Source: Bryum argenteum (lineage: Eukaryota; Streptophyta; Bryopsida; Bryales; Bryaceae). Taken from it: a DNA stretch of 64,000 nt. The notes under the pieces are model-generated. The model made no database searches, was not told where the DNA came from, and was given only the letters and a program-made list of their open reading frames with translations. Each line of letters opens with the position of its first letter. Position 1 is the stretch's first letter. The stretch covers positions 9,693,013-9,757,012 of the forward strand of contig CM073324.1 of assembly GCA_037043015.1 (NCBI GenBank). The letters run 5' to 3'. Below, piece by piece: positions 1 to 64,000 of the stretch. Position numbers and translations under genes: made by a program.

Positions 1-1790
1 AAAGAGTCCCCACCACGATAAGTGAGGGTTATGAAGGACTTCCAGTCCCACACATTTTCTAAGAGTCCAGCGCTAACAAACGCCTCTGTTATGGATGTAC
101 CTTGTTCTATTAGACTAAGCATTTCCTTCAATGAGTCGATGTCCGACCTCTTCAACACATTAGATATACAACTAAAGCGTTGGTCGATATCTTCGTGTGT
201 ATGCCCACTATAAGGAAAGAGAGCTCCACCTCTCTGAAAAAAACCCAATCCCACCAATGAACACACATAGAGCAAAACATGTAAATGTTTTTATTCTCTC
301 ATGCATTTATCCGCTTGATACGTAATGTTGGAGGCAAAAAGCGTTTTCTCCTCTTCACATCTCCTATCACGCGCAACAATGCGGTCACCACCTCATTGCT
401 ATCGTATTTAATGGTGCGCGCCCGAACCACACATCGCGTATAAACCAATCCCATGTACGGGGCTCCACACAAATGGGTCTTCACAAACCGATACTCAATG
501 TTCTTTACGGTTTGACGATTCTCGCACCACAGGTAGTGTTTTGATCCACGCCATCAACAATGATGCACACGTACAACTCCGGTGATATAAGACGACCTCT
601 TAAATATCCAATAATCTCTCCGTTCCTCCATCCGAATACGCAGATGCATCATAAACAACTCTTTTATTTTGATCCGAGATCTGCATTCGTAGTTCCCTCC
701 ACGGCACATTTATATTCCCAAAGAATGATAACACTTTGAAAACCTCGAGAATGGAGGTACGGGACATGAGGATACGTGATGCGCCACATCCTCCGGAACG
801 AGCTAATTGAAATGGTTTCTCCGTTACAAACTCTCTTCACCTCCTCGTTCACGTAATTGAATATATCGGACTTCCGAGTATTCACGGCGAGGAGAATAAG
901 ACGCACCACTTCGTTGTCATCCTTACGAAGAATTGAACGATGAGGTTGAGGACAACCAAACCGTCCACAAATGATTTAAATGAGGCCTCTCTGCCACGAC
1001 ATTCTAGTCTTTCTCCGGCCGGGTTTGAAAGGTCATTCTGCGTGAATCGCCGCCACTCTTCCATATATTAAACACTCCTTCTTCAGTTGTTTAAACCGTC
1101 TTTGTGAATTTCCAATGTCCAGAGCATAACAAGCATTACAAACTTGTTTGCCATCTAACTTTGTGACAAATTTATCTCGTTGGAAACGTTCCGTCCGTGT
1201 ATAAAAAGAAAGCGGCATTTTTGTCTCATCCAAGTATTTCGTGCATATAAGTAGAAGCCCACGCATTATAACGCATGTCCAATAGGTACCGTTCTTGAAT
1301 GTCTCTCAAACAATTTTGTTTGCATCCTCCTCCTCGCCCTATTGCCCTTTGCACGCTTAGAAGAGATACCTTCGTAGATATACCTTCTCTAGAAGATGTC
1401 TCCCGGAATCTCTCGCTTCTTCTTTTTGCATAGAATATGGACGTCGGGCCGCTCGACATAAATAAGCCCATCTACATGGGCAAATCTCGGATGTTGGAAG
1501 GAGTACTTTGAGAAAATGGAGAGTTCTCATCTACGGGGTTTGAAGCTATACTATCTGCTGCGCCGAGACCTATGAGTGGATCCGGGTGTGTTGAAGTTGT
1601 CATGGAAATCAAATTCTTGTCCCAACCTCCGTGCAGGTGGCGTTTGAGACCCATTCAATACGTCTTCGCCATTTTGAATGGTGGGTTCCATGGCTATCCC
1701 GCACGTAGATAAGACTTGTGCCAACGGATGATCAATCCAACACACATTCCAAGACGCTCTCCCACAATCTCTCCAAATCAATGAATGCAT
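1..1790 (-). pseudogene. Decayed DDE transposase-like gene (GHTHEDID family), truncated by window edge
   Basis: Minus-strand pieces in shifting frames line up as one transposase-like protein. In protein order: a Cys-rich N-terminal segment (CLRDIQERYLLDMRYNAW, about 1226-1330), an HTH-like stretch (VCNACYALDIGNSQRRFKQL, about 1080-1160), SISSFRRMWRITYPHV (about 770-830), IIVDGVDQNTT (about 535-570) holding a candidate first catalytic Asp, KTHLCGAPYMGLVYTRC (about 430-484), and GHTHEDIDQRFS (about 170-210). The last motif and the following VWDWKSF are, from memory, hallmarks of a DDE/integrase-like family common in seed-free plants, algae and invertebrates. At about 205 the frame giving VELSFLIVG stops and GHTHEDID resumes in the next frame, consistent with one lost base. 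Stops and shifts are frequent, so this is a relic. The C-terminus lies beyond base 1. The exact family name is uncertain; the transposase nature is fairly secure. Confidence 0.62.
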
Positions 1791-3458
1791 CGTCTACCCT
1801 AGTGATGCGTCAGATCGCCACCCTGACGGGAATAACTTCGATCCATGCGATTGCGCGCGCCAATTTCAAATGTATACTCCTGGTTGCTGCCGACAACTTC
1901 TCTTCTTTCGATAACAATTCAAATGTCCTTTCCAATTGAGATGAAATGACCAGAGTAATACCATCTCCAATCCGCCTTGCACGAACAAGCCAGAGATTAA
2001 TCGCGCTCCCACCGAACCGTTCGGATTAATGACATCGCTCAGATTGGGTGTTCGATGTACTAAAGGGATTTGGAAATTGGAGTATCGCCCATTGTCGTTG
2101 TTGAACTAATAGGAACCTATACATTGCAAACATGTGAAAATATACGTGTAAGCAATAGAAAATATCATTCATTCAAACGAACATATGTTCAAGGACATAA
2201 ATTTTTGCTTCCAAACATGATTGTTAATGTTGGTTACTAAGTTCGTAATGATATTATATATAATTGTTAAGATTGTTTAAAGTTGTTAAATTACTTAGGA
2301 TTATCTTGTGTACTTTATTTATATATAAATTAACGGTTTATCTACCTCTACGAGATATGTTTGGATAAAATAATACGATGCTAAGTTTTGATTACATGGA
2401 AATAACAATAATCATGTTTGATACCTTGTCCAAGACTATTCTACACCTTAAGAATTGGATTGTTTTGCGTTTCATAATACATTGCTACATCGTTGATTGA
2501 AATAAAAAAGACAATGACAACATGAAATGGCGTCAAATTACTTTGTACCTATGGCAATTTCCATTATAAATCCTACATCATGCTTTGAGCGTGCATAAAA
2601 TCACAAAGATGGTGGTATTGTTTAGGATAAAGGAATAATTATTGCAATGACAATGATTATAGAAAGTTACAACTTACTTAGTTACTTATAGGTTCAATTA
2701 AATTTGCAAGAAAAAATAATAATATTTGCAATATTCATTGTATGATCTATTTTCATAGCGATGGATAGAATTATCATGTGTTCTTGTATGAATGCAATAT
2801 ATTATTGTTTGGAAAATATGGTAATTTTAAACTTTAACTTTAACTTCTACTACATTATAAAAATGAAAGTTGAATAAAACTTGCAACCAATGATTCAATT
2901 GCACTCAAGTAGGAACAAAGTTTTATAGAAGAACAAAAAATATTAAATCAAATTGTAACTAAATTATTCCCACCTCAATGAGTTAGCTTTATAGGGCTTA
3001 GAACCAAGTGGTGTTCACACCACATGTCCATTCTTAGACATGCTCTTCAATAGATGTAAAATATATAGACGCGAAACATACAACAAATAAACCGGAATTT
3101 AGCAATGCAAACACTCGTGCGTTAGAGATTATTCAACTAGTAACTTACATTTTGAGTCATCTTGGAATTTGAAAGAAAAAAAAAAAAAAAAAAAAAATTC
3201 ATTTTCAGTGAATTTTAAGAATTAAAAAAACGATTCACAACACACAACAAAATTTCAAGAATTAGTGAAACAATAACTTGTAGATTACATTAGCCTTCTA
3301 CTAAAATCATTCAATTGTTTTCATAATTATAGAAAGTTTTTTAAAAAACTTAACATACAACAAAATTGCTATAATACAGCAATAAAAATACCTTCGATTA
3401 GACATCCATCAACTAAAAAATGACATAATTTTTTATTTTAAAAAAAAAAAAAAAAACA
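1791..3458. other. AT-rich intergenic DNA, no gene seen
   Basis: Long AT-rich stretch with short poly-A runs, including about 24 A residues near 3176-3200. No coding frame, RNA gene or clear repeat boundary is supported here. The first 300 bases may still belong to the 5' flank of the transposase relic on the left. Confidence 0.5.
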
Positions 3459-3703
3459 AAAGAGGAGGTGGTAGAGGTGTTCACCACCCACCCCCCCCCC
3501 GCCTTCTTTGGCGGGCCTGCGGCCTCGGCGACAAGCGCCCGCTCAAAGCGCCGTGTTTGCTTGAGACGCGACGTGCATCGTGCCGATCTGCGTCCGTCAA
3601 ACACGACGCGCCTTGGAGCGGCGCTTGTCGCCGAGGCCGCAGGCCACCCGCCGCCAGTCGGGGGCGGGGGGTGTCCGGCGAACACCTCTACCACCTCCTC
3701 TTT
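3459..3703. repeat. 245-bp GC-rich foldback (long imperfect palindrome)
   Basis: The left arm starts AAAGAGGAGGTGGTAGAGG and the right arm ends with its complement, CCTCTACCACCTCCTCTTT. Further in, GCCTGCGGCCTCGGCGACAA pairs with TTGTCGCCGAGGCCGCAGGC, and GCGCCGTGTTTG near the centre pairs with CAAACACGACGCG. The arms are about 100 bp with a short loop near 3575-3590 and one mismatched C-rich/G-rich zone. It is far more GC-rich than its surroundings and follows a poly-A run. Because it is palindromic, both strands encode near-identical peptides, which are not evidence of a gene. It could be a MITE or a hairpin-RNA source. Confidence 0.8.
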
Positions 3704-3742
3704 GATTTTCATCCGACCTCCCGCTTCGATCTTCCGCACACA

Positions 3743-3880
3743 CTTGCCGTTTCTTCCTCCTCCGCTCTTGCTCGTGTTTTTGAAGGTCGTTGTTGCCGTT
3801 TCTTCCTCCTCCGCTCTTGCTCGTGTTTCTGCAGGTTGCTATTGCCTTTTCTTCCTCCTCCGCTCTTGCTCGTGTTTCTC
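3743..3880. repeat. Three tandem copies of a ~50-bp pyrimidine-rich unit
   Basis: The string TTCTTCCTCCTCCGCTCTTG followed by CTCGTGTTT appears three times, starting near 3750, 3799 and 3850, with a period of about 50 bp. An open plus frame runs from about 3468 to 4301, but it is the product of the foldback plus these repeats and shows no recognisable domain. Only a short ATG frame reading MQPPPKPPKS lies at its end, behind a TTGCAG acceptor-like site near 4265. Confidence 0.75.
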
Positions 3881-4376
3881 AAGAAAGTCACTGGGACGAT
3901 CTCAGAGAGCACTAGGAGAGTTTCGTGACTTGTTGCAACCAAAAATCTTTTTGCCGATTCTCCTTATCGCTTCTTTCTTCTTTGCATCAATCGCCGCTTG
4001 CTCTAGTACCGAATCATCGCCTTTGCTATTGTACCAGGATCGCCGCTTCTTTGTTGCTATCGAATCGATGCTTGCTACTTCATCGATCTTGTTGCTATTC
4101 CTCATTGCTATCATTGGTATTGTTGCTCTTCTTTGCGGGCGTGCATTTTGGGTTCTTGTTTGCTCTTGTATACGTACGCTACTATTATTCAAATTTATCC
4201 ACTTTGTACTCGATATGTTAAATCTTCTTTCTCCCCTTCATCCTCTTTTTGTGGTCTTTGTTGCAGCTATGCAGCCGCCACCAAAGCCACCAAAATCCTA
4301 ATCTTAAAACCTTAAACCCTAAAAAAATTTAAGAATCTTTAAAAAATAGAAATAATAAAAATATTATCAGAGATTG

Positions 4377-4404
4377 CAAGGGGTGTGCGCGCGCACACCC
4401 CTTG
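4377..4404. repeat. Perfect 28-bp palindrome
   Basis: CAAGGGGTGTGCGC is followed at once by its exact reverse complement GCGCACACCCCTTG, with no spacer. It sits in AT-rich DNA. About 70 bp downstream, GATACCCGCCCAT is repeated twice, followed by a third partial copy (4471-4508). Function unknown; a cruciform-capable end of a mobile element is one possibility. Confidence 0.85.
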
Positions 4405-5542
4405 AAACAATCAACCAAGTGAACTCCAATAAACATCCCATTTACTATATTGAAGCCATTTCAAACGTCTGATACCCGCCCATGAGGGATACCCGCCCAT
4501 ATTGATACCCGTCATACATTATAATTACTTGCTTAAGAACAAGAAAAATGAAAACATTTAGCAACACATGATAGTAAAAATATTAATGTAGATATTGTAG
4601 AACTAACATCTTTCACATACAAATCGTTTGAGACTAAAGAATATTACCTTCTTTACGATTCCAAATTTCTAAAATTGTCTTCACTGTAAAAAGAGCATTT
4701 AACCCTCCAAACATGTTCGCACATTTTGGTCAAGGAGAGAAAAAAAACACTATTTCCTACATAAAACCTATAGATCTTCATTTTTTTAATTTTTTTCTAG
4801 CAAAAATTTATGTGATAAATAAATTCTTATCAATCATTTTGGATTTTCATTCTAAAGCATGTTGAGTTCACAAAAGAATAAAATGTGGCATAAAAGTTTG
4901 TCAAATAATTTCAATCTCGATCCTTTGCATATTTGTTTTGAATATGCTACACACCTTTTCCATGTCTAGAAATTGGTTTTAAGGTAACCAACATGATCAT
5001 GCCAATCATGATTTTAAAGAAGTTAGACCTTGTATAGTGAATTTTTTTTAAGCCAAGTGAAATTAAAGTGTGCTAGACCACTCAATACAATTAAGCAAAT
5101 GAATTATTCTTATGATTTCAAATGCTATAATATTTTAATCCTTCCGATGCATAGTAGCCTAAAAAATTTGGTGGCTTTATATCAATGTTTATTTTAAGAT
5201 TCTAGGATTAGAAGTCTTAAATTTCACTCTAAAACTAGATTTTAAAGCCACTTTTTGATAGTGACAGATTTGAAGTGTTTCTTGAAGAATAATGGCCTCG
5301 GCTTTTCGGGGCTAAAGAGTCGTCAACCATAAAACATCTTCCACATGAAGTCATGTTAGAATCAAAACAAACAAAATGGCCTATGTTAGTCTATATTCAC
5401 ATGAACCATGTGGTCGGATGGTGAATTTTGGTATAAGTTATCAATATTTTATTGAATAGAAATCAAAACAATTGTCAAATAGACTCTAAATTACACCATA
5501 TTAACCATTATGATATTGTGTTCCAATGATGATCAGGTTGCC
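4405..5542. other. AT-rich intergenic DNA, no gene seen
   Basis: AT-rich sequence with no supported coding frame or RNA gene. The only structure seen is the GATACCCGCCCAT repeat near 4471-4508. The 3' end lies directly upstream of the ATG at 5543 and may contain its promoter, but no TATA box stands out. Confidence 0.45.
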
Positions 5543-7398
5543 ATGCCTCGCAACGTTGGAACCAACTGCAAAATCGACAAGACATGGGAGAAGCACGGAT
5601 GGTGGATTGTAGAAGAGGACCCCTCAAAGCCTTATTTGTGGATGACGCACCAACCTTTTAAAATAAGGGACCGTCGACGGCGTTAGGCAAGCGTTTTGGC
5701 GAGATTCAAGCAATTACTACCCGCCCATCGTCGACATGATATATGTGATGTGTGTCCCGAGATCTTTGATGAAGCAATGCGGAAGACTTCTCTCAATCGA
5801 GGCATACCTTCTTCTTGCATCCATTCCGGAATCCTTGCTTGCAAATTGCAGGTCCGTGAAATTTCTCAATACCTTGCGAAATTTTGGTCAATATCGCTCC
5901 TGCAGACGCGTCTGTGGCGCGGAGAGCATATGTCACATTGTCTAGGGTTATCACAGAGGATGTGGCGCGAGCAATGGTTCTTATGGATGCCCATATTAAG
6001 ACGGAAGCATTACTAGAGGCGGATCCAACACATGCAACATCACAAGGTCCACCACCAACCAAAGAGACGGATCCAATTCATCGTAGTTATGTTATTGGAG
6101 GTGAGTTGGATTACCAAACACTTCAAAGAGATTGCACAATCATGTCTGCGTCCAGCGTATCGCGACTACTCGAGCCGCTTTGTAGGAAGTGTTCCTCTAC
6201 CCGGAAGAGGACGTCCTTCAAAGCGGCCACGACGTGAGGGAGGCGACATAACATCTGGTTCGGGTGGACGATCGTCGAATGTGGCTACAAGTGGTGCGAG
6301 GTCAACCGGACGAGGATCGAGGGCGCGTGGTAGGGGTAGTGGGTCTACAACCATAAGGTTTCCAAACTCAGCATGGAGCATCTCGCATGTACCGAGTTCT
6401 TCACTGAATGTATCGGCGAGTGGAGGACGAGTTTCAGAAAATGTATCGGACCGGGACGAAGAGGATTGATCGGAACCGAGGATGGCGTTGGAGGCCTCAA
6501 CGTCAAGTAAGTTCCTAGCACCGATACCTACTGAAGCAGAAATCGCGAAAGGATCACTATGGGGGGACATTGTATTCGAGGTGAAGATCGACAAGATTAT
6601 CCAAGTGGAGAGTCCTTTGACAAACCATCGGGTACTCTCTGCAAAGAGAGTTAGAGAGGTTTATGACTTTATGAGACATCCAGAGAACAAGACTTGTGTG
6701 AGCAAGTTGGTTCTTCGTCCGATCAAGTACATTGTGGATGTCACTACTGACGATGGTGTGGTTCGGCGAGAAGAGGTGGCATTCCCCCTCGAAAGAGCTC
6801 AACGAGAGTTCCAACGCATATTTGATACACACGGATTAGCGTCTATTCACGGTACAACACATTCTCAGTTGTGTTGGCTTCAGGAGAGGATCATTTGGGA
6901 GCCAGTGGATGGACAACACATTGTTGCAGCCTGCAATTTTGCGAAGGAAGAGGTTGCCCAACACAAACTCTCACATGCTGAGTTTATTAACCCTTTATCG
7001 TCAAGGTCAGCCAAATTGGCGCAGTGGGCTGGCTCACACGGTGATAGGGGGCGGAGCGGGCATGGGTTCCGCCGATTGCCGGAAGAGACTGCCGTTGTTT
7101 TTTCGTGCTGCATGCGCCGGCCTCTCCTGATCTTGCAGGCGATCGCTCTATCGCACAGGCGGGATTTGAGGCAATACCTCGCAGACTGAGCTCAAGCTCT
7201 TGGGGTGGGAGCCGGGCAAGGAGCTGAAGAAATAGTGGCTAAATTTGCACAAGCTGGGTTGCGAAGTTGACAACGGGTATTCCAGGGAATCACGGGAAAA
7301 AAGCCGTTGCCTTCACCGTTCACTGAACAGGGGTGAGTACCGTTGGTAGCTTTGTTCAACGTCTTCTTCTTATTTGGGTTTAGGCTGAAGTTTAGCGG

Positions 7399-8046
7399 TT
7401 GGTGAAGATGGGTGTGGAGAGGGAAAATTGCCGCTCGAGGATTGAAAGGGAGATCAGGAGGTGGTTGCAAGAAGATTTAGGGTGTTTTCAAGACATAGTT
7501 GCAAATGAAGTGTGTTTGATGCTTGATGAGGATTACCTTGCTTCTAAGCCAAGGCCCAAGAGTGTTGTGTGGCCTCCTATTCCTCTTGGTAGGAATTGGA
7601 GGTTTTTGTTCAGGCCTTTAGTAGCAAGGCAGTTAGGGTGGGTTGCGAGAAAACCCTTCCCTGATTCGTTGAATACCTTGTTGAAGGAAGATTGGTGGCC
7701 TGATCAGGAGGAATTGAAGCCTGCTGAAAAAGTAGAAGTCATGGAAGGCAATTTGAGGTCTCCTAGACGTTCTGTGAGGGTGGAGACCCGGGTGGAGGTG
7801 AACAACACTCCTGTTAGGGTGGAAACTGTGATTGAGATTGGGTGCTCACGTCGCGTGAAACCAAGGAGAATTGCGTTCCAGGGGTCCAGCAGCGCTGGAG
7901 GGGAGGGGGTGCCTGTTGCGAATGAGGAGGAGCATCGGGAGGAGGGCCTGGCTCCAGCGCCGGCAGCCGGAGGTGCATCGGGGAGGGGGAGGAGGTTACC
8001 TTTGCCGGAGGAGAGCACGCATCACGGTCGGGCGGCGGCAAGATAG
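7399..8046 (+). CDS. Unrecognised ORF upstream of the piggyBac transposase
   Basis: A 215-residue open frame inside the element, same strand as the transposase. It starts with a basic, helix-prone segment (MVKMGVERENCRSRIEREIR), then SVVWPPIPLGRNWRFLFRPL and VARKPFPDSLNTLLKEDWW. Tandem VRVETRVEV/VRVETVIEI strings follow, then a Gly/Ala/Glu-rich tail running into the GC-rich block. I recognise no domain. It could be an accessory element protein or a 5' exon of the transposase: a good donor (CAACAG then GTGAGT) lies at about 8321, and a frame near 8344-8460 (MDNSHVHGLIDQEDLQ) also looks coding. The gene model between 8046 and 8780 is unresolved. Confidence 0.4.
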   Translation: MVKMGVERENCRSRIEREIRRWLQEDLGCFQDIVANEVCLMLDEDYLASKPRPKSVVWPPIPLGRNWRFLFRPLVARQLGWVARKPFPDSLNTLLKEDWWPDQEELKPAEKVEVMEGNLRSPRRSVRVETRVEVNNTPVRVETVIEIGCSRRVKPRRIAFQGSSSAGGEGVPVANEEEHREEGLAPAPAAGGASGRGRRLPLPEESTHHGRAAAR

Positions 8047-8716
8047 CTCACCACCGCCAAAGGGTCTGCGGCTTACTCTGACTGCCACCGACGAGCGAGG
8101 CGAGCAGATAAAAACGGAGGGGGGCTGGCCTCCCGGTGGGGGTGGCCTCGATCTTGGGGAGGGGGCGGCTCCCGGGGGGGGCTGGCCTCAAGTGCTCGGG
8201 GAGGGGGGCTGGCTCCCACTGCTCTCCCTCCAAGTGCTCCTGCGAGCTGCGAGTCGCCAATTCGGCGGTTTAGGGGTGGTGGCCGACGGGGTCGTGGGAG
8301 GAGGTCTACTTCAACAGGTGAGTTTCCTCCACTCTCCAATTTTTTGCAATCCACACGTCCAAGTGAATTGATGGACAATTCTCATGTGCATGGTTTGATT
8401 GATCAGGAGGATCTCCAAGCGGCTTCCCGTGAGTTGGATGGTTTGCTAGATTTGGTGAATAGCGGCGTGGGGGGGGATTTAGATTCACAAGGGTTAGCTG
8501 ATTTTGAGAATGGCTTCAGGATGTGTAGTAGAAATGTTAGATTGAGGTCTGACAGGGTATTGATTGCACCATCTAGTGACTATGAGCTTGGATTTCGTGG
8601 GAAGATTGTGATTGTCTTGGGAATGAGATACTGTTGCTTCACATTGATCATGAATCTCCATGTTCTAGTTTGCTTGAATTAGGGTATTGTAATGCATGAT
8701 AGTTTTGATGTGATTC

Positions 8717-10603
8717 ATGGGATTCAATTGCTCACAAATTTCTATGGGCCTTGGGGGACGTTTGTGGTTCCGGACCTGTGTGTGTGTGATTGTTGAGGAT
8801 GGTCAACCAAGTAGTGTGCCATTTCTTCAAATTTGGGGTAGGAATGATCTTGATTCTTTGGATGAGCAAGGAAGTTCTAGCGGAGTTAGTACAAGTGATG
8901 ATGAATATTTCCCACATGGTAGTGAAAGTGATGATGAGATGGGGGAGAAGTTAGACTCTATGGTATTGACCCCAACTACAAAGAAGTGGTTGGTAAGTGG
9001 GGGTGAGATGCGGAATGAAATTGGCTTGGGATACAATGATTATGCTCAAATTTGTAACATGCCTGAGAATGAGAGGTTTAGTGAGTCTAAGTGGAATTCT
9101 ACATTGACACAATTGCCTAGTATGGAGTTCATTGGGGAGCATGAGGGATTTAGCCATGCCACATTGGATTGCATTGAACCTCTTGATTTCTTCTCATTGT
9201 TTTGGCCTACTTCAACTTTGTCAAAGATTTGTATGCAAACTAATTTGTATGCTACAAGTTTGGATGAGAATGGGGTAAGCAAGGGTGGCTTGAGGTGGAC
9301 TCCGTTGGTAATGTCCGAATTACGAGCATGGTTTGGGGTGCTCATGGTGATGGCGTTGAAGAAGGTCCCACAAACACGGTTTCATTGGTCTAAGGACCAA
9401 GAGGTATGGAGAACCCCTGCAATTGTGAAGTGCATGAGTCGTACTCGGTTTGAGGCTATTTTGAGATGTGTGCATTTGGTTGATAATGACACAATAGTGC
9501 ATGATAAAACCGACCCGGGCTATAGCAAGATGGCTAAGACTCAATGGCTAGTAGATGAATTCAATGTCTTGTGTGGTCAAATGTGGGATGCAGAGAAGAA
9601 CTTGACAATAGATGAAATGATGGTACCATATACGGGTAAGTATTCGCCTATAAGGCAATACATGAAAGCTAAGCCTACCCAGTATGGTATCAAAATTTGG
9701 TGCTTAGCAAATAGTGTATCTAAGTATGTTCAACACATGGAAGTTTATTGTGGTGCCTCCACTTCAGAGGATGACAATCATGCCACGGGGTTCGGAATTG
9801 TCAACCAACTGATGCGGGGCCACGAAGGTAAGGGTCACATTGTGACATGTGACAATTTTTTTACTAGCCCTAAGTTGTTTTGGTGTTTGCTACAAAAAGG
9901 GATATATGCAACTGGTACATGTAGATCTAATCGTCTTGGCTGGCCTAGTGCACTCACTATAAACCCTAGAACCGGAAGTAGGGGTCAATTGTGGTTTAGA
10001 ATGCATGCTAGTGGTAGGATGGTCGCTATTTGTTGGTTTGATAACAAACCCGTGTGCTTGTTGTCTCTGACATTTTCTCCATTAGATGCTAATGGCCAAG
10101 TCTACATTTCTAGATGGCATAATGGAGAGTTTGTTTCGGTGCCTTGTAGTCCCATACTAATCCACTACCAGAAACCATGAGGGGAGTTGATGTCCAAGAT
10201 CAACTACGAGGATACTACACCGTGCGGCAAAAAGACCACAAGTGGTGGGCACCGTATCCTATTTCACATCTTAGATACATCTTTTGTGAATTCTTACATT
10301 ATTTACAAATCACATATGGCTCGAGCAGGTAAAAAGTGTATGGCTCATGTGAAGTACAATTTGCTTGTTGCTAATGCGTTGATGGCACAATATACAGTGT
10401 GTGAGCTTCCACGGACTACGGTTGTTGGTGCAGTGGTTCCACGCCCAACCAAATTGCATTACACAGATAAGTTGGTTGCAGAGAAGCGGAAGAGGAGGAC
10501 ATGCGTAGTGTGTGGCAAAGTAATGAATTTTTATTGTCCAACATGTAAAAAATCCATGTGTATGGGGAAGTGCTTCGTGGATTTTCATTCTAGACGCATT
10601 TGA
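8717..10603 (+). pseudogene. piggyBac transposase (DDE_Tnp_1_7), broken by two compensating indels
   Basis: An acidic N-terminus (STSDDEYFPHGSESDDEMGE) leads into the piggyBac catalytic domain: FFSLFWP, LRAWFGVLMVMAL, then the first Asp in LTIDEMMVPYTGKYSP (residue 299 of the frame starting at 8717) and the second in HIVTCDNFFTSPKLFW (residue 379). The frame stops at TGA 10178. The expected third-Asp motif is present just after, but in another frame: MRGVDVQDQLRGYY then HKWW (10179-10242). The first frame then returns at HRILFHILDTSFVNSYI and ends in a C-terminal Cys-rich zinc-binding domain (CVVCGKVMNFYCPTCKKSMC) as in the family. So one base was lost near 10178 and one gained near 10242. 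All three Asp codons survive, but the protein would truncate before the third. Confidence 0.88.
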
Positions 10604-12496
10604 TGTTGCTCTAATATTTATGCTTGGCTCATTTTCATTTTTTTTTTTTCTACACACTTATTTGTGTATGCATAGATGAATTTTTTAGAATGGGGGGGAG
10701 TAGGGGTCCAATGCCACATGATGGGTGGTTTCTTAGGTTCAAATCCTAAGGTTGGAAAATTGGAGAATGGCTTACATTGAGAAATTGCAAAAAAAAATAA
10801 TTGAATGGGCCCAATTGTTTGCCCTGGAGAAGGGCGTTGGTGGGGCGGCCCCCGGCCGGCCATGTAGATACCGGGCACTTCCTTTAGCCGGGCGCCTGCC
10901 GTTGGTGGGGCAGCTCCGGCCGGCCCTTGTGCTGCCGGGGGAAGGGCGGCCCGGCCCGCCGGCTGCCGGTGGGGAGGTAGGGGCCGGGAGCGGGGGGCTC
11001 TCGGTAGGGGAGCGGGGGGGGGGGGCTCTTGGCCGGGCCTCCTCTCTTCTGACATATAACCGCCTCCTATTCCGAGGGGCTGTGTCTGACAGGGCAGATG
11101 CGATGCCTCCGGTGGCTGGGTCGCGAGCTAGGGGCAGCTCTTCCCACCCTCTTCCCAAATCTCACAAAAATCCTCATTTTCTCAACGGTGGCATTTCTTG
11201 GGATTTGACCCGATGTGTTTGATCTTTTTTGCGTTGAGTATATATCCAAGTTACCTCGACGTTCACCGTTTCGGATTTTGAAAATTGTGAAATTAATTAT
11301 GAGAAAATACACCCCAAAGGCATTAAGGTACCATTTTTTCCCCATTTGTGGAAAACAAGGATGTCAATTAAGGGTTAACATCTTTGAAATGCGGGAGGCA
11401 ACATTTGTCGTATACGATGATCCTGCATTGTACCTAGCGAAGTCCGCGTGGGTCAACAAGAAGGAATGGAATAGGACAAAATATTCCACCATGGATGAGG
11501 ACTTGAGAAAGCTACGCGAGATTTGGGAGTTGTATGGGAAGCCTGATAGCTTGGTTCGTGCAGACGATGAACGCGGGCTAAAGCTCCGTGTGTGCGGGCT
11601 AATGCGGTCTGAAGAACCTTGTTGAGGGCAACAAAGGTATAACAATCAAGAGGTTGACAAAGCAGATGCATGACTTGACCATTCATGCGTGGAATCCTCG
11701 GCGCGAGTGTTACGAAGCTATCCTTCAAGTGTGCAAGGACTACGAAGATGGCCATCTCTTTTATAGCAAGGAAGAGGAGAAGAAGTGGAAGGCGTTTGCA
11801 GACAAGAACAACCTAGATCCCCTCTCGTGGATGTACGGGAGCATCGGAGCGAATGACCATGCATTGGTTGAGGCCACGAATGTGGTTCCACGATCGCTTA
11901 TCTACGGGCTAGTCAAGTCTTGAGCGGCTAAGCCGGTGGGGAGAGGACGACCCGCAGACCTCGACAATCATATTACTTTCACGCCATCAGGATGCGTCTA
12001 GGGATACCCGTACTATTGCGAGTGCGATTGACCGGATCATGAGACAAGAAGCGTCGCTAATATCACTCGTTAGTTAATGGTGTCCAACAAAGAGTCTTCA
12101 CCTAATTCCATGGAAGAGTTCTTCCACATATCCATGTCGGAAGTATTTTCCCGGGGCAAGGAGCAAATTGATGCATTTGGCAAGGACTTGGCCAAAGACA
12201 CAAAAAGCCGCATGGGCTAAACCTACACGAGAGAAGGTGCCCAAGTTGGCGGACATAAGTGAACTTATTCCCACCTCCGTCAAGTTCACTATCGGGACAT
12301 TGCAACAAGAACACATGGAGAAGTGGAAGCATCGAGATGAGGGTGGTGCCACTACCGTCACATGGAAGTGGGTGTTCTGAGTTCGAAGGCCAACTCGATC
12401 GATCTGACACCGGATCATCTTATGGTTCGAGCTTGGGAAGGATTATTTCATCCCGATGTCGTGCAGATTGACACAATCATACTTATGGGTTGTTGA

Positions 12497-13717
12497 TTGT
12501 CGGCGTGGTGGGGAAAGCATGGAGACGGTCGCTTGGGAAGAAGAGCGATTCACCAAAGTTATTGCACAATTGTCGTGTGGATGACGGGCGTTGAACGATG
12601 GAACAAGATTCTCTTTATTACCACCACCACCGTGTTTGCTAATGCCGAGTTGTTCGTGAAGCTCAAACTTCCCGAGGGTGGCACTCAACGACATGGATGT
12701 TGGGCATTTGGCGCAAACTCGGTTGATCAGTATGCCCTCAACTTTACACATGGTGGTCAGTTACAGCAAGCGGTGGAACCATTTGGAGGTGTTGTTGTTT
12801 ATATGCAACACCCTGTTGATACTTCCCCCAACCAGAATTATGTTTCTGGGGACCGTCCACTACCACTTGTATTTCACGATCAATGGAGTAAGACACATCA
12901 ACCGTCGGAGGGTGATAGACTCGAGCGATTGCCATCCGAGCTCTCTAGACTGGTGGATGCGTATTTGCCAATTGGTTGGGGTTTGGCTGCGTATAACATT
13001 ACAACGGCCATTCCGACAATCCTTCATGGAGGTTTCCATGGATCGGAGATCATTGTCATTGACGATAGCCTAGAAATGCTAAACTTCTTGTACACAAAGT
13101 TGTTTGTCAACTTCCAAGGACAATTTCAGATCCCTGAGATGACAGGTGCAACAAGGAGCACCAGCGTTGACATTTCCGAGGGCGAAGATCCGATGAACAT
13201 AGGTTCAGAGGAAGGCGGTAGTGACGAGGACGAGCTTGGAGATGAAGCGGATACTTCTATTCCAGCACCATATACATTGGCAAATGTACGACAGCCGCGT
13301 GAGTATGACACAGATGTACCCTCGCCTGATCATAACTCATGTGACGACGGACTTCATTCGTCTGTGGAACCTAATGGCTTTGAAGAAGGATCAAAGATAC
13401 CGGAGGTGGTTCTAGATACTCCAATTCAAACGAGACCAATGGTGCCATCCATTCCACAATCTACAGAATCAGCGGACACCATAGCTTTCAACGAGGCCTT
13501 CGCACCAATGATGACATTTAGAGACGGCTTCTACTATAGCACCGATGGCATAAGGTACACTCGCCACGGTGAGTCGGGCAGTTACACGTACGAGGAGTCT
13601 GCGTCCATCAGTCTTCAAGATTCTATTGATCCCCCAGTGTCGCTGGCGGCAGTGGATCGTATGGTACATGAGGCCTATGAAGGCAGTACCGGTAGGACAA
13701 TGGAGGAGGATGATTAG
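12497..13717 (+). pseudogene. Long C-terminal frame of the split host relic
   Basis: A 406-codon open stretch, the longest intact part of the relic that begins at 5543. Order: TGVERWNKILFITTTTVFAN, then a compact domain with RPLPLVFHDQWSKTHQ, LSRLVDAYLPIGWGLAAYN and GGFHGSEIIVIDDSLEML followed by FLYTKLFVNFQ, then an acidic Ser/Glu/Asp-rich region and a tail ending RTMEEDD. The alternation of hydrophobic strands with the D..WSKTH string loosely resembles a Rossmann-like methyltransferase, which would fit a ParB-methyltransferase module, but no SAM-binding or DPPY-type motif is intact. Stops just upstream (11924-12496) show the region is decayed or spliced. Treat the methyltransferase idea as speculation. 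Confidence 0.4.
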
Positions 13718-14689
13718 AGCATCAGAGATTTATAAGTAGCAAGTTAATATGATGTTTAGGTGACATGTTAGGTTTGATTGATATGTTTGAGTAAAGTATG
13801 AGATGTTTGGTTATAGTATTATGCATGTTATATTATAGTATTTACTATCAGTTTCTAAAGTACGTTTATGAATTTTATGTATGGATTTTCATATAATATA
13901 GAGCGAGATGCTATATATTTTCTCGTTGAATAGCACATGTTGGCCTTTTATCTCTTATAAAGTATGTTTGTTGTATAAATGCCAAAAATAGTATATAAAT
14001 GTCATATAGCAATGTACAACGTAGAAGTTCGTAATCAAAATTGTATTGAATCTAAAAAGAAACACTATAGGAAGTTCAAGGACAAAATTGAATCTTTGAA
14101 ATTCTTTAAATTTCAATTTTTGCACTCCAAGACGTGACGTTGTCCTTCATATTGATCCATTGGAATTTGTATTCCAAAAAATTATATGGTACACAAAATA
14201 ATAAAATAGATGTTGGCAATATTTGAATATAATAATTTGGTAGTATTTACAAAGCAATAAAACATGATTTAGCAACAAATTTGTTATTAAAAAAATACTA
14301 TTTCTCATTAGTTTAAGTTTAGTGCCTCCACATTTAAATTATTTTTTTTTGTGTGGAATTTTTGTTGTTTTTTTTCATTTTGGAGGAAAATGTTGTTGTT
14401 TTGACATGCCATTGAGTGCACTTGGCAAAGTGCATAATTGCTTAATTGTGTGTTTATGTCTGCTGAAAAAAAGTTTGCATCAATTTGAATGCTATGATCT
14501 TACAAATGACAAAAATCCAACGGTTGAAATTTTGAAGACTACCTCTGATGGTAGTTATCTTTAAGATCCTACGGTTGAAAATTTGAAAAAAAAAACTAAA
14601 AAATCTCATGCTCCAAAGTTTACATGGTGGTATGAAATCGCAGTTTTGGAGTTTGGAGCTCTCAAAACACCTTGGTCGTTTAGGGGTTA
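13718..14689. other. AT-rich 3' flank, no gene seen
   Basis: AT-rich DNA after the relic's stop codon. Near 14516-14580 it carries two copies of an ATCC(A/T)ACGGTTGAAA motif, and near 14680 a GGGGTTAA motif. The motifs recur in other blocks (19.0-19.2, 35.1-35.3, 38.6-38.9 and 61.4-61.6 kb), so this is part of a dispersed repeat, not unique sequence. Confidence 0.5.
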
Positions 14690-15375
14690 AGCACGTTTAG
14701 ATTTGGTATACAAGAACTAAAATCATAGATATTTCATACATTTTTATGAGTTTTTCCATTTGTATTATGATTTAACACAAATTCCTACTTAACTTGCCAT
14801 GTGACCTAAGTTGAGATTTTAGATGAATTTCAAGAGGGTAGCCTTCGTAATTTAGAATGATTCAAAGAGGTCGGTTCCATAGCTTTTAATTGTTCCACAT
14901 GTTCTTTTTTTCCAAATTTACTCAAAAATTGAGATTTCGGATTCCTTTAAAAAAAAAACCAAAAAATGAAAAATTGCACAAACACATAAAGACACTTCAT
15001 CATCAATAAATTTTTCCCAAACCAAATGAACATGTTTGACACAATGCATGGCAAAGTGCAAAGCTTTGTATTAAAAGTATAGCATAAGGTTGCATCCAAA
15101 ATAGAAAAAAGCTTGGGTTATAGTTCTTATCTACTTTCTTATTAAAAAAATTCTCGAAAAATCCTAAACATCCTCTATATGGCACATTACTTGAATAAAA
15201 TAGTTTATTATATTATTGCAACACATTGAAATAAAAGCATACCAATGAATTGAGATGTTGGACTTCATTTTGACACTTACAAGCAAAACCTCAAAAATGC
15301 GTCTATGTTACAAGCTAGGCTTGTCTATGCTTTTCTTTTAACTAAGAAAGACATGTAAATTTTTAAGACATGCAT

Positions 15376-15660
15376 GTAGATAGATAGAAACTCTGGACCC
15401 CTTAGTAGTACCCCTCTTGAGGGTGGACACTATAACTACGCTAGTTTCTAACCTATTTACCAGTGCCTTGAAGATATTTGACGTAGTATCCCCCCAAAGG
15501 GCTTTGAGGTACCCATACAACAAGGTCCAAGGACCCCCCACAATAGTCGGGTGGACTATAGTGGTGAGCACCATGCCGGCATGGGGAATGGAACCCACAA
15601 CCTCCTCATAGGGGGCGTGGACAGGACATCCCCCAAGCTGGGACCTTACCATGCCTCGAG
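15376..15660 (-). mobile_element. tRNA-headed SINE, copy 1 (internally deleted)
   Basis: Minus-strand copy of the sequence at 53889-54266. Its head holds a B-box-like GGTTGTGGGTTCCATTCC (about 15582-15600) and a weaker A-box-like region near 15630-15646. The body matches the second copy closely (GGGTGGACAC, TACCCATACAACAAGGTCCA). It ends in the same TCTATCTA tail (15378-15388). It lacks roughly 85 bp near the 3' end that the other copy has. Target duplications were not clear here. Confidence 0.68.
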
Positions 15661-16435
15661 CCTTCTTTCCCTACTTTTAAAAAAAAGAGCCTGCGGCCCT
15701 ATTTTATTTTTTTCTGAGTTTATATTTGGAATCAGAGACCCCACATTAGTTCAAGGAGTCTCATTTTTCCAATCAACAACAAAAAAATAGGGGGCTTTTA
15801 CCCCTCACCCTTGCGGGCCCGGACAAGATTCATCCAAGACCCCACGCCTGGTAAGTCCCAGCGTGGGGGATATCCTGCCAAATCGCTCATAGGGGCCATG
15901 AGCGAAGGCATGTACCAAACTACAAGAAGAACTATGATTTCCATTCGCTACTAAATAGCACATCTACTCACGACCTTAATATATTCATAATTGTACTTAT
16001 AATATAACATCAAACTGTCCACCTTTACTTTCAAATAAATGTTTTCACAATCAACAAACCCAAAAAAAAGTAATTAAAGTAATAATAATAATAATTTTTT
16101 TTTTTTTTTAAATCACAAGATCTTACATCAATGTTCATGTTCAATCACAAGATCTTACATCACAAATAGAGGTGTACACCATACATAAACGGGCAATACC
16201 TAAATACAAGAAAAAGACAATGTCAAGCCTAATCTGACAGAATTGTTTAGGACTAATATAAGTAAGGTCCATGTACTATTAATAGGATTGTGAGTAAAGT
16301 CCAAGTACGAATGACAGTATGCTCCTCCAACCCAAAAAGAGTGAAAAGCCTTCTATCACATGAGCGGGATGCGAATCAGAAGCCACAAGTCGGAGGGTCC
16401 CAACATTGAACAGAGTGCTCAACCAGGCTTGGTTT

Positions 16436-16645
16436 TCAGAAATCAGGAAGTGGTGGCAAGTCGAGTATTGGGAAGCCTTGGTTGCTCCTCCTGGGCATAT
16501 CACCCGAAATGCCCGCCTCCACGTCGAACAGTACTGGTCCTGGGAGGGCAAGGGCAGGGGCTACCGCTGCCATGTTGGCCGCAGGGACGAGAGCAGCAGG
16601 AACTGAAACTGGCTGCTGCTGCAGTGGCTGCCCATCGATGTTCAT
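16436..16645 (-). CDS. Small Pro/Ala/Gln-rich protein, family copy A
   Basis: A 69-residue frame from an ATG at 16645. It begins MNIDGQPLQQQPVSVPAAL, continues with an Ala/Val-rich centre, and ends with a well-conserved FDVEAGISGDMPRRSNQGF then PILDLPPLPDF. No signal peptide or membrane segment is evident, and I recognise no family. The support for coding is comparative: the four copies differ by substitutions and by one whole codon (ALPGPV against ALPPV) but never shift this frame. The frame could start 15 codons upstream in this copy (16690), but that extension is not open in copy B. A TATA box about 0.7 kb upstream and an acceptor-like TTGTTGTGGAAG near 16715 suggest a spliced leader. A conserved non-coding transcript remains possible. 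Confidence 0.5.
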   Translation of the reverse strand: MNIDGQPLQQQPVSVPAALVPAANMAAVAPALALPGPVLFDVEAGISGDMPRRSNQGFPILDLPPLPDF

Positions 16646-17367
16646 GGCTGCTTGCTTGGTCTGCTTGCTTGAGCCGTTTGCTACCGTCATTCTCTAGCTC
16701 AGCTTTCCACCTTCCACAACAAAAACAAAACACTTTAACAACATCTCCAGATGAGTCATAAATCGCATGCAAGGGAGGGAGTAAGTAGACTCTAACAACT
16801 CTCAAACTTTGTCGAGATCAAACAAGCGCGTGAAACTCAAATGAGACAATCGCTGTAGAAGTCAATCTCAGCAATCATTCGAATCTAGTATAAAGAGGTA
16901 ATTGTGGAACACGGCATCAAAGATGATATAAGACTATCCTGGTGTCGAATATTCGCGCAGCCACAATCGAATTGAAAAGCTTCAGATAGTACTCAAACAT
17001 TAGGTGTAGCTATACTGTAGCAGTATCAAAGAATGCTCAGAAAACAATCGTATGGAGTTCACTAGACAAGGACACAAGCCAAACGAGCATGACTAACAGA
17101 GGCTCTCATCGATCTCCAATGAAACAAAATAGTGGAGTCCATCCAAGTGGGGGATGGACCCAGCCACCACCATTGCAAGAGCTGTGAAGCCAACTGAAAC
17201 TGAACTGACTGATACCAGTTTCATTGAAATGAAAACCAAAGTAGAATGGAGGGGTAGAGAAGAGACAATCCAAGCGGATGGGGCGAAGTCACACACCAGC
17301 AATTGTGAGTGGCAGACGATAGAAGAGAAATCAGTACCGAGCATGACGTTAAAGGGGTCGTATTCTT

Positions 17368-17375
17368 CTTATATA
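17368..17375 (-). promoter_or_regulatory. Conserved TATA box, copy A
   Basis: On the minus strand, CAGTATATAAGAAGAATACG. The same TATATA(A)AG core with GAATACGACCCC-like sequence downstream occurs at the same place in all four copies. An ATG lies about 25 bp after it (MLGTDFSS), but that frame is broken by small indels in copies C and D, so it is more likely leader sequence. Confidence 0.65.
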
Positions 17376-17400
17376 CTGCTGATTCAATCGGATGAGTGTG

Positions 17401-18228
17401 CAAAAATAAGGTCTGATGCACCTTCCGCGAACACCCCCCCCCCCCAATCATGGTCACAGTTGTTGGTGGAGTTCGGAACGAAAATCAGGCATCTTGCTTA
17501 AAATAACTTGTTAATAAAGCCCAATTCATGTGCACCAGAGTTCAGTCAAATAGCTCCTCCGCCTGCTCTTTTTCCGGGGGCAACATCTCACGGCGCGGGC
17601 CAGTGGGCACGCTTTCAAGTTGCCCGTTACCAAGCGGCTCCCTCCAAACGAGCTCCCGTTCTCATCACATTTTCCCTCTTTGCCGTGAGAAAGAGTCCTC
17701 TCGATAGAGTACTGACAAGGGCCACCATGGCACACGTAGTGGCCGGAAAGACATTAAAATCAGACCCGAGCCCTAATGCTCCGGCACGTGGCAGGGAAAA
17801 TGTGTTTTCTGGGGAGGGTGGCGGGTGACCCACTGGACCCCACTTCTTCGCGGGGCTCCCTCCAAACGCCCATGTCGGGACCCTTTGGCAGGTCCCGATT
17901 GAGAATGCCCTTACTGCGCTTGATTCTCCAGGCAATGGCTCTGTTTTGGAACACATGTATTTTTTCAATCGATAATACATTGATTGGTTAGAGCAAAATA
18001 TACATAAAGAAAAAAGAAAAAAGAAATGTAATCCAGTAAAACTAGAATATACAAAACTTCTACATTCATGTGAATAGTCATTCGTATGCTTGCGAGTTGA
18101 GAAGTATGCTTGAATTGTCATTTGTTATTTAAGGCGGGTAGGTTTGTTTTGTTTTGTTTTGGACATGGCATTATGATCTCGGGCAATGCTCATTGGATCA
18201 AATCGCATTAGCCATGAGGTATCATTGG

Positions 18229-18263
<35 letters not shown>

Positions 18264-19723
18264 ATAAAGTTGTGGAAAACGATCAAATCGTAAAATGGGT
18301 CGACGGTCGATCATGAGATATTGAATTTTGAAGTATTTATGGCCCTAGAAATATTGATAATTGTTTGTATGAGCATGGCAAAGGCGGTGGGACGTACTAG
18401 TCTAATGCTTGAGGCAAGTAGTTTGTCTGTTTTATTTTGGATGTGACATTATGATCTTGGGAACCGCCGGTTCGATCGACGCATGAGGTGTTTTTGGAAG
18501 CAATTTTTTTTTTTTGTAGAGGTTTGAAAAACAATTGAATTGCGATTCTAGCCATTGGATATTATCACATACTCAATGTTCAATTTTTTCTTGAACAAAT
18601 GTATCTAACATCATGCTTCGTTTGTTTCTTTGTGGTTTTTAAGACCTTCTAAAAATTAATTTGCATGAAGGTCAAAAAAGTAGAATGAGTCTCTAAATTT
18701 TTGCATGAGCGTACTTGACTTTCACTAGTAGGAATTAGGTCCTTAAATGTTGACTCAAATTACCGTGCCCAATATGATATAAGAGACTTATGTTTGAACT
18801 GACATAACAATATATCATTATAGGCATAATTATGTACAAGAGGACATATTTTTATATCATCTCAAACATAAGTCTTTTATGCCATATCAAACACATAATT
18901 CTAGTCAACATTTCAAGACATAATTCTTACTATTGTTAGTTACCTACATGGAAAAGAATATGACAACAATGTTTGGTTTAACCCCTAAATTTCCTTGTTT
19001 TGGGAGCAAGAGGCCTCCAAACTACCTTTTCTAAGTCCCGTGCGCACCTCGGCATGTGAGTCAAAATTTTCTCTAAATTTAGACTTCTAAACGTAAGATC
19101 TCGAACCTTACTTGTTTTTGACCTACTGCTAAAATTTTCAACCGTTGAATCTTTCACATATGTGAGATCGTAACATGCAAAGTTGATGCAAAGTTTTATA
19201 GGTGTTGCACGGGACACATAGAGTAAATGGTGCCAAAGACATGTTGAAGTTTGTTACCCCAAACATTTGGGCATATTTTTTTCCATGTAAGTAATCAAGT
19301 TGGGTACCCTCATGCAAATATTAGAAACTCAGTATGTTCTTTTTACCTTCATGCAAATTGATGACAAAAGAAGGTCTAAAAACAATGAAATAGAAAAATT
19401 TGTGACACAACTGAATTTTTATTTTATTTTTTAAATTCTTGGAGGATGAGACGATGAGGAGGTGCCTTTACAAGTTTGTGAATCTTGAGATTTTTCTTTT
19501 TGGACAAATTCCAAATTGTCAAATTTTACATCTAGAGGGATGCATAAACTAAGGTAGAATATCGTAGTTCTGAGGTTTCAAGCTCTTAGAAACACGAGGA
19601 ATTTCAAGACTTACCACATAAAGATTCTTAAAACCCAAAATGAGTGTTTGCAATTTCGGACAACGTAGATAAAGGAGTTAAAGGTAATATTTTTGCTGAA
19701 GATTTTTAGTGGGTGCTCCCTAT
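17401..19723. other. Intergenic DNA with dispersed repeats and a poly-T run
   Basis: The part 17500-17990 is less AT-rich and lies upstream of the copy A TATA box. Its last 70 bases (GGAACACATGTATTTTTTCA) recur near 45320. A run of about 30 T lies near 18233-18262. The stretch 18720-18900 resembles 45490-45620. Near 19060-19260 there is an inverted copy of the ACGGTTGAA repeat block. No coding frame is convincing. Confidence 0.45.
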
Positions 19724-19876
19724 CATGGTTGTCATATTAGACAAATCACTATTCATTTCATGTCCTATATGACAAGTTACTATTCATCACATGTACTTCA
19801 AATGTACATTTGATATATAATAACTCGACATGTAAAACATAAGATGAATAGTGATTTGTCCAATATGACAACCATG
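19724..19876. mobile_element. 153-bp MITE-like foldback (GGTTGTC family), copy 1
   Basis: Ends are CATGGTTGTCATATTAGACA and TGTCCAATATGACAACCATG, an almost perfect terminal inverted repeat that continues through AAATCACTATTCAT. Flanks CTCCCTAT (left) and CTTCCTAT (right) could be an 8-bp target duplication with one change. A relative with clean flanks lies at 62515-62666. No coding capacity. Confidence 0.72.
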
Positions 19877-20463
19877 CTTCCTATACTTCAAAGTGTATGT
19901 CCAAAAAATTAAAAAGTTATATTCCATTATTAGATCTTAAGATGAAAATTGTTGATTTTTGGCCCAACTAGGGCAGAGAAAACTTTTTCGTAGTGACATA
20001 TTTTCGAGTTTTTTAAATTTTGACATGATCATCATCATGTAGATGCTCAGATTTCCAAGTAGTAAAGCTTGATCATGACAAAATTAAAAAAAACTCGAAA
20101 ATATGTCAGCCACCAGCTTCAATATTTTTCATCATTTTTTCATTTTTTCTTCAATAATTTGTGGAAATTCGAGATTTAAGATTTTTTTTTCTATTTTTTA
20201 AATTTTATTTTTTAATTTAATTTTATTTTTCTTCTTCTCCTAAAATTCACAAACATACAAATGCACCTACTCGCCTTTTAGATTTTTCTTGAACTAAATA
20301 GGTTTGCCGTTATTCAAGTTTTTCTATATGATTGATTTCCTACATTCTTTTAGGAAATAAATTGCATGAAAGTTCTATAAGCCAAATTAGTTTCAAATTT
20401 TTTGCATGATTGAGAATAGTCAATTTAGTTGTTTACATGGAAAAATAGAAGAACTTTTTTCTA
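19877..20463. other. AT-rich DNA with an inverted relative at 39.2-39.5 kb
   Basis: The string CTTCAATATTTTTCATCATT with following T-rich sequence (20117-20160) has its near reverse complement at about 39240-39290, and AAAATATGTCAG and the GATCATGTC region also match. Dispersed repeat, no gene seen. It ends at the CTA duplication of the CACTA element. Confidence 0.45.
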
Positions 20464-20640
20464 CACTACAAGAATACTGCCCTAGTAGCTACGTTTTTTC
20501 TGCTACGTTTCGGGGTTTCGCTACGTTACGGATGATGTGGTATACGTTTGCGAAAATTTCGAAAATCCGCTGTCCGGAGCTACGTTGGCACTACGTTCGT
20601 GGAGAACTGCTCAATTTCCGGAGAACGCGACGTTCCCTCC
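20464..20640. repeat. Left terminus and subterminal CTACGTT repeats of the CACTA element
   Basis: Within about 115 bp of the end there are five CTACGTT copies (near 20486, 20499, 20520, 20579 and 20590), three preceded by G. In the En/Spm system such subterminal motifs are bound by TNPA; here that role is inferred. The right end has AACGTAG, TAGCTACGAACG and TAGCTACGATTT in the matching inverted position. Confidence 0.7.
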
Positions 20641-21815
20641 GACGGGATCCCCTTCGTGCGCGGCTTTATTACTGTAAGGGCCATCCTTACATGAACTGTA
20701 AATACACTTGTCAAGTAAGGAACGGGCTGCAGCCTCAGCCGGTGCAATTATACAGTTACCGTAGCATTTTAAACTGAGTAAAATCCGTGTTACCGATCTG
20801 CTTATCCGGAAAGGGGCTTATTATAGTAATTTAACCTGGATCTTTGACAACAGCTGAAAAAAAAAAAATCTCTCCTCCTATGTACATGCGTAGTTCAGTT
20901 AGTTGTTTAACTAGATGAAATGGTATTACTTCTGAGATGTAAATGAAAAATTCGAGTTTGAAATCAATACCCTTCTATTCAAATTCATATATGGATATAT
21001 CATATGGTATCACCTTGTAGAATTTGTGCGAAAATTCAGGAAATCCATAATGTAGATTGCTTATAAGAAGGTAATGGATAAAAGGTGCTATGTAAGTTTT
21101 ACTGGCGAACGGAAGAAAACAGGGATAACGGACCCATGCTAAGAACGAGGTTTGCCCATCACATCCGTAATTACTGACATATGGGAAGGTAATTTTGATA
21201 CTTTTAGTAAACGTTGCGAATATGTTTGCTATTATCATTTTTAACCTGCGGCCATATTTTAGGGTAAATGTTTGATTTTCCTTCATGGTAAACGTCTGAT
21301 TTACTATTACTGTATTATTTCAGATTCCGTATAAAAAATTCCATTTACTGTAAGTAATGTACCAAAAATCTTCCAAGATTACGAATAATGGAAAACATTT
21401 GGTTTGAACCTCAGGGTATCTTAGATATCCGGACAAATCATTTTCATTGTAACAAACCCAACATCAGTATCACAGATTTTCACCCATGCTCCACTCTGGC
21501 AGAAAACCATCGCTTGTATCAGCACTTCTGGTATGAAATTTTTTTAATACCCAGGATGAACACTAGGTGATAACTACTGCAATATTTATTGCTTTCTGAG
21601 AACGAGCCCCCTCTAAACATGGCTTCTACCTATTCGGGAAAGATTCCAACTTGCATCACGGACTGGTATTCAGGAGACTACTGCATTGTTACGAAGGAAG
21701 ACAACAATCTACACTACTCTAAAAGTCGAGCAAAAATCTTAAACCTGCCTGGAGCATATTTGTATCTCCATGGACCAACGGCATTATACTTCGAAATTTG
21801 ATGGCGGTCCATGAG

Positions 21816-22142
21816 CTATGTACTATCAATGAAGGCGCACCAAAACTTAGACACTAATCTCATTTTCAACATGTTCTGTATCTGACTAGCATGGTTTCCT
21901 CCGCGGATCTTGGGCCACACTTCCTCAGCCACGATGACGTTAGGGATTTCTGGAAGGAGTTCCTTTCCTTCAAATCCATCCTCTGGAACAAAGTCCACGT
22001 CTCCACTCGCTCGCTTCAGTGTCCCCTCCACGGTTACTGTCTTCCTGCCACCATGAATTTGGTATTCTGTTCCTAAGGGGCGGACTGTCGTTCTGCAAGT
22101 AGTCGGTGCATGATGAACACCACATTTCCTACATGCCGCCAT
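21816..22142 (-). pseudogene. F-box-like fragment inside the CACTA element
   Basis: A 108-codon frame starting MAACRKCGVHHAPTTCRTT. Its later part, IPNVIVAEEVWPKIRGG followed by NMLKMRLVSKFWCAFIDST, has the spacing of an F-box (I/V..I..KL....L...R.VSK.W...I), a domain that docks SKP1 in ubiquitin ligases. It lies between the left terminus and the 3' end of the transposase gene, on the same strand. It may be a captured host fragment or an extra element gene. No downstream repeat domain is visible before the stop. Similarity is from memory and short. Confidence 0.35.
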
Positions 22143-23010
22143 ATGTTGAGATCTCCCTATACGACAGAGTACACGTTAATATCCATCCAATTCATGTTCG
22201 ACACAACGCTTTGAACTCATGCACTCTACATGTCAAGTCAATGTGATTGCAGTACGAGAATCCTACAGGCACATGTTTTTCAAAATACAGCAGTACAGCA
22301 CCAACTTATGCCGTCCCTGTGTGTATGTATTAAACGTGCAGAAGTAGAGGACGGAATTCCAATCCTACAGCAATCGTACCGTACAGTTTCTCACAAATTC
22401 TGCTTACATTATGCGTTAGACATACCGCAGAAAAGTACAAATTCGGTGTGATAGATGAATACCTGCAAATATCTGTATGGGGCCAGCTAATTTTCGGATT
22501 CCTGACACACCGCTTGGCTACCCTCCGACTCCTTCCACTTCTGGTTGTCAAGGCAAAAACTGAAACCCCTGCAACGTATACAGCCATCTAAAACCGCGCG
22601 TATGGCTCAGCAACAACCTTGCTGCTTCGCAACAGTGACATGCATAGATGCCGATTGTGGCTATCGACGGTCCTACTTAGTAACTGGAAAGATGACCGGA
22701 TTTCGTCGTACATGAATATTGAAAGACCCTCATTGGAGGATGGATATTCCCGATTACGTTCTCACAGCCTTTTCGGCTACATTTGGAGGTTTCGGTGATG
22801 TACCTTAGCCGCATGAGTGGTCCCGCTCCTCGAATGCACGTCGATTGCCGACAAACAGGGGCCTCCAGTCCAACAGGCCGCCACCATAGCTAAGTAATAT
22901 ACTGTGTACTTGCCGCCCCAATGTCCTCACTATTCGCGGCCCTAATTTACCGAAGAATGAAAACGTAGAAATTAAGGATTTTCCGTAGAGACTAGCAGAG
23001 GCGGTAATTT

Positions 23011-26000
23011 TTATGAGTTTCTTTTATTGTACCTGAGTCGACCCGGATGTTTGCAGCCCTGGCGATGTCTTGGTGTGTCATTCTCCATTTCGCCATCACT
23101 TTCGATGTCCAGTAACTCATCTTCACTCGCAAATTGCTCGAACTCCTCTGGGTCATCTAAGAAGACAGCCGATGTTTCTTCTTGATCGGAGTAATATTCC
23201 TCTGCAGTCAAAACCGCTTGGACGGTGTTCCTTTCCTCATCATCTTCGTCAACGCCCACTCCCTCGCCATCATCATCATCGCCTTCAACAAGCAAGAACT
23301 CCGATATTCTTGCATCCGGAATAAATAATTAAACCTCCTTCATGCAGGGGACCGGTCCTTGTAAATTGCCTTGAAATGGTAAAGTGTTTATTGTTTCAAC
23401 TTCCGATCTCAGAGTCACAACTCGGCCTTTTGTATACTACCGATTTGATCGCGGTTTCACTTTAATAGCTAACTTCCAACCTTGGTTCATAGGATCATCT
23501 ACGTAAAATAGCTGATTAACGTCCTTCGGGAAAATGAAGGGATCATCTTCAACACCCGATGACCTTAAAAATGCGCCTGCCTTAACGCGGTTGAAACCAC
23601 ATTCATCCTCTAATACAGTGGCATTTGAGCCATGTTGCCTAATGATAGAATCCCAAAATTGGCACCGGAACAAAACAGATTCAAAGCTATCAAAATTCAA
23701 CTTCACAATGGTATCTATGTAGCCATAAAACTCTATTTTTTCCCCTCCAATGTCGTATAGAACCGAAACCCCACTGTCAAAGGTAGTTTTTTTGGTCAAA
23801 TCCCTTGCCATTATGCGATAGTGACTTCCGTACGCCCAACACATACTGTAGAAATGGCCCTTTTCTCCTGGCCCTAGTATAATATCCAAAACCATTTGGG
23901 ACACTGCCTTATTTTTAGATATGTCATCCCGAACTGTACCTTGAACCCAATCCTTGAATGAAGGTTTATGTACCAAGTCCCCACACTCTAAGTCATATCT
24001 CTCCCTCCAAGGTTCTATGCATGGGGCATTAAGTAATAAAAACCTATACGCTTGTTCCCTGAAAATGGGATCCAAAGGTTTAGGAGATGATAACTTGGGC
24101 AGTACTATCCCTTTCGATCGTACATCCTCCTCTGTTGGTTTTTGTAATCGGGTTGCAAACCTATCTAACCTTTGAGTATATTCATTCACATAGAACATTG
24201 ATTCTACGCATATGTACCCTTCGGCGATTGACCCTTCTGGTCGTGCTCGTTGTCTGACGAAGTCTTTTAATACTTTAAGGTAGCGCTCAATGTGATACAT
24301 CCATCTTATAGAAACAGGGCCTGCAAGTTCTACTTCTTCTACTATATGCAAGATATTGTGGACTTGTATGTCAAAAATAGAAATAGGTAAATGTATTTCC
24401 ATTTCACACAATATCTCTGCCGCTTCCTTCTTCATCTTTGGACAATCTGATATCTTAATTTCTTTGGAGCACACCCAACGGAAAAGGGCCGATAAACGGT
24501 ATACAATACTTCGAATACCGGGCGTAAGAGTACCTCTAACGGCAATAGGTAGTAAATCATGAAGCAAATTATGATAATCATGGGTTTTGAAACCTACAAG
24601 CTTGCGATTGTTGAACTTGTGGCGGAAGCTTGATCCATAGCCGAAAGGAGTACGGGTTGATGATATCATGTGGATGATATTATCGTACTCTTGAGCCTTC
24701 CAAATCCAATCAGCTGCCGTATATGTCCACCTTGTTAGGCCCTTCTCATCGACTCCATCTTCTACCGGGTGAAATCGTTGCATTACATTGAATTGTTGTA
24801 AAGACCGGCGTAATGCAAGCGAATCGGACTTCGTCCTTTACAATTCGAGAATGTTTTCAGTGATGAAGCTGAAACGTTCTTCTCCGTGTGCATCACATCT
24901 AGCAAATGAGGGACGAGCAGGTGCTGATAGACAAAAAAAAAAAAAAAAAAAATTAGCACTACATAAAAGTCAATAATTATGGTCTCATGTAGAATGAACA
25001 ATATTTAGGGTCCCCTCCATGACTACGAAAACTTAAGCATAGAGTACCTATAGAATTCCATCAATTTTATGAATCTGAGTCTTATTTCATAAACTACACA
25101 TGCCCTACGTAATTCAACTTGAACATGATGGTACAAAACTAATAATTTATATTGACAACTCAACTGATATACTACTTCGGGTGAAACAATATGATATTGA
25201 GTGTAGTAATGATAAATTATATATATATGACTGTTACATGGAATAGTATAAAAGGCCCTCGATTTTTTTCACACTTTTTAGATAAGTACATAACATATAG
25301 TAAATGTTTAGTTCTTCAATGTAATGACACCATACGTTTCCTGTAAATATTGCATGTAGAATTGATTTTGTTAAGATTGTGGATTCTTTCGGTTAGGTAT
25401 TTCTTCATCTTGTATGCCTATTACTACGATATTAAAAATTTATATCATCACTCATTACTAATTATCTAACTGATTAACTATATAATCAACTTTTAATATT
25501 ACAATTAGTCAAGAAGTTACTGAACTAAAAAGGTTGCATTGTAATATATCGGACATCAAATCGTCCCTTTTTTAGAGATTCCAATGCTCAGTACTACTTC
25601 TATCATTCATTTTGTAGTGACATATTTTCCTCATATTTTCATTTGTACTACTTGGTAATTGGAGGAACTTCCTAGTAGTAATTATAGCATTGCAACTAAG
25701 AGACAAATAGGGAAAAGGTGGAAAAGTTAATGATACTAACCTTGTAGTAAGGAAGACGGAATAAGATCGACTTATCCTTCATGCCAGAGTCTTTGAGGGG
25801 AACTTTATTTCTTTCGACATTCCTCCATTGTTTGAGCCAAAATTTCCCTGTTGTTCTCTCCGGCTTAGGAACCTTATTATATGAAGAACCATCAAATTTG
25901 TGTCGGTTTCTATTTGCCCGGTACTTGTGCTTCATAGGGAGGTATTTCCTATGCCCTATATATACTACCTTTCTCAGGTACGTACAGTATTTTGACTCTA

Positions 26001-28673
26001 TCACATTTGGGCCACAAGGGGGGCAGGCTTTCAATCCTTGAGTCTGTAAAGATGAAAATACTCCATACCCTGGGAAGTCATGCAATGACCATAGCATCAT
26101 TGCGTAAAGTTTGAAATTTTGTTTCGTGTTGGCATCATAAGCGTCAACTCCATCCACCCACAACATCAAAAGATCATCTACCAACGGCTCCATGTATGTG
26201 TTAAAATTTTTAACTTTTCTTTTCCCTGCACAAAGGTCTCATTCAGTTAGTCTTTAATTCCTTACTGAACCGAAGTTTGGTTCTTTGTAATTGTTGGCCC
26301 TTATTATAAGGACCTTTAATCTCTAAACCCTTACTATGTTTTCAAAGCAAATACTGAAGCCACGTTATTGAGGTGTAGTTTAAGCTGTTACACTATCACA
26401 GTACTCACAAGTGATGCACATATAATAGTGAGTAACAGCTATCATGAGGAAAAAAAATAAAGTACCATAATGGAAGCTGGTGGACAATAGTTTAAGGATG
26501 GGAGTAATACCTGGTACGATAGTGGACAATAGAATGTGTCCTTTATGCATTCCTAGCTTAGGGTTCAAATTAAGCAATGTGCATGTAATAGGCCATAGCG
26601 AATTGCTTGTTGAATTCAACCCAGCGGGGTTGATACCGTCCGTACTAATTTGTAACATAACACTTCAGGCATCCTTCATTTTGTCGTACTTATCTTCCAT
26701 TGCCTTCCAAGCAAGAGTATCTGCCGGTATTCGCATTACCTCATCAAAACTTCTATTGTCCCGATGCCATATCATGCGAGGTGACAGACTCGGGCTCCGG
26801 TAATAAGCAAGAAGGCGTGGTATTATAGGGAAATACCACATTTTCTGCACATTAACAGCAATTGTAAATAACTCTCAGGATCACAGTCGAAAATTCAAGT
26901 TGTACTTCAGCATTCTAACAGTATTTTTTTATCAAGAATTGGGGTGTCGTTTAATGAAATAAAAAAATTGTTTCATTATCTGGGATTGAACTGACTGTGT
27001 ACAGTACCAAACGGAAATTCTAACGAACTGCAATATTTTTTTTCCTAGCTTTTTCTTCACATGCTGTACTCATTGTTATTGTACTTCCATATTGCTGATT
27101 TGAGACATGCAATTTATTTTGGGAATTTACTAATAGAAACAAGACTGCATTGTATTTAGGCAATTTACAAATAAAAACAATTTCGAAGAATCCATGAGGC
27201 ATGCTCTTGTACAGATTTGGGTAGGATGTGAATACAAAAACAGTACACCATATCAAATTAACAACCGTTAATGCATGTGAAGTAGCTGATACAGTCGTCA
27301 AGATTTTACACAAGTACGGTGTTATGATCTCAAGAACTTCAGTCACCGCTTAAAATGTATTAGGTGGTGAAAAATTATGTGTATTTAGGCAGTCTTGTAA
27401 TATGGGCTAAATACAAAGTACTAAGAATTGGTAACAGAAATTAAATTAGTTGGAAAATTCAGTATAAAGGTTTTGAGAAACATACCTTACGTGGAACTGT
27501 TTTGCTTTGTGTTGTTTCACTAAACCGAGAAAGATTACATTTGGGGCAAAATTTTCAGTCCTTCTTGATAGGGCCATAGTATAGGGTTAGGTCACAAGGA
27601 CATGCATCATAAACGATATAGTCAAAACCCACATCACTTACTATTTTGCGTGCTTCAGCTCTTGTTGTCGGCATTCTGGAGTTCAGATTCAGGGGGATTA
27701 CTTTCTCTGAAATTGCTCTGAAAATGGCATCCATGGCAACATTTGAGATCTGTTTATCTGCCTGGATGGTTAGGAACAAGAAGATAATCGATAGACGACT
27801 TGATGTTGCACCATCAAAAATCATGGTGGAAGCTTCTTGTTCAAGAACCGAAAGTTTAGCGTCCATGTCTTGTGGAAAATGGTCATTCCTTTGAAGACCA
27901 TGTGCATCGAATTCACGAAGGAGATCCATGTATTCTTTTAATACAAACCTTTCTTCTCGATATATATCATGGTCCTCAAAATTTTCTTCACTTGCTTGCT
28001 CTTCTTGTGTGCCATCGAAACTCTGATCCAAACTGGAAGGGTCCACACTTAACCTTTGAGCCTCATACAATCCCTGCGACAAAATAAAATAAAATTATAA
28101 CATGTTTCATTGGAATTTAAAATTGACAATCAATCCTGAAAAACAATTTACTCTATTTTGAAGTACTTGAGGATTTGAGTACAAAACCATGATTATTTTA
28201 AGTTATTGTCAACCTCAATGAAAAACGAAAAGCACAGCCTACCCCTTCATTACATAATACAATAATTGATCTATTATAATATTTCAATATTATAATATTT
28301 CTATATTATAACTAGAATAATCATAGTATTCACGAAGGGAAGATAAGTGTTCCGAATGAATTACCTGATACTTATCGGACATCTTATAGAGATCAATATG
28401 ATTGTCAACAATAGAGATATATCTCATACTTGGCTTATCCAGTTGTGCACACTTACAACACGGGCAATAGACCTTGAATTCTGGTGTATCGGGAGCATCT
28501 TCCAATGTTGTTTCCTCCCGTCTTCTTTTTTTTCTAGAGTATGTTGTTCTAGGCGGCGAGGATGGAATGTCTTCACTAATTGGGAGTATAGGTGTTGGGG
28601 CGGGAGGAGTGAATTGAGAAACCCCAACAACTTTGTGTCGGCGAGGCATTCTTAAAGTCCTACAATACATCAA
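23011..28673 (-). pseudogene. TNPD-like CACTA transposase, spliced, with two in-frame TGA codons and a frameshift
   Basis: Exons on the minus strand, from matching GT/AG sites: 28673-28367 (Transposase-associated zinc domain, VYCPCCKCAQLDKP), 28073-27486 (NVAMDAIFRAISEKVIPLNL, YDACPCDLTLYY, CPKCNLSRF), 26844-26511 (MWYFPIIPRL, MIWHRDNRS, ISTDGINPAG, the Transposase_21 core), 26225-25741 (MEPLVDDLLMLWVDGVDAYD, VYIGHRKYLPMKH), 24923 to 23437 (LLDVMHTEKNV, then DUF4218 and DUF4216 ending WKLAIKVKP). A probable last exon (23305-23011) adds an acidic Asp/Glu-rich tail. Lesions: TGA at 27555-27557 before KFCPKC, TGA at 26665-26667 between KMKDA and SVMLQ, where relatives have Arg, and a frameshift near 24840 between NCKGR and TKSDSLALRR. 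Domain order and length fit plant TNPD proteins. This copy would not give full-length protein without stop readthrough. Confidence 0.88.
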
Positions 28674-28735
28674 TGATACAAAAGATGATTACCGTTACAC
28701 ATGTTACAATTAACTAGGGAATAATTCAATAAAAA

Positions 28736-28980
28736 ATGTTACCAAAATGTAACCAAAAATATTTTACCAAAAAATTTAAACAAATATTTAACCAAAATTT
28801 TAACCAAACTGTAACCCAAAAATATTACCAAAATATTGGCCAATATATAACCAAGAAAAATAACCAGAAATTGAACCAAAGTTTAACCAATAATTTTGAC
28901 CAAATATTTAAAGAAAATTTATGTTTCAATTCTAACAAAGAAAGTAAACAAGAATTTAACCAATTTCAATAACAATATTT
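28736..28980. repeat. Degenerate AACCAAAATTT short-period repeat
   Basis: About 245 bp in which TAACCAAAATTT, TTACCAAAATAT and TTTAACCAAT variants recur roughly every 12-20 bases. It creates a spurious plus frame rich in Asn/Gln/Lys. It lies 60 bp upstream of the transposase start. Confidence 0.75.
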
Positions 28981-29529
28981 CAAAAAATGAAAACCAAATT
29001 AGTTATTATATTATATTCAGAGAGTATAATACATACTTACAGAAATACGTTTCATGAAGCTTACGTACGCCTTTATAAAAATCAGTACGTATTGATTACA
29101 TAATTATATTGCAAAACAGTTTTTACCCACACTATATCCTTTTTGCACCAGCAGATTTACCTAAACCAATTTTAATGAGTGCGTAAGATTTCCAAATCAT
29201 TTACAAGCGTTACAAGCTTAATGACCCATAAACGTACCTACGGCCAAGCGATTGATGCGACTTACTGTGTTCTCCTTATGATGACGTTGAATTGAATGGC
29301 CGTTACCGACGCCGCCACTCCTCCTGCAGGGGTCGTTTTTCCCAGTTCACTTTGTTTCCTCCCCCCTGCATACGCTGCGTGTGAATCGCTTGTTCTCGTT
29401 GTCGCGTCGTTGCGGAGAGTAGGGAGAGTCTGAGTTCCTCTGTCTTTCGAGCTCCGCTAGTGCTCCGACTTTTGCGTAGTGAGCGCAGTTGTGCGAGTGC
29501 GAGAGCTTCAGGTACCGGAGTTTGAAATT

Positions 29530-30120
29530 GTCGATCCCGTTGAGCGCTCGATTCCTGTGAGTCGTCGACTCGATGAGTCTTTAGAGCGCTGAGTCGAGGA
29601 GTCGTCGAGTCGCTGAGTCGCTGAGTCGTGAGAGTCCTCAGACGGGAGTGCTGTGTCAGGAGTGTTCTCTCGGAAGTTGGTGAGTCCCTGAGTCTGCACT
29701 GTCTCGGAGTCCGGGAGTTGTCGAGTCCCTCGAGTAGAGGAATTGTCGAGGAGTTCTGGAGTGTCGGAGTCGGTTTGTTCCGTCTTAGGAGTGCTGTGTA
29801 TGGAGTGATGTGTCGAGAGTTGGCGAGTCGCTCGGTCTGTACAGTCGCTGAGTGGAGGAGTGGCGGGGTCGCTGAGTGGAGGAGTCGCTGAGTCGCAACA
29901 GCGTGAGACTTGGAGTGCTGTCTCGAAAGTCCTCTCTTTGATGTACCTGAGTCTCGGGAGTCGGTGAACCGCTCAGCATATAGAGGAGGAGTCGTCGCGT
30001 TTCTGAGTCATTCACTCCTCTGTCGCGAGTGTTGTGTCGGGAGTGCTCAGTCGGGAGGGCTGGGACTTCTGTGTCGGGAGAGCAGTGAGTGTGAGGCCTG
30101 TCAGTGCAGAGATAGGAGGT
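29530..30120. repeat. Degenerate GAGTCG repeat field
   Basis: GAGTCG, CTGAGTCGCTGAGTCG and GGGAGTGCTGTGTC variants recur throughout. Longer blocks beginning GGAGTGCTGTGT repeat roughly every 110-150 bp (near 29645, 29788, 29910, 30030). Much more GC-rich than the neighbouring field. It may be a cluster of protein-binding sites ahead of the TNPA-like gene; that role is inferred. Confidence 0.7.
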
Positions 30121-30435
30121 TAGTCGCAGAGTGCAAGAGGGGACCTATTGGATCTAACTATTGCTGACATGTACTGTACATTGTCCTCTAGTCTTGCATT
30201 CCTCTAGCCGTGATGCTCACGTAGTTTTTCTTTGTTCTTACGCACTCCGGAGTACAGTAACACTCCTTTCCAATGTTTCATTCTCTATTGCTTCTGACTT
30301 TTGTGGGCTAAGTTTTCGCGTACTGTTGATGTATCTCGCATTGTCCAATCTACTGAGCTGTGTTTGTTCTGCTAAATAGTTCCTCAATCTCGTAAACCCC
30401 CTGTTCTATCATTGTGATTTACCATAGTTTTTGCA

Positions 30436-33400
30436 ATGGGAGAGGTAGAAATGGCCGCAAGTGGCGGAGGCAGTGGGGATGCGCCTTCCCGGCAGTGCAA
30501 GAGTGTTTATGATACTGGTGTGAATTGCGAGGGAGATGATACATGTAACCTCAGAGTGAAAGAGGTGGATACCTTGTATAAAAAAACAGATCCGAAGCAA
30601 CCGTATGCCACGAGGAGTTTGAAACCTACACCACCAGCAATGGAAACGGGCACGTCAGGAGGCACTGAAGCACGTGTGGAGTCCAAGAGAGGGAAACGGA
30701 AGAAGATTGGAGGAGGGCAGCAGCAACTGTGGACAAAAAAAATCCTGCGCAAGAATAATGGCGGGTTTGAAGAGCAGGAGACAATATCGATGTACCTGCG
30801 GAGTGCAGATACAGTGATCGATGTATCGATCAAATCTCCCGCGAAGAGGAAGAAGACAAGCCGGCGCCAAGCGAAACTCAGTGGCTCTGCTAACTCGACC
30901 GGACCTTCAATTGGAGGCACCCAGCAATGCACAGGTTCCTCCGAGACTATGCATGAGTTGCAACAATCCGGAGGCTCAAGGAAGAAGACCGATCCTGCGA
31001 TGGTAATTCATGTGCTGGAGGACAACGGGGAAAACTCCGCAAGGACACAGTTGCTGGAAAGCACCGGCAAAAGGTCCGGGACAGAGGTAGCACGCAGGAG
31101 TCTGCAGCAGTACCTGGAAGAGGATAAGCAGCCGGTTCAACATGCGACAATCGCAACTTGTTCAGCATGCGGCCAAGGTATGCGATATCGTTTAATTCCT
31201 AAACCTCGACCTCATTTCATGAATTCTGTACTTAGATTAATACAAAACTTTACTCTTCTCTTATGCAGGGTTCAGCTTTCCAGGTGTACACAATCAGAGC
31301 GCAGAGCACGCGGTCGACCCAAATGCAGACACTAGCAATGGCGGGAGTCGACAATATGGAGAGCACAGAGGAGAGGGACCAGATGGGGATATCACCAACG
31401 CAAGTGTTCTTCAGGGTGCCCCGACCGCTGTAGAGGGCAGAGTGTCCTCTGAAGAACCGTCGTTGAAGCTGTACGCAAGTTCCTCGAACGCTGTGGCGAT
31501 TACCGATGCGATAGTGATTGGCGATGAAGACCCCACCCACCGAGGCGCACAACAGGAAGTGCTTTGCGGCAGGGCAACTACGACTCCTGAAGAAACACTT
31601 CAAATTCCACATGCCGCATCATTGATTTCGAATTTAGAACTGCCTAACCTGGGTACGATGGACGCAGGGGAACCGGGTGGGCTTTCTAAAACTATCGTAG
31701 AAGCAGCGCCGACCTCAGAGGAGATTGAGTTTCCCCATGCAGATGCAGATATGGGAAGCTCTTTGGCAGCGGCTGTTGTAGAGATCGGAAGCCCAATTGA
31801 CGCGCTACATGCAGAGCTCGGGAGGTCGATGGCAGCGCAGCGTGCAGGGATTCAAGGCCAACAACCACCGACTCCTGAACTCATTCGAAGCACTTCGCCA
31901 GCGCGTGATGCAGAGACAGCAAGCCCTATTATGACAGCACCGGTCGCTCTTGGGATTGAATTCCCTCAAACAGATGCAGATAATCGCAGCCCGGAGCCTC
32001 AGACAGAAAGAGGCCATGTCAGCTCACAGTAGCCGATTGCTTGGCCGAGTTCAGAGTGCGATCACGAAGCCCATCTCCCATTCCCCTTTCTCAACAGCAG
32101 GTTACTCCAAGCTCTCGGCCACCACGACAAGGCAAGCCGCGCCGAAAGTCCTCTCCACCATCAATGACATTAGTGCCTGTGGTGTCACCAAGTAAATCCG
32201 CCTCTAAGGCAGCGAAGAGTAAGGAGGAGCCGAAACTTTACCTCGACGCGATCCTCAGCAAGTTAACGCCAACAGAGCAAGCGAGGTACCTCCGAGCGAA
32301 AGCGGAGGTAAGTGAAAACCGCTCATGCTTTCTTTCCTATTTCGACACCAAGTGCATGTAGTCCACATATCTGGTTTTGTAGATTCAGTTCCTCCTGCAG
32401 TAACAGTTGATGTACATGCTTCCGTAGATGCTGGAGGAAAAGTTAGGAGGAACTGGAATGCACGATGGGCTAACTGGCAGTGTCCAAATGGGTGATAAGA
32501 CGTCGATGGAAAAAAACAAGGACAAGATGCCGGATGAGGAAACGAGGCTGGCAAGTCCACAGCTGTCAAAGAAGGAGTTAAGGCGGCAGAAGAGGGCGGC
32601 AGAGAAGCAGGCCGAAATGGAGCGCATTGAGAAGGCAATGCGTGATTTGGCGAAAAAGAAGGCTGCACTTGAGGCTGAAGGTAAGAAGAAAAACAAAGGT
32701 GAAGTGCCCTCACCTCGAGAGAGCAGCAAGGGCCAACCCTCTAAGCGGGCATTGCATACACAGGAGGCACCGAAGGGCCTCAAGGTAAGCCAAAACCCAG
32801 CGGGGAGGATGTACACCAATTCGATAGAATCCTCTCCTATAAGTCTGCCTAGCGAGAGCAACATAATTAGTGATGTGCATTCCATAGGCATGTGGGATAC
32901 TGTTAAGGATGTCCCTCCATGCGAGGTTAATGAGTTGGGCCAGCCCATAGGGACTTTCTGGAAACATATGCAGAGCTACACACATGCCCGAGCTCCCTGG
33001 ATTTTCCCATGGGATAAATCTTGGCCGCATCAAGACAAAGCACTAAAGAGAGCTTTTGCCAGTACAGTCCAGTTTTTGTATCCGGGGAACTATGACATAG
33101 ACTACGTATTAGAAGATGTAGCGACGAATATTAGGCAGAGGAGACAGAGAACTAGGAATCATATGAAGCACCATAACTCAAAGAAGTATACCCCCATCGC
33201 TCATGGTCTTACCGTCAAGGCCTGGAATAATATTTGGGCCTCCATTTCTAACCGATCATACCAGGAAAAATCTAACAAATGCAAAGTAGCCGCGGATGCA
33301 AGGACAGAGCGAATGGGATATACTCACCGACTCGGTTCGCTGGGAGTGGCAGGTTTGATCAAGAAATTTGTAAGTACACAATAACTTTTGCAATTCCAGT

Positions 33401-34060
33401 TACAATTGAGTGAATTCGTAGTTATCTAGATAGAGTGGGAACATTTCTGATGTATGATTTGATGGGACCGTATTAGTACATGACTGTAAGTGTAAGCTTT
33501 CGAAGTTTAGGCTGAACATGTTCTGAATTCAGCGTTGATATGCGATGTAATGACCCCCGGTGTAGGAGGACGAGTTCAAGCGGGTGCCCACGGAGGACGA
33601 GGTGGCAATAGGGAAGCGTGATGGCATTCGGTGCCTCTTCGAAATGACGCACAGGCGGTACAACAGGAAGGCAGGGGAGCCGGACAGAGTTCTCGCGATA
33701 CAGCAAGCAGCAGCTTCGAAATCGGCCGCAAAAAAACGTCAGTCTCTGCCGGCAGCTGACACGGACGAGGAGAGTGCGAGGACCTTATCAGATGATGAAG
33801 AGGATGGTGAGGCCTCTAAGGAGGCGAAGTCGTGCGGATCAGATACATCAAAAGCGAGGAAGAGGGACAGGAGGATGTCCAGGAAGCCGAAGCTAAGTTC
33901 AAGGCCAACACTTCGGAGGAGGACGAAGGAACTCAGAAGGAGGAAGTCGGGTCGTCATCGGAGGATGCTAGTGCAGATGATCGAGACTGACTCGGCATGT
34001 GGTAGACAAATTCTCATTCCTTGTTGCCTCTCACACGTGCTAGGTAAATTATGTACATGA
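30436..34060 (+). CDS. TNPA-like CACTA accessory protein, spliced (frame break near 32030)
   Basis: Exons: 30436-31177 (starts MGEVEMAASGGGSGDAPS; basic KRKKTSRRQAK), 31269-32032, 32041-32307 (RVRSRSPSPIP), 32428-33369 and 33566 to the end. Donors GTATGC, GTAAGTG and GTAAGTA and acceptors TTATGCAG, TTCCGTAG and GGTGTAG keep frame at three of the four joins. Exon 4 has a strong coiled coil (KELRRQKRAAEKQAEMERIE) and then the En/Spm TNPA/Transposase_24-like core: VKAWNNIWASISNRSYQEKS with RTERMGYTHRLGSLGVAGL. Exon 5 continues EDEFKRVPTEDEV and LFEMTHRRYNRKAG. Between exons 2 and 3 the frame changes with no splice site I can see, so either a lesion or a missed intron. The end is also unsure: this frame stops at 34060, but an acidic alternative frame stops at 33990. 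In En/Spm, TNPA binds subterminal repeats. Confidence 0.68.
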
Positions 34061-34879
34061 TGTTTATACAAGAGACACCATACACAGACATGTGTATGTG
34101 TTGTCATGTTATGATATTGGACCCTCGCAGAGCATTCAGTATTATCTGTAGAGTACTGCAGAAGTATGAAGAGCATGAGATATTTATGAACTCCACAGGT
34201 TTTACTTCTTACTACCAAGGTACCGATTTTGGGGATGTGTATTCGGATGCGTATCTTAATTAGCATGTGTATCATTTCTTTAGGATAGAACAGAACTGTG
34301 TATTATCGAATGCAATGTAGAAATGAAGGTGTTATTCACAAAACCTGCGTTCGTTGTAAAAAGAAAAGTCGGAATTTGGGGTCTGTCGATCCTCCAATCG
34401 TGAATGGTTCTGAATTCAGATTTAACAAATCGATCGATGAACCTCTAGTACCCACGTCTCATAATCACAGCCTTTCGTTACTGGAATATATAACGGATAA
34501 TCACATCATCGACTAAACCGGAGTCCAACAAAATGCTTTTATTAGTAAACGTAAATCTAATTCAGGCGATTACTTTCCCGTATACTTTTAACCACTGCAT
34601 TATCACATTTTTCTACACACGAGTAATTACTCAAAGCTCTACAAGTTACCGTAGCGGACAAAAAAATTCACTTCGTGATGAATTTACGAACCGGCTAACT
34701 ATTTTTCTAACGTGTTGAAATATCCAGCATCCCGGGTAGAAGTTAAATATATCGATGATCGATGATGCAGAACTGGACCCCCCCCCCCTGACACGTGCAT
34801 CGTTTGCGGTTGGGAACGCTCTAAGCATGGGAACGAGAAGTACCCAGCAGAGATCTACAGTGTTACGGATGCTACACCC

Positions 34880-35008
34880 CAACGTAGCTTGTTAAATAGC
34901 TACGAACGCCTGTGTCGAAAACAACGATTTCAGGGGACGAAATTCGGCCAAGCCCAGTGTATTTAGCTACGATTTTCCCGTAGTTCGTAGTGCTGAAACC
35001 TAGTAGTG
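34880..35008. repeat. Right terminus of the CACTA element
   Basis: Contains AACGTAG, TAGCTACGAACG and TAGCTACGATTTTCCC and ends CCTAGTAGTG before the CTA duplication. A GTAGTG at 34987-34992 is also terminus-like, but it is followed by CTG, not CTA, so 35008 is the better boundary. Confidence 0.75.
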
Positions 35009-36059
35009 CTACCAACAATCATCAAGTCTCTCTTTACACAAAGTAGAGTATGCCTCTAAGACAATGCCCAAAAAAAATGTTCAGTATTATCCTTGAACAT
35101 TACAATTTCACACATGGTGAAGATCCAACGGTTGAAATTTTAGGTCGCACTACGTACGGTAGCTAGGTTGAAGATCCTATGTTCGTAAGTACCAAGAAAT
35201 AGTAATTTATTTGACAATACCTCAATTCCAACAAGGTGGTACAAAAACACAATAGATAATTTTGAGTATTGAAACTTCTAAAAACACAAGAAATTTTTAG
35301 GGGTTAAGCTGTCGACTTTAACGGGACGCCCGTGAACTCGCCAAGCGTAAGTAAATACAAGTCTTAAAAATCATCTAATAGATGGAGGAAGGCAACGATG
35401 GTCATGTTGATGTATGCATAATTCATGACCATAGTTATATGCTAGATGGAGGAAGACAACCACGGTCATGTGGTCATATAAACTAAATACTATTACACCC
35501 CCAAAGTGTTGCGACGCTCATACAAATGATTTTCAATATTTATATGGTCATAAATACTTGGAAATTCAATATCTCGGTATCCATTGGCTCGAATCGCGAT
35601 CCAATTGTTTTACAAACGTCTACAAAAAAACACCTCATGATCCAGCTGACGGTTCCCGAGATCATAATGTCACATCTAAAACATGACAAACAAACTACCT
35701 GCCTTCAACAATAGACTAATACGTCCCACGGCCTTGTTATGTTCATACAAATAATTTCTAGTATTTATGAAGCCATAAATACTTCAAATTTCAATATCTC
35801 ACAATAACCCCAGTTCCATTCAAATGGCACTATGCCATGTGCCATTTTGTCACACTAGATCTTACATTTGTGCTCATACAAAATGGTGTATTCTGTAATA
35901 TCACAATTTTTTTTGTAATATCACTTGTTTACACACATTGTCATTCATTTTCCCTAATATCACCTTAAAATTCTGTTATATCACATAGTTTTTGAATTGC
36001 AGTTGAGAAAGTTGACGTGTGCCATTTTACCAGAATAATGCCATTTTAACGGAATTGGG
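35009..36059. other. AT-rich DNA with inverted ACGGTTGAA repeat block
   Basis: 35020-35310 resembles the reverse complement of 38655-39000 (ACAATCATCAAGTCTC, GAAGATCCAACGGTTGAAAT, GGGGTTAA). A short duplication (TAGATGGAGGAAG) occurs near 35380 and 35444. Near 35900-35990, TAATATCAC repeats a few times. No gene seen. Confidence 0.45.
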
Positions 36060-37348
36060 GATCAATGTAGTTTTTAAATACGTTTGGATTTGGCATTCAA
36101 GAACTGAAATCATAGATATCTCATACAATTTTTTGAGTTTTTCCATTTGTATTATGGATTTAACACAAATTCCTAATTAACTTGCCATGTGACCCAAGTT
36201 GAAATTTTAGATGAATTTCAAGAGGGTAGCCTACTTAATCTAGAATGACTCTAAGAGGTGGGTTCCAAAGCTTTCAACTGTTCCACATGTTCTTTCAAAA
36301 TTTACTCAAAAATTGAGATATCGGAATTCTTCATACAAACAAAGTGAAAAAGTCCACAAACACATAAAGACACCTCATCACCAATCAATTTTCCCCAACC
36401 CAAATTCACATGTTTGACACTATGCATAGCAAAGTGCAAAGCTATCTCTTAAAAGTATAGCATGAGGTTGCATCCAAAATAGTACAAAGCTTGGGTTGTT
36501 GTTCTTATCTACTTCTCTATTGAAAAATTCAGAAAACCCTCAATATCCTATATACAATGTCACAATATAAGCGTAGTAATAGAGTACATCAATTTATTAT
36601 ATCATTGCAACACATTGTAATAAAAGCATATCAATAAATTGAGACGTTTACCTTATTTTGACACTTGAAAGCAAGACCTCAAAAATGTGTCAATATTACA
36701 AGTCATCATCCACATCAACTTCATTCTTTGTTTAAACTTGATGAAAGATCAGAATCTATGTGCAATCCTTAGACAATATTTTACAGTAGCAATTGTACTT
36801 CAACACAATGCAATGGGCCGAGCCTTGTCTTTTAACTAAGTAAGACATGTAAATTTTTTAAGACATACATGTACCAGACTTCAAGAAGACCTATGATTAC
36901 CATTTGCTACTAAATAGCACATCTAATCACGACCTGATATTCATAATTGTACTTATGATATAAAATTGAACTTTCGACCTCCATAAATAAATGATTTCAT
37001 AATAATAATAATAACTAAAAAAAATAAAAAAAATAATTGCACGGAATGAGACATTCGTGAATGTTCATGTACAATCAAGATCTTACACCATACATAGACG
37101 TGCAACACCTAAATACAGAAAAAGACAATGTCAAGCCTAATCTGACAGCAGACTTGTTTAGGATTAATATCAGTAAGGTCCATTAACTATTGGTAGGATT
37201 ATGAGTTAAGTCCAAGTACGAATGAAGGTATACTCCTGCAACCCAAAAAGAGTGAAAAGCCTTCTATCACATGAGCGGGATGCGAATCAGAACCCACAAG
37301 TCGGGAAGTCCCAACTGATTGAACAGAGTGCTCAACCTGGCTTGGTTT

Positions 37349-37555
37349 TTAAAATTCAACAAGTGGTGGCAAGTCCAGTATTGGGAAGCCTTGGTTGCTT
37401 CGCCTGGGCATTTCACCCGAAATGCCCGCCTCCACGTCGAACACTACTGGTGGGAGGGCACAGGCAGGGGCTACCGCTGCCATGTTGGCCGCAGGGACGA
37501 GAGCAGCAGGAAGTGGAACTGGCTGCTGCTGCAGTGGCTGCCCATCGATGTTCAT
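37349..37555 (-). CDS. Small Pro/Ala/Gln-rich protein, family copy B
   Basis: A 68-residue frame starting MNIDGQPLQQQPVPLPAAL and ending FDVEAGISGEMPRRSNQGF then PILDLPPLVEF. Against copy A it lacks one Gly codon (ALPPV) and has conservative changes (GDM to GEM). The frame cannot extend upstream as in copy A because the leader holds a stop after VVEGGRYRRSETD, which supports the internal ATG as the start. A conserved acceptor-like TGTTGTGGAAG precedes it. Function unknown. Confidence 0.5.
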   Translation of the reverse strand: MNIDGQPLQQQPVPLPAALVPAANMAAVAPACALPPVVFDVEAGISGEMPRRSNQGFPILDLPPLVEF

Positions 37556-38296
37556 GGCTGCTTGCTCTGCTTGGCTTGCCTTTGCCGTTTGATACCGTCA
37601 GTCAGTCTCTGAGCGACGGTATCTTCCACCTTCCACAACAAAAGCAGAACACTTTAACATCATCTCCAGATGAGTCGTAAATCGCATGCAAGGGAGGGAG
37701 TAAGTGACTCTAACAACTCTAAAACTTTGTCGAGATGAAACAAGCGCATGAAACTCAAATGAGACAATCGCTGTAGAAGTCGACATATCTCAGCAATCAT
37801 TCGGATCTAGTATAATGAGGTAATTGTGGAACACGGCATCAAAGATGATATAAGACTATCCTGGTGTCGAATACTCGCGCAGCCACAATCGAATTGAAAA
37901 GCTTCTGATAGTACTAAAACATATAAGGTGTAGCTAGACTGTAGCAGTATCATAGAGTGCTCAGAAAACAATCGTGTCGAGTTCACTAGACAAGGACACA
38001 ACCAAACGAGCATGACTAAAAGACTGATCAAGGCTGTCATCTCCAATGAAACAGAACATGAGGAGTCCATCCAAGTGTGGGATGAACCCAGCCAGCACCA
38101 TTGCAAGAGCTGTGAAGCCAACTGAAACTGAACTGACTGATACCAGTTTGACTGAAATGAAACCAAAGTACAATGGAGGGGTAGAGAAGAGATAATCCAA
38201 GCGGATGGGGCGAAGTCACACACCAGCAATTGTGAGTGGCAGACGACAGAAGAGAAATCAGTAACGAGCATGACCTTCAAAGGCGTCGTATGCTTC

Positions 38297-38304
38297 TTTA
38301 TATA
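38297..38304 (-). promoter_or_regulatory. Conserved TATA box, copy B
   Basis: On the minus strand, CAGCAGTATATAAAGAAGC, matching the position in copies A, C and D relative to the leader and small ORF. Confidence 0.65.
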
Positions 38305-38320
38305 CTGCTGGTAGTGTGGC

Positions 38321-41300
38321 TTGTATAGTTGTATCCAACTCCAAATCGCACCTTCCGCGAAACCCCCCTCACTCACTGTTGGGGCGCTGATGATCATCTT
38401 GCTTGGCCATACCCTTGTTTACCGGTCCAGCTTCGTGTGAATTGCTAATTTCTACTGTATGCGACTCGCGTCAATTTACAGTTTAGCGGTAAAGTCAACC
38501 CCAAGTCAACTTAAGACCGTATATTTTCAAGTTACAAATACCAAATCTATTATCCAAGGAGGGTAGCTTATTTTGTTTTGTTTTGTTTTGGACGTGACAT
38601 TATGACCAAGCCTAAGCTTGGATGTGACATCATAACGGTTCTAGATCGTTAAAGTCAACAGCTCAACCCCTAAAAATCCTTGTGTTTTTGGAAGTTCCAA
38701 AACCCAAAACTGCATTTTTGTAACACCTTGTTGGACTTGAGGTATGGTCAAATAAATAATCTTGTGTTTTCACTTTAAATAATAAGATCTTGGTAATCTT
38801 GTTAATGTTTTCTCTTCCTTTAAATTATAGGATCTTGAACCTAGGTACTATATATACTACTACATAAACTTCAACCCTTGGATCTTCACCATGTGTGAGA
38901 TCATAATGTTCAAAGTCAATAAAATTGGGCATTGTTTTAGAGACATAATCTACTTTGTGTAAAGGAAGACTTGATGATTGTTACCCCAAAAGAAATTCTC
39001 ATATATTTTTCATGTAAAAAACTAAGCTCACTTTTCTCATGCAAATTTTTCGAGAGACCAATTTAGCTTTTAGAATCTTCGTGCATTTTGTTTTCTAAAC
39101 GAAGGAATGAAATCTATGATATAGAAAAACTTGAATAACGGCAAACCTTTTTGGTTCAAGAAAAATCTAAATCGTGAGTGCATGCGTATATTTGTGAATT
39201 TCAGAAAAAAAACAAAATTGAAAAAAAATTTAAATTTCGAAGTTTTTGAAGAAAAAATGAAAAAATAATGGAAAATATTGAAGCTGCCTACCGTAATGTT
39301 TGGAGGCTGCCCTCATTATCAACCCTGGTCTTTTGGAAATCTGAGCCTCTATGTGATGATGATCATGTCAAAAAAAACTTCGAAAATATGTCAGTATGAA
39401 AAGTTTTTTCCTGCCCCAGGTGGGCCAAAAATCAACAATGTGCATTTGAAATTCTAATAAATAGAATATGACTTTTTAAATTTTTGCACATACACTCCGT
39501 AGTATAGGGAGCACCCACTTAAATTCTTGAGCAAAAATATTACTTTTAACCCCTTCATCTAAGCGGCCCGAAATTGCAAATACTCATTTTGGATTTTAAG
39601 AATCTTTGAGGGTAAACTCCTGAAAATCCTTGTGTTTTTGAGAGCTTGAAACCTCAATATTAAAACAATATTCTACCTCTATGCATCCCTCCGGATGTAA
39701 ACGAGTTTTTTTTACTTCATTTGAAATTCCAACCACAAAATCTTACAACTATGCCTATCTATAGTTATTGATATGAAAATGAATGTTGGGAGTTAACCAT
39801 TTGCAAGATCGTAACATGGAAAGTTTGTGCAAAAGTTTCTCTGGGCATTGCTTGGAAAAGACTCCTTGGTGTAGAGGGGGACTTGAAAATTCTTAACCTC
39901 GAGATATTCCTAAAACCCAGAATGGGTTTCTGGGATTTGGGTAGCCATTTTGAAGGCTTTAAATGTAATAATTCTAAGACTTATACAGGGTGCTCCTTAA
40001 GTCCTTACACTACAAAGTCTATGTGGTAAAATTTGCAAAGCCAAATTCCGAATTTAAAACCTCCATTTAGAAAGGTTTCAAGTCCAAAAAGGGAATTTTA
40101 AATTTAGACTTTTTTTGAAATTTTTCTTAGAAATATCTTCACAACCATATCATTACATTCCAAAGCTACCTAACTCAAAAAGTTTTTCAATTTTACAACA
40201 GCAGCCTCCAAAACTTCTTCACGATTTCTAGTAAATTCCGAATTATTTCTTACAAAATTTTACATTTTGGAATTTATCCAAAAAAAAATTTCTTAAGATT
40301 CACAAAATTTTAAAGCCACCTACTCATCCTTTAAGATTTCAGAAAGATATTTTCATTTAACTGTAGAGCATGTTAACTTTTTCTATATCATTGATTTTGG
40401 ACCTTTTTCTGTAAGCAATTTGCATGAAGGTCAAAAAGACAAAATGAGTCCCTAAAATCTGCATGAGGGTTCCCAACTTGAATACCTACATGAAGTAAAG
40501 TATGCTCAAAATGGTTGGGATAACAAATCTTAACTTCATCTAAAGTCCTTTTTGGGATGGTCCCGAATCTAGTCTAGTTTTATGATAAAAATTTAAGGCC
40601 TATACAATAAAGTATGCTTAAATGGCATGCAATGTAGTAAAGGCAGCTCTTTTTTTTTGAGTTTCCAAACATGGGACATGTTTTACCATTGTGAGGCAAT
40701 CATGGGAAATCAACAAGATGTTTTCATGAGCTTTTTTATATTATTATGATGTTAAGATGAAGGCTAATAAATTTTCATTTGGAAGATTTTTGATCCAAAT
40801 TTTTTCTCGTATTCGACTTGCAACGATGTTTTATCTTCATTAGATGTGAATAAATGGATGAATTTTGAGGAGCTCTATCTCCTTCATCCACTGTTGGATT
40901 TTGACTTTGTTAATTGGGAAAGGGTCAAATTTGAGTCTAGTTCATGTGATAGAAATCTTTAAAATAAAATTATGCTTGTAAACCAAGATAAGGCATAGAT
41001 TTGAGTGCAAAGGGTTGAGTTTCGGACTATTTTCCTTTGTGAATGTCTGGCAGATTTCACCATTGCATGGCCATTATTTGAGCAAAGAAAATTTTTTGAT
41101 GGATTTTTTTTGTTCAAAGGTGTTATTGAGATGAACTTAAGTATCTTTGTAGTGAGTGGTATTTTCATTGCAATAAGTTTATTGGTAGCATTTTAACTTC
41201 AAAGTGAAAATTTTGAGATTTTTTGATGTTTTTTGAGTACTTAATAATGTACTACGATCTTGCAATCTATGAGGCCTCATAAAAATTTGGGCCATATGAT

Positions 41301-41394
41301 GTGCAATATGTCTAATGTATTACAAGATTGTAAGGCTAGGTTCTACATAACTTACCTTTGTTTCCATTTATGTTACTTTTTTTGGGAATGCATT
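38321..41394. other. AT-rich intergenic DNA built of dispersed repeats, no gene seen
   Basis: Contains TTTTGTTTTGTTTTGGACGTGACATTATGA-type sequence also seen near 18140-18170 (broken here to short strings TTTTGGACGTGACATTATGA), the AACCCCTAAA/ACGGTTGAA repeat (38655-39000) and the inverted relative of 20.1 kb (39170-39460). 39780-39910 resembles 45360-45430 (GGGCATTGCTTGG). 40900-41200 is A/T-rich with a short frame that has no recognisable domain. Confidence 0.45.
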
Positions 41395-42048
41395 TATCAG
41401 AATCTTTGTACAATCCTTAGACAAGCTTTTATGGAAGCGATTGTACTTTAACACAATGCAAAGAGCTGAGCCTTGTCTATGCTCTTCTTTTAACTAAAAA
41501 AGACATGTATAATTTCTAAGACATGCATGTACCAAACTACAAGAAGAACTACAATTACCATATGCTTTTAAATAGCACATCTAATCACGACATGATATTC
41601 ATAAACTTTCTACTTATAAAATATCCACCATGAACCGTAATGATTTCACAATCAACAAAAAAACGAAATGCACGGAATCAGAAACATATATGAATGTTCG
41701 TGTTCAATCACAAGATCTTACAACAGACATAAGGTGCACACAATACATAAACGTGCATTACCTGGAAGAACAAAAAAATAAAAAATAAATAAAAATAATA
41801 ATTTAAAAAATTTAAAAAAAAAATAAAAAAAAATGTCAAACCTAATCTGACAGACTTGTTAAGGACTAATATAAGTAAGGTCCATATACTATTAATAGGA
41901 TTGTGAGTAAAGTCCAAGACAGCACGACTGAAAGTATACTCCTGCAACCCAAAAAGGGTGAAAAGCCTTCTCTGATATGAGCGGGATGCGAATCAAAAGC
42001 CACAAGTCGGAAAGTCCCAACATTGAACAGAGCAACCTGGCTTGGTTT

Positions 42049-42255
42049 TCAAACTTCAACAAGTGGTGGCAAGTCCAGTATTGGGAAGCCTTGGTTGCTC
42101 CTCCTAGGCATTTCACCCGAAATGCCCGCCTCCACGTCGAACAGTACTGGAGGGAGGGCACGGGCAGGGGCTACCACTGCCATGTTGGCCGCAGGGACGA
42201 GAGCAGCAGGAACTGGAACTGGCTGCTGCTGCAGTGGCTGCCCATCGATGTTCAT
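42049..42255 (-). CDS. Small Pro/Ala/Gln-rich protein, family copy C
   Basis: A 68-residue frame, MNIDGQPLQQQPVPVPAAL to FDVEAGISGEMPRRSNQGF then PILDLPPLVEV. Closest to copy B (same missing Gly codon, same GEM and LVE changes), so B and C share a more recent ancestor than either does with A or D. Frame and C-terminal block are intact although the leader has several indels. Function unknown. Confidence 0.5.
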   Translation of the reverse strand: MNIDGQPLQQQPVPVPAALVPAANMAVVAPARALPPVLFDVEAGISGEMPRRSNQGFPILDLPPLVEV

Positions 42256-43053
42256 GGCTGCTGGCTTTGCTTGAATTGCTTGCGCCGTTTGCTATCGTCA
42301 GTCTGTCTCTCCGCTCTCCACCTTCCACAACAAATCAAAACACTTTAACATCATCCCCAGATGAGTCGTAAATCGCATGCAAGGGGCCAAGGCAGGGAGT
42401 AAGTAGACACTAACAACTCTTAGACTAAGTTTGATTCAGATATAGAAACTTTGTCGAGATCAAACAAGCGCGTGAAACTCAAAATAATGAGCCGAGACAA
42501 TCGCTGTAGAAGTCGACATATCTCAGCAATCATTCGGATCTGGTATAATGAGGAAATTGTGGAACACGGCATCGAAGATGATATAAGACTATCCTGGTGT
42601 CGAGTATTCGCACAGCCACAATCAATGAAGGGGCATTGACATCACTAGTCTCAAGAGCTTCAGATAGTATTGAAGCATTATGTATAGACTGTAGCATTAT
42701 AGAGCACACAACAATCGTATCGAGTACACTAGACAAGGACACAACCAAACGAGCATGACTGACAGAGGCTCTCATCTCCAAACAATCAGAATATGAGGAG
42801 TCCACCCAAGTGTGGGATGGACCCAACCACCACCATTGCAATTCGCAAGAGCTGTGAAGCCAACTGAAACTGAAATGACTGATACCAGTTTGACTGAAAT
42901 GAGAAGTAAAGTACAACGTCGGAGGGGTAGAGAAGAGACAATCCAAGCGGATGGGGCGAAGTCACACACCAGTCAGTAATGGTGAGTAGCAGACGATAGA
43001 AGAGAAATCAGTACCCGAGCATGACGTTGAAAGGCGTCGTATTCTTCAATCGT

Positions 43054-43061
43054 CTTATATA
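43054..43061 (-). promoter_or_regulatory. Conserved TATA box, copy C
   Basis: On the minus strand, CAGCAGTATATAAGACG. A C-rich minisatellite begins 18 bp upstream of it. Confidence 0.65.
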
Positions 43062-43078
43062 CTGCTGGACTGGACGGC

Positions 43079-43166
43079 TGGACCGCCACCCTTCCCCTCC
43101 CCCCCTGCATGGACCGCCACCCTCCCCCTCCCCCCGTGCATGGACCGCCACCCTCCCCCCCCCTGG
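43079..43166. repeat. Three tandem copies of a ~31-bp C-rich unit upstream of the copy C TATA box
   Basis: TGGACCGCCACCCT followed by a CCCCTCCCCCC run and TGCA repeats near 43079, 43110 and 43141. The other three copies lack this array. Confidence 0.8.
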
Positions 43167-43361
43167 AATGGCTCTCCCCTGGAGCCTTGCCACCCCCACC
43201 CCACGGTCACTGTTCGTGGGGTTTGGCAGACTGACTCGGTTTCCGCGAGCATTGGCATCGTCATCGTTTTTGGCATAACGTGTTAACCGGTGCAGCTAAC
43301 TACGTGCACCATAAAATTGCTCCTACCCTTTCTCTTTTACCTGTTTGCAGAGGTTACTGTA

Positions 43362-45012
43362 CAGTACCCGGCAAGTCTCATTCGTCAACCCCTGCTGCAG
43401 CTGAAATTCAGCAGTGAACCTGTAACTTGGAAATGACACCAAAGGCTCAAAAATGTATGGAATTGCAAACCGTAAATTGAGTTTGGAAGATAATGAAGTC
43501 TAGTTTCATGACATGCACTTTTATTACATTGAAATAGTCAAAGCATACAACAATAGAGCATTTTGTGGCACACTATCTACCATCTAGTACTACCGCCCCC
43601 CACATTAATTTCAGCCTTCATCCGGTGAGGCATGCTAGCAAGGAGAATTTCAAGAGTCTCCATGGATATAGCTTCCCATGCCCGCTCAATACTTTTGATC
43701 AATTCATCTTTGTTGTTTGGCCTAGTCTCCTTTTGTACAACGTCTCTTAGAATCATCCACACATTCTCTATGGGATTCAAGTCCAGTGAGTTTGCAGGCC
43801 ATGTAATCTTCTTGATCATACTACGATGCACCGGGGCACCATCTTCCATAAGGAATAGACTTTGAGGATCATCATGCATATAAAAAAAGCCACTCAATTG
43901 ACCCTCGTATACAACGTCAACAAAATCAGCACTTGTCCGTCTATCGGATTGCATAATGACAATGGGGCACTTTTCATAACTTGTAAAAGCACCCCAAATC
44001 ATGACGGATGTGCGGCCAGATTTGAAAGTGGGTGCTAAGCAATCCCATGAATAACGTTCATAAGATCGTCGCCAAACCTTCACTTGCCGGGAATTTTTGC
44101 CTATCTCAAATGAAGCCTCATCTGTCCATATCACATGCATCCAATCCAATGTGTTCCAAGATTGATGTTTCTTGGCAAATGCCAATCTATCAGCCTTGTG
44201 CTTGTGACTAAGAAATGGCTTCTTTGCTGCAACACAGCTACGAAATCCAATACGTTTAATCTCCTTCCTTGGTGTACGTACACAAACTTTCTCAGTCATC
44301 TTTTCTATGATAGAGACAAGTGGAATGCGTCTATTCTGTATAAGAATGCGTACCAATTCCTTTCTACCTCGATCAGTTAGTTTGCAACGACATACGACTT
44401 TACGAGTGACCACTGTTCCGTAATCATTGAATTTCTTCAAAACATATTCAATGGTGGAACATGGCATGCCTAACTCTATTGCAATGCTACGTTGTGACAT
44501 TCCTGAACGACTCATCCCAACTATGACACCCTTTTCCTCTGTGCTTAAACGACAACCTCCCATTTTTGCAAAATCTTAAACACAAGAAAATGCACCTAAA
44601 GGTTAAATCTGCCTTGAGAGAGAAACAAGAGCTATAAAACTACGCATACAACATTTCCTGAAACAAAATTTGTGTTGATTGTGTGTAGACTGAAGCTTCA
44701 TTTGTACAAAGTTTCAGCTGAAAATGAGCAAATGCATGGCTTCCATGTGCATCGATATTTCTAAAAGCTGTGTATACAAGTTGCCACCACACTGACACTG
44801 TTTGTTAATTTTTAATTTTTATCAAGATCTTTCTAATATCTCATTAATTGCTAAATGACACATGTTGTAAGACTACTCATCCTACCCAATGTTACTAATT
44901 AAAGCTCATGAGTTGGAGAGGTGAAGAATAGGGAGCATTTTGAAGTAGCATGAGTGCCACTTCAGAGAAGCTGGTTTCAGTGTGGTGGACGGTTGAGACT
45001 TGCCGGGTACTG
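43362..45012 (-). mobile_element. Tc1/mariner element, 1,651 bp, TA target
   Basis: Left end CAGTACCCGGCAAGTCTCA follows TA (43360-43361); right end TGAGACTTGCCGGGTACTG (44994-45012) precedes TA (45013-45014). The 19-bp inverted repeat is perfect and weaker pairing continues inwards. It carries one transposase ORF on the minus strand. TA insertion and short TIRs are established for Tc1/mariner elements. It lies between unit copies C and D. Confidence 0.92.
43577..44563 (-). CDS. Tc1-like transposase with shortened catalytic linker (DD24E)
   Basis: A 328-residue uninterrupted frame. The N-terminus holds a paired-like HTH (MGGCRLSTEEKGVIVGMSRS, then GMSQRSIAIELGMPCSTIEY). The catalytic domain shows Asp148 in HVIWTDEASFEIG, Asp241 in SLFLMEDGAPVHRS and Glu266 in SLDLNPIENVW. 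Tc1 transposases normally have 34 residues between the second Asp and the Glu. Here there are 24, because about ten residues are missing between HRSMIKK and ITWPANS, without loss of frame. Length (usual about 340) and the rest of the fold are otherwise normal. The gap lies near the active site, so the enzyme is probably inactive, but the open frame means the event may be recent. Start chosen at the ATG before GGCRLSTEE, 450 bp from the right TIR. Confidence 0.92.
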   Translation of the reverse strand: MGGCRLSTEEKGVIVGMSRSGMSQRSIAIELGMPCSTIEYVLKKFNDYGTVVTRKVVCRCKLTDRGRKELVRILIQNRRIPLVSIIEKMTEKVCVRTPRKEIKRIGFRSCVAAKKPFLSHKHKADRLAFAKKHQSWNTLDWMHVIWTDEASFEIGKNSRQVKVWRRSYERYSWDCLAPTFKSGRTSVMIWGAFTSYEKCPIVIMQSDRRTSADFVDVVYEGQLSGFFYMHDDPQSLFLMEDGAPVHRSMIKKITWPANSLDLNPIENVWMILRDVVQKETRPNNKDELIKSIERAWEAISMETLEILLASMPHRMKAEINVGGGSTRW

Positions 45013-45014
45013 TA

Positions 45015-45274
45015 CAGTATCCGACTAGAGAGATATGGACACACGCATTTTTGAACTAGAACCCTGTGAAGACTCCGAAATTTGAAATGCTGTTACTCAT
45101 TCAATTAAATTAGTTTAACCTCTGCTACTTGGAAACAACACCTATATGTATTTGCTCTTAGAGCCCCGTGCAATTTTATGAGAAACATAATCTTTGGCAT
45201 TCACCTGAAGTTTACCTTGTTTTTGGAATTCTGCAAGATGTCCAGTTGTCCATATCTCTCTTGCCGGGGTACTG
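45015..45274. mobile_element. 260-bp Tc1/mariner-type MITE abutting the full element
   Basis: Left end CAGTATCCGACTAGAGAGAT and right end ATCTCTCTTGCCGGGGTACTG (read as complement CAGTACCCCGGCAAGAGAGAT) form TIRs that continue through ATGGACA. TA flanks it at 45013-45014, shared with the neighbouring element, and at 45275-45276. Its outer bases match the ends of the full element (CAGTACCC), suggesting it belongs to a related family that could be moved by a related transposase. No coding capacity. Confidence 0.82.
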
Positions 45275-46320
45275 TACGGAGGTTACTACACTCGAATCTT
45301 TAGGCAGTGGTTTTGCTATGGAACACATGTACTTTTTCACTTGATAATACGTTGATTGATTGGTGCAAAAGTTTGTGCAAAAGTTTCTAAGGGCATTGCT
45401 TGGGATAGACTGTCTCCATGGTGCAAAGGGGGATTTGAAGATTACTAACCCCTAGAATCCTAGATATCCTTAAAACTCTAAATGGGTTTCTGGAATTTCA
45501 TTTCAAACATAAGTCTCTTGTATCATATTGGACACGGTGATTCGAGTCAACATTTAAGGACCCAATTCCTATTAGTGAAAGTCAAGTACGCTCATGCAAA
45601 AATTTAGAGACTCATTCTACATAAGGATTATGGAAATGGTCAAAGAGAGAAAGCAGAAGAACTTGTTGGAAGATCAAATGGAGTAAGGTAATTTCTGCTC
45701 AAGATTCACGAAAGTTTGATATGGCAACAATTAACTAATTAAGGTAATGGCTCAAATTTCAACATCGCAAATTTGTAGTGACATTAGGTGTGTGGGCAAT
45801 TTGTGTTCACGGGCAAAATATTTAAAAGATTGGACACATTCAAATCGTGATTTTATGAATCCTTCGAGAATTTGCTATCAAAAGTTGATGTTGGATTTTC
45901 AACCAAGAGCCTCAAGATTTCTCTTTTATATCTTGACGGCTGGACTTCTCCACCGTAGTGTAAACATGCCTTAATTAAAATGAATCCACTCTATTATGAA
46001 ATATCCATCTTTATTAAAGGTTCATTTCGAGTGACGATTGAAAAGCTAGAAATAATGCGGAGTGGAGAAAAAGGTAAAAGATGGGGAGGAGAAAGTAAAA
46101 GAAAGTCGTATACGAGAAAAGAGAAAGATGGAGAGGGGAAAGAAGAAAACGATGGGAGATAAAGGAAAAAGGCAGGCAGGTTCCTGCCTGCCCTGTCCGT
46201 GCCGCCGGAGGGGGGTGTCCGTGCCGTCAGAAGTGTGTCCCGGGGGAACCGGTCCGCATCGTAACTGAACCCTGTCAACCGCCTTGGTGGCTGAATCTAC
46301 CATTCGGGGATCTATGATGT
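45275..46320. other. Intergenic DNA, no gene seen
   Basis: 45320-45370 repeats sequence found near 17925-17990, and 45490-45620 repeats sequence near 18720-18900. 46040-46170 is purine-rich (GGAGAAA-type) and gives spurious frames on both strands. 46180-46260 is GC-rich. Confidence 0.45.
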
Positions 46321-46391
46321 TCCTAGATCCAGTGCTGCCGCCCCGTTGGGGTGGCCCCTAGATCCAGTGCTGCCGCCCCGTTGGGGAGGCC
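46321..46391. repeat. Two tandem copies of a ~35-bp unit upstream of the copy D TATA box
   Basis: CCTAGATCCAGTGCTGCCGC followed by CCCGTTGGGG occurs at about 46323 and 46358. The array ends 31 bp before the TATA box of copy D. Confidence 0.8.
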
Positions 46392-46421
46392 CATACTCAC
46401 CGCGCGTGGACGCTAGAACTG

Positions 46422-46428
46422 TATAAAG
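46422..46428 (+). promoter_or_regulatory. Conserved TATA box, copy D
   Basis: AACTGTATAAAGACGAGG, followed by GAATATGACCCCTTTGAAC, matching the minus-strand promoters of copies A-C. The ATG 26 bp later opens a frame that a 2-base deletion ends after 17 codons. Confidence 0.65.
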
Positions 46429-47147
46429 ACGAGGAATATGACCCCTTTGAACTTCATGCTCGGTACTGATTTCTCTTATCGTCTGCCACTCACAATTGCT
46501 GGTGTGTGACTTCGCCCCATCCGCGCGCTTGGATTGTCTCTTCTCTACCCCTCCAACATTCTACTTTGGTTTTCATTTCAGTCCAACTGGTAGCAGTTTC
46601 AGTTGGCTTCACAGCTCTTGCAATGGTGGTGGCTGAGTCCATCCCCCACTTGGATGGACTCCTCATGTTCTGTTTCATTGGAGATGAGAGCCTCTGTTAG
46701 TCATGCTCGTTTGGTTGTGTCCTTGTCTAGTGAACTCGACACGATTGTTTTCTGCTCTTTAATGCTACAGTCTAGCAAGACACAATTGTTTGAGTACCAA
46801 TTGAAGCTTTTCAACTCGATTGTGGCTGCGCGAATACTCGACACCAGGATAGTCTTATATCATCTTTGATGCCGTATTCCACAATTACCGCATTATACTA
46901 GATCCGAATTGAATGATTGCTGAGATATGTCGACTTCTGTAGCGATTGTCTCATTTGAGTTTCACGCGCTTGTTTCATCTCGACAAAGTTTGAGATTCGT
47001 TAGAGTCACTTACTTTCTCCCTTGCATGCGATTTACGACTCATCTGGAGATGATGTTAAAGTGTTTTTTTTTGTTGTGGAAGGTGGAAAGCTCAGAAGCC
47101 GACTGACGGTAGGAAACGGCGCAAGCAAGCAAAGTAAGCCAGCAGCC

Positions 47148-47357
47148 ATGAACTTCGATGGGCAGCCACTGCAGCAGCAGGCAGTTCCAGTTCCTGCTGC
47201 TCTCGTCCCTGCGGCCAACATGGCAGTGGTAGCCCCTGCCCGTGCCCTCCCAGGACCAGTACTATTCGACGTGGAGGCGGGCATTTCGGGTGATATGCCC
47301 AGGCGAAGCAACCAAGGCTTCCCAATACTCGACTTGCCACCACTTCCTGCTTTCTGA
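47148..47357 (+). CDS. Small Pro/Ala/Gln-rich protein, family copy D
   Basis: A 69-residue frame, MNFDGQPLQQQAVPVPAAL to FDVEAGISGDMPRRSNQGF then PILDLPPLPAF. It shares ALPGPV and GDM with copy A. In this copy the frame is also open upstream to 47022 (FFVVEGGKLRSRLTVGNGAS), but that part contains the acceptor-like TTGTTGTGGAAG and is not conserved as protein in copies B and C. The C-terminal 30 residues are the most constant part of all four copies. Function unknown. Confidence 0.5.
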   Translation: MNFDGQPLQQQAVPVPAALVPAANMAVVAPARALPGPVLFDVEAGISGDMPRRSNQGFPILDLPPLPAF

Positions 47358-47890
47358 AAACCAAGCCAGGTTGAGCACTCTGTTCAATGTTGGGACTTCC
47401 CGACTTGTGGCTTCTGATCCGCATCCCGCTCAAGAAGGCTTTTCACTCTTTTTGGGTTGCAGGAGTATACTTTCAGTCGTACTTGGACTTTACGCACAAT
47501 AGGACTATTAATAGTGTATGGACCTTACTTGTATTAATCCTAAACAAGTCTGTCAGATTAGACTTGATGTCTATTGTCTATTTTTTTTGTGAGCATTTAG
47601 GTATTGCACGTTTATGTATGCTACCACTACATGTGATGTAAGATCTTGTGATTGAACTGAATGTTTCTGATTCCGTGCACTCGTTCGTTGGTTGTGAAAA
47701 CATTACGGTTGAAGGTGGAAAGTTTTATGTCATATTATATATTCATACATTTTCATGCAAAATGTCACATATGTTAATTTGGTTTGGGAACAGATTGATT
47801 GGTGATGAGGTGCCTTTACGTGTTTGTAGTTTTCCAAAAAAAAATAAAAATTGATAATTCTAAAATCTCAAACTTTGAACAAATGTCGAA

Positions 47891-48470
47891 AAGAAAAATA
47901 TAACCTCAATCTCCTTCTATAATAGGATGCTTGGCTACTAATCATCAGGTCCACCTTTGCACAATGTAAATGTTATCTCATGAGAGCAATACTTTGAAGC
48001 AACTTTGAGTGTTCTGATCTTTATAAAAGAAGTATGCAAATTCAATACTTGAAATGTGGAGCGGTAGCACTTCTAACTATCTAGAGTCAAGTACAAGATC
48101 ATTCAATTTGAAGTCTGGAAAAAGTTCATACAACAGGTTCATGCCCACAGTTTCGCTAGATAGAGGTAGACAATTGCATTTCAGGCTTCAGAAAACACAA
48201 GAGTTTCTAGTGCTTACTGTCCTTTACGAGTTTGTACATATCTCTTCTACATGAACAATCAATGCAAATTGAACTTACTTCAGAAGGCTAGTATCTGCAT
48301 GAATTATGGTTTCTCCTTGAAAGCTATCTTCAAGGAATTTGATAGTAGTTAGTTAGGCCTGATGACTTGGGCTCGGTGCCGGTGCCTCCACAGTGCACCA
48401 ACACATATTTTGTTATAATGAGAATATTCGATGATTTTGAGAAAATACAGTTTAGTTTGAGTTGAGCTCA
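47891..48470. other. AT-rich intergenic DNA, no gene seen
   Basis: No coding frame with recognisable content. A short plus frame (48054-48254) has no similarity I recognise. Confidence 0.4.
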
Positions 48471-48703
48471 ATGTACTCACAAATTGGGTACTTTACTTGA
48501 ATGTACTCACAAATTGGGTACTTTACTTGAATGTACTCACAAATTGGGTACTTTAATGAAATGTTTGTAAGTGTGGATAACACCTCATATGCCCAATTTG
48601 AACAAAAATTAAGTTAATTATGACTATTTGAAGATACCATTTGAAGATTATGATTAGATGTTTTCTCCCGTTTCAGTGAAGTACCCAATTTGTGTGTACA
48701 TTT
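48471..48703. repeat. Triple 30-bp tandem repeat with an inverted copy
   Basis: ATGTACTCACAAATTGGGTA followed by CTTTACTTGA occurs with exact 30-bp spacing at 48471, 48501 and 48531. GAAGTACCCAATTTGTGTGT with ACATTT at 48678-48703 is the reverse complement of the core. The arrangement could be a foldback element whose left arm expanded. Confidence 0.8.
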
Positions 48704-49469
48704 AGCTCGGGTCAGGGGAGATAGGAGGGGCTTTCCCACTTCCCGCAAATGGAAATCCATAAGGACTTTCCCTCCTTAAACATGGAATATGACTTTGCCA
48801 CATGGTAAATTGCATTTTCTCATTTTGATTTCTATTCCTTGAAGTGGGAATGGTCCAGTTTTTACCATGTCGACAATTAGATGAAGTGGGAAAAAGAGAG
48901 GTAATACTTTTACTTATTTCCAGGAGGGAAAGGATCTTATAACACCATATTTGTTAAATTGGCCCAATCCCCGTTATATTTGGCCGTACACTATTCAAAT
49001 AAATAGAGTAAAGTGAAACATAGAGGGGGTCTCAAATACTATGGGTATGGAAAATAGTAATATTTTTAATTTCTGAATGTGATGGTTTTGTGACCTGGCA
49101 ATAATATGTTGAAAGTGCAAATACAATGCGTGATATAATATGGGAAGATAAAGATTTTTTTTAGTAAAGAAAAGAGGTAGAGAAATACGGTATAGGCAAA
49201 AGATATGTCTGTATTTGTAAAAGAAACATATTGGAAAGAAAAGAAGCAAAAGTAAAAGATAAAGAAACCGAAAGATAAAGAAAAAGACAAATAGTAAAGA
49301 AAAAGAAGCACATAAAATGAAAAAGAAATGGAATGAGAACTCTAAGGCATAAAGATATTTCAAATTGGTAAATGAAAGTGAACATATTCAAATAGATATC
49401 ATACTTGCAACAATCGAGCCTTAAAGAGAGCTCAAGCGCACATGTTGTTTGAAGTGGATCTCATACTCA
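48704..49469. other. Intergenic DNA with purine-rich stretch
   Basis: 49150-49380 is AAAGA/GAAA-rich and produces hydrophobic-looking minus frames that are compositional artefacts. No gene seen. Confidence 0.45.
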
Positions 49470-51482
49470 CTAGGATTCTTCAAACTCTATGATGCGACAT
49501 AGATTGTCAAGAGCAAATTGGATCCGCGATGCCAGGGCAAATTGTATCGTGCCTTTCAGAGGCCTCCAAGAAGCAACAACGCTATCTGTAAATATCGTAT
49601 CTTTTGTTTTTGTTGAAATATCTAACTTGTATGGAAATTTGTGAACTGTATCCCATCCTCGGTACAACTCTGCAATAGGGTTGTCAACTTGTCATTGTTG
49701 TTTGGCACCCACCAATGCACTTTGAATGTCTTGAAATTTGGTTGCGTTGGGTCCATCTGTGGTTGGTTCATAACCTTCCCAAGCCATATTGGTTCCTCGC
49801 AACCTTCAGCTGGTCTTACAAAAACCAAGAATCCCTTCAAAATATCTCGTCTTTATGATCAGAGTGAAAGACGGCGGTGGTTTGTCTCTCTCTGTTCCAA
49901 TATAATGGTGTTTCTTCTTCCTCCACGTCGTCCTTCCCAAACCCACCTCCGGTTCGTATCCTTCTACTATTCGATTCTTCGATCAGACATCGTGATGAAA
50001 AATCGAACATTTACGGCCAAAATCCAAATTTCAACTGCACATCACCTTCGATTCCCGCAACACTCGTTCGACCTAATCGCTTCTCGCACTGCGTCCGTCT
50101 CCACGTAATAAGAATCTTTCTCCTCTCAATGCGGAGTCACGTTCGCATTCAAGAAGATATCAGAATGCCAATGAATCCATCAATACCCTTCATGATCTCA
50201 TCTTCACGCTTCAATCCTTTTGATTTCACAAAGAAACGGCTCAAAGATTCTCCTGGAGGTAATATAGGCCTCTCACTGTTTAAATCGACTTCCACAATTT
50301 GATCCCAAATTTGAATGTGTTGGTTTCATTTTTCTTCATCTGTCTAATTTGTATTGCATTAAAGGCCATCCGTCCTCATGGATAAAGAATCAAATTGACG
50401 TCCCTCGCTATGGCCTCCTAACCTTTGCCATGTATGGAGCAATGAACTTTTTTTTTCAAATCCGAACTTCTTCAACAAGTGCGGAATGAATGAGAGCCAT
50501 CCTTGTCTGCATCCATATAAGATTTCATTAAGATTGGAAGTGTTGAATGATTCTTCTCCTTCAAAACCGCACTCCACCTCCCAAACGAAGATCATCAATG
50601 TCTTCACGCGTATGTCCCACCATCACGAATGATACTACCACTTCTCTCACAATCCTTTTCGCCACTATCAACGACCAAAAACAAAAAGAGTATCTATTTT
50701 TATTCTCCTCCAACAATTATCCAATTGGATATGCAATACCGATGCAAGCGGCGCGCTTACTCTTGAACTCGAGTTGGTTCGAGAGATGCTAAACACATTT
50801 CTTTCCCCTGCAGAATGGCTCTATACAATGCGGTCTTTCACTTTGTGGAAATAATGCCTCGACGACGATGTTGCCAGCGTGTGTTTCTATATCACGCAAC
50901 AATTTGGCAATGACCCAATCGCTAAGCTTACTATCATTAGGAAACATATCCACTGTATAGTGAGCGTCGGCTCAATCCCCACGTCCACGAAAGATACATG
51001 CCCGTCACTAAAATGGGTAGCTTCATCAAAAGATCCAAATCTTTTGTCCGAGATCTAAGACATGGAAGTCAGTGCGCTTTTAGGGTGGTCCATCTTATCG
51101 TACAAAATGCTTTCACAAATTCCGGGTTTCTTTTTCGAAATGTGTTCAATCCAACCAATACGCAACGCGACGCGCCTTTCGAAAGATTTTGTATGTTTGG
51201 CGTACTTCAATGCATATTCTTTGTGTTCTTCCGATCCAGGTACTACTGATTGTTTCAACGTATTATATGTATCACACATGGAACAATGTAGAGTGCCGAG
51301 TCCCCATCAAATATTGCACACACCACAACGCCAAAGTTGATGTTACCTAGTTCATTCTCACCATCCACAGACAAGATGGAATTTGTAGCAGAAACAAGGA
51401 CATCGGCATATTTTCGTCCATTGCTGTGCATAGCCTCTACCATTATTTTTGCATTCCACGCATTGGATTTCTGCCGCAACAC
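49470..51482 (-). pseudogene. Second decayed GHTHEDID-type DDE transposase-like relic
   Basis: Minus-strand pieces in protein order: VEAMHSNGRKYADVLVSATN and GENELGNINFGV (51300-51482), CDTYNTLKQSVVPG then HTKSFERRVALR (51150-51279), ILYDKMDHPKSALTSM (about 51060-51110, in the position of the family's D-G-(V/M)-DQ-x-K/T motif), VGHTREDIDD (about 50597-50625, one His changed to Arg), and a C-terminal domain FLVFVRPAEGCEEPIWLGKV then TFKVHWWVP (49690-49840). The order agrees with the relic at 1-1790, and this copy supplies the C-terminal part missing there. Frames shift repeatedly, so no functional product is expected. The N-terminus is not identified. Confidence 0.55.
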
Positions 51483-51930
51483 TTACGGCAAGAAGAGCAG
51501 GCAAGCGAAGTTCGTCGAGGAGCTTGGACTGACGAGGCCAGGATGGATGAAGAGGGATGCAGATGTGGAGGAACCCACCAATGAAACGAAGGGGGAAAAA
51601 AAAAGACGCATGATGGAGAACGAGCGAAAATGCGAAAAGGTTGAACAGTATTAGTTCATGTAAACAGGATTTTTTTGCAAGCACGAAACAACAATGGGGT
51701 TCCGAGCGATATGTAGATTCTCTTTGCACCGAAGAAGATTTTATTTTCTCATCGTTTCATTCCTCTCCGCATTGGATTTCTGCCCCAACACTCTCGGCAA
51801 GATGAGCAGGGGAGCGACGTTCGTCGAGGACTACAGACTGACGAGGCCGGGAACGATGAAGAGGGATGCAGATGTGGGGGAACCACCAATGAAACTAAGG
51901 GGAAAAAGGAGATTCATTTGTCGTATCACT
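51460..51930. repeat. Direct repeat of ~140 bp, two copies 300 bp apart
   Basis: GCATTGGATTTCTGCC, then AGTTCGTCGAGGA, then CTGACGAGGCC, then AAGAGGGATGCAGATGTG occur at 51460-51600 and again at 51769-51905 (the second reads CGTTCGTCGAGGA). The left copy overlaps the start of the transposase relic. Confidence 0.75.
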
Positions 51931-52100
51931 CTTGCGTTGGTCCAGCAGGCTGAAACATGGGTTGTGGAATCAAAAGGCTCACGTACGAGTTTCGGATAAT
52001 GAAGATTCATTGCGAGCCTAGGAGGTTGCATAGTATTTGTCTTCAGATCCTCTGACTTTGCAGTCGCTCAAGCAATAAGCGTCCTTCTTTAGATCCCCTC

Positions 52101-52103
<3 letters not shown>

Positions 52104-52133
<30 letters not shown>
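52104..52133. repeat. TA microsatellite, ~30 bp
   Basis: Uninterrupted alternating T and A. Confidence 0.95.
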
Positions 52134-52135
<2 letters not shown>

Positions 52136-52755
52136 GCAATGGTAAGCTTGGGGTATCACTTTTTGGACACACTAATTAAGTTATTATTATTGAAAGCCTC
52201 CAAAGTTTGTCTAATTTATTCATTTTAATCAAGTAAAAAGACCCTAAAATAGAAAATAAAATATCATGCACCTCACTGAAATCAAAGTATATATGCCTAT
52301 AGATTTTCTCTTAGATTTTTTATTTTTTTTGGATCCATTCATAGATGAGGGAAAAAGTGCTGAATTTGGGGATTTGCAGGCATTATAGTGCACAATGAAT
52401 TAATTTTTTTATAATTAAATAAATTATTTTGTATTCTATACAAGAAGATGTAGGTCATATTCAAAAATCATATTAAAATAAAATGGTTGATATTCCATTT
52501 GCTTGGTTCTATGGATTTTAGGTTATTGGGACATGACTTACTTTTTCAACTAAAAAATCAAATAAAATTACTTCAAAATATTTTTTAATTTTTAATTTTT
52601 TTCTTGATACATTATAAGTATAGACAACTAAAACCACATCTAATGAAGTCTTATTGTATTACGATTTAAAAATGGATATGTTTGACACACCAAAGATAGA
52701 GTGCAATTGTTCATGGACAACCTTTTTTGGTACCCTTTACCACCATCACCATCAC

Positions 52756-52757
<2 letters not shown>

Positions 52758-52851
<94 letters not shown>
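52758..52851. repeat. TA microsatellite, ~94 bp
   Basis: Uninterrupted alternating T and A after CACCATCACCATCACC. Produces a spurious Tyr/Ile repeat frame. Confidence 0.95.
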
Positions 52852-52854
<3 letters not shown>

Positions 52855-53599
52855 TCGATAGGTAAGAATGGTTTAGGGTAGATTAGTCACAAGGAGGTTC
52901 CTACATTCGACACCTGTGTTGTATCCAATTGTTGAAGTGCACTCTTCGCAAGGGCGGACGATCTTTTGCAAGCAATGCACTTCGACATCCGTGATCATTC
53001 ATAGTTGTTTTATGAGAGAATGTCCTTTTAGGTAGGAGTACAAGATGTAGTTCGTGGAGGAAAGATCGGCAGATGTAGTAGCACTTATATTAGGAAATAA
53101 AACTTGAAAGTTCATGTATCGTATAATCATGTTTGAGGACCTGCACATCCAAAACGATGGTGATGAAGTGATTCTCAAGAATGTGTTGGAAATCACCTTG
53201 TCTTTGTGATACACATTGTTGGGTTCATAAATTCTAATGGAGGTGTAGTACCACTTATATTAGGAAATAAAATCTTGAAAGTTCCAGTACCGAGTATTAT
53301 TTCATGACTGCTGTTCAATACACTGGTCATGAGTGCATACTGCACAAAATTTACGATGCATTGCTCATAAACTATATGAATCTTGGTCATTTTGGCCAAA
53401 TTCTTGCCAAGTTTTATGGTTTTTGCTTCACAAATTCTGCCAAAATGACTCCCTTTTTTCCATATTATCCCCACAATGTCCCCATTTCACGTATATCTCT
53501 TCATGTTTATCTCATTTTCTCACCCTAAAATCGTGCCATGTTATCGGAATATTGCCATTTTAACGTAATTTAGGTTATCTAGACTAATCGTTAAGAAGT

Positions 53600-54540
53600 A
53601 TAGAGTAATGTTCGCTAAATACATAGTAGGTGTGAAAAAATTTACGCTTATTGTAAAGAAATGTACAAAAAAAAATATACACATGGTGTAAAGAATTATA
53701 CGGTTATTGTAAAGAACTAATACACTAATCGTAAAGAAATACTATATATCTGTAAAGAATTATACGGTTATTGTACAATACAAATAAAGAAATACATAGG
53801 ATTTGTAAGGAAATATGCAGTACTTGTACAAGAATGTACGAATATACACTAATAGTAAAGAAATACTGTATACTTGTAAAGAATCATAAGGCACCACAAG
53901 CCTTGGCTTGGTGGTTGGGCTCATGGCCCCCAATGAGGAGGTCGTGGGTTCCATTCCCCATGCCGGCGTGGTGCTCACCACTTTAGTCCACCCAACTATT
54001 GTGGGGGGTCCTTGGACCTTGTTGTATGGGTACCTCAAAGTCCTTTGGGGGGATACTATGTCAAGTATCCTCAAGGCACTAGTAACTAGGCTAGAAACTA
54101 GCGTAGTTATAGTGTCCACCCTCGAGAGGGGGAAGTAGTATTGTTCTAATTTCCCCTTGTCTCGTGGCCATCGGGATATTAGCATTATAAACAGACTCTT
54201 CATTCACGCCGGCCCCTAGAAAGGGACCGGAGTTTATATCTATCTATCTATCTATCTATCTATCTAAAGAATCATACGATTAGTGTACAATACGATAATT
54301 GAAATATATAGTATTTGTAAAAAAATACCAGTATTCGTACAGGAATGATTGTAAAGAAGTATTCAATACTTTTAAAGAAATGTACAATAAGTGTAAAGAA
54401 ATGTACAATAAGTGTAAAGAAATATACACTTACTGTAAAGAGTTATACTTTTAATCTTTTATTGTAAAGAATAATACGGAAGATGCAAGAAATCTACTTT
54501 TTGTAAAGATATTGTACGGTAAATTTAAATAGGTATCAAA
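53600..54540. repeat. Degenerate GTAAAGAA minisatellite, interrupted by a SINE
   Basis: GTAAAGAAAT(G/A)TAC and GTAAAGAATTATACGG variants recur about every 20-30 bp on both sides of the SINE. AAGAAATGTACAATAAGTGT is repeated exactly near 54379 and 54399. No coding content. Confidence 0.75.
53889..54266 (+). mobile_element. tRNA-headed SINE, copy 2 (full length, with target duplication)
   Basis: The head has an A-box-like TGGCTTGGTGGTTGGG (53904-53919) and a B-box-like GTCGTGGGTTCCATTCC (53941-53957), the spacing of an RNA polymerase III promoter. The body is shared with 15376-15660. The 3' end is a TCTA repeat (54236-54266). Target duplication AAGAATCATA lies at 53879-53888 and 54267-54276. 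These are the established hallmarks of a SINE, whose mobility would depend on a LINE elsewhere. Confidence 0.85.
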
Positions 54541-54831
54541 AATGTGTTAAGTATTTGTTAAATGGGAAAATATATTAAGTATTTATTTAAGTTCTCTCAA
54601 TGCATGTTGATTTTAATGTAATTATCTACATGGCATTATTTTCATTTGTGCTATACACACTATTTCAAGCGGCCAAAATAATAGGGATTGGCCAATTTAA
54701 CCAATATGGCGTTCTATGTTCCTTGTGAAGTCAAGCTCAATTGTCACCGAATTAATAATTTGAATAATCCCATTATAACAAAATAGGTGTTCAACAGAAT
54801 GGCCAGTCAAGCTCTGCTGAAATTTGAACGG

Positions 54832-54872
54832 TTTAGGGTTCAGGTTTAGGGTTTAGGGTTTAGGGTTTAGGG
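54832..54872. repeat. Interstitial telomere-like TTTAGGG repeat
   Basis: TTTAGGG, a variant unit, then four more TTTAGGG units in tandem. TTTAGGG is the common land-plant telomere repeat. Only about 40 bp long, so not a telomere. Confidence 0.9.
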
Positions 54873-55401
54873 TATTATACTTGAATTACGTACTTGGCTG
54901 CATTCTCGCGTTCAAGTCCCGGTTCGTCGACAACAGAAGGTCTGGTTTCCGGAAGATGCAAATGCAATCAAGAGTGCCAAAAAGCAGCCAGCAGATGGAG
55001 GATTCTCAGCAGGTGGCTTCCTAGTATTGTTCAACAGGCCCAGTGCATGTATAACTTGATGATAATATCGACACATTCCTGATGTTTTAGCATGATGAAG
55101 GGTGTGTGCTCTGGAGCTTCGGGGCAGGAGTGGTCGGCCGGAAGAGCCTCTTCAATTGAGCGCTCATTCATTAATCGAGATTCTTTCTTAATTGTCTCAA
55201 TTTCCTTTCTCTTGTGAGTGGAGGAGATTCTCCTTCAAACGCAAGATGACTTGACTGTGCTATTTGGACAAAGTGTGCGATTCCAGAAACTCAAAAGATA
55301 CCTGCCTGGAAGCAAATGTGACAAAGCTGTATGTTTGTGCATACTGTAACACTCAAAAATCCCCCCAGATTGCTTGCTTAACACTTATTCATCGTGCACA
55401 G
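54873..55401. other. Intergenic DNA, no gene seen
   Basis: Moderate base composition with one short plus frame (54894-55082) lacking recognisable motifs. Nothing further supported. Confidence 0.4.
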
Positions 55402-55534
55402 GGTTGTCTTATCAAACAAAATTCCTATTCATTTGTCAGACATAATTTAGATGATGAGATGTACATCTAAGGCGTCTTCAATGTATCAAGTGTACATCTC
55501 ATCTAAATTATGTCTGACAAATGAATAGGAATTT
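55402..55534. repeat. 133-bp hairpin-forming foldback, copy 1
   Basis: The left arm AAATTCCTATTCATTTGTCA continues GACATAATTTAGATGATGAG and ATGTACA. The right arm is its near-perfect reverse complement, ending TGACAAATGAATAGGAATTT. Arms are about 46 bp with one small bulge and a loop of about 20 bp. Confidence 0.85.
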
Positions 55535-56152
55535 CGGAATTAAACAGCGATCGTGCGTAGAAATTTCATAACTCCTCCCAACCAGCAACTAGACTCAGTC
55601 TTGAGATATGCAAATCTCTGGAATTTCGCAACTCATGTCCATGTCTGATGTTCAATGAATTCGTACCAAATATTGAAAAGTAAATGTTCGGCAAGGATGC
55701 ATGCAATTCGCCGTAAGCTCAAAGCCTCAAACCACGAACGCCTTTGAAATGATTTTCTTGCGTAAAAAGAGTACGAAACTACTGTCATGCATTTTGGGAT
55801 CAATTTTTTGTGAATGATCCTCTGTTTCCCAATAATAAGTCTAAGGCTGTTGTGATTGTCGTAGTGCAAGTGATTTTTGTGGAGGTTTGAGAAAATATAC
55901 TGCTGACACATGAGAGAGTTCTATAATGCTAAGCACTATATACATGTATCAAGAATTTCCTTATATGTGCAATTACTGTATGAATCCACGGGTCAGGGTG
56001 CCCAATAATTGATCCTTTTCGAAATTTGTACATCGACATGCTCAAACGACATAATTTCGGAGTTCAACATACTTTTGTGCGACAAGAGCAACGTCAAGAA
56101 TCGTATTGTTTCTCTCCACATTTACGTAGATACCTTGATATGTTCATTCACG
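55535..56152. other. Intergenic DNA between two related hairpins
   Basis: No coding frame or RNA gene supported. Ends close to the second hairpin. Confidence 0.4.
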
Positions 56153-56300
56153 GTTGTCTTATCAGACAAAATTTCTCTTCCTCTGTCAGACATAACTTAG
56201 ATGCCATGTACATCTAAGAAGTCTTCAATATATCAAATGTACATCTCATCTAAATTGTGTTTAACAAATGAATAGGAATTTTGTCTCATAAGACAACAAT
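56153..56300. repeat. Foldback, copy 2 (diverged relative of 55402-55534)
   Basis: TTGTCTTATCAGACAAAATT pairs with AATTTTGTCTCATAAGACAA, and CAGACATAACTTAGATG pairs with the CATCTAAATTGTGTTTA region. The core ACATCTAAG..GTCTTCAAT..TATCAA is shared with copy 1, which has lost most of its outer right arm. The longer arms here suggest the original element was about 150 bp. Confidence 0.78.
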
Positions 56301-57382
56301 GTTATATTATATTTTTCTGAGACCACCATCGATCATTGACTATTTGATATTTTTCAGCATTTCCGATGAAGGGTCCGAGTCTTTCGAGTCATACGAAATC
56401 ATCCGAGTCGTTCCTGCTGCGTCCACGAACTCAAATATTGTAATCAGGTCAACAATGTCAGTACTAGTGCACTCACTGTTACAATTATAGCACAGAAGGC
56501 TATTTGGTGACGGTGCAATTTACATGTGCACCGCTCTAGTGGTCAAGGATTCTGACGTTTTGGCAATTCGTACACTCACTGTTGGTTTGTGTGGGAGCAA
56601 TCCATGTGTTGTTTCAGAGCTGTTAGTATTGAATCTAGTAAAGTGTACGCTTGCGAGATTTGGTAGGGGAATGATCTTCTCAATTCTTGCTCACGTGATT
56701 CTGATTCAACTTCTGTCGCTACTGTTCAATCGTGGAAATGTAAAAACATACTCTGGGCTTCTTATCAAATTAGGAGTTAGATTTTGATTAATAGACAATT
56801 TATTCAAATAACTTCAAAAGTACGAATGTTCTTCACAGTTTTAGTGTTCTGTACTTTCTTGTAGAATGTTCGGCTCAATTTGATGATGAAGGCTGGGAAT
56901 CCGAAGAAATTTGCACGGCGCCCGAACTGTTGAAAGAGGGCTTCTGGTCTGCCACCCCTGTTTCGCTGTTCGTGTAGTTCTGCGGAGGAGCGCTGTGGGT
57001 GGGAACTTGATTGTTCTTGGTAATAGGAGGATTCTGTAATATGTACTAGAGAACGGGCTTTTCTCGGCACATTCTGCACCGTAAACGGTCTTGGGACGAG
57101 CCGAGAGGGCAAGACCAACGACCGCAAATGTGTCGAGAGAGATCCATCATCTAATGTTAGATTGCAAAATCGGTCGGAGAATCGACAATAAGGTTGGATT
57201 TTGCAATTTTAATTTACCTTCACATCTTGTAGAATGCGTTGGATCTAACTTAAATGAAGCCAATTTTCATCATCAAGGCTTCTTCTCTTGCTAATCTGAT
57301 GCTGAAGTTTATAGTGAGGAGAGGCCATGGAGTTAGATTTCCAAGAGTTGCTTTCATCTCATTGTTTATATTGCTTGTGATA
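56301..57382. other. Intergenic DNA, no gene recognised
   Basis: Two short plus frames (56524-56787 and 56281-56490) and one minus frame (56804-57127) are open, but none has a recognisable domain or a second copy to compare with. Confidence 0.4.
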
Positions 57383-57470
57383 TTCATGTTCTCGCTACCC
57401 AATGTTCATGTTCTTGCTACCCAATGTTCATGTTCTCACTACACAATGTTCATGTTCTTGCTAGTCAATA
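57383..57470. repeat. Four tandem copies of a 22-bp unit
   Basis: TTCATGTTCTCGCTACCCAATG and close variants start at 57383, 57405, 57427 and 57449. The unit is not a multiple of three, so it shifts frame and argues against coding. Confidence 0.85.
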
Positions 57471-58440
57471 TTCTAGTTGGAAAAGGGAATGGACACTCGT
57501 ATTTGGGGTTGCAACTTGCAAGTTGAAGATTGTGAATGAAAAGCTTCAGGTGTTGCTGCTCAAAAAGTTTGGAACTTTTTCACAGTGATGCTCTTCGACT
57601 TAGGCAAGGAGCTCCTCTTCACTTTACTTGAGTCTAGGGAGTTGTTTATTGGGGGCAGAGTTGTTCTCTTCGACAACTTCACAAAGGGCAACCAAAGGTA
57701 GCAAGTTGCAAAATTTAGTTCATTATGACCTCTTTAGTTCTCGCCAAGGAAACCTCCCAATCAAGTCTAAATGAGCCTTAAACAAAAATAGCCAAAAGAA
57801 TGAAAATGCTTGTTGCTAACTTCATATATGAACTAAATCTTGAAAATGAACGTCTGTCATGTTTTTAAACTCTAGGACATACGTCAAATGATTTTAGAAG
57901 GTCACATTCATGTGCATCATATGAAACCCCAAACCAACAAACAATACCTCACTCCGGTTTCAAATTTCAAATGGATCAACATTTGCTTGCAATTTCAAAC
58001 AAAACGAGCTACTTCGGCATCTTTAACACATGCAAGAAGACCTCTTACTTGCACACTCACCTACTATAACATGTATTTGCTCAGTACAACTATAATTATA
58101 GATTGATGAATAAAAGTGATCGGCCATATTAACGTACTCTGCATAACATAGATTTTTATAACATAGAGTTTTTAAAAATTATAAAAATCTCCCAAATTTC
58201 TCTTAACCGATTTTCATTGTCTACAATAAACATTGCCCCTTAGTGATTTGCAACAATGCAATATCAAAAAAAATCTATGTAAAATCTGACAAAAATTTGA
58301 TATTGCAAGAAAAAAATAGAAAAGTTTTAATGATATCATAAATCTACCAAATCTTTACACTATGTCACTAATTGCCAAAGTTGCACTTTATGGATGTATA
58401 TGGCATGATATTTATACTTGACACCCTTTTACATATATAC

Positions 58441-58485
<45 letters not shown>

Positions 58486-59260
58486 CAATGGTGGGACTAT
58501 TCAAGTTATTTTACGTATAAATGTCCGTTGTTACTATATTATATGTCAAAAAATGACGGTGTTGTTTTTCCTTTGTTTTACAATAGCTGCAAAGGATATA
58601 CAGCCAAAAATTGTCAAACTTTTGAACACCTTTTTGCAAACAAACCAAAATTCATTTTTTCTCAAAATCAAGTGACTTTTTTCTAGCGCAAGGAATGGCT
58701 ATGCACACCACCAACTCCATGGCCCATGGAGGGACTACGAACAAGGCCTACGTCCAAGTTGATTGGTCACAACAATGATAGCTCACATTCCACGCGAATC
58801 CAAACATATTCCATCGACATGGACGGGAAATAGAAGGACCATGTGTTTTTTTTGCAAAACCTATGGACATGGACAAAAAAAGGAATAAAAATAACATCAA
58901 ATAAAGGACAATTTTGCTAGACGTGGAGTAGATTCATCATGGGTGTCAATGATCATAGCAACTTGATGATGGGGTCATAAAAACGCACAACCCCTCCGCC
59001 GGTAAACGCCCACCCCCTCATTTGTTGACCGCTTTTTACCCGATTTGCACAAAAAGCCGTACGTTTCGTCCGGCGGGGAGTTGCAAAAACACGTCATCTC
59101 TCTCCCGGGGTAACTTTCCGGGTAAGCCCCCGTCGTGGAAGATAAGAATGGTGATGGGTGTTTTTAGGGCAACGGGCCATATGCATTGAAATGGCTGACA
59201 AGATTCCCTTGCGCAAAATGCCACAAGTACGCCTGCTGTAGTACTAGTACTCAAACGAAA
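57471..59260. other. AT-rich DNA, no gene seen
   Basis: Contains the TA microsatellite at 58445-58482. Short frames here are microsatellite-driven or featureless. Confidence 0.45.
58445..58482. repeat. TA microsatellite, ~38 bp
   Basis: Uninterrupted alternating T and A. Confidence 0.95.
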
Positions 59261-62200
59261 ACACTTCTTACAGCCTGCCGATATGTGGTCATGTATGTAC
59301 GAAGCGTAACCTCAGCCTCTCAAGATGGTCGCAGATAAGAGGAAATCCCGCGAGCGAAGAAGAAAATTTGACGTCGTGAGAAAAGCAACTGTGGATATTA
59401 AGGCGGGCGCTGCATCGTGGGGTCCAAGGACAGGATCTTGCGACAAAATGCATGACGACCCTGCCATCTCTCTCACAAATGGAAGAAGAATTTATCCGGG
59501 TACATTCCAAATCGCCCTGACACTTTGGAATGTATGTATGTATGGGTACGGTAAGTTTTAAATTTTTTGCAGTCGGCCAGTACCATCATGTCCTTAAGTA
59601 CAACTGTGCGAGGAGATTTAGAGACTGAAAAATCCGCTCATGATTAACTGTCGAAAGGAAAAGAGCATCTGCCTTTGCTTACTGCTAAGTTAACAGACCT
59701 GATCTGATAGTCAATATGACAGATCCTTCTTGCAATGTAGCAATTCCCGGAAACATATTTTTGATATGTGAAATTTGAGAGAGTTTTGAAGCTACTCTCA
59801 CATGGGCAAGGGCATGATATGGGTACCACTGAGACGCGTCTCAGTATGTGTGACTTATGTGTAATTCATTATACATGTGCCAGAAATTCCTTTTTTAACC
59901 CCATGTATACAACTACAGTTCATCTTTTGTTGATTTGAAACATGATTTAAGGTTACTGAAGATTTACAATTTTGATTATTGTGCTTGAAGTGTTCGATTT
60001 CAGTAAAGAGTGATAGTGAGCATTTTCGTGAACACTTCCAAGGAAATGTAACATATACTTACATGATGTAATGATTTGAAGTGATGTGAAGTACCCGCTT
60101 GTGATATATAGTAGGGTGGGTTGGAGGCTTTGTCATTAAAGGCTCGAATTTATCCAGGGTAATTCCCTTAGATTATCATTCACCTAAAAGTTTTGAGCTC
60201 GCAATACTGGAAAAGTGTCAACTTCTAGAGAGACCACCGCCAGTATTTTCATCAAGCTTGGTAGAATGAGACACATATGATAAAAATCTTGGGGGTGGTT
60301 CTAGTGGAAACTACCATCTTTCCAGTAGTGTCTAAATGAGTGGCGTTGCGTTGGTCTAGTCTAGACAAACAATCCTCTAGCTTGAGCGTTGATCTAGACT
60401 TAGCAAACAAAATTCTTAAACATTCATATAAGAGTTTATAAAACCGGCAGATATTTTCTAGTATCTATTTCTCCCTTTCCATCTACGTCCTTGCCTCCTA
60501 CAAGTGCTGAAAATTTTAAAAATGGACTTTCTTTAGAACTTGCTAAAGAACTTGTTTTGTAATTCAAAATGAGTACTTACTCTATTCCAAAATAAGTGAC
60601 GTATTGTAGTGTATAATCAAGTACAAATCCTCCCTTATTACAGAACAAAGGGGGTATTTTCATAATCTCCATCTTGGACACTATGTCCTAAATATGTCTC
60701 GTTTATTGCTTCCATTTCAAACTGATTGTACATTCAACACAAGAAATTATTGAAATACCAATTCTTAGAGGGTATTAACAACCCTTAATTGAGTTTTAGG
60801 CATTCTCAAAGAAAATCATTGAAATCACAATACAACATCAATACCTAAAACCTCAAGATCAACACCTTGGTTTCATCTAAGGTTTAGTGCCTCCAACACA
60901 ACCTAAAATCCTAATTTTTTTGCTTTTCAACAATTGGAAATTGACAATTCTTGCATTTAGAAATGTCTCAAGAATTTAGGCAATTACACATTCCTTTCCA
61001 ACTCTCGAAGTTCAAAACTTGCATACATACATACAGTATCTCACTAGAAAACATCCCGAAGTACAAAAACAAATCCACGTGATTTCATCTAGGGGCACTA
61101 TACACTACGAACAACAAGTCTTACACAATTTCCCGATAAAACTTTAACCCTTAAGTGCCCACGGTGTCGTATTTCGACATTTTGGATGTGAGGCTCCGTC
61201 TTTGGTGCACAACCCCGCTTTCATCCCATCGATTTTTCATCTGCCGTTTTTTTTGCTCAACTCCTCGGTGGATTTACTCTACTCCCTCCTTGGATAAATA
61301 GTAAAAACCTTGATCCTCAATTTGTGAGAGTGGGCGAAAGAGATTTTTCATGAAAGTTTTGGTGGTGTGATCTTCACCCCTTTTTTGCATGGATCTTGAA
61401 ATCCATACCTCCAAATGGCATGCAACTTGGTGGTCATACTAATTGCCATGCTCCAAAGAAGATCCTACGGTTGGATTTTCCATTTTCATCTTTTATTTGT
61501 TTTTACGCAGTTTTGAAAAAATCAGCATTATTACCAATTGTTAGGAGCTTTACCCCCCCTTGGGCGTTTAGGGGTTAAATACATGTAAAAAAAATCAAAC
61601 ATTATCTTGTTTAGTACTCCCACAAGAAACGGCTATGAAACCATCTCATTAAATCGCACTAAACACAAGCAATACAATTTGGCATGACTTCATGTATCCT
61701 CAAATGATACAAGAAAAAGTCGAAATCCACAACGATCACATCCATTTGTTTGTCCGAGAAAGCGGAGTAGCAACAACCAAACCAAATGCGCTTTTGATGA
61801 TTATGATCATGTGTTGTAATAAGTATGGGAAAAGCATTGTGAGAGAACGTTACAAAAGGGGGTTATAATAATACATTATCCATACACCTCCAGGTGGGTC
61901 TTCTTTTTCTTTCTTTTATGGATGAAAAACACCATGGGCCTGTCGTGGTCAAGCCAAAGGTGCAGCTTTTTGGGTTGAATATGCCCTGGAGATAAGTTCT
62001 TTTTTCATTTTAAAGTTCGCTTGTAAAGTAAAAGATTAACTTACACTGTCCCGGTTCCAAAATTGAGCTCCCAGAGAATGTGGTTTCAAAAAGTGGGGTT
62101 CTGTTGATTGCAAATACCAGCATCAACTCAATCAATCATTCTTTTTAAATAATAAAGCTAACCTCAACATTCTGTGTTGTTCTGTTACAGACACAACATT

Positions 62201-62514
62201 CATGTGATGAGGGGCAAGCGTGAATAAAGTGTCTGTTCGTAGTGCCAATAACCCTATGCCCACAAGACAAAGGGATACTGGGACACTACTACTCTCCCCT
62301 TTCGAGAATGGACACTATGCTTATGTAAACTCTAACTACGAATAAGCTAATAGCTGATAGTACTAATCATCTCGAGAGGCCACTCGAGCTCCACCAACAG
62401 GGCCACTCCACTTCCAGCAACTGGGCCACTCCAGCTCTACGAACATGGTTGTTACAATTTCACGAACAGGACTGCTATAGCTTCACAAAGCAGTTGTTTA
62501 GTCGCATGTAATAT
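59261..62514. other. AT-rich intergenic DNA, no gene recognised
   Basis: A plus frame at 59325-59561 begins MVADKRKSRERRRKFDVVRK, basic at the start, but is short and unsupported. 61400-61580 contains the dispersed block with CCTACGGTTGGATTTT and GTTTAGGGGTTAA seen elsewhere. Near 62380-62480, CCACTCNAGCTC-type and AACAGG(G/A) motifs repeat loosely. Confidence 0.45.
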
Positions 62515-62666
62515 CCAAGGTTGTCACATTGAACAATTTAATATTCATCACATTGGACACTTTGGACAACTTTATATCTTGGCTTTACGATCCGGTCAAT
62601 CTATTGGTGGTAAATAGAACTTGTCCAATGTGATGAATAGAAACTTGTCCAATGTGACAACCTTGG
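62515..62666. mobile_element. 152-bp MITE-like foldback (GGTTGTC family), copy 2
   Basis: Ends CCAAGGTTGTCACATTGAAC and GTCCAATGTGACAACCTTGG. An inner inverted repeat, TATTCATCACATTGGACA against TGTCCAATGTGATGAATA, is also present. TAATAT flanks both sides (62509-62514 and 62667-62672), a likely 6-bp target duplication. Related to 19724-19876. Confidence 0.78.
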
Positions 62667-64000
62667 TAATATCATCATATACAACTCGGTGAATGAGTGA
62701 ATACATGCATATTCATATATTTTACGCCAATCCTTTTATACCCTACGACGTACTAACATGGCATCCAAGAGCAACGATATGAATAATGAACGGTAACATG
62801 TCTGATAATGGCTCAAATTTCAGCTTGACAAATCTGTAGTAAAGTTGCCTTCGAAGCAATTTGGGTGGGGTAAGTAAAAGATTGGACATACTCGAATCAT
62901 ATTTTTTGAATTTTTGGGGAATTTTAGTTTTTTGGGGGGAATTTTTGAAGTTGGAGTTTCTAAAATGGCATAGTCTAAGGTATCGACGATGAGTACATTG
63001 AGAATTACACTTCAAAGATTTTAATGTACCACCTCCAAAGTTAAACCTAGTGGGCCATTTTTGGTATATGCCTGTTTTGAGAATTTTACCTTGTTGACAC
63101 TACAAAATGGTGCTTTGAGCATATTAACTCCTATTATAGTAGCCCTTTCCTGCGAGCAGGGCCTCGAACAAGCATACAAATGTTCACGCCTTGGACATTT
63201 TTCGGCCACATCAGGGCCTTCTCGGCACTAGAGAGTTGGCAAGTACACACATACTTGACAACTTACAGTCACCTTGGGTGTAAATTGCCACTGCAGGGTG
63301 TACTCGTGTAGTTTACTCAAGATACGGAGAGGGCATAAATTTGAAAATTCATGAGTTACTCCTACAAAGGGTCCAAACGATGCAATCTTGAATGCATTGG
63401 AAGCCTGATGGAAAATCGCCAGGCATAAGAGTCAATAAATCTCTGAAGTCTGACTCGTCTCTAGAGCAAAATGATATCACTTGAGCAGCAGAGCAGACAT
63501 GAGCTGGGTTGGTACATGCAGCCGCCTGCAGTCACTGCTCCAGTGCCAGTGGATAAATTGCACACACACCCTCCCCCACACTACGACTTATTACATCATA
63601 ACTTATTCACAACTTCATCAACATTGTGGGTATTTAACAAGTTAGGCTTAGATACAGTTATTGTAATTCTAATGTTTTCACTCGTAAATTTTTTATGATT
63701 TTGGGAGTTTGAAATCTCAAAACTGCGATTCTCTACCTCTATGCACTCCTCGGGTGTTCACAAAAAACATGTTACTTAAAATAGAGTGTCTATTGTAAGA
63801 TCTTGTAGTTGATCCTATTTTTAATTACTTGTCTGAAGATTGAGTGTTGGGTGTATACCATTTGCAGGATCGTGCCATTTAAAGTATTAAAGCCTAAATA
63901 TTTTGGGGTATCTTTAGCCAAAAAAAACCTTTTTTTTTAAAAAAAAATTAGAGGTGAAAATGAAGGGTAAGTTGATGAGTAGAGTGCTAGATGCCATCTG
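62667..64000. other. AT-rich intergenic DNA, no gene seen
   Basis: No supported coding frame. Near 63690-63860 the text resembles 39620-39800 (TGAAATCTCAA, TACCTCTATGCA, GTAAGATCTTG/CATTTGCA(A/G)GATCGT), another copy of a dispersed repeat. Confidence 0.45.

Follow-up and report, generated by a model that had tools for sequence, protein, structure and literature searches.

A clustered family of probable very small proteins with a selected C-terminal motif in the moss Bryum argenteum

Four homologous units of 1.2 kb were found in the window, by which we mean the whole stretch of 64,000 nt of Bryum argenteum DNA that was analysed. They are probably recently duplicated members of a clustered, protein-coding family of very small proteins, and from the sequence comparisons presented below we put the probability of this reading at about 0.6. 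Support for selection on the protein comes from 34 places elsewhere in the genome and less so from the four copies in the window.

Results

Three of the units lie on the minus strand and one is inverted, as the preliminary description of this DNA had stated, and the pieces aligned between pairs of copies are 82–91% identical. Each unit holds one open frame of 68–69 residues. The features are as follows (positions in the window).

16134-17381, minus strand: copy A unit, from pairwise homology
37084-38310, minus strand: copy B unit, from pairwise homology
41816-43062, minus strand: copy C unit, from pairwise homology
46421-47661, plus strand: copy D unit, from pairwise homology
16436-16645, minus strand: small ORF of copy A, 69 aa, MNIDGQPLQQQ...FDVEAGISGDMPRRSNQGFPILDLPPLPDF, stop at the low end
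37349-37555, minus strand: small ORF of copy B, 68 aa
42049-42255, minus strand: small ORF of copy C, 68 aa
47148-47357, plus strand: small ORF of copy D, 69 aa, MNFDGQPLQQQ...
16646-17375, minus strand: leader of copy A, about 730 nt, including the TATA-like box (17368-17375, TATATAAG)
37556-38304, minus strand: leader of copy B, including the TATA-like box (about 38297-38304, TATATAAA)
42256-43061, minus strand: leader of copy C, including the TATA-like box (43054-43061, TATATAAG)
46420-47147, plus strand: leader of copy D, including the TATA-like box (from about 46420, TGTATAAA)
16134-16435, minus strand: 3′ region of copy A (presumed 3′ UTR), mostly common to all four copies
43079-43163, no strand assigned: GC-rich tandem repeat (31 bp x 2.8) a short distance upstream of the TATA-like box of copy C
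46322-46392, no strand assigned: GC-rich tandem repeat (35 bp x 2) a short distance upstream of the TATA-like box of copy D

Patches of homology are also present in the 3′ flank (14687-15314 with 36074-36702), which is part of the span 14690-47890 covered by the preliminary description. There, a TATA box was said to be conserved in all four copies. The octamer TATATAAG is exact in copies A and C only, and the number of exact matches in the window (2) compares with 2.47 expected by chance. It is the position of the box that looks non-random: the likeness between the copies starts at about this point, and over the 87 columns upstream of the box the mismatch is 0.49–0.68 in all six copy pairs, versus 0.07–0.115 in the leader.

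The small ORF is much less affected by insertions and deletions than its surroundings. Among copies A–D we counted 31 distinct indels in the leader (25 of which would shift a reading frame), six in the 3′ region, and a single one in the 207 columns of the ORF, where 8.9 would be expected at the leader rate (P=0.0014) and 5.8 at the rate of the 3′ region (P=0.02). This one indel is in frame, which bears out the earlier observation that the ORF changes in length by one whole codon only. Shifts in the leader had been attributed to copies C and D; such indels do exist but are not confined to these copies, as A and B differ by 12. Variable columns amount to 22/207 in the ORF versus 117/699 in the leader and 29/203 in the 3′ region. 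By codon position, the variable ORF columns number 9, 5 and 8, so that no third-position excess was found over the ORF of the four window copies, and their pooled pN/pS is 0.68; within the C-terminal motif the changes are 2, 0 and 5. Since the four copies alone give this pN/pS without a third-position excess, the window subfamily may be relaxed or decaying.

A tblastn search with copy B against the moss's own assembly gave 33 matches, in clusters on C4, C7 and C10. E values for the other three window copies ranged from 3.5e-34 to 2.2e-29, and the best match outside the window had 4.2e-13. Counting every place that reached E<0.003 in any of the searches, the family occupies at least 38 places on three chromosomes, 34 of them outside the window set, in six clusters and one single copy. 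These counts are lower bounds. C7:5853284 (E 0.19), C4:24112652 (0.07) and C5:5089826 (9.5) were left out, as was C10:9287822, a second piece beside C10:9287661. Translations were examined for 36 of the 38 places, and 24 of the 36 entered the protein alignment, in which the conserved motif sits at the C-terminus. Most members begin with a MAQAN-like sequence (which shares its frame with the motif in 29 of the 32 non-window copies inspected), followed by an Ala/Pro-rich spacer of variable length and the C-terminal motif, typically FD(V/I)EAG-x-SG-x-MP-(R/K)(R/K)-S-x-x-GF-x-LLDLPPL. The copies at 11 Mb on C10 end in the tail GCYIHATIT. We considered it a frameshift product and dropped this idea, as the C10 copies at 9.3 Mb end in ...TKSNVGCEIRAKLIDETD, which suggests that GCYIHATIT is a genuine variant tail. 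Three matches to the FDVEAG DNA pattern on C1 and C6 (L001, L006, L007) were also dropped; they read FDVEAGM(V/M)TWLFFWNS and lie in a different protein setting. Frameshifted copies elsewhere, which the preliminary description had listed, together with a dN/dS near 1, as speaking against selection, do occur (L031), and so does a copy interrupted by a stop (TAG at C10:9287661).

Within the 27-codon C-terminal motif, read in the predicted frame, substitutions are distributed as under purifying selection. Selection was analysed in 23 of 30 copies, leaving out L016 (indel), L031 (frameshift) and L033 and L035-L038 (other tail). In this set pN/pS is 0.32, no copy has a stop (0/23), and the changes reconstructed by parsimony number 32, 29 and 68 by codon position, with 68 of 129 at the third (P=4.5e-6). 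Without the window copies, the 19 remaining copies give 28, 26 and 59 (P=2.7e-5). One antisense frame shares the third-position signal (pN/pS 0.35) but has stops in 4/23 copies. Selection on the protein, as originally proposed, is thus supported for the genome-wide family; for the four window copies the support is partial, the scarcity of indels in the frame speaking for it and the proposed dN/dS comparison, with the value of 0.68 given above, not being decisive.

The window copies differ from their relatives at the start of the frame. The usual start ATG reads ACG in all four, and their frame opens at an ATG about 11 codons downstream, at a codon that is GTG in the C7 relatives; the window copies would therefore make a shortened protein. 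Between the old and the new start, the frame offset is 2 in copies A and D and 0 in copies B and C.

No known family was recognized, in agreement with the preliminary description. Among the 24 aligned members no Pfam family was found at E<=0.1, and hence no transposition domain; Rfam gave no match at the gathering threshold across the window and none at E<=1 over 16000-17500. PDB and the viral and prokaryotic collections gave no significant match to the family, and a weak, single PDB profile match (chloroplast SRP54, E 0.4) was taken as chance. Across the 24 members, NCBIfam gave weak matches to four families, the best being an LpxD acyltransferase model (E 0.01, in 2/24 members); we put these matches down to Ala/Asn/Val repeats and dropped them as homology. 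The motif strings were not found in the literature searched. The predicted structure has no secondary structure (mean pLDDT 60.5, pTM 0.14), and a model of such low confidence is weak evidence for disorder. Judged by eye only, the N-termini MAQAN... and MNIDGQ... seem unlike the signal peptides of secreted small peptide precursors of the CLE or RALF type, and an upstream exon could alter the N-terminus.

As a separate observation, LEAFY is present in this genome and points to a moss: it agrees with PDB 4bhk, which we take to be of moss origin, at 102 of 106 aligned residues.

Discussion

Several of these features could also be read in other ways. The window copies might be decaying pseudogenes of a real family that lost their start and whose replacement frame is open only through youth. 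The ACG in place of ATG in 4/4 copies, the broken frame between old and new start in 2/4, the pN/pS over the ORF, the missing third-position excess and the broken copies elsewhere all point in this direction. Against it speak the single in-frame indel in the ORF where 5.8–8.9 would be expected, the codon-position pattern within the motif and the lower proportion of variable columns in the ORF. We regard this explanation as rather unlikely. We also consider it unlikely that the gene encodes a larger spliced protein to which the ORF contributes just its last exon or some internal portion, with a leader intron ending at the acceptor TGTGGAAG|G. An unspliced leader is awkward, since each window leader has 13–14 upstream ATGs (slightly above the 11–12 expected), an obstacle to translation unless splicing removes the leader. 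TGTGGAAG is found no more than 110 nt before the start in 22/33 copies, three of the four C10 9.3-Mb copies shown carry TTTTGCAG|AGGAAGG at this place, and a splice at TGTTGTGGAAG, suggested in the preliminary description, is possible. On the other hand, the exact TGTGGAAG is absent in 11/33 copies and occurs at two different distances (69–80 nt in six C7 copies, about 32 otherwise), and a search of the leaders for a conserved 5′ splice site gave no convincing candidate (best means 2.7, 1.6, 1.9, 1.6 and 1.7 bits in five groups, scored with a donor table). With 25 leader indels whose length is not divisible by three, a conserved coding exon is unlikely in this part of the window copies; an intron within the 5′ UTR may be present but would leave the protein unchanged.

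A non-coding RNA gene (a microRNA or another structured RNA) with an incidental ORF would account for the TATA-like box, for a leader that is alike between copies and for the stable folding of 150-nt leader windows in copies A (z −2.33) and D (z −2.61). The corresponding windows of B (z −0.60) and C (z −0.56) are not unusual and fold differently, in copy A shuffled sequences fold as well as the ORF end (z −0.19) and better than the leader end (z 2.87), and the protein motif persists across subfamilies with changes at third positions. We rejected this highly improbable reading on the Rfam searches and the folding z-scores. Equally improbable is an origin from a transposable element, as the element itself or as a fragment that it carried, even though homology begins sharply near the TATA-like box and several transposon frames lie within the window. 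The copies found are not dispersed but sit in few clusters on three chromosomes (the counts being lower bounds), and the patchy homology of the 3′ flank fits segmental duplication; the absence of a Pfam domain from the 24 members and the clustered distribution led us to reject it.

If the units are members of a protein-coding family, transcription would start immediately downstream of the TATA-like box, where the duplicated unit has its edge, and the resulting mRNA would comprise a long leader, which may or may not be spliced, and one small ORF. The protein would be disordered and lack an evident signal peptide. We suppose, with low confidence, that its Ala/Pro-rich spacer varies freely in length and that the working part is the conserved C-terminal linear motif which this spacer carries, functioning either in docking or, after release from a cytosolic precursor, as a peptide. 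The clusters, the broken copies, the varying spacers and the upstream sequence that differs from copy to copy point to birth-and-death evolution as in defence or conflict genes. Our best guess for the role is a disordered, non-secreted precursor or linear-motif protein evolving in this manner. It is a speculative extension that the moss lineage evolved its own clustered system of about 40 small cytosolic signalling or defence proteins, with one C-terminal motif and freely varying Ala/Pro spacers; in such a system, the window copies would owe their private upstream sequence to a duplicated unit that starts at the TATA-like box.

Annotation easily overlooks families of small proteins that lack both signal peptides and known domains. 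Bryophyte peptide biology is thin, and about 40 clustered genes with one conserved motif offer a clear handle for tests. The window cluster provides a traceable event, in which the usual start was lost and a downstream codon takes over, with the frame broken between them in two of four copies.

Lineage-specific orphan gene families of plants are tandemly expanded and clustered, with broken copies and spacers of variable length. The moss family resembles them in its clusters, broken copies, variable spacers and lack of a known homologue, its orphan status referring to the libraries searched. Cytosolic phytocytokine precursors of the PROPEP/systemin type are short proteins without a signal peptide, in which conservation is poor in the N-terminal part and concentrated in a short stretch at the C-terminus. 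The moss proteins are likewise short, with no evident signal peptide, a variable N-terminal part and a conserved C-terminal stretch, but seem to differ in copy number, in motif and in their Ala/Pro spacer. The arrangement of a small ORF behind a long leader is shared with the translated small ORFs of plant long non-coding RNAs; the moss ORF differs from these in belonging to a multi-copy family with measurable purifying selection.

The Four Units and Possible Constraint on Their ORF

The window (C4:9693013-9757012 of the 258.8-Mb genome) contains four units, A to D, each of about 1.2 kb. Self-comparison of the window gave pairwise pieces that are 82-91% identical, with A, B and C on the minus strand and D on the plus strand, in agreement with the preliminary description. 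The single short ORF of 68 or 69 codons described for each copy was likewise recovered in all four:

16436-16645, small ORF of copy A
37349-37555, small ORF of copy B
42049-42255, small ORF of copy C
47148-47357, small ORF of copy D

In the four-copy alignment, the leader (between the TATA-like box and the ORF) showed 31 distinct indels in 724 columns, 25 of them not a multiple of three, and the 3′ region (presumed 3′ UTR) showed 6 in 213 columns (3 not a multiple of three). The ORF had one in 207 columns, a whole codon. If ORF indels arose at the leader rate, the Poisson probability of seeing at most one would be 0.0014; with the 3′ rate it rises to 0.02. Substitutions in these copies are less telling: pooled pN/pS over the ORF was 0.68, variable columns at codon positions 1, 2 and 3 numbered 9, 5 and 8, and variable columns amounted to 22/207 in the ORF, 117/699 in the leader and 29/203 in the 3′ region. 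Taken by themselves, the four copies support the proposed selection on the protein only in part.

The TATA-like box had been described as conserved. The exact octamer TATATAAG is present in two copies only, with TATATAAA in B and TGTATAAA in D, and its two occurrences in the window are not above chance (2.47 expected). Likeness among the four copies ends just upstream of the box, with mismatch of 0.49-0.68 across 87 upstream columns (6/6 pairs) versus 0.071-0.115 in the leader; A and B have in common a short stretch, TTCGCGGAAGGTGC, about 35 nt further upstream. In one group of six copies on chromosome C7, similarity likewise declines around the TATA-like position. Since the box is absent from two of these six, and certain C7 pairs stay similar further upstream, we regard it as likely, not proven, promoter sequence. 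The window also contains:

43079-43163, GC-rich tandem repeat close upstream of one copy
46322-46392, GC-rich tandem repeat close upstream of a second copy
8717-10180, plus, piggyBac-like transposase, a long open frame that matches DDE_Tnp_1_7 (E 8.8e-60)
23437-24783 and 25696-26193, minus, pieces of CACTA-type transposon (DUF4218/DUF4216 and Transposase_21)
43577-44563, minus, Tc1-like transposase frame of 328 aa between C and D (HTH_Tnp_Tc3_2 E 3.8e-14; DDE_3 just under its cut-off)
30400-34100, plus, GC-rich, several long frames (299, 196, 318, 158 aa) without a Pfam match, possibly an element or unannotated gene
54830-54873, GGTTTAG x 6.4, short chromosome-internal telomere-like repeat

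A Clustered Family in the Genome

Copy B gave 33 matches in its own genome at E≤10. When this search is pooled with three more, the family occupies at least 38 places that reached E<0.003 at least once, in six clusters and one single copy:

C4, one lone copy at 12.34 Mb in addition to the four copies of the window
C7, 6 copies at 5.85-5.96 Mb
C7, 10 copies at 13.15-13.29 Mb
C7, 6 copies at 13.71-13.77 Mb
C10, 6 copies at 10.94-11.02 Mb
C10, 5 copies at 9.29-9.55 Mb

A MAQAN-like start is in frame with the conserved C-terminal motif in 29 of the 32 inspected copies outside the window and is missing in L018, L022 and L034. The proteins have a spacer rich in Ala and Pro; its length differs widely, and in many of them it includes repeats like NVAAGA or VPVPVA. 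On C4 and C7 the motif near the end is typically FD(V/I)(E/Q)AG-x-SG-x-MP-(R/K)(R/K)-S-x-x-GF-x-LLDLPPL; C10 copies carry different ends (TKSNEGCYIHATIT; TKSNVGCEIRAKLIDETD). Two C7 copies have in-frame spacer repeats, of about 10 residues in L017 and 6 in L026, as if a minisatellite had grown within coding sequence.

Over 27 motif codons of 23 copies, pN/pS was 0.32 and stops occurred in none, versus 4 to 22 copies with stops in the five other frames. One antisense frame was also low (0.35, stops in 4/23) because it shares the third position with the coding frame. Tree-based changes by codon position were 32, 29 and 68 (P=4.5e-6), and 28, 26 and 59 without the window copies (P=2.7e-5). A dN/dS near 1 together with frameshifted copies elsewhere had been named as evidence against selection, and broken copies do exist: L031, omitted from the 23, is frameshifted within the motif, C10:9287661 carries a TAG, and L018, L022 and L034 have no in-frame start of the usual kind. 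A clustered protein-coding gene family is well supported (probability about 0.85).

Start Codon and Leader

When the start regions of the window copies were aligned with those of six copies from C7 and C10, every window copy had ACG in place of the ATG found in ATGGCGCAAGC-like starts; the present ATG of the window copies (MN(I/F)DG) lay opposite GTG (VNAHG) in all four C7 relatives included. The stretch between old and new start is out of frame in A and D (offset 2) and in frame in B and C. This shift fits the contrast between leader and ORF noted earlier. The window subfamily may also be relaxed; its members either work with a shorter N-terminus, perhaps, or are decaying.

In 22/33 copies TGTGGAAG lies no more than 110 nt upstream of the start, mostly at about 32 nt in C7 and C10 and at 73-82 nt in C4; six C7 copies have the exact match elsewhere, at 69-80 nt. 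Window leaders hold 13-14 upstream ATGs versus 11-12 expected. The leader may or may not contain an intron. Of the four C10 9.3-Mb copies shown, three carry TTTTGCAG/AGGAAGG, which resembles a 3′ splice site; a scan of the leaders with a donor table found no conserved 5′ splice site to match.

Relation to Known Families

Leader folding windows were unusual in A and D and ordinary in B and C, and Rfam gave no match. Pfam gave none for 24 members at E≤0.1, NCBIfam weak matches only, and PDB no relative below E 0.4; single-protein searches of viral and prokaryotic contigs, which detect close relatives only, found none. For a LEAFY gene of this genome, one exon was identical to PDB 4bhk, the Physcomitrella LEAFY protein, at 102/106 aligned residues (243 bits; next PDB relative 172 bits), which makes a moss the most likely source.

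AlphaFold predicted no secondary structure from 24 sequences (mean pLDDT 60.5, pTM 0.14), weakly in keeping with a disordered protein. From its layout, it may be a cytosolic precursor or a linear-motif protein, a reading held with low confidence. The observation is genuine, and the family is new relative to the searched libraries; its kind, a small-protein family expanding within one lineage, is a familiar one.
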